Shown piece after piece: positions 1-64,000 of a stretch of 64,000 nt of DNA. The stretch lies in contig JAJEKV010000004.1 in NCBI GenBank assembly GCA_021234155.1, positions 13,110,716 to 13,174,715 on the forward strand, read 5' to 3'. The stretch comes from Isoetes taiwanensis (Eukaryota; Streptophyta; Lycopodiopsida; Isoetales; Isoetaceae). A program made the position numbers and the translations under genes. Numbering within the stretch: the stretch's first letter is position 1; the number at the start of each line of letters is the position of its first letter. The notes beneath the pieces are model-generated. The model saw only the letters and a list, made by a program, of their open reading frames with translations. It did not search any database and was not told the origin of the DNA.

Positions 1-2
1 AC

Positions 3-528
3 GTGGAGATGACATGGAGTTTGATATGTTGTCTTATTGCATTGCGACAGTCATATTTTATGCCTGTCGTAGAAAAAGGGCCTAAATGTAGTGTCAAAGA
101 ATATTTTACTATGCAAGAAAAGGCTAAGGCCAGTGAGCCAAGTGCTTCTGTTAAGTTTTTGCAGGAAGAAAAATATTTTTCAAGACCTAAGGCTTCTTCC
201 TCCATCATATACTTGCAAGAAGAAAGCTATTCACTGCACCAGGGAGCTAAAAGCTTTGAAAGAGAAGAAGAAATCATGGTCGTGCACACAAGGGGAGCCC
301 TCAATGCCAATGGCAAGGAGGCAGAGATTGAGCTTCATGGACCAGAGATTCAAAAACAAGAACAAGTCGAGAATCAGGTTGTACCCCCTCCTCCCTATCA
401 AAAATTTCTGAAAAAAAGATAGTGATGAATTTGAATACCAGCTCAAAAATGCCAAAGTTAGTGTAGATCTACTGACTTTGCTCAAAATTGCTCCTTTTTA
501 TAGAGAGAAAGTTATGCTGGAGTTATAA
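3..528 (+). pseudogene. gypsy gag-pol leader region, frameshifted
   Basis: A reading frame enters from the window edge and runs to a TAG at 420-422. It is charged and ends in a proline run (VVPPPPYQKFLKKR). The coding sense continues in another frame from 421 to a TAA at 526-528 (DEFEYQLKNAKVSVDLLTLLK). In Tat-like elements a stretch of this type (about 'YQLL..LRK..VS.YDLL') precedes the protease/RT junction, so I take it as the pol leader with a one-base frameshift. No protease DSG/DTG motif is visible. Function is inferred from position and a weak resemblance only. Confidence 0.5.
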
Positions 529-797
529 AAGAAATCATTAATCCTGATTGGTTGTCTTGCATTGTGCCTGTTGAAAAAAAGAACAAAACCATTAGGATAT
601 GCATTGATTATAGGGATTTAAACAAAGCAACAATAAAAGATTGTTATCCTTTGCCTTTTCTTGAGGAAGTATTGCAGGCAGTTGCAGGGAAGGAAGTTTA
701 TTCATTCTTGGATGGCTTCTCGGGTTTTAACCAGATTAGTATCAAAGAAGAAGACCAAGCCAAAACATCTTTTGTTCAGATCAGGGGATCCAGGTAG
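529..797 (+). pseudogene. gypsy reverse transcriptase, N-terminal part only
   Basis: The frame in phase with 552 encodes the fingers and start of the palm of a Ty3/gypsy RT: WLSCIVPVEKKNKTIRICIDYRDLNKA, then DCYPLPFLEEVL and FLDGFSGFNQISI with the first catalytic aspartate in FLDGF. The frame ends at a TAG after KTSFVQIRG. The rest of the palm, including the YxDD box that every active RT needs, is absent: the sequence jumps within about 40 bases to the start of the connection domain at about 841. This is a deletion of roughly 90-100 codons, not a sequencing slip, and it inactivates the enzyme. Confidence 0.85.
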
Positions 798-840
798 TAG
801 AAAGAAAGATTCAAGCCCTCAGGAACTTAGCACCACCCAA

Positions 841-1354
841 AACCATCAAGCAAGGCATGACAAGTTTCTTGAGGATGTACGTGCCACACTTCTCTCATAT
901 AGTCTATCCTATCACAAGCATGACCAAGGGAAGGAAGTTATCAAAGAAAGAGAGTAAGTTCATACTTGTAGAGTGGACAGAAGCCTGCCAAATTTCCTTT
1001 GAGGCAATCATTGAGGCCATCTGCAAATCAACCTTGCTCAAACCACCAAACTTGTCTGAACCCTTTCAAGCCTATCTGATTGTGATCAAGAAGGTTGTAG
1101 GCCTTGCTCTGATGCAAGGAGACAACATTGTGACCTTTTCCAGCAAGATTTGGTCTTATACTGAAATGAGATATGCTAGACTTGAGAAGAGTGCAGCAGC
1201 TCTGATGTATTTGTTTGACAAACAGGGACACCTGATCCAAAACAGCAAAACTCAAGTATTCATGAAGCAAAATCCACTGCCTTTGCTCTTTGCAAAAAAC
1301 CACAGAAACCCAAACCATGCAGGTGGGCTTGCAAAGTGCAAAATTGTGATATAG
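841..1354 (+). pseudogene. gypsy RT connection and degenerate RNase H
   Basis: FLRMYVPHFSHIVYPI matches the usual 'FLG..YYRRFIP.FS..A.PL' start of the gypsy connection, and VEWTEACQISFEAI matches 'WT.ECQ.AF..LK'. The RNase H part is eroded: one can follow GLALMQGDNIVTFSSKIWS and TEMRYARLEKSAAALMY, but the catalytic region beyond is lost and the frame stops at 1352-1354. The integrase frame overlaps this end in another phase, indicating a further indel. RNase H would normally degrade the RNA of the RNA-DNA hybrid. Confidence 0.75.
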
Positions 1355-2767
1355 ACATCCAGTTAACTCATAAATCTAAAGATCCTAGTTCTTATCTTAC
1401 TAATGTTTTGTTTGAGCATGAAGACTTGGAGGATTTAGACAGCACTGACATAGAGGCCACAGTTGGCCTACTTGAAGAAGAAGACTGGCAACAAGCTATT
1501 AGGAACTTTCTTGAAAGAGGAGAATTGCCAAAGAATCAGAACTCGAGCCAGCACAGGAGATTCAAAGACAAGGCCAAGAAATTCAGACTAATTGGTGATG
1601 CTTTGTGCAGAGTGAATAAAGAAGGTATTTTACTAAGATGTGTGGACAAGTTTGAAGCAGAATTGGTATTGAAAGCCTGCCATGAGGGTGTATGTGAAGG
1701 TCACTTTGCTGCTGACACAACTGCCAAAAAGATACTTAGATCAGGTTACTATTGGCCCTTAATCTTCAAAGGCTGCTTTGAAACCATCAGAAGCTGCCAC
1801 AAGTTCCAAATCTTTGGGAAAAGGATCCTTCAGCCTGCTCCTCTGACAGCCATAATATCTCCAGGACCCTTCTAGGTTTGGGGATTAGACTTTATAGGTC
1901 CTATAGACCCCCCTTCTTTTGCTCATCATGAGTTTATATTGGTAGCTACTGACTATTTCACAAAATGGGCAGAAGCTGTGCCACTGAGACAAGCCAATGC
2001 CCTAACAACAGCCAGATTCCTTCATGAAAACATTTGTGCCAGATTTGGCATTCCCCTGAAGTTAATATCAGATAGAGGTTCACAATTTGTCAATGAAGTG
2101 ATTGACAACCTACTTTGCACCCTCAAGATCAAGCATACAAAGAGTTCAGCATATTATCCTCAAGGAAATGGCCAGGCCGAGTCAACAAACAAGGTACTTA
2201 AGTCAATTCTGCAAAAAACAGTGAGCATATCCAAGAAGGATTGGCATTTAAGGTTAATTGATGCATTATGGGTCTACAGAACCACCACAAAGCATGCTAC
2301 CAAGCATACCCCATTCAGTTTGGTTTATGGCATTGAAGCTGTTCTACCTATAGAGTTAGAGTTGCCTTCTTTAAGAATGGCACATGTTATTAACCTCAAA
2401 ATGGAAGATGCTTTGCAAGACATGTTCATTAGGTTGATGCAACTTGAAGAGCACAGGTATGATGCTGAAAATGCAGTCTTGTTGAAGAAAGCCAAGGATA
2501 TGGCAACATTCAAAGCTGCTCACAGGTTACAAGGCAAGGCACCATAAAAACAGGAGAACTCGTGCTAAAATAAACAAGGCCAGAGAAAAGATTGCAGGAA
2601 CGTTTGAAAATTTATGGGAGGGGGCCTATGAGGTCATTGATGAAGCTGGCAGGGAGTCTTATTGGCTCAAGAACCTCACTGATGGCCGAGAATTGCCAAA
2701 TCCCTTCAATATCTTTCACTTAAAGAGGTACTGGCAACAGCATGTTGCCTTGAGTCTATTTGAATAG
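1336..2767 (+). pseudogene. gypsy integrase with premature TAG and C-terminal frameshift
   Basis: One phase is open from 1336 to 2547 apart from a TAG at 1873-1875. It holds the H2C2 zinc-binding domain (HEGVCEGHF ... CHKFQ), in which the second cysteine of the usual CxxCQ is phenylalanine, and the DDE core: Asp in VWGLDFIGPI straight after the stop, Asp in LISDRGSQF, Glu in GNGQAEST. WVYRTTTKHATKHTPFSLVYG is the usual gypsy end of the core. After 2547 the coding sense shifts frame and continues as WEGAYEVIDEAGRESYWLKNL and NPFNIFHLKRYW to a TAG at 2765-2767, the usual C-terminus without a chromodomain. Three independent lesions (TAG, lost Cys, frameshift) show an old inactive copy. Confidence 0.9.
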
Positions 2768-5700
2768 TCCTATTTACATAAATTAGGTAGTTGTAGGTTC
2801 ATTTGTATGTTTAAGTTGCTAGATCAGATTTAGTTAGGCCTATGTTTACTTTTTTTGATGCAACAGTACTTTCCTTGCTTCCTAACCATGTGTGCTCCTC
2901 AGAATAACAGCAAATAGAGCTTCAAACATGCTTAAACTAATGGCAGGTCACACACTTCACCATGCAGGTTCACCCTTCAAAGCATTCACAAACATATGAT
3001 CAGCTCAAAGTTGGCCAAAATCCATCATAAACCCTCTTCTCATCCCCATTTCCTTTAAACTAGAGTGAAACTGCCACCATACCTCCACATGGCAGTCACA
3101 TTACTAACAAGATTATCATTGTGTGCCTATTCTCCATCATCCTTGCTTCCATACACACACTCTTTGCCCCGTAGCATTGCCAACCATTTCCCACATTGGC
3201 AAGTTCTTTTGGAAAACACCACCTCCATTTCACACTCCCTCTATTTGTTTAGCATGATGCTGCCACTTTATGGCAGCATGTAAGAACAACTTCACAAGGA
3301 ATCACAAGAAGATCAAATTACATGCACAAGATCTTTCTTTTTGGAGCTCATTGTTTAGGTATGAAGACAAGTCATAGCACCATGTTGAAGACCAATGGAG
3401 AACATTCAAAGGAACATGCAAGTTGGAAAAAGGAATCAAGACTCGAGTCAAAGGCTAAAGAAAAGTCAAAGAGAGAAGACCCCTAGTCAAAGATTGGAAG
3501 ACCCCCCAAGAATATGGTATTTTTTCACCTTTTGAGATCTTGGCATTATCTCGAAGTTCTTGGCTTAAGAAGGCTTTGTTCACATCCATCCTCACATCTC
3601 ATATCCTTTCTTCATCCCATTCCTCCTATTTCTATAACTCAAAGTCCTTTTCCCTAGGTCAAATCTCACACACTCCATATTTCATGCTCATGCACCATGT
3701 AAACACATCCATCACATACACACTTCATAATCCATCACCATGCACATGAGAAGCTTGAAAAATTGCTCCAAAATGGTCACCTTCAAGCCAATTTCATCAT
3801 TCTCTCTCTAAAAAAGAAAAAGAAGAGAAGAGAAAGTCAAATCATCACATCATTAGTCCAAGACCAAAGAAATGGTCAAAGACCAAATCTCAAAGAGCCT
3901 AAGTTGTCTACCTCGAAAAAAGACTAGATCAAGGTCGAAAAGTCATCATTTATTGCCACCTCACCATCATAGTCATTACACTTCATCCACATCATCACCA
4001 AGTCACCTCACACGTGTCATACACACTTTTTTACACCTCATCAAGATTTGATCTAGGGAAACCACATCACCATGCCACATCATCACCATTGCCAAGTCAT
4101 CACCCTCATGCCACTTCATCTTGTACACCATGGAAAATGAGCCAAAAAATAAAGTTGGCTATTTTCAAATTTTGTTTTTTCCACCTGAAAGCACAAAAAA
4201 TAATATACAAAAAGCAGGTCAAAACTTCTCATTTTGACCACATCTAGCCCTTCATTTAGGCATTCTTGGGATTCGCGCCACATTTCATTAATGCAAAAAA
4301 ATTGGTTTGGTCGCCCTCCCCATCCACATCATCCCCCCATCCGTGGACATCCGTGGACATCCGCCGCCGAGCCTATTTTTTTCTGCAAGCCTGTGGGATA
4401 TTCATTCTTGTTTTTTTTTCAAGAACCCTAAGAAATTTGTGCCAAGATCCGAAACTCTAGCCTAACTAACAGGCAAATCATGACCAAACCGGCCCGATTT
4501 AACCTTTTTCATGCCAAGAGCCTTGCTGAGAACAATTAAAACTCCATTTGATGCTGCCAGAGACAAGAATCGAGCCATGCAGGGGGTTTATTCGAGAAGG
4601 GGGCATCAATCAATATGGGAATCATGGCTACAGTACCTCAACTGACTATTCTACAGGTCAAGAAGAGTTCTAGCATGCAGAAGAGGCCAAATCCGACCCC
4701 TTTTACCAAGAACAGGCCGGAAATTGTTGGGTTTAAGAGAACGGTCAGGCTTCAGGGATTCTCCGAGCACCACAGCGCCTTGAGTGATCAGATCCAGCAT
4801 CCTACTTATTGGAATGACCTCTGTTTGCCCTGCATTGCCTCTTTGTGTCAGATTTCTTGAAGATCTGATGCAATAAAGTCATATATTATCCTTTGAAGCT
4901 TTATATTACCTTTGATTCCTACCTTTTGTGAATTTTCCTATGCCAAATTGCTGGAAAATTCATTCATTGTATACTTTGGAAGTTCCTTTGAATGAAAATT
5001 TGAAGTTGGTGAAGAATTTGCATTGTCTTGATCTAAGTTCGAGTTTTGGGAGCATCATTAATGCTATGGCAGTTCCAGAGTCTCAACAACAAAAGTCCCT
5101 GTGGTTTGTATGAGTTATTTTGGTTGATATTTTAGTTTAGAATGTATACTTTAGCTCTGCACTGTTTAGTCATAGAAAATTCATCCTAAAGTCTCAAAAA
5201 ATTATCCTAACAGCTTTTTGTGTCAAGTTTTTATTCACCTGCAGCCTGTACCCATCCCCAGGAAGTTGTATCCATCTTGTTAAAGTTAAAAAATAGTGTC
5301 AAGCATTGCTTCAAAACTCATCTCCCAGCTCTGTTACAGATTGTAATAAAAATCTGCAAAAAAAATTGCATCTTATTAGACAGTAGCAATCTTTTGATGT
5401 TCTAACCTGATGCACATGTCCTCTATGGCTGTCAGAATGTGTCAAAAAAAAGAAAAACCAAAAAATTCTTCCCACTCTCTCATCTGCAAATTTCAGCTCT
5501 CTGCCAGTTCCATTGACCAAAAATTGACCCAGTCAGAAAACGTCTTTTCACCTAGATCTGGTCAACTATTTGCCTTTGACCTGTGCAGGAATCTTCTAGA
5601 GACTTCTGAGGATCCATTGCAAGTGTCCATGTCAAAAAACAATCTTCCCATTTCATTTGGCAATCAAAACTTTGTGAACAGTTTTTTCTTGTTTAGGGAT

Positions 5701-6660
5701 AGCTTGTTCACAAGCAAAGTTGAGTTGATTTGTGCAGGGGTTTGGCCACAGATTGGTTGCCTTAAGCAACCCGGAGGTTCTCAACCACTGAGGTTGAAGT
5801 TTGCCAGGAATACCTTCAACAGTCAATCTTCTGAGGTTTCACCAGAAAGAGAATTCACATTTCCACCTGGAGGCATTCCATCCTTACATTTGCTCACAGT
5901 AGTTGTACTATTGTCCCTTGTTGTCCTTTGTATTGTATGCATACATATCTATATATCTTTATCTTTGTATTCTAATGGTTGTTGTCTTCGCTGTCTTGCC
6001 TAATATACCTTAACATTGATGTTTCTAAGCAGATAAGTACCAGTGAGGTAGCTCTTTTTGCTCGCTGCAGGAGAGTCTATGCAATGCTCATACCTATTAT
6101 ATCAATTCAATATCTAGCAATAGGGACATTCTTAACCTCTAGAGGATGTACTATCCTCAATTGTACTTGTTTCTCATTGTTTTTTACATTTTTTAATATA
6201 CATGTTGGTTATATGTTTTAAAAGATCACATTGTCCATTATAGTGACTGTGAAACCTTCATATCAGCTGACGACTTATGGATTAATCTCTGGAATCTGGA
6301 GATCAGAGATCAGAGTTTCAACATTATTGATATTAAGCCTGCAAATATGGAGGATCTTACTGGTAATGCATCCTTGATGTCATACAGCATTTCAAAGACA
6401 TTTGCAGTTGGATGTCATATGTCAATTTGCAGTCTGTCACACCTTGCAGTTCTCTACTGATTATTCAATTCTTATATGAGAACACTACACTAATCTTATC
6501 TAGTCACTTACCTATCTTGAATCTATTGAGCGTTGCAGTATTTGGTTTGTCAAGGTGAAGATTCTGATTGACTCTTGCTCTATTTCAGAGGTGAGAACCT
6601 CGGCTGAATTTCATCCATCCACTGCAACACTTTAGCTTATAGTAGTTCAAAAGGAACCAT
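2768..6660. other. non-coding stretch after pol; possible 3' end of the gypsy element
   Basis: No protein I recognise. 3,000-4,300 is poor in G on the plus strand, with many CATCAC/CACATC words. A purine run GAGAAGGGGG at about 4,593-4,602 could be a polypurine tract, and GCAATAAAG at about 4,869 could be an LTR polyadenylation signal, but I cannot find a matching second LTR, so LTR limits are not called. Open frames here (for example 197 codons from 5,410) show no domain and begin in a serine/phenylalanine-rich composition typical of chance frames. Confidence 0.35.
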
Positions 6661-6671
6661 TTGCACTTGCG

Positions 6672-7082
6672 TCTTTCTCCAAGCATGGGAGCAAAAGCAT
6701 ACATGTTCTGGTATTTTGCTAGCTTCTATACCAAGACTTTGGCTGCAGTGGAACACTATTTTAGTAGCACTGAAGGATCCAGCGGAAGAGCATGCCATCA
6801 TCATTATCAGTAGTCATTATCTAAGCTTGTCTAGTATCATCATTACTGCAAAGGTTTTTCCCTTGAAACCCTTTCGAGGCAGGGGTTTTTTAATCCTAGT
6901 AGTAATGATTGTACTAGCCCATTGTATGGGTCCCATGACCTATTGGTCTCCGTGGACGTTAAAAAAACTATTCTATTCTATTCTATTCTTTGTTTTGTTT
7001 CTACTAACAACATTACTTTCAAAAATAAAACTAGATCCTGGTAGCTTTTATACTAAGGCTTTTTTAATGTCATTCGGGTGTA
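6672..7082. repeat. direct repeat unit 1 (interrupted by a LINE 3' end)
   Basis: About 220 bases of this unit match 7,093-7,310, starting at TCTTTCTC(C/T)AAGCATGGGA. The match breaks at 6,796 and resumes at 6,989 (TTTGTTTTGTT), so 193 bases are extra here. The extra piece ends in a LINE-type tail. Divergence between the two units is roughly 10-15 percent by eye, so the duplication is not recent. Confidence 0.85.
6796..6988 (+). mobile_element. 5'-truncated LINE 3' end with (TATTC)n tail
   Basis: This 193-base insertion ends with a short hairpin CCCATTGTATGGG, then GGTCTCCGTGGACGTTAA, then about four TATTC units. The same GGCCTCCGCGGACGTTAA block precedes the tail of the minus-strand LINE at 19,633, which has a coding C-terminus, so this piece is the 3'UTR of the same family. 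Only the 3' end was copied, as in abortive target-primed reverse transcription. No target-site duplication is evident at GCATGC^TTTGTTTTG. Confidence 0.75.
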
Positions 7083-7092
7083 GCTAGCAGAT

Positions 7093-7310
7093 TCTTTCTC
7101 TAAGCATGGGAGCAAAAGCATACATGTTCTGGTATTCTGCTAGCTTCTATACCAAAACTTTGGCTGCAATAGAATGCTATTTTAATAGCACTGAAGGGCC
7201 CAGCGGGGGAGCATGCTTTGTTTTGTTCCTACCAACAACACTACCTTCAAAAAACAAAACCAGATCCTGCTCGCTTGTATACCAAGACTTTGTTTATGTC
7301 ATGGGGTGTC
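7093..7310. repeat. direct repeat unit 2 (empty site)
   Basis: Uninterrupted copy of the unit starting at 6,672. It reads GAGCATGC directly into TTTGTTTTGTTCC at 7,211-7,230, the sequence that flanks the LINE piece in unit 1, and so records the pre-insertion state. Confidence 0.85.
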
Positions 7311-8414
7311 ACAGGATCAACGCGGCAAATCTTTTTTCTTGCATGGACATGTGAATCCAGTTGACAACAAAAATAGGCATGCAATAAGAAGCAATTAGAG
7401 TTAACATACAATCAACTCAAAGCATTATTTTAGATCAAGAAGTCATCGGTTGATGGGCAATGATGACGGAAACCACAACCTACATTATTTTTGTTTAGTG
7501 AAAGATAATATATACAACCAAAGGTTACATAAGATTCGGATGCCTACTGGAGGCGGAGGCAGATGCTTGATCCTCTGAATTATGAAGAAGGCACCGACGG
7601 CAAAGGAGCGAATCTTTAATAGGACGAAGACTGCAAGTGCAATAGGGAATAGAATGAGCTCAGATTCGAAATAGCCAGAATAGGACAGAAGAAGACAGAA
7701 TATGAAGTTGCTACACAAATTTATGAATTCCATTATTTTCTTCAAATAAAAAATGGGATCAAACCTGGTGTTCTGTTCAGAAGAAGATAGAATATGAAGT
7801 TACTAGACATAAGTCATGAATTCCATTATTTTCTTCAATAAAAAAATAGGATCGAAACCTGATGATCTGTTCAGCAAAGAACCACTATAGGTCATTAGTT
7901 AAGAGATGAATTTAGAGACTTGAAGAATTATTTGATTCAACTTGCACAAATAAATTGCTAAGTTTGCCTTTTAACGCCTATCATTTAGCATTCACTCAGC
8001 TAAGCTAATGCCTTCACACTTCAAATAGTAGGTACACTTATAATCGAGTTACTTCTCTCATCTTGAGCACAATATTATAGCACATAACAGTTCAAAATAA
8101 ACTCAAGAATCCACTAAGTAGAATTAAACACTCTTATTATCTTCCAAGATATTGCTCAAATCAAACAAATCCTTTTTGTGTCATCTATTTGAGCAAGATC
8201 TTCATTTATTCTAGGACGAGCTTGCTACAATCATCTCAGCCCAAAGGACACCAGGGGAGGGTCACCAAGTAAAAATGATCAGGATTACCAATAGTGGATC
8301 AATACATAAACTATCTTCTCAATCCCAACCGCTATATGAAAAAGATGAAAAAATAGATTCAATTATCTAATCTTACCATCTTGGTTGTGGGTTTTATGCA
8401 ATGCAACACAACAG
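7311..8414. other. intergenic; two-copy 92-base tandem repeat at 7,686-7,874
   Basis: CAGAAGAAGA(C/T)AGAATATGAAG starts at 7,686 and again at 7,778; each copy runs to CTGTTCAG. A minus-strand open frame at 7,485-7,745 is hydrophobic but overlaps the repeat and has no recognisable domain. Otherwise nothing is seen in this stretch. Confidence 0.6.
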
Positions 8415-8600
8415 AAACATGAACCTAGACAGGAGCAAGAGCAAGAATAAGAACAGGAACATGAGCAGGAGCAGGGACTGGAGCAGGAGCAGAGACTAGG
8501 ACATCATTCGAAACATGGACTGAAGCAAAAACGAGAATCATATTAGGACACGGAGCAGAAATGTGAATTGGAACATGAACACGAGCAGAATCGGGGGCCC
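8415..8600. repeat. GAGCAG/GAACAG-rich low-complexity tract
   Basis: Repeated purine-rich hexamers (GAGCAG, GAACAG, GAGCAA) with occasional ATGAG interruptions. The alanine/proline/valine-rich frame on the minus strand and the frame on the plus strand that begins here are by-products of the repeat. Confidence 0.7.
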
Positions 8601-9059
8601 ATGATACTGCACACTGGAGTAGATACAGAGGCAAGAACTGCAAATAAGCTAGGATTCGAGCTAGAATCTAGAATGCCAATCAATCTGTGGCTTATGCAAC
8701 TTGAGACAAGGAAGACCCAAGACTATTGGCGCATGTGGGCTGGCAATGAGGTTGAAGAAAATGCTGCAAAAGCTCCTTCAAACAAAACACAGAGAGATAC
8801 AATACGTTCTGTAACTGAGCCCGAGGAGATCTTTTGTTTATCAATCACACCAACGGAAGGGGTGCTCGATCCTGTTTCTAGGGAGGCATTTGCGCCACTA
8901 TCGAGTTGGGCCAAAGCATCTAACCTTTCCACCTTCGACTCCAATAATATAGAGATTAAAAAAAAAAAAAAACTCTTCATAATCTTATTTAAAGTAATAG
9001 AATCTTCATTGTATGTGGAAGGAGTATGAAAAATGTCGATCAACTATCGAGAGACTTCT

Positions 9060-9440
9060 ACTACTTGGACCGGCCTCGGAGTTTTTTCGACTGATTTGAT
9101 TGCATAGGACATCCATGAGCAATATGGTCAACCCCTCCACAGTAGAGGCAGAGATTAGCCTCTATTCAATGCAGCTTCTTGGTTGCAGACAAGAACCCAC
9201 GAACCACATGATCAATCTGCATAGGCACTGGACCACCTGACTTAGTGAAACTGGACCACCTGACTTAGTGAACATGGTCGATGCAGAAGCTGTTGTGACC
9301 ACTGAAGCTTACGGGATAGGAGAAACAGGTTGATTCCTTCTTTCTTGCATACATTCAAAAAGACAGTTATTACAACGAACTGCAAACTTTATAGCTTCAT
9401 CCAAAGTTCTGAGATCCTCCATGGTCAGCAACCATGGAGG
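9060..9440 (-). pseudogene. Ty3/gypsy gag remnant with CCHC zinc knuckle
   Basis: Read on the minus strand: LRTLDEAIKFAVRCNNCLFE followed by a charged stretch, then PMQIDHVV, and finally CLYCGGVDHIAHGC, a perfect CX2CX4HX4C nucleocapsid knuckle. The order 'LDE.I..A.R.DN.L.ER', 'PMQID', knuckle is that of gypsy gag C-termini. A stop and a small duplication (ACTGGACCACCTGACTTAGTGAA, twice at 9,230-9,270) interrupt it. Gag would package the element RNA. The frame begins at an inverted repeat (9,412-9,444) and no pol follows downstream on the minus strand, so this is a fragment unrelated to the element at 1-2,767. Confidence 0.75.
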
Positions 9441-9444
9441 ATCT
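9412..9444. repeat. perfect 14-base inverted repeat, 5-base spacer
   Basis: AGATCCTCCATGGT, spacer CAGCA, then ACCATGGAGGATCT. It lies exactly at the break of the gag remnant, suggesting a fold-back rearrangement junction. Confidence 0.9.
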
Positions 9445-9535
9445 AAGAACAAAAAAAATATGTAAATTATACCCAAAAAACATGTAAATTATACCCCCAG
9501 GCCCCCAGAGGGCAACCCTCCGTGCGCAGCACCTT

Positions 9536-9730
9536 GTTTAATTTCGTGGACCGTCGATGCTAAATATTACAGATCCAACGGTTTAGGACAAATAAGGTTG
9601 ATGTTGTTTTTTAATTTCGTGGACCGTCGATGCTAAATATTACAAATCCAATGGTTTAGGATAAATAAGGCTGATGTGGCTAAATATTACAAATCCAATG
9701 GTTTAGGATAAATAAGGCTGATGTGGCTGG
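9536..9730. repeat. degenerate tandem repeat, 2.7 copies
   Basis: Units start at TTTAATTTCGTGGACCGTCG (about 9,537 and 9,611) and a third, lacking the first third, starts at CTAAATATTACAAATCC (about 9,680). Units 2 and 3 are nearly identical, unit 1 is more diverged. Confidence 0.85.
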
Positions 9731-9894
9731 CAACGTGGATAGGCTAGAATTTGAGAAGTTATTAGATGCCATGACGCCAGCCATGTCTTCATCGCATTTG
9801 TCCTCTTGCTCCAATGATAGTTTTTACTGTGAGATCAATGAATTTCAGTTACTTTTGCATGTTACTTTGCTAATATTACTTTGCTAATTTTACT

Positions 9895-10019
9895 GCAACT
9901 AGATATGTCATTGCTTAAGTGATGAGTTCGTTTCTTTTCCAATTTATTGCTGCTATTATCATTGCAACTAGATATGCAATTGCTTGAGTGACGAGTTCGT
10001 TTCTTTTCGAATTTGTTGC
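9895..10019. repeat. two-copy 69-base tandem repeat
   Basis: GCAACTAGATATG at 9,895 and 9,964, each followed by AGTTCGTTTCTTTTC. The period is a multiple of three, so a minus-strand frame (9,862-10,050) shows a repeated KKRTxHxSN motif, but I see no other sign that it is a gene. Confidence 0.8.
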
Positions 10020-10477
10020 ATGATTCCACGTTCAGGATTTGGCTAGCCAATTGAAGCGTAATGGTTATGGTCCTCCTAAGAAATTCAGTTATTTATGTAA
10101 ATAAATCTACCAATCTAACCAATCTACCTCACTTTTGTACTTTCTGGCATTTGTTACTATAACTCATGAATCTGCTGTGGATGCTTCATCACCAAGGATG
10201 ACTCAAACTCAATCCCATCAAGTTGTCTGCAATCATTGGCCATATAAGGAACAGAGAAAAATACATTCAAAGATAAACCCGAGGCAGCATATGATACAGA
10301 GAACGTTGACATTATCTGAAAGCATGAACATTCTTTTAAAAATACAGATCTTCCAAAACCATGTAAAAAACCCGTCATATAGAGGACCGCTTCTGCTTAT
10401 GTTTGTGAATGAACAAAACTTAAGATGGCCAGACAAAACAAGAATGTAGCTATAGTAATTTAACCAGTGTCTTGCAT

Positions 10478-11398
10478 TCACCAACTCTGTGCAGAACCTT
10501 CATTTCCAAAGCCACTATCCTGTCCACCCATTTCTCCTCCACTTGGAAACCCATCTACTCGAGCACCCCGGCCAGTTGTTGCATAACTTACGCGTATCGG
10601 TCTCCCTTCCACTGACTGATAACCAATCAACATATTTTTTCAATAAAACTACAGATATGCATTAAAACATGGAATAGTAAGAGACTTGATATGCACCTTG
10701 CCATCCATCTCCTTCAATGCAGCCTCAGCTTCATTATCATTGAAAAAACTCACAAAGCCAAAGCCTCTCGACCGGCCCGTCTCTCTGTCCATGATAACTT
10801 TGGCTGCAGCAAAGTTAAGAATTACACATGATCCTCACATTTGGAAATTTAATGAAATACTACCACTGTAAAATTTGGTAAACATTATCCTAAGGTACAG
10901 ATAAAAAAAAATGCAGTGCTACTGTAGACCTTCGTAAGCACCCTGTTAAGGAAATATAGTCACAAACGGAAACCTGATATCCCGTTTAAAGTTTAAGAGT
11001 TACTCTCTCATTGTTAAAATGCCAGAACAAATGCTAAAGCTGCACTAACTAACAAAGCCGGCTCCTCAAGGAAATGACAGAAAAGCACTACCTTAAACAA
11101 GCTAGAAAACAGGCGTGCACCTTCTCTGATTTCCCCAAAAGAAGAGAATGCCTCTTGAAGAGCCCTGTCATCTGTACCCCAGGCCAGACCTGTAAAGCAT
11201 TCAGCAGGTAAATAAAGGAAGGAAAAAAAAATGATGGAACCGTTGTATAGAAAAAACGGATGGTAAAGGACCTCCAATGAAGAGAGAGGACGCCATGCCT
11301 CGCCTCATCACATATGTCGCTGGAAGTGATGCAGCATTCAGGCATTGCTGCGAACTTCGGCGTAACAAGCCACCGATTCTTCCTGTCATAAACGACAT
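10478..11398 (-). CDS. mitochondrial-type glycine-rich RNA-binding protein (RRM), 4 exons, 146 aa
   Basis: Exons at 11,398-11,272, 11,189-11,121, 10,803-10,697 and 10,615-10,478 join in frame with GT-AG introns of 82, 317 and 81 bases (441 coding bases with TGA). Residues 1-37 contain Arg, Ser, Leu and no acidic residue (first Asp is 49), a mitochondrial presequence pattern. One RRM spans about 38-115: RNP2 LFIGGL at 39-44, [28 protein letters not shown] with RNP1 at 78-85. The tail (116-146) is short with GG/GF pairs, less glycine-rich than in Arabidopsis RBG/GR-RBP relatives, which share the 'GGLLR' start and 'LFIGGL.WGTDD'. Family members bind RNA and act as chaperones or editing cofactors in organelles. 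The start at 11,398 is chosen because it yields the presequence; Met31 or Met35 would remove it. It is the only intact host gene seen. Confidence 0.9.
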
Positions 11399-11485
11399 AT
11401 TCAGGAATGGGGTTTAGGGTAAGGTTTTCAAATTGCACAGGCTCAAATCCTCTCGATTTTACTGTTCTATACTATATTGACGAAT

Positions 11486-11521
11486 GGGTTTTAGGGTTTA
11501 GGGTTTAAGGTCTTTATATAG
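11486..11521 (-). promoter_or_regulatory. TATA box and tandem telo-boxes of the RRM gene
   Basis: On the minus strand CTATATAAAG (11,521-11,512) is followed at once by TTAAACCCTAAACCCTAAAA (11,508-11,489). A further ACCCTAAACCCC lies at about 11,420-11,409, just before the start codon. Telo-boxes (AAACCCTAA) close to the TATA box and TSS are common in plant genes for translation and RNA-handling proteins. The site is about 90-120 bases upstream of the ATG. Confidence 0.7.
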
Positions 11522-11752
11522 CTGTACGTAGGCGTAATGTCTTATTATTTATCAAGATGCCATTGGGCCACATAAACATATAAGACATGCTGGTTTTTCC
11601 ACATATAAAACATGTCTCATAAGCATTCCGTAAGCTCTCGAGTCTTATTTTCTTCTTACAGATGCTTCTACCTAGATAACCCTCATAATATTTTTTTTTT
11701 TAAACACATTGTGCATACATTCAAGGTAAAAAAAAATTATTCCCATGTCCAC

Positions 11753-11812
11753 CCTGGTCTTTCAACCAGGCCACAAAATAAGACATCCAATCCAATCCAA
11801 TCCAATCCAATC
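11753..11812 (+). mobile_element. possible retroelement 3' end: hairpin plus (TCCAA)n
   Basis: A perfect 6-base stem CCTGGT/ACCAGG with a 6-base loop (11,753-11,770) is followed 15 bases later by 5.4 units of TCCAA (11,786-11,812). The arrangement, hairpin then pentamer tail, imitates the LINE 3' ends at 6,796 and elsewhere, but no LINE 3'UTR block or coding sequence precedes it. It may simply be a microsatellite. Confidence 0.3.
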
Positions 11813-14510
11813 AGGGCACTTCTTTGCCTAAAATGTAGGGTGTCGGAAATAAAAAGGTTGGAGTGACAGAAGCTAGACTCAATCGAGGCTCTATGTCAAA
11901 TTTACAGGTTAGGGAAAAACTGGGTCGAATTGCAGGTCTGATTTAGACAAACTTGCAGGTCGGGTTGCTACAGGTGGATAGTTGCTCGAATTTGTTGGGC
12001 TCGAATCTCTTGCTATAGGTCGAATCTTCGGAAGGTAAATAATGTTTTGTTACAAATGTTTTCAGATGTTTTGTTGCAGGTCGAATCTTAACAGGATTTT
12101 GTTACTGTGGGTAAATTTTGTTGTGGTTAAAATTGAAGCAAGCACACAGCAAGAAGCAAGCTGCACTCTAGTGGAGATTGAAATTGGTTTTGCTTGCATA
12201 TATGAGTTGTTTGCACTATCTCTAAAGTTCTTCAGGTTTGCCATCAGTCCAATTTGGAGCTGCACTCATCAAATAGGAGTAAGAGAAAATATAAATCGGC
12301 GAGTTCTATTGTTGCAATAGCAGCTCTGCAAGTTTGGCAGATGTGAATAAGTTCTCTTCTTGTTTGGTAGATGTGAACAAGTTTGCTTATTGAAGGACTT
12401 GAGACTCCATAGTCCAGCAAGGAATTGAGATAACAAGAGACAATGCATATTGCCTTCTTTAGAGATGTGAAAGCTAGTTTTCTGTAGAGGAAAACTGTGA
12501 ATATAAGACACATCTTATATCAATAAGACATGCTTATATTAAAGAAATAGAAAACTAAATTTTTAAAGACATACCTTATGTATGATATGGAGCCCAAAAG
12601 GATGTCTTATAAAAATGTGACAGCCATAAAATAAGACAACTATGGAAAAAGGGCCATAGATAGACAACTCTTTCTTTTGCGCAGCGTACTAAGATGCCAA
12701 TCATGTGAATGCGACTGGGTTTTCTTTTTCTTTTTCTTTTCAGGTAAGAAAAGAAAAAGAAAAAGACGTTTGGTATCTTTCCAGGTAAGACGCTTGGTCT
12801 TTTGCATAAGGGATGGTCAAACTTGTTGGAACCTAGAAACTAATATATGTGGTCTAAGCTATCTAATCACAAACTGAGCGCTAAATCTAACCTTCAAATT
12901 CCTTCAGCTTTATTTATGGTTGGGGTCCTTGAACTAAAATCTTGTCATGTTCCACAGCTAGGTTTTTTGGTCCCAATGTTGACTTGCTAAGCATTATAGT
13001 CTATATGGCCTATATATTACTTCTTTCACTGAATTCATCTTTAATTCGAGAAATATCCAACTTTGGTCTCCAAATAAACGCTCACCCTTTATCAAGATGT
13101 GGTGCCTATGTGATAGGGTGCTAATTCTAAAATACGATAACAAATGGTGGTGGAAGGTTTCAAGCATTTTAGAACATTGTATATGGAACCTTATGATGGT
13201 TTAACTATGGTATTGTAATTCCCCTGCTTGAGTTCCGAGGACGAAGTCATTTATCTATGATGGATCTTCATGGAAGAAGATTGTATGTTCTTGTATCTAA
13301 TAAATTCAGGCCTACTACCAAACTATACTTCAAGGATAGCAGACGCTTGAAGGGAAAATAAGGTACATAATTCTCTCAAGGTATTGATCTGCATTTGCAC
13401 TTAGATAAAGATTTGGGATCATCTACTCAACTGATACTCAATGTGATATACAGCTTGGTGAAATGATGGATTCAGATTCAAACACAGACAGTAATAGTTT
13501 GAATGAGTATAGTGACTGTAACCGTTTTCAAGTCTTACAATGGTGTTTAGGTGAACATTGTGAAGCTGTGATGATGAAAAATGACAAAAAATTTTAATCG
13601 CTTAACAGCTAAGAGTACACTTGATCATTCAGGAAATGCTACATAAGAAAAATTCAAAGAGGCCATTTCCATTCAACAAACTGAGCCTGTTGTTGATATA
13701 CTACTCAAAATACGCATTCAAATCAAGACTAGGAAGTCATGATGATGCAATGAAGATCAAAGAATCTGAAGACATTGTCACTTAGACAAATTGCAGTGAT
13801 ATGGAAGAAAAAAATACAAGTTCCTTCTATTAACTCCTCAGTTCAATCTACTCTGTCATTCCTATTCCATCTGACTCCCCTTTTCAGCTTGACTCATTTT
13901 GCATCTCTTGCCCATTCACTCCTTTCCATTCCATGCCACCAATAATAACGCCTCCATAATACTAAATGCACGTTTCCTTTAACACAAAGCGGATCTATGA
14001 TGTTAATGATGTATATTACAAAATTGTAGAAAATATGATAGAAGAAGCCTTGATTTTGGGAAGAGACTTGCAATAAACGTATAAACATTTGCGCAATAGA
14101 TAGGCTTATCATTCATCACATCAGCAGTATACAATATTTGGGGAAATCTAAATGGGAAATTGACCATAGGAACAACCCATAAATGAAAAAGGAATAAAAT
14201 ATGCAAAGAGAAAGAGAGAGCAGTGGCGATAACTTCCCATCGTGATAAAAAACCCCGTCTTTTTGGATTTTTGAGAAAAATCCTAATGAGAAATGGTCGC
14301 CAACGACCTGGAGTTGCCTCGAAGAACAAGGTGAAAAGTTGGTGAAGCCACATAGAACGTGCATCAACGCCACGGGATGTGTGAAATACCTAGAAAAAGG
14401 TGATATACACTGAAAGTACCTGTTAACTGTAGGAAAAACAAAGTATGTCCACCGGGGGCGAGCAATCCCCTAAGAGAGTAGTTCCCCACAAATCGAAAAT
14501 AGATGTTAGC
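11813..14510. other. intergenic; nothing recognised except an inverted repeat
   Basis: No ORF with a domain and no splice-linked exon set was found. 12,724-12,765 holds a perfect 18-base inverted repeat of CT-rich against GA-rich arms (CTTTTTCTTTTTCTTTTC and its complement) with spacer AGGTAA, which could form a stem of pyrimidine against purine. Short minus-strand frames at 13,894-14,373 carry no motif. Confidence 0.5.
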
Positions 14511-14770
14511 ACCTGATAACATATAACATCACCCAGTGGGTGGAAAATAAGTAGCATTACCTAGCAGGTGAAGAAAAGCATCGCCCAATGGGTGGAGAAA
14601 AATTAGCATCACCCAGCGGATGGAAACAAAAAAGCATTGCCAAATGGGTAGAGAAAAATTAGCATCACCCAGTAGGTGGAAGCAAAAACGCATCACCCAG
14701 TGGGTGGATAAATAATAGCATCATCCCCAACAAATAGAAAAATAGCATCATTCAATGAGTGGAGAATAAT
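14511..14770. repeat. minisatellite with palindromic core CACCCAGTGGGTG
   Basis: About nine degenerate units of roughly 28-32 bases: (T)AGCATCACCCAGTGGGTGGAAA and variants such as CGCCCAATGGGTGG and CACCCAGCGGATGG. Each unit has an inverted repeat (CACCCA/TGGGTG) followed by an A-rich spacer. Units drift most at the right end. Confidence 0.9.
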
Positions 14771-15660
14771 AATCACTAATAGTTTTATCAAAAATACAAT
14801 TTCTTGTTAAGATAAGCATATCTATGAGTAATATCAAATGAAAAAATAACCAAAAACCCGGCTTGAACTAGTTAAAACTAGCACAAAGATCAGCATTGAT
14901 CAATCGCTCTGATGTCTTATCTGGCCATACGAAAACATTAAAGTCCAGGATGGTACCATTCTTCCAAGGTATACAGTTTTAAATAAGCACTAGAAACATG
15001 TGCCCGACGATGCCGGGCATTATTAGTGGGCATATGGACTGAGTAGACATAATAGAGTTTGATAAAGAGCTGCAAATGTAATTGTGTTCGTAGATATAAT
15101 GGAGTGCCGAGCATAAAGGTTTTTCAATTGGTGCTTGTGATTCATAGGAAATAGCAGATCTAATGTTTAGTCAAAACAATTGCAATTGGAGTGTAGTGGA
15201 AGATTGGAAATTGTATTGTAATGGGTATGTGGTGGAATTGAAGGTGGAAAATAGGTGCATGTGCACATGTACTTTCTTGGATTGATGGTGTTTCTGGATT
15301 GATCGTGGACAATGTGCTTGCAAACATCATATTGGCCCAAGATATACATAATTGGATCAAGGTTGAACATTGAGAAGGTTTTGGCTATAGTTCAAGATCG
15401 TGTAAGATGTCAAGCAGTAGTAAACATGCGTGTAATATTAGACATTATAATCCCTTCGTTTGTTGATGTAGTTAAATTGGTTAAAAGCCTTATATTGCAT
15501 AGTTAAAAACGTCATGGAACGCAAATATGTGTCAATACTTTAAAAGACATTAAAAATTGTGTGAAAATCTCTAAGGAATATGCAAAACCAAAGATGCCTT
15601 AACATTGAAGTGAGAGCCAATATAGAGTGGAAAAGCATTTTATCTGGTCATCTAATTCTG
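14771..15660. other. intergenic, nothing recognised
   Basis: AT-rich sequence without a protein motif, repeat or RNA gene that I can identify. Confidence 0.5.
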
Positions 15661-15884
15661 CAACGTGGTTAAGAATCAGGGAGTGCAAGAAGCAAGTTTA
15701 TAAGATTAAGTTATCTATACTAAGAATATGTTCAAGATAATGTGCTTCATACATTTAAAAGGAATCAAATTTCAACGTGGTTAAGAATCAGGAGTGCAAG
15801 AAGTGAATTTATAGGATTAAATTGTCTATACTAAGAATATGTTCAAAATAATGTGCTTCACACATTTAAAAGTAATCACACTTC
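15661..15884. repeat. two-copy 112-base tandem duplication
   Basis: CAACGTGGTTAAGAATCAGG starts at 15,661 and CAACGTGGTTAAGAATCAGG again at 15,773; both run to CATTTAAAAG(G/T)AATCA. About 10 differences by eye. Confidence 0.9.
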
Positions 15885-16496
15885 ATGGTATTGAGATATT
15901 CTCAAATTTCATCTCTGTAAATCAATGACCAGGATCCAGAACTCTATGATTCTTCATCTGTGGCACTGGCACACGACCTTTTCCACATACCACCCGCTCT
16001 ATAGTAGCCATTGCTATAATTAAACATCCAATAGCAATAGCCAAGAGAAAGCAAAACGACAGCTCTTTCGACCCTAGTTTTTCTATTCCAAGTTCAATCG
16101 AAATTCTAGAAAAGCACAAAAAAAGGGATAAGTTTACTTTGGCCAACTTATCCTAGCATCTCTTATAAGAACAAAAGATGGAATCCTAGAAACTACTTGA
16201 GTTCATATATGAGTTTGGCAGCAAACAGATCATCTACATCAAATGGGTGCCTAATTTGGTGCTAAGAGATGAAAACTTCTTGTACATAATGTAAAACATC
16301 TCACTTTGGGAAGTTCTCTCGACATAAATTTGCTGCAAGCAACCATATGGAGATTATAATGGGATCCAAAAATTGTCTTGATATTCATCTCCCTGCTCAC
16401 AAAAATTTAAGATGATGAAATGATAATACAATCTAGTGCAATCTGACTGTGGTGTCATGCAAAGTTTCCTTGTAGTAAACTCAATGTGTGAAGGAA

Positions 16497-16620
16497 TTTA
16501 AGCCCAGGGAAGACAACTTACAGTTGACCACTTCAGCTTCAAATAGATATGCAAAGTATCTAAGTCCAGGGAAGACAACTTACAATTGACTAGTTCAGCT
16601 TTAAATCGATATAGAAATTA
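16497..16620. repeat. two-copy ~64-base tandem repeat
   Basis: AAG(C)CCAGGGAAGACAACTTACA at about 16,500 and 16,563, each followed by a TTCAGCTT(C/T)AAAT segment. The same pair recurs in copy B at about 41,033-41,155 with more errors. Confidence 0.8.
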
Positions 16621-18690
16621 TGTGTCTTCTGAGAAATTCTAGATTGCTCATCTACTGCCTGAACCAGTCTTTGATATCGTTTACAACATCACCTCTTATT
16701 TCCGTAAAACAATACTCTCTATTCCACATTTCTGTATCCTTTTGAACTCAGAACCCAGCTACTCGAATTGCGAAGTTTGTAAATTGTTGTTCTTTTCCTT
16801 GAAGATCATTCTCTTCCTGAAAATGTGCAACCTTTTGCTTAACGTCATTAAGACATACTCTGCCTTCTCTAATACAACCCTCGAGGTATCCTTAATCTCT
16901 TTCTAACTTCCTTGGCAAACCTCTCAAACTCATCACCACCATGCGTGTTGTTTCCATCCAAACAATCAAACTCTGCCTCTCATAGCATATCTCAACTTTT
17001 TTAGTTCATGCATACATTAGCTGCAAGGATGATGAGAAAATGGAAGATGATGTTGCCGAAAATCGATGTGTAGCTACCACCTAGGCTGAAGTGGAAAAGG
17101 CTTTTATCCTTTATAAACTATCTCTAACAATCCTGATCTTCGATCTAAGGCAAAAAAATAACATCCACGAGACTGAAATTCTGTATAGAATTGTCTATAT
17201 CTTCTTGGTACAGTTGCACGAGAGAAAGATTTGTACTTCTCCTCTATGATTATGTCCTTGCTATCCACAATAAGTAAAGAAAGATAGAGTATTCCAAACA
17301 GATGGCACACAAATCCATGTTCAGTCCATAGATTGTTCAACTATAAAATACTATACTCAAGTTGGTAAAGAATTCTAATAAAAGTTCAGCTTGTTTGAAC
17401 AGTCAAATAGAGGGGGAAGTCGAGAAATACCAAAGAATTTGCAGACCATTTCCTACAATGATGTTCTAGTTGCATAAAAATTGAGCAAAATGTTTGTAAG
17501 CACAAAAAGTTTGGATGCATTCATATGGCAATGCAGATCAACAACTAAAGGAGATCACATGCAAGATCAATTAACTTAAGGAATGGAAGTGAATCAAATT
17601 TGGCTGTGATGTAGAATATATGCTAGACGTTTGATTTTTAGTGCCTCCACTTTGTAGACAATTCATATTTGCTTTTTGCAATTGAAATTTGCATGAATAT
17701 AACGTAAGAACTTTGAAAGTAAAACATTTTGAGCAAAAAGGAGAAAACTGCTTGAAAAAATTCTTGAAATGCCTCCCCAATAGTATTAAATGTAGCATCA
17801 GAATGATCCGTCCAACGTTGTAGTTACTTGCACCAAATTTAGGTACTTGAAACGATAAACTATATGCGTATGAGACATGCAATTATACATACACTGATTG
17901 AACATTTCCAATTCCACAATAATGCAACAAACTCAAATTACTTACCCTGGCACCCAAACCTTAAATGCTTCATGCGATGCTTCAATGTTCATTAACAATT
18001 CAGCATTTTCATCTAAGCAAATCTAGCATACCTAAAAAGATCAGAACACATTTATTAAATTTGAGAATAGAAGAAGGAAGATGATGTACGAAGAAAAGAA
18101 CTGCTCAAACTATTTACATATGTCTTATCTTAAACCTTAGGCACCTTCAATTTTGTAGAAACTGAGGCCTATTTTGCTTTACCTGAATGCGAGAGATCTA
18201 TTTTCCAAAACATTTAACCTTGAAAAATAACCTCAGTTTACTAACAAATATAAGAGAATTTGCAAACAACTACTTTTAATCTCTCGTTTTACCCGACCCA
18301 GCTAACACGAAATTTCGTGGCTTCATAAGTTTTCCTATTATACTATAGAGTCAGCTGCTTTGAGCACCTAAGAGGATCTGCAAAATAGAATTTGTTGTAA
18401 GAAAGAGAACGTGATTTCTAGTTAGGTGTTTTAAAAGCCGTTATAAGAATGCATATGCTGGCGTGCAAAAACATGGATGTTAGTAGAGTTGCCTAAAAAT
18501 GAAGCAAAGAACTACTGCTAGATCCGTACCTTGAGGATTCGAATATTGTCCATTCTGAAGACCCCAAAACATATGGTTGTTCGTATACAATCTAACTTAC
18601 AAATTGCCAGATCCATAACATAAGAATGGCATGAAAAAACTAAGACTATTCATAAAATAGAGACCAACGACCTTCCTAGCTACTGGTGTT
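16621..18690 (-). other. exon-like pieces of an unrecognised minus-strand gene or pseudogene
   Basis: Three minus-strand stretches look coding. 16,760-16,950 encodes, across two phases, EFERFAKEVRK, then VVLEKAEYVLNDVKQKVAHF and QEENDLQGKEQQF, a charged coiled-coil style. About 17,775-17,857 reads, using copy B (42,253-42,330), SDATFNTIGEAFQEFF. 17,946-18,022 is flanked by an AG acceptor and a GTAAG donor and encodes LDENAELLMNIEASHEAFKV. I do not recognise the protein and cannot link the exons reliably because both copies carry errors here. The counterpart in copy B is about 41,170-43,130. Confidence 0.3.
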
Positions 18691-18705
18691 TTGCTATATG
18701 TACAG

Positions 18706-18918
18706 TGGCAATGGCAGGATCAAACCCAAAGAAATACAAATCCGAAGCCTGATGCCTCAGGTTATAGCACTCCAAGTGCTTCAGAACTGCCTAACATGAA
18801 ACATAAAATGGGTATGCAACAACTTGAAAACACCATGCAGTTGTCTGAACTAAGTAAATACCAACTTCAATCGAACGATGCATATGCAATAGAAGAGAAT
18901 GATGAAAAAATGCACTAA
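18706..18918 (+). other. possible terminal exon, plus strand, unrecognised
   Basis: After a pyrimidine-poor but valid ATGTACAG acceptor, 70 codons run to TAA at 18,916-18,918: WQWQDQTQRNTNPKPDAS, then MKHKMGMQQLENTMQLSEL and a acidic end ENDEKMH. The Gln/Asn/Ser-rich composition is typical of the disordered tail of a plant regulator. In copy B (about 43,208-43,424) the frame is broken at CAG sites. No upstream exon was found, so this stays a suggestion. Confidence 0.25.
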
Positions 18919-19632
18919 TAAGCAGGTCGTTGCGGCTATGGCAGCTTCAGTTCATAAAACTTTTATGGCGGCTTCAGTTCATAAATTTCCCCTACTTTGG
19001 GACCGTATGGAATGGTGTTTAGGCCATAGCCACGACCTTCACCTGGTCTGAAGTACGAAATTCAAAATGCATCCAATAGTGGACGTCAACAATCCCGCAA
19101 GGGGGAAGGGGAATCCGCATGCGGCGTTCCCTGGCAACCAACACCATCTTAAAATAAAAAGAATATATTAAAATGCGACCAAAAACCTTAATCCAAAGTT
19201 TTGATTATCGAACTAGTCAAGTAACCCTAGGTCAATGCAACCTTATGTCAAATACTCCATTAGCCTATGTTGGCCTTAAATTCTAAGTCTATGTGTGCTG
19301 CAGGGCCCTATAAATACTTACTGAGCATCCAAAAAACTTTTGGGATTGTTTAAATATTTGGGATACATTTGAGAGAATCTAGAACCATAAAACTTCATGC
19401 CTTTATTTTTTTGAATGTTAACAATACAAATGAATAGTACATTTCGCATCCCTGATCTCAAACATACCAAAGGATTAAGTTTCCATGTGGAATGACAATG
19501 CACCCAATCTACATTTTTGTGCACTCAATATTATCACTGTCTTATCTTTACAATTCCAGAACTCATGTCAGGCCCAAAAAGCAAATCACAATCAATTTAA
19601 AGTAATCAAGACCCAAATGTGGCTGTCATATT

Positions 19633-20285
19633 AAGGAAGGAAGGAAGGAAGGAAGTATATTTTAACGTCCGCGGAGGCCAAACTTGACCTATGAGACGGT
19701 ACATGCAGTACACAAAGCAGATAAAACCACACCAAAAAGACAAATGCTACTATACAATGTGTCCCTACTACTGGGATGAAAAAACCCCCACATGGGAGGA
19801 AAAACCCTGGTAGTAGGCTCTCAGATCCCTTGTCCTATAAGGGATTCTCTGACGGTAGAGACTTGCAAAATGTAGGATGCGAGACGTGCAACCATTGGCG
19901 ATGCCAGCAATTGATGCAGCGGTGCCGCAGAGCATCTAAGATCAGCATGTGTTGCTCGGATATGCGTATATGCCGGACACTCTTGCAGAGCATGGTGCTC
20001 ATCCTCTACTGTCCGCATGTGGCAACACTGGCATATTCTCTCATGTCGGGGGATTCTCTGCCCTCCATCTGTAGTCCAACGACCTGTCTCAATTCTGAGA
20101 TGATGGGACCCCGTCCTCACAGAGGCAATAACTCTCCGTTTCTTCATAGATATATGCGCTTTCAAGTACTGGTGTGGGCCATGTTCCAGTGTTGGATTAA
20201 CTTGCGTGTGGTAGTGCTCTGTTTTAGGCTTTGCACGAGTGGCTGCATCCCACAGAGTGGTAGCAAAGCGCTTTTATAGTAGCAC
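19633..20285 (-). mobile_element. 5'-truncated LINE, C-terminal end with (CTTC)n tail (copy A)
   Basis: Minus-strand reading gives VNPTLEHGP, MKKRRVIASVRTGSHHLRIE and the knuckle CQCCHMRTVEDEHHALQEC (CX2CX9HX4C), ending IGQGI-stop at about 19,821. The 3'UTR contains GGCCTCCGCGGACGTTAAAA and ends in about five AAGG units on the plus strand (19,633-19,655), i.e. a CTTC tail. The protein closely resembles the C-terminus of the long LINE at 53,499-58,345 (VNPRLTRGP, MKKRRLIASIRTGAHHLCIE), so it is the same family. The open 114-codon frame here shows that the insertion is fairly young. Confidence 0.85.
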
Positions 20286-23190
20286 CAAGGATATATCACC
20301 GAGCATTAAAACAAGCAAGACTTGCTGCTTTATATTTAAGAATCAGTAATTTGCTCCCAAAACTGGATGTGCATATGCTGCCAGAGACATGTATTTATAT
20401 CTTGACAAAAAGCAAGAGACAATTTACCTTATCCGAGAATAAGGAAATAGAGATACAGATATGAAAACCTAGATCAAGTACAAAAATAACTTGTATTATT
20501 GCCACCATTTGTAGATTCTCAAATTTCAGCAGTGTTATCTTCAAGTTCCACTTCTATTTCCAATCTCCAAGCTCAAATGTAACCTACTTTGACAAAAGGC
20601 AAACATTAGGAAGAGAAGCCCCTACCTGCAGCCAACCAATACATCATTAGTCTGGTAAGGGTAAAGATGCAAGGGTCAAAAGTACCTTAGGCTTCTCGGT
20701 TGTCAACCGATCACCTAATGTAGACCTTTTTCCCAAAAGATTGCAGACTTAATAACCATGATCATAATGCCAATAAACCTTATAAGAAATGCGGTTCAGA
20801 TAGAAATCATAAATTAAAGGTGTAAAAAAGTCCACATAAACATCCTTGTTCTAACATTAGAGCCCATATCTCGATAAAACTTAGATCTGAGACATTCCAC
20901 GAGGGGTACATTAAAATGCTAATGCATGACTAAAAGTCAAGTGTTGTTTACAACAATAAAAATATCGGAGGAGATCCATTATGCTATATATAACATGCAA
21001 TTATATAAATCTATGCTTGAAGGCAAACAGTTCAGGTCATCTTATATTAGGGCATAAGGGGACCTATGAAGGAAAACATAAGGACAATATCGAATACATC
21101 TGATATCTGCCAAGTAAAACCCATGCTTTTATATCTAGAATGATATGTGAGCGAAGAATAACGAAAATTGATATTTCTGGACCAATAGAACATGTAAGGC
21201 CAAAGGATTATCTAAATTGTACCAGATGCTTATTTCCTTTATAGCAAGCGAATAAAAGTTCCAGCATCCATTAGCAACAGAGTGCTCATGTGCAAAACTA
21301 TACTTTCAGCTTGAAGAATGTAAGATCACATCTTTTCAAAAGAAAAGGGGAAACCTAAGTGCACTAACAGTGAAAATTGAATCATAAGATCATTATACCA
21401 TAAGGAATAAACTGTAATAGAAACAAAGGTCCCTTTACCATGTGTTACCCTACTTTACAACACTAGGATTGGGCACATAATATGTTTGCAATCTTTAATG
21501 TTAACTGTGTTCATGTACATTGACGAAATCTCAGCTCAACTAAGAAGCTTTTTTCCTTATCACAAAATATCACTAAAGTACCTAGTTTTTCTCGGTGTGG
21601 CAGTTGAAGTATGCTTCATACTTTGAAGCATAAGAACCATAACTTAAGTACACAATGCCATGCCATGCCACTGTTGCATATAAGATGCCATGCCTCTGCA
21701 CTCCTCAAGAACATGCTATGCCATAGCAGTGCTATATCTAAGACTTCTCACCAGAGAATGCAAAAGGGATGTCGTGATTGAAAGTATGTGCTATGTTTGC
21801 CAGGGAAAAATAGTCAAGGCAGATTCCTTATCTAAATATGATCTGTCAGAAGATCTTGGCAGAACCGAGCAAATTTCTGGCTATGTTAAAAGCGGCCTCC
21901 ATCCATAAAGGCAGAGAGAAGAGCTAACTTTCGGCTAAGAAGATAAGGTTTTTCCATAGCTATGGCTAAGGAAAAAAGGGTTTTCTCAAATTTTGGCTCA
22001 GGCAAGATTACAAGCCACGTGTAAAAAAAAGGATTAACAATTTAAAACTAGATTTATCTCATAAGGAAACTGATCTGGATCTGCCTGGGTTACTATTAAG
22101 TTAACCTCTTATAAATTGCAAGGGATTACTACATATATTCCGATGGTTAAACAATATGAACACCATTAGATTATGTCCATTGGTTGGCAATGGTCTTACT
22201 TTAAATCCTTCCTATGTCCACCTCCACCAACTAAAGCTGAGCAAAGCTGGAACATTTAAAGCTCAGTAGACTTGATACATGAGCTGACTGGATACCCATG
22301 CCCCAAGTATAACCAGTGGGGAACAATTTAATTAACAAGTTTATAAGATATGCTAACAAGCAGCTTGCGTATATACAAAAAAAGAAAAAGAAAAAGAAAA
22401 AACAAATAAACAAGAAAAGGAAGGGGGAAACCACGGGGCAATAGGCGGGAATGTTGCTATGGGAAGATGTCGATAAGCAGTTATTTTGCTACATATTCTA
22501 AACGAGGTGCACCCTGGACTACCACAGTCGTCGGATTTGTCGATCCTACAACCAGAATCGTATGTTGGGGTCTCTGGGCACCTCTCGTTTCGCTTATAGT
22601 TATTTATAATTTGAGGCGCCTATGATTTTGAAATATGAAATACGATTTCGCCTAAGGTTTTGAGGGAATATCGAACCTCTATATGGCTTTGCCTAAGATT
22701 TTAGAATATGAAATACGAGGGTTCGAACCTCCAAATGTCCTAATAAGACTACTTTAATCAATGTACCTTGTGAGCTAATGTGATTATTTTTTATCTTGGA
22801 TCTATGTTTTGGGTTGCCCCTAGGGGGGCAAGCCCTTGTTGATGTGGGTTTATGGCATATTCTAGGTATATGTTAGTATATACCAGGAATATGCCAATGA
22901 CTGCTACAAACTTGCTACAGGCTGTAAATTGGCGGTGGCCGCTGTTCTTGGGCAGCCATTTAGAAACCGGCTAACTGGTGCTCACACAGAATAACTGCGC
23001 TCAAGTCTGCAAGAACTTTAGATTCTGGCAGTAAGAGGGAGTGGGATTTTTCCAGAGTCGAGCATCAGTTCACTGAGACTAATATGTGTTGGCTTCGACA
23101 ATGCTTTATCATACCTCCCATAGATCACATGAGAGGCCCTTTTTAGAAATTTGGGCGGCGTGTTTTTTTGCAATGGCCGGTTCTAGAAAG
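20286..23190. other. AT-rich stretch, no gene recognised (copy A)
   Basis: No domain or RNA gene found. A purine tract (AAAAAAGAAAAAGAAAAAG...) lies at about 22,377-22,403. 22,625-22,735 contains a two-fold repeat around GAAATA(C)GA..CGAACCTC. A minus-strand reading at about 20,520-20,600 (RLEIEVELEDNTAEI) may be an exon end, but is unsupported. The counterpart is 44,766-47,670. Confidence 0.4.
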
Positions 23191-23295
23191 ATGAAAAGAA
23201 GTGCATGTGGTCTCCCAAAAAAGGCGAGAAAATTTGAAGGCTTTAAAGTAACCAATGAGAAATTTCGAGGTGGAGGGATGTTCCCCTTCAAGCTG
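23191..23295 (+). pseudogene. R2R3-MYB-like first exon, error-bearing (copy A)
   Basis: Same exon as 47,671-47,770. Here insertions change the frame after MWSPKK: GAAAATTTGAAGGCTTTAAAG replaces GAAGCTGAAGGCTTTCG. The start ATG and the donor GTAAGTAATG are intact. See copy B for the interpretation. Confidence 0.55.
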
Positions 23296-23309
23296 GTAAG
23301 TAATGTCTT

Positions 23310-24990
23310 TGTGATTCTTAACACAACAAAACTCTTCTAGATCACGATTCTTTGGGCAGCCCTCAATTTTCCCTATCCTTCCTTTCCACATCCCCGACTT
23401 GTAATCCATGTTCTCCATGACATAATGTAAAAACATGCCATACATCATTTAAAGTTACTAACTCATTACCCCTTGATGCATTATCCAGGGGAATTATCTA
23501 TTTTTTTCCATTGTGGATGAAGTCTTGGTCATGAAGACCATACATGCTGCCACCATTTCTAATACTTGCATTAAAAACCCATCCTTCCCAAGGTATACGA
23601 AAAGTGTTAGCATACCTCTTTGTTGATGATAACCTTGCAACATGCATTTTCTTTGCCGCGCATCTCCATCAGAACTATGTCCAATTAGGGGCCCTAAAAC
23701 TTTTCTTAAATGTATGTCCCAAAGTCTAAGCACCTCCTCCCATTGGCGTCTTACAAACTTATGGTTGAACTTATTACATGTAAGCTAGATCACCAAGACA
23801 AGCTTGATGTCGAGCATGCAAGGGATTAACTATGAGTACCGTGCATAATGTGCAATTACATTATTTGCAAATGCTTGTACAATGTGTTGATAACCATTAT
23901 CTCGATCCAACGAAACTATGAAAGCGACATCACATGCATGATGCGTGTACCTTTCCAAAAATCCAACCAAGCCATCATCTCTTGCGTCCCATTATGCAGT
24001 CTTCTTTATGATAGTCTCATCCTGCCCTTTCGATTGGCGGGGCACATGTCCAAGTGGTAAGCCTAGATCCTTCATATGCTTTGCATATATTCTTGCTAAA
24101 TGAATAAAGGTATCCTCTCTAACACCAACTCTATATATGAAACTCCCATGAAGCGAGAACACATCATGATGGATAAACTAGGGCCAGAAAAGTTTAAGGA
24201 TAGAAAATTATGCATTCGTCGGCCTCCCCAAATCTTAATGGTCTCAAAAAGCTCCTTTGTTGTTTGCTTATAGCACTTAACATCCGGTCGACAATGTCTG
24301 TGCAATGTCGATAAAGAAAACTCCATAGTGCAGGCTTTCTATCAAACTTGCCTTGAGAGTGTGCCTCAACAATATCTCCACAGAACTTTTCCGTCTTTTT
24401 TGATACATGGATTCACCGCAGTATCATCGCGCATTGATCGTCAGGTCGTAGACAATGTGACACTTGCCCCTTGGATATTGTGCCCCTTGCCACTTTCAAT
24501 ATCTCTCTGTTGGTCATGTAATCCATCTTCATACGTGTTTCTGTTGTTCTGCACCCTCTTGATGGTTTATCCTTTTGTCTATCAACTCTCATTCTAAATT
24601 CATCTTCCTTTGGAATTGACAAACAGTAGCTGCACTGGTAATTTGTGAAGGATTTTCTATCGTTACTAACTCTTCTACATAACTTATGCCTAAATGTACC
24701 ATCAATGGTAATGGGTTTTCCATTTGCATTAAAATAACCTTGCAGGTTTGGTTCGCAGTACCAATTGACTCCAGGTCTTGACTCATCTAAGAATGGCCTC
24801 AAGTCCGTTATTCTAGATGCATATCTATATTTCATTTGCCAATAACCCCAACATAAAGAAGCCAAGCATGCATTTCCTATATTTCAAATATTTAACATCT
24901 ACCGCTGTAATAAGAAAAAAAAAGGGACTTTGCTAGAAGTAATGCAAACTTACTACTTTGATCGTTTGAACCTGCTTCACTGGCTTTAGA
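23310..24990 (-). pseudogene. transposase-like gene of unassigned DNA-transposon type (copy A)
   Basis: Copy of 47,793-49,480. The N-terminal frame 24,413-24,865 is open (RPFLDESRPGVNWYCEP, ITIDGTFRHKLCRR), while the middle frame that is open for 192 codons in copy B is split by indels at CAG/CTG positions. The in-frame TAG and the frameshift in the C-terminal third occur in both copies and are thus likely genuine lesions. Confidence 0.6.
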
Positions 24991-25407
24991 TGATGTAGCT
25001 GCAATAAAAAGATCCAAATGTTCTATTATGTCTCGAGTGATAATCGCGTAGCAAGTTATATATTGTCTACAAAAATACGAACACTATTAAAACATGCATT
25101 CAAGCTATTTTACGGATCAATCATTTTTCACAAACAAGAAATTAGAAGGACTATATCACAGAATTTTTACAACAGGAATTAAATGTTGATAATCAAATAA
25201 AGCATTTGGGGAGCTAAAGTAGCTGCTTTCAACGCTGCAAATTACATCTGTAGCAATCACAACAGATACCACCTTATATAAATTCCACGAGACTTTTGCT
25301 AAAAAATACGTATAATAAAGGTCTTTATTTCTTTTAGAATTTGTATATGCTATTGGATATGCACGAGCACTACAAAATAAGGATAAACCATGCTTCAGCA
25401 TACAGGA

Positions 25408-27471
25408 AGTAATGATAACGCTAAACAGGGTGGCTAATCACAAAGCCCCGGACCTATCACAGACTAGCGGTGGAGTTACTAAAGTGTCTTTGAAATAGCA
25501 ATAGTGAAACAGTCACTGGAAACATTTTCAATGGGATAATACATACAGGTCTTCGGACAAGTGGACATACAGCGGTCATACCCCTACGGGGGGGGAAGGC
25601 GGACAAGAATCCAAAAATTGCGGGCCGATAATGGTAAGCTCGATCTTACGCCAAAATGGTTGGAAAAGCCACGGACGACAAATTGAAACAATGGGCGGCG
25701 GGAATATGAGGGCATAAAGGCGGCGGAGGTTTGAGACGAGAACACTCAACCACGAGACCATCTAGTAACCCCTCATTATATTAATAGAGCATATGAGCCA
25801 GTGAAAGAAAGTAATTTCTTTGCTTTGTGGATTTTAGGAAGGCATTCGATCTGATCTGGGGAGAAACTATTACAAAGATTGATAGACATGCAAGCCCCGA
25901 AAACATGATAGGATCGATTGCAAGGCGCCCCTATCTCGACCCTATTAGGGATATACATAGATGCGTTGCAGGGCTACATAGCAGAACAACAGGGGGACAC
26001 ACACGCCCCTACATTAGGAGACACCAAAGTACCTATTATGCTGTATGCCGATGATCTGAGCATGATGGCCACAAGGAACAAGGGAATGCATAGATTACTG
26101 AGGATACTAGAAACCTTCTCTGAAGAAATAGGGCTAACGATGCATCGACAAAAACCAAGATAGTCATCTTGGGCATAAGAATAAGCCTGAGACCCTTGGT
26201 GTATATGGAAAGCGAAATAGAGGAATCAACGAATATAGGTATCGGGGTTACGATGCACACGGGACGGGAAAATGGGCTAAGGGAGCAGACACGAGGTTCC
26301 AATCAGCCATTGGGAGCTATTTCAACATGAAAAATTTCTGCAATAGAAGTAGAATAATTGATTGGGACATCAAATGTTACCTATTTAGCGCCGTAGTAGC
26401 CACAGCCTTGGCCAGATGGGGCGAAGCATGGGGGCCAGGCCTAACAAATAAAAAGTGGGACAAGCATGAAGGAATCCTTAGACAATGGCACAAAGCAGGA
26501 GTTTAAAGTGCAGGGCAAATACACCACTAACAATCATGGTACTTTCGGCTGGCGAAAACCTATGGAGGTGAGGGCATGGGAGAGGACTATCAGATACCTA
26601 ATAAAGGACAATGCAGGAGATCACCAAGGAAAGCTGTCAAGCATTGCAATCATCGAGTCAGCAAAAATCACCGCGTTCTTACAAGCGATTGGGTGGTTTA
26701 AGGATGTAGCGAGATGGACGGAGAAAATGGGAATGAATCGAGTGACATAATAAATGGAAGGAAGAATGGGCAGATAGGGCTACCAGAGCATGGCTGCAAA
26801 AACACACAAGAACCAAGACACTCTGGCTCATGACAGTCTTCAATCCAGAACAACAGATAGGACACGAGATGTACCAAGATAACCTTTTTGGGAAAATCCC
26901 GAAGAGACACCCTCGCAAGAGTCGGATGGGGAGTCATGATCTAAGAATTGAAAAGGACATGTGGAGGGAATAGAGCGGGAGTCTGGGATATCACGAGTCT
27001 GTGACAACTGGCAAAGTGGAAGATGAGAACCACATGATTAATGAATGCCCGATATCACGGAGACATCGAGACAATTACGAAATATAAGATGGGGACAGCC
27101 GGTACACATTCGATGACAAGGGCCGAGACAATGGGGACTGGCGGATGCAATCCGGAGAATGGCGATTAGACCACGAGAGAAGTACATAAGGAAAAGAGGA
27201 TTGTAATATGAACCGCACAAGAAGGCGACTCATAAACCCCACACAAATTGTTCGATTAAAAGCGATTGATAACGGCGCCCTTTTACGGCCATGATCCCGA
27301 TGTAAAAGCGGGGTGCTAGTACTAATAAGTCGATCTTTAAAAAGGCTACAATTAAATCGGCGTGATGTGCTAGTAGCACCCTTTCGGGGAGCTTCGCCCA
27401 TGCTACATAAGTCCAGGGGGCACGAGGGCACAAGGGACATTAATTTCTATTCTATTCTATTCTATTCTATA
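25408..27471 (+). mobile_element. 5'-truncated LINE, microsatellite-tailed clade (copy A)
   Basis: Counterpart of 49,884-51,947 with heavy CAG/CTG damage. MLYADDLSMMATRNKG can still be read at about 26,038, and the (TATTC)n tail is at 27,446-27,471. Reading frames are not usable here; use copy B. Confidence 0.8.
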
Positions 27472-27533
27472 TTTTGTCTAGAGATTCTATAGGGTAAGGA
27501 TCTGCAATATAGTAGGAGCATACCAAAACATAC

Positions 27534-27935
27534 ATGTTAGAAGTGCTCAAATTATTTTATAAGCTTCAAAAGATTGTCTCTAGGTCAAATTTGGTTGATA
27601 TATATGCAAGGAGTGGTTCAATAGAAGCCTCGGGTTCTTTGATAAGATGCCACTTTAAAATTCTTATTATGGACATCAACATCTATTACAAGCAAACCAA
27701 ACTAAGACTCTCCTAGCAAAACCATCAAACAAGCATCTTTACTACCTCAATTGGTAGGACCATTGGAATTGCTATAGTGTTGGCATTCTTTGACAAGATA
27801 CTAGTTGGAGATGTCTAATCATGGATATCAACATCTATTACAAGCAAGGCAAACTACAATTATCTGAGACAAACTATTGAAGAATCATCTTTACTACTTC
27901 AATTGGCGGGACCATTGGATTTGCCATAGTGTTAA
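27534..27935 (+). pseudogene. PPR-type relic (copy A)
   Basis: Same relic as 52,016-52,412: VDIYARSGSIEASG is legible at about 27,595-27,640. See copy B. Confidence 0.45.
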
Positions 27936-28551
27936 AGGTAAAAGTAGAGAATTGCTTGTTTGAGACAAGACTATAAGATGTTAATTTTATCCTTAGAATC
28001 GACATGGCATGATCTCTTACAAGACCTTTATATGGCATCATGGAAAAAAATGAGGAGCATTGATGGCATACTAAACGCATCAAGTTCTTTTCTTCTTTCT
28101 TTTGGCAATCTGTCTTTAACAATTCCCCAACCACCGTTTCATTTAGTTTTCTTTTTTTTAGCATGCCCGGCAACCAAGCCTACAAGCTTTCTTGCAATTC
28201 TAGCCTATCCATGTAGCACCTCCACTTCAGCAAAAATTGATATGGCATTATCTTTCACCTATAGATCTTCTTTTTTCTAGATCTAGGGCCGACAAAATTA
28301 GATAATAGACCAAAAAGCAGATCCGCGAGGAGATGAGGAGGTCATGAAATAACCTCATATTGCCTCAATGCCCTACCCCTTCTTGACTTCTCCTTCAATG
28401 CTTCCCCTTCCCTCTAGCTTTTCATTTTCCTTCTCTTTATTTTTTCAAGCCATGCTGGGGCCCGTGGTATGTTCTTAGGGTAGAGATGCCATTCCAGCAG
28501 CCTCAATCTTGCTCAACCGCGACAAGACCAGGTATGTATTTAAGCAGATAT
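27936..28551. other. no gene recognised (copy A)
   Basis: T- and C-rich stretch with poor coding signals; 28,370-28,450 is a CTTC-rich tract. Counterpart of 52,413-53,037. Confidence 0.4.
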
Positions 28552-28877
28552 GGCAATTCTGCATGATGATAATGAACATGTGCAGCGGATTATAGACCGT
28601 CTTTTCGAGGGATTTGATCTTGCGGAAGAACCTCCCCGATAACTCAATGAGGGATGACAAACAACATAGAAAGTCAAAGGGATTTGATGACATTATGCCT
28701 AAAGATGAGGTTGGATTTGAGAATGGTCAAGATGATGCACGGTCCTCAAATATTGGCCTCTTGGGCATAAAGGATATTTCTGACATTGCAAAAAAAATAA
28801 AATCAGAAAGCTTATTAAACATATCAAAAAGATCAGACAACTTGCTGACTATAAAAGCCCAACGGATGTGGTTTTAG
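28552..28877 (+). other. unrecognised coding-like frame, broken (copy A)
   Basis: Counterpart of the 107-codon frame at 53,038-53,361. CAGCGG for CAG, TTTTCGAGGG for TTTCAGG and CCCCGATA for CCTGATA shift the frame in its first third; the part from about 28,680 onward (KDEVGFENGQDDARSSNIGL) is intact. Confidence 0.45.
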
Positions 28878-29021
28878 GTAAAGCATCTAACCTCAAGTTT
28901 AAACTTAAGCATATATGTGCTGTGGTGTTTCTTTGAACTCCTACACATGCATACGACTGTTGACAGATTTGGGAAACAACAATATTCGATCATTTTTGTC
29001 AATCTTTGGTTGTTCTTATAT

Positions 29022-32000
29022 TAAGAATAGAATAGAATAGGTTTTCACTTTGTACCATTGTATGGGGCCGAGTTCAATACCGTCTCGGAGGACACAATTG
29101 AGTCCGTGCATCCATAACCTCCTGGAGGTATGACCCCATAAACCCCACTTGCCCGTATTCAATAACTCATGCAATGGTTGGCGGGCACTAGTAACCAAAC
29201 ATACAGCTCTCGGATATGGGCAAACGCTTGGGCAAATCTAGAGGGGCATGACATTCATCCTCAATGGGCACCACGGTGGCAACACCAGCAAAGCCTTTGC
29301 TCTCATGCTTCCAGAGTTCAACGTCCTGTCTCAATGCGGTGATGTGCACTGTTTGCGAATGGAAAAACTATAAATCTGCGCTTCTTCATGGCAGCCCGGG
29401 TGTACAAATCTTGGTGTGGACCTCTCGTGAGCCTAGGATTGACTTGCTGGCGATAGTGTGCCGACTTAACGTCGCGTCCGAGCATCGACATCCCAAAACT
29501 TCGAAGGAAAGTAGCATCTAGGTGCGACTTAAGGGCCTTGTGGTCTTTCTTTGTCCTTACATGTACGCATCGCTTGCACGTACACCCGGTATGAGAATCA
29601 TCGAGCTTGCTTATCCTTCCAACAGGCTTTTCGGGCATTGGGGACCCATCATGCCATGGCCAAAAGCAAGGTTGAACAGCGCGTATCACCATGGCGACCA
29701 CCTTGCCGGAAGTAAATGATATGGCGTTCCAATGCGGCCCGGATTGAAGGGGTAGAAAACCCGTCTCTTGGGTAGGATCACGGTATGGGCGTGGACTTTA
29801 CCCCAAGGGCTCGTGCCAAGAAGGCTTTTGCACTGCTCGAGGTCATTCCGTGTTTGAGGGATATCACCCCGGACCCCACATACGCCCCATACAAAAGGAC
29901 CGGCTCGACCAAGGCGAAAACAGTGTGCTGTTGGCCCTGCACATACAACTCGCCTTGTGGTACGCGTTCTGCGCATGGCATATAGTGCTTTCAACTGCTG
30001 GTGACCCCGCAACCCGATGGCGGCATCCCAATGGGTGGTAGTAGAAAACTTCGGTCTCTCTAGCGGCACCTTAGTTTTAGGCAAGTTAACTCTCATGCCG
30101 GTGAATGGCCGAAAAGTGTCAAGAGCATCCGATTGGCGTTGCATGTCCTGCAGGGAGTATAGGGCGGGGAGGTTGACATTGTCGGCATATATGAGTTGCG
30201 GATTGTGTGATGCATGAGATGGGCGGCGCCCGCACCTCCATGCTCGAGAGCCAATCTTCTAGCTGGTCAATGTATAGGCCAAAGTGTGTGGGGAGAGGGC
30301 AACCACGGCGCACTCCAATACTCTTGATTAGGCTGTCTCGGACGATGTGATCCCCGGCCCGAGCATGCCTCATATAGCCTATATCTTTGCATTCTCGCAA
30401 GTCAAGGGGGTCTCCACCTGGTCTGTCCCATAACGTCGCCCGTCGGAGGCTGTGTCAAAAGCTTTTTGCGAAATCCACGAAAACAATGATAGCAGGGTTT
30501 TTTGTCGGTGATTCACACTATCCTCAATCAATGTGCATAGAGTGAAGATATGATCAATGGTGGAATGCACGGGCTGAAAACCTGCACAGTGTGAGAGCTC
30601 GCCGTCTGCCTCCCTCTGCCCATATTGTCGGCCCGCTCTCAAGGATGCCGATAGCAGTTTGCAAAGAGAGAGCTGACCATAATAGTGCGATAGTTGGCGG
30701 GCGGTGAGGGTCCCCGTCTTGTATATGGGCACAACTCTACTAATGGTCCCTTTGGAGGGAAGCCTTCTTGCAATGTTTTATTGAATAATGCCGTGAGGAG
30801 CCCGAGGAGGGGCACCGATGGGGGGCCCGGCCCATTTCAGTTTCACACGCATGCCATCTAAATCTGCGCCTTCCCATTAGCTAGGCGTTGTAGGCCCATG
30901 ATGACATCCCCTCTGCGATGACGAGCCATGCCTATCGTGGAGGGGCGGTGTTTGGCCCTCGGCGAAATTAAATAAAAAAGTCATTGCCAAATCTTGTATC
31001 CATTGTTCCAAGGTGATGTTCCCTATATGGTCATGCGGGTCTTGCTCAAGATCCTTCTCTAGAATGTCTTGGGGTGTCAATCGAGGAGACCAAACATCAT
31101 TCTTTGATGCTGCGAAGGTATCCTGGCTTTCTTGTTCTTGAGGAAGGGCCCGGTATTGGCCGATGGCCCGTGGGGAGGTGGGATCGATGATTTGCGGGTG
31201 TGCATTTGAGCTCCCTCGGCACTCATCATCAAACTATTTGTTGCGGGAAGGTGGTAGCGCCCAGGGTTCGCCGTGATCGGCCTCTCCCAAAGCATCTTTC
31301 AACAGTGTCTGAAGCGGGTGAGTCAGTGGCAATTCTTTGTTGAAGTATGGGGAGTTCTTGCAGTCCTGCCGGGTCATGCTCAAGCGGTGAGCATAGGTCC
31401 TGCCACTGCAGTCGTAGTCGAGCAGCGGTGGGGCACAGGCGTTGAGGCGTGGGTGCAGGGGAGCTTGCCAATGGAGATGCACGAGCGGTCCGGTGGTCCG
31501 GAAGTCTACTTCCTGCGTTCAGTAATGCACGTTCCAATGGAAAATGGGTAACCAAGTGTAGATCCACATTCCTCAACCAGCGGATAATCTACCACCTTGG
31601 AGCCGCCCCTTGGTTCTCACGTCTATAAATGCGGCGGTGGAAGATGGCCATTATGCCAACCCATTACAAATAACCCGGGTCAAAGATACTACCCGGCAAC
31701 AACAAGCTGCGTGCCATAGCGCCAAATATGGTTGTCGTCGATATCCTTGACCAAACCACCTCTGCCCGATTCAAGCGCAAGGCGTCCTGCTGCCGGGGCT
31801 CAAATTTTGGGATACCTTTCGGCTCTATGCGTGCATTAAAATTAAGCCAAGCAACATAACCTTGTTTGTTTGTTTTCTTTGTATGTCATCATATAGATAG
31901 ACATGGGGCTCCAATCTATCCACATCCAGAATGAGGTGTTATAAAAGTTGCTCTCGGCATGTGGAAAGTAGCATCTTTGCTATGAAGAGAATCTTGCCCT

Positions 32001-33880
32001 TTGTCATCTTTGCACGCGCACCCACAAGTAGCGATTGTACACATACGTTTTTGTGCGGCGAGGCCGGGTGCCCCAAGGTTGCACGATGGTAGCAAGCAAC
32101 CCGCCATGCCCTCGCTTTGCACGTGCAATTATTGAACAGAAATCACGGATATGGGAGGTTCGATAGTGCAGGCCCTGCATGTTCCCATGTTTCCATGAGA
32201 AAAATGAGATCCATATCCGGTGCAATAGAGTTGAGACTCTCCCCTTTTACGCCAAGGGAAGCCCGATAGTTCCAAGATACCATCCCCGAGGTACGGTTCC
32301 TATTTGTTGGCATTTTAGGTAGGCCGATGATGCATTCGGTTGCGGGGGAGCGGTGTGGAGCAGCGCTTGGCGGCAATGCGGGGAGTTGTTGGGCGTTGGG
32401 GGGCGAGGGGAGGTGCGTAGGGAATGCGGTGGCGATGGCGAGGAGTGGCGATAGCAGCGCGTTGCGCCGGTGACCTCGGCGAGGTGCCGACTTAAAAATG
32501 CGGCTTGCCCGGACCGGCGGCACGCCCCGGACTGACGGAAGTCCTTGACTTGAGCCAGTTGCTGCCGGCGGGACTCCTATTGCATCGGAGTAAGATCTTG
32601 GTCGACATACAGAGTAGTCCCCTTCAATTGCCTATTCTGACGCAAAATTGCCTCATGCGCTCGCATGTCTGCCACGGTGAAGGTGACAACGCGCCGGCGA
32701 TCTGTGCGTTGAGCCCCAAGGCGGCTTGCTCGAATAATGTGCACTGTAGTCTAAAATGCCATGCGAGATAGGATCTGATCCTGGATGCGCTTGGCGAGGT
32801 CCTCTCCTGCCTCCTCCGAGAGTCCACGTACCACCACATTATGGCGTCCCGGCCACGCTCCTGCCGCTCATCGAGTCATCATGAGGCACCATTAGGCGCC
32901 CCGGCAGTGATGCCTGTCACGCAGAGTGTGTGGGTTGTTCCGCGGCAAAGGGTGGTATGGTGTGCGAGATGGAGCGGTGGTGTCTGCCCCCACTTTGTTT
33001 GGTGACTTGTGGGGGTCGGGGGGCATGTGTGCTTGTCTGCGGCCCGTTGTTGCGACCTCTGGCACTGCAATCGAGCCTAGCTCACTCTTCAAAATCTCTT
33101 GCCTCGCCAACTCATTAGCGGCACTTTGGTAATTGTTCATGGACCTGCGCATGGGCCCTTGCCTTGCGGGTAATGGTTGCTTTCGAACTCATGTATCTCA
33201 CGATCTTGTGTCTCGGCTCTACTCTTGTAGGGTTCTGCTTCACCGCTAGGCGAAGAGCGGCTTCCGGGCGTTTCGTATTTTGGTGGCGGAACCCTCGACC
33301 CGACTTGAGGCGGAGATAGTTGTCAGCGTATCTGCTCAGCACCCAACTGTCCGTGCCATAGTCTCTATGGTGGTGAGGGAGGGAATCCGCACCTTGCTCA
33401 CAAGTCAGCAAGGCCACTGCTTATCACATTTGCCTCTCAAAGTGTGCCAAAGCGAAGTCTTCTTCCTAGCACCGCAGCGGGTCCCCCATCTCTGTCAATC
33501 GTTGCCTTTCGGCGCCAACCATCTTTTTTGAGCATGTGGGGCCAGCTGAGGTGTATCTGGCTGCCCCGATCCTGCAATCCGAGTTCATTACTCTCAATCA
33601 TTCCTCCATTTGTTTTATAGCCCTCGTCACTTGTGTATGGGGCTTGGCGGCCTTCATCCATTTCCTGGGTCCCAATCTCATAGGTGGGCCGCCGCACAAC
33701 CCTCCCCTCCTCATGAGGTTTCTCCCTTGTCCTTGTTATCCATTAGGGGCCGTTTTCTTGGCGTCCCTCCCCAGTTCTCGGTGGGGGCGGGGGGGAATGT
33801 CTCCATCTAAATGGGGGAGTGGGGCAAGGGGCTTCTGAGGCGGCCATGAGGTTATGCGGTATGGAAGGGATTAGAGGGCT
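29022..33880 (-). mobile_element. long LINE with ORF1, APE endonuclease and RT (copy A)
   Basis: Counterpart of 53,499-58,345. All landmarks are present in the same order (tail GAATAGAATAGAATAGG at 29,024, YADN at about 30,178, endonuclease start ANKQE.. region at about 32,310, coiled-coil ORF1 at 33,440-33,620), but hardly any frame exceeds 100 codons because of CAG/CTG errors. The GGCGCC and CGG excess in this copy comes from those errors. Confidence 0.8.
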
Positions 33881-34059
33881 AAAGAGGCTGTTAGAGTGAT
33901 AAATGTTTAAAAATATAAGCGATGCCATACATGTGGATTTGTACGGGGAAGAGGAAGAAGCCGGGTTTGGAGGGTTCAACCTGGGGAGGAGGTTGATTCG
34001 GTTACTATCGAATTTTTTAGGATAGGCTTTTGCCGAGGAAGCTTTTTTTTGGAATGGGA

Positions 34060-34400
34060 TTGGACACAAGAACACAAGGCCGAGCGCGAAGGAACACAAA
34101 GCGGCTGACTTATCCGGCCGAATATTGAGTGTGCTAGAACTTGAGCAGAGAGCCCGAGAACACAAAGCAAAGGAGCGACTCACATATTGAGTGTGCTAGA
34201 ACTTGAACACATAGCCTTGAACCTGAGAAAGCGACTCATCCACAAGAACACAAAACGAAGCGAGGAAGGCGACTCATCTACAAGAACACAAGACAAAAGC
34301 GGCGACTCATCCACATATATTGAGTGTGCTAGAACTTGAACACAAGGCGAGGCAGAAAGCGACTCATCCGGCCGAATATTGAATGTGCTAGAACTTGGAA
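34060..34400. repeat. minisatellite around ACAAGAACACAA..GCGACTCATC (copy A)
   Basis: Same array as 58,540-58,890, with GCAGAAGGC changed to variants such as GCGGC or GAAAGC. Confidence 0.75.
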
Positions 34401-35334
34401 CACTCTATTGGCGCGACCACGAGTCGTTTTGGTGAGGCTGAGGGGAAAGAGGGGCTAGAGAGCGTGGAAAAGGAGGCTAGAGAGAGAAAGTGGTGAAAAG
34501 AAGGCTAATATTATACAAAAATGGTTGGTGGATAGCCATTGTTAGTCCATAAAAAAAGAGCTAGGTCTAAGATTCGATGGTTTAGATGCTCTTTTTCATG
34601 CCAAGACAAACATGGTTAAGGTTAGGGTTGATAATGCATGTTCTATCTACGGAGGCTGCGCTCATATATGTATGCCTAAAGGGAAGAATCAAAGGCAAAT
34701 GGTATTGGTTTGCAAATCCATAATGTAAGGGCACCGCTTTACGCTAGAAGCCGACTAAAAAAGCGGATAGGGAGGTTGTGTGGCAGGATATATTTATCAA
34801 AATTTGATTAAGACATTAACTACTTTGCAACCCAATATGCCATTTGTCCGGTTTCCAAAGCAATGAATGTCGCGGTCTGCGGAATAAGCGAGCTGTGGTG
34901 ATAGCTACGGGACATATCGATTTCTATAAGAAGCGGTTTTAATTTTTTCTTGCTCCTTTCCAATATGACTATCATTGTTGTTTATTGCTTTTCTATTAAT
35001 TACTCCATATCATGTGGCGGTGAGAAGCATGTGGACAAAGTAAAGCGGTTTCAACACCAAGCCTCCTCCATCTTAGAGGGTAGGTGGACCGGTTCCCAAG
35101 AACAAGGAAGAGGCCGAGTGTCTTTATAAGTAATCCCCGGATCGGACCATAAAGCTTACGTTTACTCTTTCCTAACCTATGTAACATTATTCCTTCCGGA
35201 CAAGCCTTTTTCAGCGACATAAGCTTGTAGCTTTTCTCTCCTTATGTGTGTTATAGCCAAGTTTTTTCTCTCACGAGGATTTTTCTTTAAGCATTTTGTG
35301 GTTTGGAATGCATGGCCAATGTCACCATGCTTGC

Positions 35335-38090
35335 TTTTTTTTTTTTTTTTTTTTTTTTTGGGGCAAGGTTTGTTTTATATTGCATCTATAATAGATACAT
35401 CATAAAAGTATATCCTAGGGGATATATTGAAAAGTCTAAGCATATTGTCCAAAATCATGGTCCTTATAAAATGGATCCATGAACCACACTAAAACAACCG
35501 ACAATATATTGTTTTATCACGGTTTCAATCTGGTATACATAGTTGCACAAAACAACATAACTTGATCATTTCCATGGGTGAATAGCTCAAGATTAGTCGA
35601 GAAAGGTCACGTAGTGTAGGGATCCAGCTATTGTCCTATTCCCAAAAATGTCATTGAGAAGAGTGTCTGGGACAAGCATGCGGAAGTTGGTGAAGTCCCT
35701 ATGACAAGACATGTGTGCTTCTAGTTTATTGCCATTTATGGTAGAGATTGGTAAAATATGGTTTGAGACTATTGAATCTCCATACCTCGGTCCTTTGCGC
35801 ACCTTAAGTTGTTGCTTTTGCATGCACTACTTCACTGTTTAAAGTTGAATGGGAATACTCTCGGTTCAGCTTTAGGTTCATCATCCTTGTTTCTTTGCTA
35901 CTCCCATAGCTCGATCCATGCTTCCAACACATTTAAGTCTCCTCTAGCCATACATGTAGAACATCATTGACAATTGTTATATTAGAGAGAAAATCATGTA
36001 ATCCATAGAACCTTCCAAAACTATTCCATCTTTGGATCATATTTCTTCCCTTTCTTGATTTGTGTACTCTGCGATGTCATTATAATGTCAATGAATGCAT
36101 GCTTCAGCCAAGTTATGGAGGGTGTGGTTATTCATTGGCCACTCTATTTCTATGTAGCCAAATGATCCAACAGCTCAATGTTCTAGTTGTAATTTCAATT
36201 ACTGCTGCTTGTCTTCCCGAAGAGTTAACAATCCTTTGGTAATGCAGGATGCCACGGCTCAAAAATTCTGCTAACCATAAGCATGTAAATACATGATTAG
36301 AGGTTTCTACTTCTCCACATAGGGGGCATTGGTTTGGAATGTGTCTTTGTCATATAAAGCCCTTTTAGTTTGTAGGTAAGATTTGATGTAAGGCTATCCA
36401 TCTAAAAGTTTTGATCTTCTTTAGGGCCATGTAGCACACTTGACCTTTTGCACATATTCACCCAATCTTTCCTCCTCACATACGCCATAGAACACCTGTA
36501 CTCTTGAAGGTTTCAATTGAATGAGAGCCTTATATATGTCTTTAGCGGAAATAAATTTCTTTATTATTCAATTGCCACATCTTTGGAATTGTTGCTTAAC
36601 TCCTCATACTCTCCAATCATTCATCACCAAGTTATAAATCTATTTGTCTAATTCTGATCCTTTGGTTTTATCACAACCTCTTCCCAAGTCATCCATCATC
36701 CTGTGATTCTCAAATCTTCTATTCTCCCTAAACCCCACTTATGCCATTGCATATATTTTTGAGGATGTTTGAGGGCCAAGCATCCCACGATGGCGCAAGA
36801 TCTGGATGCGGAAAAATTGGATCTCTACTTCTTGCATCTATACTTGGTGATGCGTAGCACAATGCATCATTGTTCCATGCCTCTAGCATTCTTTTAAAAA
36901 GGTGTTTGATGTACACGGACACGGTGTGAACTGAAACAAAATTTGAGTCTGGTAATTGGTGTTTTGAGACTATGGCTGCCCTTTGGTAATGACTCTTGCA
37001 CCCCGATTCGCAATTGGAGGCTGGCACAGATGCATGTATAGCCCTCCGGACCATCTTAAGCTTGCCGATTGCGAGCTTGAATAAATATGTCCTTGCATCC
37101 TAGTCATCTTCCTTCTGGGGTTTAATTAAATCACATCCGAGGGCAACTTTGTTGGGAGCCACGCCATATGAATTTCCTTATTCGGCTTCCATTTGTTACG
37201 TAGGAATTCTTATCCCTTACTATAGCGGAGGAAAATAGACATGTGTCTTTGCCAATACTTGACATTGGCAATTTCTACTCTCCACCCAAAGATGGGGTAG
37301 AGGGAATACATAGACAATTTTTCTTGATCCTGCGTCACAATTGGATCCCATAACCCCTACTGATGAACAATTTAGGGATAAGGGGATCCCTAAAATACTT
37401 TATGCTTGAGTTCTGATTCGAACCTTAATTCCTTGCAATCACGAGAATCTGTGAGTCATAAACTAATTGCACTTTTATTCTTATTCAACGAGAATCCTGT
37501 ACTTGCACCAAATTTATCCATTGCCAATAAAATTTTCCTAGACTTTTGATCCTACTTTTTGAGGAAGACAAAATATCATCATACATATTGCATAATGGTA
37601 AAAAGCCATCCCCCACAGAGTTCCAAACTATTTATTTCTCCATCGGTTTGCATTTGCATAATCTTTCTTGTAACCATCTCGAAGCCTTGAATTAAGAATA
37701 AATATGGGGCTAAAAAGGACATCCTTGTCTTACTCCTCTTTGGCATCCCGAATAACTTTGTAGGGTACCATTTAATATAATAGCTGAAGATGCATTGATA
37801 TTAAAAGCTCCATACTTTTTGGTATACCTTATTGGGAGAAACCCATATAAGACGGTATTTACCACCTTTTCAAAGGGAATTGCATTAATTGTGTCATATG
37901 CTCTCTTAAAATCCATTTTGAGAAGCATACATTTTGTCAGAATCTTTTATTCGATTAAACCTTCTACTGCCCCAATATAGTTATCAAATATTTCTACGTG
38001 GTAAGAATCTTTGGATTGACAGGATTTATAGTTGAAGTGTAGGATCATCTTCCAACCTATTTGCCAAGGGAGGCTTCCAGCGAGGGGTTA
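35335..38090 (-). mobile_element. L1-like LINE, 5'-truncated, poly(A) tail (copy A)
   Basis: Counterpart of 59,814-62,610. The poly(A) tail appears as 25 T at 35,335-35,359. Pieces such as LLKMDFKRAYDTINAIPFEK (about 37,890) and QRGVRQGCPF (about 37,715) are legible, but the long frame of copy B is fragmented. Confidence 0.8.
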
Positions 38091-38699
38091 TATTCTTGAG
38101 GGATCTTATCTAGCACTTTATATTTGCGGGATTCATCATAATCTTCTACTTGAGTTTCTAGTATAATAATGTGGACATAGAAGAAAGCTGTGATTATGAA
38201 TTTTGGTTACTCTACGGATGATGAAGGCTACGCATCCGGCATTTGGGTTTGAAATGAAGACAACCTGACCCGGGGAGCTGTAGTTTGAAACCAGGAATCG
38301 CGGGATAGAAGCCTTTACTTTCCAGTATAAAAACCTCCTGTTTTGTGATTAGATCAAGGGCTGTGTGGCCCCTTGATCTACTATTGAAAATTACGGCGAG
38401 AGAGAGCAGTAAAAGGCGGATCTAAATTGGAGGTAAAATGGAAGAGGTAGGTAAAAATCAAGCAAATATACTTTCACTAAAGAGAATCTTGACCCATCCG
38501 CATTTAGTTAGTAGATAAGGTTGAAAGCTCAAACTGAGTTTTACTGCCATATAATGAACCATTGGCTTTAAGACGTAGAATGAATTTAGCAAAGATATAT
38601 AGAAGATCACAATGACATCTTCGAATTAAGGCTCACTCTATCTACATCTATACAAAATTTAAACACGTCTGGGTACATGTTCCAACAGATTACAAGTTC

Positions 38700-39480
38700 A
38701 ATTTTAAGCATTCCTTTATATTCTTCAACATTCTATATGTACTATATTTAGCATTCACAGAAGATTCCCTTAGATTCTCATAGAATTTTCTTTTTGATTG
38801 AGATGCTTACCCGCCATGGCATTTAGAACCTTTCAAAATAATCTATATCTTGGATCGTGCAACATTTTACAAAAACAACTTTTCTATTTTTTAGATTGAA
38901 ACTTACCACAGAGCATCTAGAACATTTTTTCAAGATTTATATTGTATACCTTTATGGGAAACATTTTTAGAACATTCTATTGTGGCTCCTTTTGCAAAAT
39001 CTTAAAAAAAACTCTAAGATTTCATCAAGATCCTTATGTAGATTCCTTATAGATATTATGAAAGTTCCCTTAGATTCAACTAAGATTTTAAGAGATTCTT
39101 TAGACTTATAAATATCTTTCCTAAGATTCTCTTATAGTTTATGAGATTTCCTTAGATTCCCTTTAATTCTCACGGATTCCCTTACATTCAACAACACACT
39201 AGAACATTCCTAGAACTTTTCACAGGATCATGCAGAACTTTCAAAACATTTCTAGAACTTTCACAGGTATTTCCTATTTCACCCACATCCCGGATTCCTT
39301 AGGAACAGAACTTATTAGAACAATTTGGGACTTTACGGAAGTTCTTAAGATTCCTAAGATTCTCTTATATTCCAAAATATTTTAAGATTCTAGTTTCTAG
39401 AACATTCTAGAAGATTTTGAGCTTTCTAGAGAGCCTCCAGACTTTCTAGAACTTTCTTAGAACTATCTAGAATGTATATT
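38700..39480. repeat. TTCTAGAAC / AGATTCCCTTA-rich array (copy A)
   Basis: Same region as 63,180-63,960. Here TTCTGGAA words are often replaced by TTCACAGG, so the regular spacing seen in copy B is blurred. Confidence 0.7.
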
Positions 39481-39507
39481 CTATCTTAATTAGAACTTAT
39501 TACCTTT

Positions 39508-40695
39508 GCAGTGTTTTGAGAAGCATATTAGGTATGCGGTAAAAGTACTGGTCAGAGTAAGTTTAGAATGGGTTGGGGGTTAATGTCGGGGTTAGATCCC
39601 AGCAGCAAAATGTCACCCAAAAGCCTTTCCCTTAAGATTTGTTGAAAATACCCGGGCCGGCATACAATGGGCGTAAGGATCTTGGGGCAAAAGTTATGAT
39701 CAATAGGACGTAGGATATGTAAAGATATCATCTAAACTACGTGAGCCATTACAGGATGCAGGACCGGCAATTAGGGATGGGGATCGCTGGACCCGTGGAT
39801 AAAACACACCTCGGTCCTGGAAACTCCCCGAGCCATGGGCGCGTGGGATCAGTCCCAAGCCCACGCGATGAAGAATTTCCAGGATCCGTGTAATGGGTGC
39901 AGACTCCCATCATCCCCAGGAGCGTGGGGATAGATCCCCGAAACCCGCGTGGTGGGATCACCGGATCAGCGGGATCACGGAAGGCTTTGCTCCAAGAACA
40001 TATGTGCGTGAGATAATAAGCAGCTAAAAGGCGTTTATATGTAAAATGTACGCCAATCTTAGTGGTGAATTTTAAATTATTTTTGGCTCACTTAAGACAT
40101 CTTTTTTTTTTTCTCTTTTGGCCTCCTGCTCCTGGGAATGGGACTCCCCTCTTACTTGAGCAGGCTTAGGCTTACAGAACCTGAAGCAATAATCAATCTG
40201 ATTCTCTTGGTAAATACATAGCCGCTCCATGCAAAAAATTCTTTGTAAGCATGTTTAAAACTTATCAGCGATGCAAAAATTTGTCTGAGACTAGATTGTT
40301 GACTTATCATTTCTTCCAGCTTTTTACATTTTGTTTCTTAACGGGTAGGCGATCACAGCTCCAAAGTGGCTGCTTTTTTATCTCACCCTTGAGGGCAATA
40401 GCATCCTCTTGGAGCTCGTTCTTCTTGCAGAGGTAAGTGTAAAAGCGATTTTTTGTTTTTGTTTTCATCTCACATGCTATAGGTTTTTAGAACAAGGACA
40501 ATGCGCCCAATAAATCATAGAAAACAAATTAGGCCATGGGGTTTCTTCTGCGAGAGGTAAGTATTTGCTTAAAAAGCGAGTTCTTCTATGGAAGGGATTT
40601 TTACATTTCTTTGAACAATATGAACCATTATAAGATTTTTTATAGGGACCACCGTTCTTTGTGAGGAAACTGAAACTTAAGAACCGAAGCAATAA
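39508..40695. other. end of the left contig, not covered by copy B in this window
   Basis: No gene recognised. 39,750-39,990 is GC-rich with GGATC/GATCC words and short inverted repeats (GGGGATAGATCCCC at about 39,926). If the overlap interpretation holds, this stretch should recur beyond position 64,000. Confidence 0.5.
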
Positions 40696-40706
40696 NNNNN
40701 NNNNNN
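40696..40706. other. assembly gap of 11 N
   Basis: Eleven N separate AGCAATAA from CCGAACAAAAGATGG. Sequence directly right of the gap restarts the segment first seen at about 16,168. Eleven is not a usual fixed gap length such as 100; very short runs are typical of optical-map scaffolding when adjoining contigs are predicted to overlap (inference). Confidence 0.95.
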
Positions 40707-41169
40707 CCGAACAAAAGATGGAATCCTATGAAACTACTTTTGAGTTCATATATAGAGTTTGGCATGAAACGATCATCTACATCAAATGGGTGCCTAATTT
40801 GCGCTAAGAGATGAAAACTTGTACATAATGTAAACATCTCACTTTGGGAAGTTCTCGACATAAATTTACAAGTAAAGCAAAACTATATGGAGATTATAAT
40901 GGATCCAAAAAAATTCGTCTTGATATTCATCTCCCCTACCACAAAAATTTAAGACATTTAAAACACATAACTTAGTGCAATCCGACTGGTGTCATGCAAA
41001 GTTTCCAGTAAACTCCAATGCAAATTAAGCCAGTGGAAGACAACTTACAAATTGACCACTTCCGTACCTTCAAATAGATATGCAAAAAGTTAACAAGTCC
41101 AGTGGGAAGACAACTTACAATTGACTAGTTCAGCCTTTTAACCCATATAGAAATTATGTGTTCGAGAAA

Positions 41170-43424
41170 TTTAGATTGCTCCATCTATCGCCCCAACCAG
41201 CCTTTTTTGATATCAAGCATAACATCACCTCTTATTTCCAGAAAACAATACTCTCTATTCCACATTTCTCAGATCCTTTGAACTCAACCCAAAATTTTAC
41301 CGAATTGGCTAAGTTTGTAAATTGTTGTTCTTTCTGAAGATCATTCTTCCTAAAATGCAACCTTTTGCTTAACGCCATTAAGACATACCGGCTTCTCTAA
41401 TACAACCCTCGAGGTATCCTTAATCTCTTTCTAACTTCCTTGCAAACCTTCAACTATCACCACCATGTTGTCATCCAACAATCAAACTCTCGCCATATAT
41501 CTCAACTTTTTTATACCATGCATACATTAATGCAAGGATGATGAGAAAATGGAAGATGATGCCGAAAAATCGATGTGTAGCTACCATACCTAGGCCGGGC
41601 GGAAAAGGCTTATCCTTTATAAACTATCTCTAACAATCACGATCTTGATCTAAGGCAAAAAAATAACATCCACGTAGACCGAAATGCAATATAGAATTGT
41701 CTATATCTTCTTGGTAACAGGTTACTTGCGAGAGAAAGATTTGTACTTCTCCTCTATGATTATGTCCTATATCCACAATAAAGCAAAGATAGAGTATTCC
41801 AAACGGGATGGCACAAATCCATGTTCAGTCCATAGATGTTCAACTATAAAATACTATACTCAAGTTGGTAAGAATTCTAATAAAGTTCAGCTTGTTTGAG
41901 CAGTCAAATAGAGGGAAGTCCAGAAAATACCAAAGAATTGCGACCATTTCCCTACAATGATGTTCTAGTTTATAAAAATTGAGCAAAATGTTTGTAAGCA
42001 CAAAAGTTTGGATGCATTCATATGGCATCTGGATCAACAACTAAAAGGAGATCACATGCAAGATCAATTAACTTAAGGAATGAAGTGAATCAAATTTTCT
42101 ATCGTGATGTAGAATATATCTAGACGCGTTTGATTTTTAGTGCCTCACTTTGTAGACAATTCATATTTGCTTTTTTGCAATTGAAATTTGCATGAATATA
42201 GCGTAAGAACTTTGAAGTAAAACATTTTGAGCAAAAAGGAAAAGCTGCTTGAAAAAATTCTTGAAATGCCTCCCCAATAGTATTAAATGTAGCATCGGAA
42301 TGATCAAGTCCTAACGTTGTAGTTACTTGCACCAAATTTAGGTACTTGAAGCGATAAACTATATGCATTATGAGACATGCAATTATACATACACTTGATT
42401 GAACATTTCAATTCCACAATAATGCGAAAAACAAACTCAAATTACTTACCCCCGGCACCCCAAACCTTAAATGCTTCATGGATGCTTCAATGTTCATTAA
42501 CAATTCAGCATTTTCATCTAAGCAAATCTAGCATACCTAAAAAGATCAGAACACATTTATTAAATTTGAGAATAGAAGAAGGAAGATGATGTCTGAAGAA
42601 AAGAACTTTCAAACTATTTACATATGTCTTATCTTAAACCTTAAGGCACCTTCAATTTTGTAGAAACTTGAGGCCTATTTTTGCTACCTTAATCGAGATC
42701 TATTTTCCAAAACATTTAACCTTGAAAAATAACCTCGGTTTACTAACAAATATAGAGAGAATTTGCAAACAACTACTTTTTTAATCTCGTTTTGCAGAGC
42801 CACCTAACACGAAAATTGGCTTCATAAGTTTTCCTATTATACTATAGAGAACCGGTACTTTGAGCACCTAAGGGATACGCAAAATAGAATTTGTTGTAAG
42901 AAGAAGCGTGATTTCTAGTTAGGTGTTTTAAAGCCGTTATAAGAATGCATATCTTTGGCGTGCAAAAACATGGATGTTAGTAGAGTTGCCTAAAAATGGT
43001 TAAAAGAACTCTTGCTAGATCCATTACCTTGAGGATTGAATATTGTCCATTACGAAGACCCCAAAACATATGGTTGTTAGTGTATACAATCTAACTTACA
43101 AATTGCCAGATCCATAACATAAGAATGGCATGGAAAAACTAAGACTATTCATAAAATAGAGACCAAAGCGACCTTCCCAGCTCTTGTTTTGGTATTTGCT
43201 ATAATGTCGCGGTGGCGGCGAGGATCAAAACCAAAAGAAATACAAATCGAGCGGATGCCTCGGGTTATAGCACTCAAGTGCTTCGTGAACTGCCTAAACA
43301 TGAAACATAAAATGGGTATGCAACAACTTGAAAACACCATGCAGGTTATGCGAACTAAGTAAATACCAACTTCAATCGAGCGATGCATATGCAATAGAAG
43401 AGAATGATGAAAAAATGCACTAAT
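41170..43424. other. error-rich counterpart of 16,621-18,918
   Basis: Holds the copy B versions of the exon-like pieces: SDATFNTIGEAFQEFF near 42,270 (better here than in copy A), LDENAELLMNIEAS near 42,500, and the broken Gln/Asn-rich frame near 43,208-43,424. No gene is callable. Confidence 0.35.
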
Positions 43425-44124
43425 AAGCGGTCGTTCGCGGCTATGGTTAGTTCATAAAACTTTTTATGGCGGCCGGTTCATAAATTTCCCCTACTTTGGG
43501 ACCGTATGGAATGGTGTTTAGGCCATAGCCCACGACCTTCACACAGTCTGAAGCACGAAATTCAAAATGCATCAATAGTGGACGTCAACAATCCGCAAGG
43601 GAAGGGGAATCCGCATGCGGCGTTCCCGGCAACCAACACCATCTTAAAATAAAAGAATATATTAAAATCGACCAAAACCTTAATCCAAAGTTTTTGATTA
43701 TCGAACTAGTCAAGTAACCTAGGTCAATGCAACCTTATGTCAAATACTCCATTAGCCTATGTTGGCCTTAAATTCTAAGTGCAGGTGTCTTTGCGAGGGC
43801 CCTATAAATACTTCTCGAAAAGCATCAAAAACTTTTGGGATTGTTTAAATATTTGGGATACATTTGAGAGAATCTAGAACCATAAAACTTCATGCCTTTA
43901 TTTTTTTGAATGTTAACAATACAAATGAATAGTACATTTAAGATCCACGATCTCAAACATACCAAAGGATTAAGTTTCCATGTGGAATGACAATGCACCC
44001 AATCTACATTTTGTGCACTCAATATTATCAACTGTCTTATCTTTACAATTCGGAACTCATGTCGGCCCCAAAAGCAAATCACAATCAATTTAAAGTAATC
44101 AAGACCCAAATGTGTTTGTCATAT

Positions 44125-44765
44125 TAAGGAAGGAAGGAAGGAAGGAAGTATATTTTAACGTCCGGTGAATAAACTTGACCTATGAGGGCGGTACATGCAG
44201 ATTACAAAGCGGATAAAACCACACCAAAAGACAAATGTTACTATACAATGTCCCTACTCTTTTGGGATGAAAAACCCCACATGGGAGGAAAAACCACGGT
44301 AGTAGGCTCAGATCCCTTGTCCTATAAAGGGATTCTCTGGCCAGTAGAGACTTTGCAAAATGTAGGATCACGAGGCGTGCAACCATTGGCGATGCCGGAC
44401 AATTGATGCACCGGCGGTGCCGTAGAGCATCTAAGATCGGCATGTGTTGCTTTCGGATATGCGTATATGCGGACACTCTTGCGAGCATGGTGCTCATCCT
44501 CTTGTCGCATGTGGCAACAACGGCATATTCTCTCATGTGGGGATTCTCACGCCCTCCATCGTAGTCCAACGACACATCTCAGTGCGAGGATGATGGGACC
44601 TCGTCCTCTGCAGGCAATAACTCTCCGTTTCTTCATAGATATATCGCTTTCAAATCTTGGTGTAGGCCATGTTCCGGTGTTGGATTAACTTGCGTGTGGT
44701 AGTGCTCGCTGTTTTAGGCTTTACGCAGTGGTCGCATCCAGTGGTAGCAAAAGCGCTTTTATAAG
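44125..44765 (-). mobile_element. 5'-truncated LINE C-terminal end (copy B)
   Basis: Counterpart of 19,633-20,285. The AAGG repeats are at 44,125-44,148. The C-terminal frame is fragmented; MRQEDEHHARKSVRIYAY at about 44,500 corresponds to TVEDEHHALQECPAY in copy A, illustrating that copy A is right here. Confidence 0.75.
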
Positions 44766-47670
44766 TAGCACCAAAGGATATATCACCGAGCATTAAAAAA
44801 CAAGCAAGACTTGTTGCTTTATATTTAAGAATCGTAATTTGCTCCCAAAACGGATGTACATATCTTTTGCGAGACATGTATTTATATCTTGACAAAAGCA
44901 AGAGACAATTTACCTTATCCGAGAATAAGGAAATAGAGATAGAGATATGAAAACCTAGATCAAGTACAAAAATAACTTGTATTATTGCCACCATTTGTAG
45001 ATTCTCAAATTTCAAAGCGGTGTTATCTTCAAGTTCCACTTCTATTTCCAATCTCAAGCTCAAATGTAACCTGCTTTGACAAAGGCAAACATTAGGAAGA
45101 AGCCCTACTGCTGACCAACCAATACATCATTAGTCTGGTAGGGTAAAGATGCAAGGGTCAAAAGTACCTTAGGCTTCTCGGTTGTCAACCGATCACCTAA
45201 TGTAGACCTTTTTCCCAAAAGATTGCAGACTTAATAACCATGATCATAATGCCAATAAACCTTATAAGAAATGCGGTTCAGATAGAAATCATAAATTAAA
45301 GGTGTAAAAAAGTCCACATAAACATCCTTGTTCTAACATTAGAGCCCATATCTCAGTAAACTTAGATACAGACATTCCACAGGGTACATTAAAATGCTAA
45401 TGCATGACTAAAAGTCCAAGTGTTGTTTACAGCAATAAAAATATCAGAGGAGATCCATTATGCTATATATAACATGCAATTATATCGTCTATGCTTGAAG
45501 GCAAACAGTTCAGGTCATCTTATATTAGGGCATAAGGGGACCTATGAAGGAAAACATAAGGACAATATCGAATACATCTGATATCTGCCAAGTAAAACCC
45601 ATGCTTTTATATCTAGAATGATATGTGGCCGGAAGAATACTTGAAAATTGATATTTCTGGACCAATAGAACATGTAAGGCCAAAGGATTATCTAAATTGT
45701 ACCAGATGCTTATTTCCTTTATAGCAAGCGAATAAAAGTTCCAGCATCCATTAGCAACAGAGTGCTCATGTGCAAAACTATACTTTCTTTTGAAGAATGT
45801 AAGATCACATCTTTTCAAAGAAAGGAAACCTAAGTGCACTAACAGTGAAAAAATTGAATCATAAGATCATTATACCATAAGGAATAAACTGTAATAGAAA
45901 CAAAGGTCCCTTTACCATGTGTTACCCTACTTTACAACACTAGGATTGGGCACATAATATGTTTGCAATCTTTAATGTTAACTGTGTTCATGTACATTGA
46001 TGAAATCTCAGCTCAACTAAGAAGCTTTTTTCCTTATCACAAAATATCACTAAAGTACCTAGTTTTTCGGTGTGGCGGTTGAAGTATGCTTCATACTTTG
46101 AAACATAAGAACCATAACAAAAGTACACAATGCCATGCCATGCCCTTTATTTGCATATAAGATGCCATGCCTCTGCCTCCTCAAGAACATGCTATGCCAT
46201 AGCGATTGCTATATCTAAGACTTCTCACCGAGAGAATGCAAAGGGATGTCGTGATTGAAAGTATGTGCTATGTTTGCGGGAAAAATAGTCAAGGCAGATT
46301 CCTTATCTAAATATGATCTGGCGAGGAAGATCTTGGCCCGAGGCAAATTTCGCTATGTTAAAAAGCGGCCTCCATCCATAAAGGCAGAGAGAAGAGCTAA
46401 CTTTCGGCTAAGAAGATAAGGTTTTTCCATAGCTATGGCTAAGGAAAAAAGGGTTTTCTCAAATTTTGGCTCAGGCAAGATTACAAGCCACGTGTAAAAA
46501 AAAGGATTAACAATTTAAAACTAGATTTATCTCATAAGGAAACTGATCTGGATCTGCCTGGGTTACTATTAAGTTAACCTCTTATAAATTGCAAGGGATT
46601 ACTACATATATTCCGATGGTTAAACAATATGAACACCATTAGATTATGTCCATTGGTTGGCAATGGTCTTACTTTAAATCCTTCCTATGTCCACCTCCAC
46701 CAACTAAAGCTGAGCAAAGCTGGAACATTTAAAGCTCAGTAGACTTGATACATGAGCTGACTGGATACCCATGCCCCAAGTATAACCAGTGGGGAACAAT
46801 TTAATTAACAAGTTTATAAGATATGCTAACAAGCAGCTTGCGTATATACAAAAAAAGAAAAAGAAAAAGAAAAAACAAATAAACAAGAAAAGGAAGGGGG
46901 AAACCACGGGGCAATAGGCAGGAATGTTGCTATGGGAAGATGTCGATCTTGATTATTTTGCTACATATTCTAAGCGAGGTGCACCACGGACTACCCATGG
47001 GTCGTCGGATTTGTCGATCCTACAACGAGAATCGTATGTTGGGGTCTCACGGGCACCTCTCGTTTTCGCTTTTATAGTTATTTATAATTTGAAGCCTATG
47101 ATTTTGAAATATGAAATCTGATTTAGCCTAAGGTTTTGAGGAATATCGAACCTCTATATGGCTTTTGCCTAAGATTTTAGAATATGAAATACGAGGTTTG
47201 AACCTCCAAATGTCCTAATAAGACTACTTTAATCAATGTACCTTGTGAGCTAATGTGATTATTTTTTATCTTGGATCTATGTTTTGGGTTGCCCCTAGGG
47301 GGGCAAGCCCTTGTTGATGTGGGTTTATGGCATATTCTAGGTATATGTTAGTATATACCAGGAATATGCCAATGACTGCTACAAACTTGCTACAGGCTGT
47401 AAATTGGCGGTGGCCGCTGTTCTTGGGCAGCCATTTAGAAACCGGCTAACTGGTGCTCACCTGAGAATAAGCTAGCATCAAGTCTGCAAGAACTTTAGAT
47501 TACGGCAGTGAAGAGGGTGGGATTTTTCCAGAGTCGAGCATCAGTTCACTGAGACTAATATGTGTTGGCTTCGACAATGCTTTATCATACCTCCCATAGA
47601 TGCAGTAGAGAGGCCCTTTTTAGAGAGCTGGACGACGTGTTTTTTTTTTTGCAATGACAGTTCTAGAAAG
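44766..47670. other. AT-rich stretch, no gene recognised (copy B)
   Basis: Counterpart of 20,286-23,190. Nothing beyond the features mentioned there. Confidence 0.4.
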
Positions 47671-47770
47671 ATGAAGAAGTGCATGTGGTCTCCCAAAAAA
47701 GACGAGAAGCTGAAGGCTTTCGTAACCCAGCAGGAAATTTCGAGGTGGAGGGATGTTCCCCTTCAAGCTG
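47671..47770 (+). CDS. R2R3-MYB-like first exon (partial)
   Basis: ATG at 47,671 opens MKKCMWSPKKDEKLKAFV, followed by TQQEISRWRDVPLQAG, and a GTAAGT donor at 47,771. This fits the first part of the plant MYB R2 repeat ('.WSPEEDEKL...I...G...W..VP..AG'), with the first two of the three spaced tryptophans. The exon ends in phase 1 right after 'AG', the conserved position of intron 1 in plant R2R3-MYB genes. The expected next exon (L.RCGKSCRLRW) is not visible downstream, where a minus-strand transposase-like gene begins 23 bases on. So this is either the first exon of a gene with a very long, transposon-filled intron or an orphan exon. MYB proteins bind DNA in the nucleus. Two acidic residues of the usual 'PEED' are lysines here, which is atypical. 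Confidence 0.55.
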
Positions 47771-47792
47771 GTAAGTAATGTCTTTGTGATTC

Positions 47793-49480
47793 TTAACACA
47801 ACAAAACTCTTCTAGATGCGATTCTTTGGGCAGCCCTCCAATTTTCCCTATCCTTCCTTTCCACATCCCCGACTTGTAATCCATGTTCTCCATGACATAA
47901 TGTAAAAACATGCCATACATCATTTAAAGTTACTAACTCATTACCCCTTGATGCATTATCCAGGGGAATTATCAATTTTTTTCCATTGTGGATGAAGTCT
48001 TGGTCATGAAGACCATACATGCTGCCACCATTTCTAATACTTGCATTAAAAACCCATCCTTCCCAAGGTATACGAAAAGTGTTAGCAGACCTCTTTGTTG
48101 ATGATAACCTTGCAACATGCATTTTCTTTGCCGCGCATCTCCATCAGAACTATGTCCAATTAGGGGCCCTAAAACTTTTCTTAAATGTATGTCCCAAAGT
48201 CTAAGCACCTCCTCCCATTGGCGTCTTACAAACTTATGGTTGAACTTATTACATGTAAGCTAGATCACCAAGACAAGCTTCGGTAATCGAGCATGCAAGG
48301 GATTAACTATGAGTACACGTGCATAATGTGCAATTACATTATTTGCAAATGCTTGTACAATGTGTTGATAACCATTATCTCCGATCCAACAGAAACTATG
48401 AAAGCAGCATCACATGCATGATCGTGTACCTTTCCACAAAATCCAACCAAGCCATCATCTCTTGCGTCCCATTGTACAGTCTTCTTTATGATAGTCTCAT
48501 CCTCTGCTACAGTGGCAGGCACATGTCCAAGTGGTAAGCCTAGATCCTTCATATGCTTTGCATATATTCTTGCTAAATGAATAAAGGTATCCTCTCTAAC
48601 ACCAACTCTATATATGAAACTCCCATGAGCAGAACACATCATGATGGATAAACTAGGGCCAGAAAAGTTTAAGGATAGAAAATTATGCATTCGTCGGCCT
48701 CCCCAAATCTTAATGGTCTCAAAAAGCTCCTTTGTTGTTTGCTTATAGCACTTCGCCTGTCCAGGTCTGACAATGTCCTGTGCAATGTCAGTAAGAAAAC
48801 TCCATAGTGCAGGCTTTCTATCAAACTTGCCTTGAGAGTGTGCCTCAACAATATCTCCACAGAACTTTTTCACGTCTTTTTGATACATGGATTCACACAG
48901 AGTATCACGCATTGATCGTTAGGTCGTAGACAATGTGACACTTGCCCCTTGGATATTGTGCCCCTTGCCACTTTCAATATCTCTCTGTTGGTCATGTAAT
49001 CCATCTTCATACGTGTTTCTGTTGTTCTGCACCCTCTTGATGGTTTATCCTTTTGTCTATCAACTCTCATTCTAAATTCATCTTCCTTTGGAATTGACAA
49101 ACAGTAGCTGCACTGGTAATTTGTGAAGGATTTTCTATCGTTACTAACTCTTCTACATAACTTATGCCTAAATGTACCATCAATGGTAATAGGTTTTCCA
49201 TTTGCATTAAAATAACCTTGCAGGTTTGGTTCGCAGTACCAATTGACTCCAGGTCTTGACTCATCTAAAAATGGCCTCAAGTCCGTTATTCTAGATGCAT
49301 ATCTATATTTCATTTGCCAATAACCCCAACATAAAGAAGCCAGGCATGCATTTCCTATATTTCAAATATTTAACATCTACCGCTGTAATAAGAAAAAAAA
49401 GGGACTTTGCTAGAAGTAATGCAAACTTACTACTTTGATCGTTTGAACCTGCTTCACCGGCTTTAGATGATGTAGCTGCA
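47793..49480 (-). pseudogene. transposase-like gene of unassigned DNA-transposon type (copy B)
   Basis: Pieces in order on the minus strand: a small leading exon candidate (FIAATSSKAGEAGSNDQSS, about 49,490-49,440); 49,313-48,870 with RPFLDESRPGVNWYCEP, ITIDGTFRHKLCRR and a CxxC (YQCSYC); 48,912-48,334, 192 open codons with FGGRRMHNFL-like text (WGGRRMHNFLSLNFSG) and TVAEDETIIKK; then, after an in-frame TAG, RRQWEEVLRLWD and GHSSDGDARQRK; and last, in another phase, GLHDQDFIHNGKKL and DVERKDRENWRAAQRIASRR. Acidic residues in 'AEDE', 'SSDGD' and 'HDQDFIH' could be a DDE-type RNase H-fold triad. I do not recognise the family and no terminal inverted repeats were found. The TAG and the late frameshift occur in both copies. 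Confidence 0.55.
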
Positions 49481-49883
49481 ATAAAAAGATCCAAATGTTC
49501 TATTATGTCTCGAGTGATAATCGCGTAGCAAGTTATATATTGTCTACAAAAATACGAACACTATTAAAACATGCATTCAAGCTATTTTACGGATCAATCA
49601 TTTTTCACAAATAAGAAATTAGAAGGACTATATCACAGAATTTTTACAACAGGAATTAAATGTTGATAACCAAATAAAGCATTTGGGGAGCTAAAGCAGC
49701 TGCTTTCAACGCTGCAAATTACATCTGTAGCAATCACAACAGATACCACCTTATATAAATTCCACGAGACTTTTGCTAAAAAATACGTATAATAAAGGTC
49801 TTTATTTCTTTTAGAATTTGTATATGCTATTGGATATGCACGAGCACTACAAAATAAGGATAAACCATGCTTCAGCATACAGG

Positions 49884-51947
49884 AAGTAATGATAACGCTA
49901 AACAGGGTGGCTAATCACAAAGCCCCAGACCTATACGGGCTAACAGTGGAGTTACTAAAGTGTGCTGAAATAGCAATAGTGAAACAGGTCACCGACATTT
50001 TCAATGGGATAATACATACAGGTCTTCCAGACAAGTGGACATACTTGAGGGTCATACCCTACGGGGGGGGGACAAGAATCCAAAAATTTTGGGCGATAAT
50101 GGTAAGCTCGATCTTACTAAAATGGTTCGGAAAAGCCCCGGACAAGCAAATTGAAACAATGGGCGGCGGGGAATATGAGGGCATAGGGGTGAAAGGTTTC
50201 GCACCGAGAACACTCAACCACAGACCATCTAGTAACCCTACGTATATTAATAGAGCATAACAGAGCCCAGTGAAAGAAAGTAATTTGCTGCTTTGTGGAT
50301 TTTAGGAAGGCATTCGATATACAGTACCGAGGGAGAAACTATTACAAAGATTGATAGACATGCAAGCCCCAGAAAACATGATAGGATCGATTGCAAGACG
50401 CCCCCTATCTCCGACCCTATTCGGGATATACATAGATGCGTTGCAGGGCTACATAGCAGAACAACAGGGGGACACACACGCCCCTACATTAGGAGACACC
50501 AAAGTACCTATTATGCTGTATGCCGATGATCTGAGCATGATGGCCACAAGGAACAAGGGAATGCATAGATTACTGAGGATACTAGAAACCTTCTACGAAG
50601 AAATAGGGCTAACAGTAAATCTGACAAAAACCAAGATAGTCATCTTCGGGCATAAGAATAAGCACAGACCCTTCAGGTATATGGAAACAGAAATAGAGGA
50701 ATCAACAGAATATAGGTATCTGGGGTACGATGCACACGGGACGGGAAAATGGGCTAAGGGAGCAGACACGAGGTTCCAATCAGCCATTGGGAGCTATTTC
50801 AACATGAAAAATTTCTGCAATAGAAGTAGAATAATTGATTGGGACATCAAATGTTACCTATTTAGCGCCGTAGTAGCCACGACGCAACTGTATGGGGCCG
50901 AAGCATGGGGGCCAGGCCTAACAAATAAAAAGTGGGACAAGCATGAAGGAATCCTTAGACAATGGCACAAACAGGAGTTTAAGGTACGGGCAAATACACC
51001 ACTAACAATCATGGTACTCGAAACTGGGCAGAAACCTATGGAGGTGAGGGCATGGGAGAGGACTATCAGATACCTAATAAAGGACAATGCAGGAGATCAC
51101 CAAGGAAAGCTGTCAAGCATTGCAATCATCGAGTCAGCAAAATCACACGTTCTTACAAACAGTGGGTGGTTTAAGGATGTAGCGAGATGGACCAGAGAAA
51201 TGGGAATGAATCTGAGTGACATAATAAATGGAAGGAAGAATGGGCAGATAGGGCTACCAGAGCATGGCTGCAAAAACACACAAGAACCAAGACACTCTGG
51301 CTCATGACAGTCTTCAATCCAGAACAACAGATAGGACACCAGATGTACCAAGATAACCTGCTGGGAAAATCCTGAAGAGACACCCTCGCAAGAGTCAGGA
51401 TGGGGAGTCATGATCTAAGAATTGAAAAGGACATGTGGAGGGGAATAGAACAGGAGTGCCGGATATGCAGAGTCTGTGACACTGGCAAAGTGGAAGATGA
51501 GAACCACATGATTAATGAATGCCCGATATACGGAGACATCAGAGACAATTACAGAAATATAAGATGGGGACAGCCAGTACACATTCTGATGACAAGGACA
51601 GAGACAATGGGGGACCTGGCAGATGCAATCCAGAGAATGACGATTAGACACAGAGAAGTACATAAGGAAAGAGGGATTGTAATATGAACCGCACAAGAGG
51701 CGACTCATAAACCCCACACAAATTGTTCAGTTAAAAGCTGATTGATAACGACGCACCACCGCACGGCCATGATGCCGATGTAAAGCGGGGTGCTAGTACT
51801 AATAGAATCAGTCTTTAAAAAAGGCTACAATTAAATCAGCGTGATGTGCTAGTAGCACCCTTTCAGGGAGCTCGCCCATGCTACATAAGTCCAGGGGCCT
51901 GAGGGCACAAGGGACATTAATTTCTATTCTATTCTATTCTATTCTAT
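49884..51947 (+). mobile_element. 5'-truncated LINE with intact YADD and (TATTC)n tail (copy B)
   Basis: Starts abruptly inside the RT domain (VANHKAPDLYGLTVELLK) and ends with GGGACATTAATTT plus five to six TATTC units (51,921-51,947). Length is about 2.06 kb. It belongs to the same clade as the minus-strand LINE at 53,499-58,345: both share SPTLFG(I/L)YID, a YAD motif, (L/M)(T/R)VNL(T/A)KTK and a terminal CX2CX9HX4C knuckle. Truncation at the 5' end is usual for LINE copies. Confidence 0.9.
49886..51687 (+). pseudogene. LINE reverse transcriptase and C-terminal knuckle
   Basis: RT pieces: HKAPDLYGLTVELLK, then GLPDKWTYLRVIPYGGGTR and IMVSSILLKWFGKAPDKQI, frameshifts between 50,150 and 50,350 (VDFRKAFD near 50,300), then one frame of 318 codons from 50,351 with LSPTLFGIYIDALQGY, MLYADDLSMMAT (catalytic YADD about 57-60 residues in) and GLTVNLTKTKIVIFG. 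A further frameshift near 51,300 leads to RMGSHDLRIEKDMW and CRVCDTGKVEDENHMINEC. The enzyme would copy the element RNA at the nicked target. It has no endonuclease domain because of the truncation. Confidence 0.88.
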
Positions 51948-52015
51948 ATTTTGTCTAGAGAGATTCTATAGGGTAAGGATCTGCAATATAGTAGGAGCAT
52001 ACCAAAACATACATG

Positions 52016-52412
52016 TTAGAAGTGCTCAAATTATTTTATAAGCTTCAAAAAGATTGTCTCTAGGTCAAATTTGGTTGATATATATGCAAGGAGTGGTTCA
52101 ATAGAAGCCTCAGGTTCTTTGATAAGATGCCACTTTAAAATTCTTATTATGGACATCAACATCTATTACAAGCAAACCAAACTAAGACTCTCCTAGCAAA
52201 ACCATCAAACAAGCATCTTTACTACCTCAATTGGTAGGACCATTGGAATTGCTATAGTGTTGGCATTCTTTGACAAGATACTAGTTGGAGATGTCTAATC
52301 ATGGATATCAACATCTATTACAAGCAAGGCAAACTACAATTATCTGAGACAAACTATTGAAGAATCATCTTTACTACTTCAATTGGCAGGACCATTGGAT
52401 TTGCCATAGTGT
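52016..52412 (+). pseudogene. PPR-type relic with an internal duplicate
   Basis: In mixed phases one reads VLKLFYKLQK, then NLVDIYARSGSIEASG and FFDKMPL, which resemble the plant PPR pattern 'ALKLF..M...', 'LVDMYAKCGSIE.A..VFDKMP'. The following text contains a degenerate repeat: GACATCAACATCTATTACAAGCA at about 52,152 and GATATCAACATCTATTACAAGCA at about 52,303, each followed about 80 bases on by TTACTAC(C/T)TCAATTGG(T/C)(A)GGACC. PPR proteins bind organellar RNA. This piece has frameshifts in both copies and is a relic. Confidence 0.45.
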
Positions 52413-53037
52413 TAAAGGTAAAAGTAGAGAAATTGCTTGTTTGAGACAAGACTATAAGATGTTAATTTTATCCTTAGAATCGACATGGCATGATCTCTTA
52501 CAAGACCTTTATATGGCATCATGGAAAAAAATGAGGAGCATTGATGGCATACTAAACGCATCAAGTTCTTTTCTTCTTTCTTTTGGCAATCTGTCTTTAA
52601 CAATTCCCCAACCCTGCAGTTCAGCTAGTTTTCTTTTTTTTAGCATGCCAGCTTAACCAAGCCTACAAGCTTTCTTGCAATTCTAGCCTATCCATGTAGC
52701 ACCTCCACTTCAGCAAAAATTGATATGGCATTATCTTTCACCTATAGATCTTCTTTCTTCTTTTTTCTAGATCTAGGGCCAGCAAAATTAGATAATAGAC
52801 CAAAAACAGTCACGGAGATGAGGAGGTCATGAAATAACTTCTGTATTGCCTCAATGCCCTACCCCTTCTTCGACTTCTCCTTCAATGCTTCCCCTTCCCT
52901 CTAGCTTTTCATTTTTCCTTCTCTTTATTTTTTCAAGCCATGCTGGGGCCCGTGGTATGTTCTTAGGGTAGAGATGCCATTCCAGCAGCCTCAATCTTGC
53001 TCAACCGCGACAAGACCAGGTATGTATTTAAGCAGAT
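52413..53037. other. no gene recognised (copy B)
   Basis: AT- and pyrimidine-rich. The CTTCTTCGACTTCTCCTTC tract near 52,865 may be the pyrimidine tract before an exon at about 53,036, where TTTAAGCAG could serve as acceptor. Confidence 0.35.
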
Positions 53038-53361
53038 ATGGCAATTCTGCATGATGATAATGAACATGTGCAGATTATAGACCGTCTTTCAGGATTTGAT
53101 CTTGCAGAAGAACCTCCTGATAACTCAATGAGGATGACAAACAACATAGAAAGTCAAAGGGATTTCGATGACATTATGCCTAAAGATGAGGTTGGATTTG
53201 AGAATGGTCAAGATGATGCACGGTCCTCAAATATTGGCCTCTTGGGCATAAAGGATATTTCTGACATTGCAAAAAAAATAAAATCAGAAAGCTTATTAAA
53301 CATATCAAAAAGATCAGACAACTTGCTGACTATAAAAGCCCAACAGATGTGGTTTAGGTAA
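53038..53361 (+). CDS. unrecognised 107-codon coding-like frame
   Basis: ATG at 53,038, TAA at 53,359-53,361. The product starts MAILHDDNEHVQIIDRLSGF, continues acidic (DFDDIMPKDEVGFENGQDD) and ends with a basic amphipathic stretch IKDISDIAKKIKSESLLN. Composition (many Asp, Glu, Asn, Lys, few Cys/Phe) is that of a real soluble protein and unlike the chance frames around it. A possible acceptor (AAGCAG) lies two bases before the ATG, and TTTAG|GTAAAG near the end could be a donor, so it may be an internal exon. I know no family for it. It lies downstream of the MYB-like exon and between two LINEs, on the same strand as the MYB exon. Confidence 0.4.
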   Translation: MAILHDDNEHVQIIDRLSGFDLAEEPPDNSMRMTNNIESQRDFDDIMPKDEVGFENGQDDARSSNIGLLGIKDISDIAKKIKSESLLNISKRSDNLLTIKAQQMWFR

Positions 53362-53619
53362 AGCATCTAACCTCAAGTTTAAACTTAAGCATATATGTGC
53401 TGTGGTGTTTCTTTGAACTCCTACACATGCATACGACTGTTGACAGATTTGGGAAACAACAATATTCTGATCATTTTTGTCAATGCTGGTTGTTCTTATA
53501 TTAAGAATAGAATAGAATAGGTTTTTCACGCTGTACCATTGTATAGGACAGTTCAATACCGTCTCGGAGGACACAATTGAGTCCGTGCATCCATAACCTC
53601 CTGGAGGTATGACCCCAGT

Positions 53620-54080
53620 AAACCCACTGACGCCGTATTCAATAACTCATGCAATGGTTGGCCAGGCACTAGTAACCAAACATACCGCTCTCGGATATGG
53701 GCAAACGCTGGGCAAATCTAGAGGGCATGACATTCATCCTCAATGGCGCCCTGGTGGCAACACTGGCAAAGCCTTTGCTCTCATGCTTCCCGAGTTCAAC
53801 GTCCTGTCTCAATGCAGAGGTGATGTGCACCTGTGCGAATGGAAGCTATAAGTCTGCGCTTCTTCATGGGCAACTGGGTGTACAAGTACTGGTGTGGACC
53901 TCTCGTGAGCCTAGGATTGACTTGCTGCTGATAGTGTGCCAGCTTAACGTGCGTCAGAGCATCGACATCCCAAAGCTTACGAAGGAAAGTAGCATCTAGG
54001 TACAGCTTAAGGGCCTTGTGGTCTTTCTTTGTCCTTACATGTACGCATCTGTTTGCCTGTACACCCAGCGTGAGAATCAC
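53620..54080 (-). pseudogene. LINE ORF2 C-terminus with zinc knuckle
   Basis: MILTLGVQANRCVHVRTKKD leads to KLAHYQQQVNPRLTRGPHQY and MKKRRLIASIRTGAHHLCIE. After a frameshift the knuckle reads CQCCHQGAIEDECHAL, then an in-frame stop where Gln/Glu is expected, then ICPAFAHIRERY. The knuckle is probably nucleic-acid binding and is a hallmark of this clade. Confidence 0.75.
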
Positions 54081-54449
54081 TGAGCTTGCTTATCCTTCCA
54101 ACAGGCTTTCAGGCATTGGGGACCCATCGCCATGGCCAAAGCAAGGTTGGGCAAACGTGTATCACCCATGGCGACCACCTTCTGGAAGTAAATGATATGG
54201 CGTTCCAATGCAGCCCGTTGAAGGGGTAGAAAACCCTGTCTCTTGAGTAGGATCACGGTATGGAAGCGTGGACTTTACCCCAAGGGCTCGTGCAAGAAGG
54301 CTTTTTGCACCCGCCGAGGTCATTCAGTGTTGAGGGATATCACAGGACCCCACATACGCCCCATACAAAAGGACCGCTCGACCAAGGCCCAAGCGGGTGT
54401 GCTGTTGGCCCTGTGCATACAACCGCCTTGTGGGCTGTTGTTACGCATG

Positions 54450-55515
54450 GCATATAGTGCTTTCAACTTTGCCGTGACCCTTGGCGATGGCAAAGCATCC
54501 CAATGGGTGGTAGTAGAGAACTCGGTCTCTCTAGCAGCACCTTAGTTTTGGCCAAGTTAACTCTCATGCCAGTGAATCGGCAGAAAGTGTCAAGAGCATC
54601 CAGTTGACGTTGCATGTCCTCTGGAGTATAGGACAGGAGGTTGACATTGTCAGCATATATGAGTTGCCGGATTGTGTGATGCATGAGATGGGCCGGCGCC
54701 CGCACCTCCATGCTCAGAGAGCCAATCTTCTAGCTGGTCAATGTATAGGCCAAAGAGTGTGGGGGAGAGGGGCAACCCCGACGACTCAATACTCTTGATT
54801 ACCGGCTGTCCCGACGATGTGATACGGCCGAGCATGCCTCATATAGCCTATATCTTTGCATTACGCAAGTCAAGGGGGTCTCCACGCGCTGATGCGTCCC
54901 ATAACTTTGTCGGGGAACTGTGTCAAAAGCTTTTGCGAAATCCACGAAACAGCAGTACAGGTTTTGTCAGTGATTCCTGCTATCCTCAATCAATGTGCAT
55001 AGAGTGAAGATATGATCAATGGTGGAATGCCTGGGCTGAAAACACCGCCACACTGTGAGAGCTCGCGACGTCTCGCCTCCTCTGCCCATATTGTCGGCCC
55101 ATTTGCTCAAGGATGCCGGCCCAGAGTTTTGCAAAGAGAGAGCTGACCATAATAGTACGATAGTTGGCCGGCAGTGAGGGTCCCCTGTCTTGTATATGGG
55201 CACAACTCTACTAATGGTCCACTGCGGAGGGAAGCCTTCTTGCAATGTTTTATTGAATAATGCCGTGAGGACAGGCACCAGTGGGGGCCCAGCCCATTTC
55301 AGAAGTTTCGCCTGCATGCCATCTAAATCTGCTGCCTTCCCATTAGCTAGACGTTGTAGGCCCATGATGACATCCCCCTCTGCGATGACCAGAGCCATGC
55401 CTATCTGTGGAGGGACTGGTGTTTGGCCCTCGAGCGGGTCGTAAAGCTGTTGCAAGTACTGTATCCATTGTTCCAAGGTGATGTTCCCTATGGGCTGTGC
55501 AGTCTTGCTCAAGAT
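54450..55515 (-). pseudogene. LINE reverse transcriptase with YADN instead of YADD
   Basis: 55,512-54,967 is one frame: NITLEQWIQYLQQLY, NGKAADLDGMQAKLLKWAG, WTISRVVPIYKTGDP, and, after a garbled patch, QPRHSTIDHIFTLCTLIED. Further left follow VDFAKAFDT (near 54,930), LSPTLFGLYIDQLEDWL (54,780), and IRQLIYADNVNLLSYTPED with TGMRVNLAKTKVLLERP (54,680-54,500). The second catalytic Asp of YADD is Asn (GACAAT), and copy A shows the same GACAAT, so the active-site change is real. Without it the polymerase is expected to be dead. Confidence 0.85.
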
Positions 55516-55949
55516 CCTTCTCTAGAATGTCTTGGGGTGTCAATCCAGGAGACCAAACATCTGTTGCTGATGCTCTGCGAGGTATCTGGCTTTCTTGTTC
55601 TTGAGGAAGGAGCGGTATTGACTGATGGCCTGTGGGCGGGAGGTGGGATCAGTGATTTGCCGGAGTGTGCATTTGAGCTCCCGACACTCATCATCAAACT
55701 ATTTGTTGCGGGGGAAGGTGGTAGCGCCCGAGGTTCGCCGTGATCGGCCTCTCCCAAAGCATCTTTCAACGGGGCATGCGAGAAGCGGTGTGAGTCGGTG
55801 GCGATTCTTTGTTGAAGTATGGGGAGTTGCAGCAGTCCTGCCAGGTCATGCTCAAGCAGCTGAGCATAGGTCCCTGCACGGTCGTAGTCCAGACGCAGCT
55901 GGGGCACCTGGGGCGTTGAGGCAGTAGGTGCACGGGGAGCTTGCCAATG

Positions 55950-56790
55950 GAGATGCACGAACAGGGTCTGGTGGTCCGAGTCTACTTCCTCGTTCCGAGT
56001 GTCTGTTCCAATGGAAAAATGGGTAACCAAGTGTAGATCCTGTTCCTCAACCAACAGATAATCTACCACACTGGAGCCGCCCCCTTGGTTCTCCTGTCTA
56101 TAAATGCAGCAGCTGGAAGATGGCCATTGTGCCAACCCATTACAAATAACCAGGTCAAAGATACTACCCAAAGAACAACAAGCTGCGTGCCATGGCGAAA
56201 TATGGTTGTCGTCGATATCCTTGACCAAGCCACCTCTATGCGGGATTCAAGCGCAAGGCGCCCTGCCCGGGGCTCAAATTTTGGGATGCTTTCGGGCCTC
56301 GTCGTGCATTAAAGTCGCCAAGCAACATAACCTTGCCCAACTGTTTGTGCTGCTGTATGTCATCATATAGATAGACATGGGGCTCCAATCTATCCACATC
56401 CGAATGAGTGTTATAAAAGTTGCTCTCGGCATGTGGAAAGTAGCATGCTGCTATGAAGAGAATCCGCCCTTTGTCATGCCGCAGCGCACCCACAAGTAGC
56501 GATTGTACCTGTCTGTTTTGTGCAGCGAGACTGAGTGCCCCAAGGTTGCACGATAGTAGCAAGCAACCCCGCCATGCCCTCGCTTGCCTGTGCAATTATT
56601 GAACACCGAGAAATGCAGATATGGGAGGTTCGATAGTCTGTGCCCTGCATGTTCCCATGTTTCCATGAGAAAAATGAGATCCATATCTGGTGCAATAGAG
56701 TTGAGACTCTCCCCTTTCTGCCAAGGGAAGCCCCGATAGTTCCAAGATACCATCCGGAGGTACAGTTCCTATTTGTTGGCATTTTAGGTA
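55950..56790 (-). pseudogene. LINE APE-type endonuclease
   Basis: Starting near MPTNRNCTSG (56,782), the motifs of the exonuclease-endonuclease-phosphatase fold appear in order over several phases: MVSWNYRGF (WN.RG), MDLIFLMETWEHAG with the metal-binding Glu, GHGGVACYYR, FIAACYFPHAESNFY, VMLLGDFNARRGP (GDFN), GSSVVDYLLV and VDSDHQTLFVHL (SDH). It would nick target DNA to prime reverse transcription. All catalytic motifs survive; only the frame is broken. Confidence 0.85.
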
Positions 56791-56959
56791 GACGCTCGAT
56801 GATCTGTTCGGTTGCGTGGGGAGCGGTGCCGCGCTTGAAAGCAATTGCGGGGAGTTGTTGGAGCGGCGGGAGCGGGGAGGTGCGATAGGGGTCTTGGTGG
56901 CGAGTAGTGAGTGGCGAGTAGCTTGGCGCATTGCATGCGGTGACCTCGGCCCGGTGCCG

Positions 56960-58330
56960 ACTTAAAAATGCGAAGCTTGCACCGGACAGGCCTGCGACCG
57001 CCCTCGGCAGCGGAAGTCCTTGACTTGAGCCGATTCTTTGCCGGTGGGACTCCTATTGCATCGAGTAAGATCTTGGTGACATCTGAGTAGTCCCTTCAAT
57101 TGCCTATTACGACGCAAAATTGCCTCATGCGCTCGCATGTGCGCAATTTGAAGGTGACAACGCCTACGGCGATCGTCGCGTTGAGCCCCAAGGCGGCTTG
57201 CTTTCGAATAATAATGCCTTTGTAGTCTAAAATGCCATGCGAGATAGGATCGATCACGGATGCGCTTGGCGAGGTCCTGCCTCCTCAGGAGTCCACGCAT
57301 ACCACCACATTATGGCGTCGGCGGCCTGCGCTCCTGCTGCTCAGAGTCGCGGGGCACCATTATTTGCCAGGCCGGTGATGCTGTTAATGGAGTGTGTGGG
57401 TTGTTCACGGCAAAGGGTGGTATGGTGTGCGAGATGGGGCGGTGGTATGCTCTGCTGTTTGGTGACTTGTGGCTGTGGGGCATGTGTGCTTATGCGGCCC
57501 GTGTTGCGACCTCTGCTGCACTGCGATCGGGAGCCTAGCTCTGCTAAAATCTCTCGCCTGGCCAACTCATTAAATTACTGGGTAAGTAATTGTTCATGGA
57601 CCTTCGGCATGTAGGCCCTTGCCTTCTGGGTAATGGTTGCTTTCCGGAGCTCATGTATCTCACGATCTTGTGTCTCGGCTCTACTCACGTAGGGTTCTTA
57701 GCTCTGCGGCTGGCCGAAGGCGGCTCGGGCGTTTACCATTATTTTGGTGGCGGACCCTCGGACGACTTGAGGGGGAGATAGTTGTCACTGTATCCTGCTC
57801 AACACCCTGCTTGTCCCGTGCCATAGTCTCTATGGTGGTGAGGAGGGAATCCACGCGAGCTCACAAGTCAGCAAGGCCCTGCTTATCCTGTTGCCTCTCA
57901 AAGTGTGCCAAGCGAAGCCCGTCTTCTAACTGCTGCACGCGGGTCCCCATCTCTGCAATCCGTTGCCTTTCCGCTGCCAACCATCTTTTGAGCATGTGGG
58001 ACGCTGAAGATTGTATCTCTGCTGCCAGTCCTGCGATCCGGGTTCTGTTGCTCTCAATCTGTTCCTCCATTTGTTTGATGGCCCTCGTCTACGCCTGTGT
58101 CGGGCTTGAGCAGCCTTCATCCATTTCCTGGGTCAATCTCATAGATTGGGCCTTCGCCTGGCCCTCCCTCCTCATGAGGTTTCTCCCTTGTCCTTGTTAT
58201 CCGACCGGGGCCGTTTTTGCGGCAGTCCCTCCCCCTGGTTCTCCCAGGTGGGCTGGGGCTGGGGAATGTCTCCATCTAAATGGGGGTCTGGGCAAGGGGC
58301 TACAGAAGCGGCCATGAGGTTGTACGGTAT
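56960..58330 (-). pseudogene. LINE ORF1-like region with coiled coil
   Basis: 58,070-57,861 encodes MEEQIESNRTRIAGLAAEIQ and RQRIAEMGTRVQQLEDGLRL, a heptad-rich coiled coil of the kind found in LINE ORF1 proteins. Further left, 57,300-56,962 has an open frame that is arginine-rich (LAKRIRDRSYLAWHFRLQ, DDRRRRCHLQIAHM), fitting an RNA-binding basic part. Between them a proline/threonine-rich stretch is fragmented. No RRM or CCHC motif is visible. ORF1 proteins coat the element RNA. Confidence 0.6.
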
Positions 58331-58539
58331 GGAAGGGGATTAGAGGGCTAAAGGGCTATTAAGAATTGATAAATGTTTAAAAAATATAAACGATGCCCGC
58401 CCTGTGGTTGGCACGGGGGGAGGGGGGGAAGGGCGGGTTTGGAGGGGTTCAACCCTGTGGGGAGGAGGTTCGATTCCGGTTACTATCGGAATTTTTTTAG
58501 GATGGGCTTGCTTCAGAGAAGCTTTTTGGAATGGGATTG

Positions 58540-58890
58540 GACACAAGAACACAAGACAGAAGCAGAAGGAACACAAAGCAGAAGGCGACTTATCCAGCGA
58601 ATATTGAGTGTGCTAGAACTTCGAACAGAAGCAGAAGGCAGAACACAAAGCAGAAGACGACTCACATATTGAGTGTGCTAGAACTTCGAACACATGATGA
58701 CCTACGTAGGCGACTCATCCACAAGAACACAAGACAGAAGCAGAAGGCGACTCATCTACAAGAACACAAGACAAAAGCAGAAGGCGACTCATCCACATAT
58801 ATTGAGTGTGCTAGAACTTCGAACACAAGACAGAAGCAGAAGGCGACTCATCCAGCGAATATTGAATGTGCTAGAACTTGGAACACTCTA
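58540..58890. repeat. minisatellite, ~35- and ~60-base higher-order units
   Basis: Words ACAAGAACACAAGACAGAAG, GCAGAAGGCGACTCATC(C/T) and ATATTGAGTGTGCTAGAACT recur five to six times in changing combinations. It lies just upstream (5' side) of the LINE ORF1 and could be the repeated 5'UTR/promoter of that LINE. It is flanked on the left by a purine-free boundary at about 58,530. Confidence 0.8.
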
Positions 58891-59813
58891 TTGGCGCGAC
58901 ACGAGTCGTTTTTGGTGAGAGCAGGGAAAGAGGGCTAGAGAGAGAACGTGGAAAAGGAAGGCTAGAGAGAGAAAGTGGTGAAAGAAGGCGCTAATATTAT
59001 GCAAAAATGGTTGGTGGATAGCCATTGTTAGTCCATAAAAAGAGCTAGGTCTAAGATTCCGATGGTTTAGATGCTCTTTTCATGCAAGACAAACATGGTT
59101 AAGGTTCCGAATTGATAATCTGCATGTTCTATCTCTGGACTGCGCTCCATATGTATGCCTAAAGGGAAGAATCAAAGGCAAATGGTATTGGTTTGCAAAT
59201 CCATAATGTAAGGGCCTGCTTTCTGCTAGAAGCCGACTAGAAAAGCAGATAGGGAGGTTGTGTGGCAGGATATATTTATCAAAATTTGATTAAGACATTA
59301 ACTACTTTGCAACCCAATATGCCATTTGTCCGGTTTCCAAAGCAATGAATGTCTGCCAGGTGCAGGATAACTGAGCCTGTGGTGATAGCTTGCAGGACAT
59401 ATCTGATTTCTATAAGAAGCAGTTTTAATTTTTCTTGCTCCTTTCCAATATGACTATCTGTTGTTGTTTATTGCTTTTCTATTAATTGCTCATATCATGT
59501 GGCAGGCAGAGAAGCATGTGGACAAAGTAAGCAGTTTCAACACCAAGCCTCCTCCATCTTAGAGGGTAGGTGGACCAGTTCCCAAGAACAAGGAAGGCAG
59601 AGTGTCTTTATAAGTAATCCCAGATCAGACCATAAAGCTTTTCTGTTTACTCTTTCCTAACCTATGTAACATTATTCCTTCCAGACAAGCCTTTTTTTCA
59701 GCGACATAAGCTTGTAGCTTTTTCTCTCCTTATGTGTTATAGCCAAGTTTTTTCTCTGAGGATTTTTCTTTAAGCATTTTGTGGTTTGGAATGCATGGCC
59801 AATGTCACCATGC
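58891..59813. other. no gene recognised (copy B)
   Basis: Intergenic, no motif. Counterpart of 34,401-35,334. Confidence 0.45.
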
Positions 59814-59814
59814 T

Positions 59815-59846
<32 letters not shown>

Positions 59847-62610
59847 AAGGTTTGTTTTATATTGCATCTATAATAGATACATCATAAGGTATATCCTAGG
59901 GGATATATTGAAAAAGTCTAAGCATATTGTCCAAAAATCATGGTCCTTATAAAATGGATCCATGAACCACACTAAAACAACCAGCTTAATATATTGTTTA
60001 TACAGTTTCAATACAGGTATACATAGTTGCACAAAACACTGTAACCAGATCATTCCAACAGTGAATAGCTCAAGATTCGTCCAGAAGGTCCTGTAGTGTG
60101 AGATCAGCTATTGTCCTATTCCCAAAAATCGTGAGAAGAGTGTCTAGGACAACTGTCTGGAAGTTGGTGAAGTCTAACAGAAGCAAGACATGTGCTTCTC
60201 GTTTCTGCTGCCATTTATGGTAGAGATTGGTAAAATATGGTTTGAGACTATTGAATCTCCATACCTCAGTCCTTTGCGCACCTTCGTTATTGCTTTTGCA
60301 TGCACTACTTCCTGTTTAAGTTGAATGAGAATACTCTCCAGTTCAGCTTTAGGTTCATCATCCTTGTTTGCTGCTACTCCCATAGCTCGATCCATGCTTC
60401 CAACCTGTTAAGTCTCCTCTATGCATCTGTGTAGAACATCATCAGCAATTGTTATATTAGAGAGAAAGAAATCATGTAATCCATAGAACCTTCCAAAACT
60501 ATTCCATGCTGGATCATATTTCTTCCCTTTCAACAGTTTGTGTGCTACTGCAGTAATCTGTATAATGTCAATGAATGCATGCTTCAGCCAAGTTATGGAG
60601 GGGGTGTGGTTATTCATGGCCACTCTATTTCTATGTAGCCAAATGATCCAACAGCTCAATGTTCTAGTTGTAATTTCAATTCTGCTGCTGTCTTCCCAGA
60701 AAGTTAACAAATTTAAATCTGTTGGCATTCCTTTGGTAATCTGGGATGCCCAGCTCCAAAATTCTGCTAACCATAAGCATGTAAATACATGATTAGAGGT
60801 TTCTACTTCTCCACATAGAGGGCATTGGTTGGAATGTGTGCTGTCATATAAAGCCCTTTTCTGGTTTGTAGGTAAGATTTGATGTAAGGCTATCCATCTA
60901 AAAGTTTTGATCTTACAGGCCATGTAGCCTGCCCAGCCTTTTGCACATATTCCTGCCAATCTTTCCTCCTCACATCGCCATAGAACACCTGCTCTTGAAG
61001 GTTTCAATTGAATGAGAGCCTTATATATGTCTTTAACTGAATAAATTTCTTTATTATTCAATTGCCACATGCTGGAATTGTTGCTTAACTCCTCATACTC
61101 TCCAATACTGTTCATCACCAAGTTATAAATCTATTTGTCTAATTCTGATCCTTTGGTTTTATCTGCAACCTCTTCCCAAGTCATCCATCTGTCCTGTATT
61201 CTCAAATCTTCTATTCTCCTAAACCCACACTTATGCCATTGCATATATTTTTGGGGATGTTTCAGGGCCAAGCATCCCACATTAACTGGTGCAAGATCTG
61301 GATGCCAGAAAAAATTCAGATCTCTACTTCTTGCATCTATACTTGGTGGTCTGTAGCACAATGCATCATTGTTCCATGCCTCTAGCATTCTTTTTAAGGT
61401 GTTTGATGTACCTGGACACGGTGTGAACTGAAACAAAGCTGAGTCTGGTAATTGGTGTTTGAGACTATGGCTGCCCACTGGTAATGACTCTTGCACCCAG
61501 AATTTCACCAATTGGAGGGCTGGGGATGGCCTGAATGCATGTATAGCCCTCCAGACCATCTTAGCTGCCAGTGCCTGAGCTTGAATAAATATGTCCTTGC
61601 ATCCTAGTCCATCTTCCTTCTTAGGTTTAATTAAATCTGTCCAGGCAACTTTGTGGGAGCCCTGCCATATGAATTTCCTTATTGCAGCTTCCATTGTTCT
61701 GTAGGAATTCTTATCCCTTACTATAGCAGAGGAAAAATAGACATGTGTACTGCCAATAACAGCATTGGCAATTTCTACTCTCCCTGCCAAAGATAGGGTA
61801 GAGGAATACATAGACAATTTTTTCTTGATCCTCGTCACAATTGGATCCCATAACCCCTGCAGTGAACAATTTAGGGATAAGGGGATCCCTAAAATACTTG
61901 TAGCAGAGTTACAGTTCAGAACCTTAATTCCTTGCAATGCAGAATCCTGTGAGTCATAAATAATTGCACTTTTATTCTTATTCAACAGAATCCCTGCAGC
62001 TGCACCAAATTTATCCATTGCCAATAAGAATTTTCCTAGACTTTGATCTACTTTTTTGAGGAAGACAAAGGTATCATCTGCATATTGCATAATGGTAAAA
62101 AAGCCATCCCCCCCTGGAAGTTCCAAACTATTTATTTCTCCATCAGTTTGCATTTGCATAATCTTTCTTGTAACCATCTCAGCAACAATTAAGAATAAAT
62201 ATGGGGCTAAAGGACATCCTTGTCTTACTCCTCTTTGGCATCTGAATAACTTTGTAGGAGTACCATTTAATATAAAAGCTGAAGATGCATTGATATTAAA
62301 GCTCCATACTTTTTGGTATACCTTATTGGAGAAACCCATATAAGACATTGCCTTTTCAAGGAATTGCCAGTTAATTGTGTCATATGCTCTCTTAAAATCC
62401 AGTTTGAGAAGCATACATTTTTGTCCAGATCTTTTATTCCAGTGTAAACCTTCTGCTGCCCCAATATAGTTATCCAAAATATTTCTCTGTGGTAAGAATG
62501 CTGATTGACAAGGATTTATAGTTGAGTGTAGGATCATCTTCAACCTATTTGCCAAGGCTTCAACGAGGGTTATATTCTTCAGGGATCTTATCTAGCACTT
62601 TATATTTGCA
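59814..62610 (-). mobile_element. L1-like LINE, 5'-truncated, poly(A) tail (copy B)
   Basis: Minus-strand L1-type ORF2 from inside the RT domain to a 3' poly(A) tail seen as 27 T at 59,814-59,840. The 5' end falls around 62,600, where the normal 'RPISL.N' segment is cut to SLKNITLVEALANRLK. Poly(A) tail and zf-RVT end separate it from the microsatellite-tailed LINEs. No target-site duplication was identified. Confidence 0.9.
60408..62555 (-). pseudogene. L1-type reverse transcriptase with zf-RVT, single in-frame stop
   Basis: One phase is open from 62,555 to 60,408 except for a TAG at 61,131-61,133. The first 474 codons cover RT: PCQSAFLPQRNILDN, LKLDFKRAYDTINW (Asp about residue 53), QRGVRQGCPLAPYLFLI and MQYADDTFVFL (YADD at 158-161), then LLNKNKSAIIY, SILGIPLSLN and KFIWQGSHKVAW. 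After the stop, 237 more codons carry VKDIYKALIQLKPS, KIKTFRWIALHQILPTNQKR and CPLCGEVETSNHVFTC, the zf-RVT zinc-binding domain of plant L1 elements, and end RCIEET-stop. Aside from the stop and missing N-terminus the protein is remarkably well preserved, so insertion was probably recent. Confidence 0.92.
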
Positions 62611-63179
62611 GGATTCATCATAATCTTCTACTCCAGTTTCTAGTATAATAATGTTAGACATAGAAGAAACTGTGATTGTTAGTTTTGGTTGCTACGGATG
62701 ATGAAAGGCTTCACATCCAGCATTTTGGGTTTGAAACCAAGACAACCCACAGAGCGGGGAGCTATGGTTGAAAACCCCAGAATGCTGGGTAAGAAGCCTT
62801 TGCCTCAATGTAAAAACCTCCTCTATTTTTAGCGTTAGATCAAGGAGCTATTAATGGCCTTGATCTACTATTGAGAGAATTGCAGCAAGAGAGAACAGTA
62901 AAAAAGGAGACGGATCTAAATTGGAGGTAAAAGAAATGGAAGGGCGGGTAAAATCAAGCAAATATACTTTCACTAAGAGAATCTTGACCTTGCATCCGCA
63001 TTTAGTTGGTAGATAAGGTTGAAAACAAAGTAGGAGGTTTTTACTATGCATATAATAGAACCATTGACTTTAAGACATTAGATGAATTTATGAATATATA
63101 GAGATGCGTAATCTTCAATTCGACTCATCTATCTATCTATATACAAGAAATTTAACACGTCCTATGGTGCATGTTCCAA
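62611..63179. other. no gene recognised (copy B)
   Basis: Intergenic sequence left of the TTCTAGAA array, counterpart of 38,091-38,699. No motif. Confidence 0.45.
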
Positions 63180-63960
63180 CAGTGCAAGTTCCAATTTTCG
63201 CATTCCTTTATATTCTTCAACATTCTATGTACTATATTTAGCATTCATGAAGATTCCCTTAGATTCTCATAGAATTTTCTATTTTGATTGAGATGCTTAC
63301 CCATGAGCATTTAGAACCTTTCAAAATAATCTATCTTGGATCTGTGCAACATTTCTAAAACACTTTCTATTTTTAGATTGAGGCGCTTACCCTGAGCATC
63401 TAGAACATTTTTTTTTTCAAGATTTATATTGTATACCTTTATGAAACATTTTAGAACATTCTATTGTGGCTCTTTGCAAAATCTTAAAAAAACTCTAAGA
63501 TTTCATCAAGATCCTTGTAGATTCCCTTAGATATTATGAAGATTCCCTTAGATTCAACTAGATTTTAAGAGATTCCTTTAGACTTATAAATATCTTCCTA
63601 GATTCTCTTATAGTTTATGAGATTTCCTTAGATTCCCTTTAATTCTCCTGGATTCCCTTACATTCAACAAATTTCTAGAACATTCTAGAACTTTCTGGAA
63701 TATTCTGAAACTTTCAAAACATTCTAGAACTTTCTGGAAGTATTTCCCTATTTCCTTACATCCCCGAAGATTCCCTTACATTCTAGAACTTATTAGAACA
63801 ATTTGGGACTTTCTGGAAGGATTCTCTTAGATTCCCCCTAGATTCTCTTATATTCCAAAATATTTTAAAATTCTAGAACTTTCTAGAACATTCTAGAAGA
63901 TTTTAGAACTTTCTAGAGCCTCCAGAACTTTCTAGAACTTTCTTGAACTATCTAGAATGT
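63180..63960. repeat. array of TTCTAGAAC and AGATTCCCTTA words with HSE-like spacing
   Basis: The first half is rich in (T)AGATTC(C/T)CTTAGA and the second half in TTCTAGAACnTTCTAGAA. At 63,673-63,705 seven alternating TTC/GAA triplets start every 5 bases (73, 78, 83, 88, 93, 98, 103), and at 63,871-63,898 six do so. This is exactly the nTTCnnGAAn alternation of heat-shock elements, although a simple satellite with a 10-base palindromic unit would look the same. Confidence 0.85.
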
Positions 63961-64000
63961 TATATTCTATTTTATCTTAATTAGAACATTACCTTTAAGT

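Follow-up and report, generated by a model that had tools for sequence, protein, structure and literature searches.

A direct repeat of about 24.5 kb around an 11-N gap in the Isoetes taiwanensis assembly is probably an unmerged contig overlap

A dovetail repeat around a short gap

The question raised by this locus is whether a long stretch of DNA that appears on both sides of a short gap is present twice in the genome of Isoetes taiwanensis, or whether a single locus was written twice into one scaffold. The DNA analysed here (the window) is 64,000 nucleotides long and contains one gap, a run of 11 N at 40,696–40,706. Comparison of the sequence left of this gap with that right of it by megablast at E 1e-20 returned a single match, 16,169–39,507 against 40,709–63,996, which formed one colinear block on the plus strand at 90.0% identity. 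With the 5,000 bases that follow the window (L001) added, an anchored alignment of the two copies, here called A and B, gave 22,610 identical columns (88.7% identity), 929 substitutions and 1,202 gap openings (623 + 579). The direct repeat across the gap that a first-pass annotation of the window had described is thereby confirmed, and it contains the following features.

16,169–40,695, plus strand: copy A, the 3' end of the left contig (24,527 nt), its last base adjoining the gap
40,709–64,000, plus strand: the part of copy B inside the window, the 5' start of the right contig, running on to 65,204 (L001:1204)
60,408–62,591, minus strand: LINE-like reverse transcriptase frames (RVT_1, zf-RVT), long in B and broken in A (~36,000–38,110)
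50,306–51,307, plus strand: second LINE-like reverse transcriptase frame (RVT_1), by which the middle region was judged
47,793–49,361 and 23,330–25,020, minus strand: transposase-like gene with several broken frames, in both copies

The full copy B spans 40,709–65,204 (24,496 nt) and ends just past the window. A is aligned up to 40,695, with the gap starting at 40,696, and B is aligned from 40,709, two bases after the N run ends at 40,706; the same region therefore lies on both sides of the short gap and touches it from both. The annotation had placed the start of B at the gap, in agreement with this alignment, and had A running almost to it, which is correct as to nearness but understates A, as its sequence extends to the last base before the gap. 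The ends that it gave for the two copies, 39,507 and 64,000, do lie in the repeat but are only the limit of similarity and the limit of the window. The check that it had proposed, whether A 39,508–40,695 recurs just beyond 64,000, gave a positive answer: this segment is found again at 64,047–65,204 (G000:C1045:13174762-13175919), starting 47 bases after the window end, at 71% identity and with bases 56–1188 of the 1188 in the query covered. Part of A's end (40,177–40,643) also matches a second time near the end of B, at L001:1189–1672 with 75% identity, which represents a local tandem repeat near the end of contig A.

The largest indel between A and B is 18 nt, and neither copy can therefore carry an inserted element of its own, in agreement with the annotation, which had all internal elements common to both. 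The in-frame stops of the transposase-like gene are likewise common to A and B (frames read by eye), in line with the TAG lesions originally noticed, and A's gene has additional frame changes. The three frames of this gene had no Pfam match above the cut-off, nor at E up to 5, and one relative at 91% identity was found at L021.

Two further observations concern transposon sequence in the window. A young LINE-like family, which we take to be a LINE, is represented at 19,633–20,272 (minus strand) by its 3' end, which has a weak zf-RVT match and carries a short (TTCC)n tail. This family has at least 37 matches at 97–98% outside the scaffold, a lower bound because the search, with a 4.2-kb query, scored 40 of 3,652 candidates (the matches listed did not include B's own start, although the anchored alignment covers it); some of the other copies extend past the point where the window copy stops. 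Outside the repeat, at 740–2547 (plus strand), RNase H-like domains (PF17919, PF17917) and an integrase core (PF00665) mark the remains of a retrotransposon, presumably of Ty3 type.

The dovetail geometry alone is no bar to a true tandem duplication, because contigs also break inside long tandem repeats. A very recent duplication of 24.5 kb, with each copy assembled once at a contig end and the junction hidden in the gap, would have to be young enough for little real divergence, to be bounded just where the two contigs end, and to be joined by a gap of the kind that the scaffolder, as described in the BiSCoT paper (PMC7649008), uses for map-overlapping contigs. The measured differences, moreover, mostly resemble sequencing error (see below), and we consider such a duplication very unlikely.

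The poorer copy changes sides

Other genomic copies of elements inside the repeat served as judges of which copy is wrong at each point. Twenty-four loci were cut, five of which (L003, L005, L011, L019 and L020) are the window's own copies; the other 19 were used in BLAST comparisons. A column-by-column test, for which A, B and the judges were aligned with MAFFT, drew on 15 of the 19, omitting the more distant L007, L008, L009 and L026; it skipped columns in which judges disagreed or showed a third letter (at most 77 of 294 differing columns, for L004 with L006). Compared with the anchored alignment, a first MAFFT alignment of A and B had a higher number of substitutions and a lower number of gaps; the spectra reported below were taken from anchored columns.

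The copy far from the gap (on the B side in the middle) was closer to the judges in all 19 BLAST comparisons. A was favoured at B's start (2/2 and 5/5), and B was favoured both in the middle (1/1 and 5/5) and at A's end (6/6). Identity to L014 at B's start was 98.4% for A and 86.0% for B; at A's end, the corresponding values against L004 were 84.1% for A and 92.5% for B.

Individual columns gave the same picture. At B's start, the substitutions private to B and to A numbered 133 vs 6 with judge L012, 74 vs 3 with L012 and L013 together (a sub-region), and 57 vs 1 with L014–L018; private gap columns under the same judges were 60/0, 21/0 and 35/0. On the A side it was A that departed from the judges, with substitutions private to A and to B of 42 vs 4 (L021), 56 vs 1 (L022–L025), 161 vs 12 (L004), 84 vs 2 (L004 with L010) and 148 vs 2 (L004 with L006), and with gap columns of 20/1, 14/0, 81/8, 53/0 and 67/0, respectively. 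Between 85 and 95% of all differing columns were private to the bad copy (judges L004, L012, L014–L018, L021 and L022–L025). The two poorer stretches are as follows.

40,709–45,480 (end approximate), plus strand: error-laden start of B, corresponding to A 16,169–20,999
23,000–40,695, plus strand: error-laden end of A, worst in its last 1.6 kb

Identity in the anchored alignment drops towards the gap from both sides: it is ~83% in the first kilobase of B, 94–97% in A 21–25 kb, and 74–75% in the last 1.6 kb of A. The proposal that the damaged copy switches, with B bad at its own start and A bad at its own end, is thus borne out, and the switch lies at about A 21–23 kb, where the direction of differences at CWG trinucleotides is balanced (3 and 2). 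A is the poorer of the two over about 18 kb.

This pattern bears on two other explanations. An old tandem duplication with ~11% real divergence would account for the raw identity of 88.7%, but it predicts that private differences are shared evenly between the copies, and the outside judges show the opposite, with the differences changing sides according to distance from the gap. Alternatively, the two contigs might represent two alleles of a heterozygous locus (a haplotig overlap), a variant that would still be a false duplication, is counted within the probability given to that reading below, and entails some real sequence difference between the copies. Overlaps of this sort are usually allelic duplications according to the BiSCoT paper (PMC7649008), and the crossover zone at A 21–23 kb retains 23 substitutions (over 1,967 sites), some of which could be real allelic differences. 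Against this, the substitutions private to the good side are few, ~0.1–0.6% where judged: 2/1,904 columns (L004 and L006 agreeing, with 51 disagreeing substitution columns set aside), 1/1,077 (L022–L025), 1/653 (L014–L018), 3/694 (L012 and L013), 4/1,704 (L021), 6/1,713 (L012) and 12/1,906 (L004 alone). We regard the allelic variant as possible, although rather unlikely.

Error types and cytosine context

The types of difference between A and B were compared with real divergence among other copies in the same genome. The ratio of mismatches to gap openings between A and B was 1472:880 with blastn defaults and 929:1202 in the anchored alignment, as against 5213:279 (blastn defaults) over 32 pairs of other copies, these pairs being non-independent and one of them (L015/L016) itself indel-rich. 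Homopolymers of at least 5 were mostly shortened in the bad copy at A 29,000–40,695 (42/65 shorter, 5 longer), and 14/34 were shorter and 2 longer at B's start. Transitions at A 29,000–40,695 were strand-asymmetric (A>G 138 vs T>C 62, G>A 116 vs C>T 42), and those at B's start were symmetric (A>G 26, T>C 25, G>A 16, C>T 18). Real divergence was near symmetric in the first LINE against six copies (LINE1; A>G, T>C, G>A and C>T of 294, 259, 278 and 306), in L012/L013 (24, 22, 30 and 22) and in L021 (17, 20, 16 and 20). A second LINE against four related copies (LINE2), although real divergence, was also asymmetric (A>G 54, T>C 28, G>A 47, C>T 76), and strand asymmetry alone is therefore weak evidence. 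Deamination of 5mC was rejected as the main source of the differences, as C>T at CpG affected only 14/297 sites at A 29,000–40,695, vs 52/139 for CAG>CGG in the same stretch.

The substitutions cluster within 2 nt of cytosines in CG or CHG context, where 7–12% of sites differ, vs 0.9–1.8% elsewhere. Counts of differing sites are given below for B's start (A 16,169–20,999) and A's end (A 23,000–40,695), in that order.

Within 2 nt of a CHG cytosine: 83/702 and 364/3,199
Within 2 nt of a CG cytosine: 21/311 and 106/1,334
Near both CG and CHG: 12/135 and 101/917
CHH only: 29/3,096 and 167/10,468
No nearby cytosine: 4/370 and 19/1,040

The step from CHH-only to CHG sites is thus seven- to thirteen-fold between A and B. 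Real divergence has no such step, with CHG vs CHH-only counts of 453/2,683 vs 1,150/6,807 in LINE1, 69/1,179 vs 138/2,417 in LINE2 and 21/351 vs 92/1,621 in L012/L013; a tilt of up to about two-fold was seen in L021 (18/226 vs 58/1,201) and in a third LINE (LINE3; 16/775 vs 18/1,694).

The commonest changes could be named. CAG>CGG and CTG>CCG affected 12/43 and 17/49 sites at B's start, 25/96 and 3/48 at A 23,000–28,999, and 52/139 and 40/177 at A 29,000–40,695, while the corresponding values in real copies were 2/145 and 10/266 (LINE1, six copies), 1/108 and 0/64 (LINE2), 0/28 and 0/24 (L012/L013), and 1/21 and 2/13 (L021). Reverse cases, in which the good copy has CSG where the bad one has CWG, numbered 5, 5 and 15, vs 29, 28 and 92 in the usual direction. 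It is the base after the centre that decides: the centre of CAG differs at 120/278 sites vs 23/1,270 for CAH, and that of CTG at 80/274 vs 12/1,077 for CTH. The C itself differs at 90/604 CWG vs 30/2,401 CWH sites, and at 9/95 CCG vs 20/951 CCH sites.

The differences between A and B mostly look like sequencing error rather than evolution, and paralog divergence in the same genome lacks these error types to a like degree. The evenly shared, evolutionary-type divergence expected of a true tandem duplication was not found. Differences that are indel-rich and sit at CG and CHG cytosines, unlike those of other copies (for CAG>CGG, 52/139 at A 29,000–40,695 vs 2/145 over six LINE copies), leave an old tandem duplication scarcely credible; between them, the outside judges and the error spectrum led us to reject or demote a real tandem duplication, whether old or recent.

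The dependence of the errors on CG and CHG as opposed to CHH context is that expected of nanopore 5mC miscalls. Wick et al. report a like error type of nanopore basecallers at the bacterial Dcm sites CCAGG and CCTGG (PMC6591954), and Ferguson et al. consider methylation differences a likely cause of lost basecalling accuracy (PMC9749173). From the sequence pattern we infer that the bad ends would be near-raw nanopore sequence of CG- and CHG-methylated DNA. It seems reasonably likely, more broadly, that unpolished contig ends carry a readable imprint of CG and CHG (not CHH) methylation, mainly as CAG>CGG and CTG>CCG, that could be used by way of false-duplication pairs. If this is true, a polished twin beside a raw copy would let methylation contexts be deduced for any nanopore assembly with no need for raw signal. 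The apparent imprint in the FASTA of a transposon-rich lycophyte locus was unexpected and is a useful by-product of the artefact, and the methyl-context pattern offers a test that works on sequence alone and helps to tell raw nanopore error from real divergence. Among the matches listed, no title dealt with CHG methylation read from unpolished plant assembly ends, or with Isoetes methylation.

Scaffolding and the origin of the repeat

The published assembly of Isoetes taiwanensis comprises 1658.30 Mb in 204 scaffolds and 909 contigs, and its pipeline is described as nanopore sequencing, miniasm, racon, pilon and Bionano DLE-1 hybrid scaffolding, followed by LR_Gapcloser, pilon and purge_haplotigs (PMC8566536). 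According to the BiSCoT paper, contigs with labels in common are written out by the Bionano tool in succession, separated by 13 N, so that the shared region is duplicated; short reads tend to be placed on just one of the two copies, and the mean overlap length was 47 kb in NA12878 (PMC7649008). The gap studied here has 11 N instead of exactly 13. The two bases that follow it, 40,707–40,708, differ from A's 16,167–16,168, and together with the 11 N they make 13; our guess is that they were filled in after scaffolding.

The motif CTTAAG, which we take to be the DLE-1 label site, occurs ten times in A and five times in B. Four sites are common to both copies (A 17,575, 28,904, 29,528 and 39,631, corresponding to B 42,072, 53,384, 54,006 and 64,123), six are found in A only and one in B only, and sequence errors may explain the six A-only ones. 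As four of B's five sites are common to A, the two contigs share map labels and an optical map could overlay both copies.

Taken together, the dovetail geometry, the one-sided errors that switch between copies, the error types and a pipeline that includes a scaffolder with this published behaviour favour an unmerged contig overlap as the best reading, one that the first-pass annotation had also put forward as probable. We put the probability at about 0.95 that the repeat is a false duplication, in which two overlapping contigs were left unmerged and laid end to end around a tiny gap. The locus would be present once per haploid genome, and two nanopore contigs would have ended inside it, overlapping by ~24.5 kb. 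The optical-map scaffolder would have put both contigs on the same map interval without merging them and written contig 1, a short fixed gap and contig 2, with the overlap then appearing twice. At each point the copy that was already better would have attracted most of the polishing reads in competition with the other, leaving near-raw nanopore errors at the gap-facing ends of both contigs. Thin coverage of contig ends, to which the damage had first been attributed, may be no more than part of the cause: some 18 kb of A is affected, and the alignment of reads to one copy only, as described for such duplicates (PMC7649008), would also give a switch of the poorer copy.

No N runs were found in L001–L026. 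A second dovetail was sought at L006/L008 (C1082, 71 kb apart), which share only 2.75 kb and have unmatched flanks in the fetched pieces; they are therefore read as two LINE copies. In a trio at C1106 (L027–L029) the main blocks have 92–99% identity, with ~5.5 kb of each place compared, and two of these places, L027 and L028 (G000:C1106, 45.7 kb apart), share colinear same-strand blocks at 94–99%, which may be a real duplication or a second false one. L015 (G000:C29) and L016 (G000:C981), longer copies of the young LINE-like family, are separated by 111 mismatches and 62 gap openings over 2 kb, and one or the other may therefore be poorly polished; the fetched flanks L030–L033 did not extend their match.

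The duplication most likely belongs to a class of assembly artefact that is already known, and is of little biological interest in itself. If our reading is right, ~24.5 kb is counted twice in the assembly, and the broken twins of the LINE and transposase-like frames could pass for pseudogenes or recent duplicates. A single case was examined, and it therefore gives no frequency for the assembly; the figure of 1,879 scaffolded contigs in 204 scaffolds (PMC8566536) leaves, by subtraction, up to 1,675 contig joins, and the other joins accordingly deserve a check. Syntenic gene pairs with low Ks, which the authors of the assembly put forward as possible recent segmental duplications (PMC8566536), lie on separate scaffolds, and the present case does not account for them.

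The nearest known system is the Bionano duplication (PMC7649008), which resembles this case in that a region of tens of kilobases appears twice around a very short fixed gap, and in that one copy tends to stay unpolished. It differs in having a gap of 13 N, where we find 11 N and two unmatched bases, and the present case was judged from sequence alone; most likely, it works like that artefact and arose in the same way. The false duplications described in vertebrate assemblies (PMC9516828) are alike in that duplicates produced by haplotypes or sequencing errors inflate gene counts, whereas the present duplicate is an overlap of contig ends within a single scaffold. The nanopore errors at Dcm motifs (PMC6591954) share with those at this locus their centring on a C-W-G methylation motif; they are bacterial and were seen in reads, whereas those reported here fall in plant-like CG and CHG contexts and were read from an assembly.
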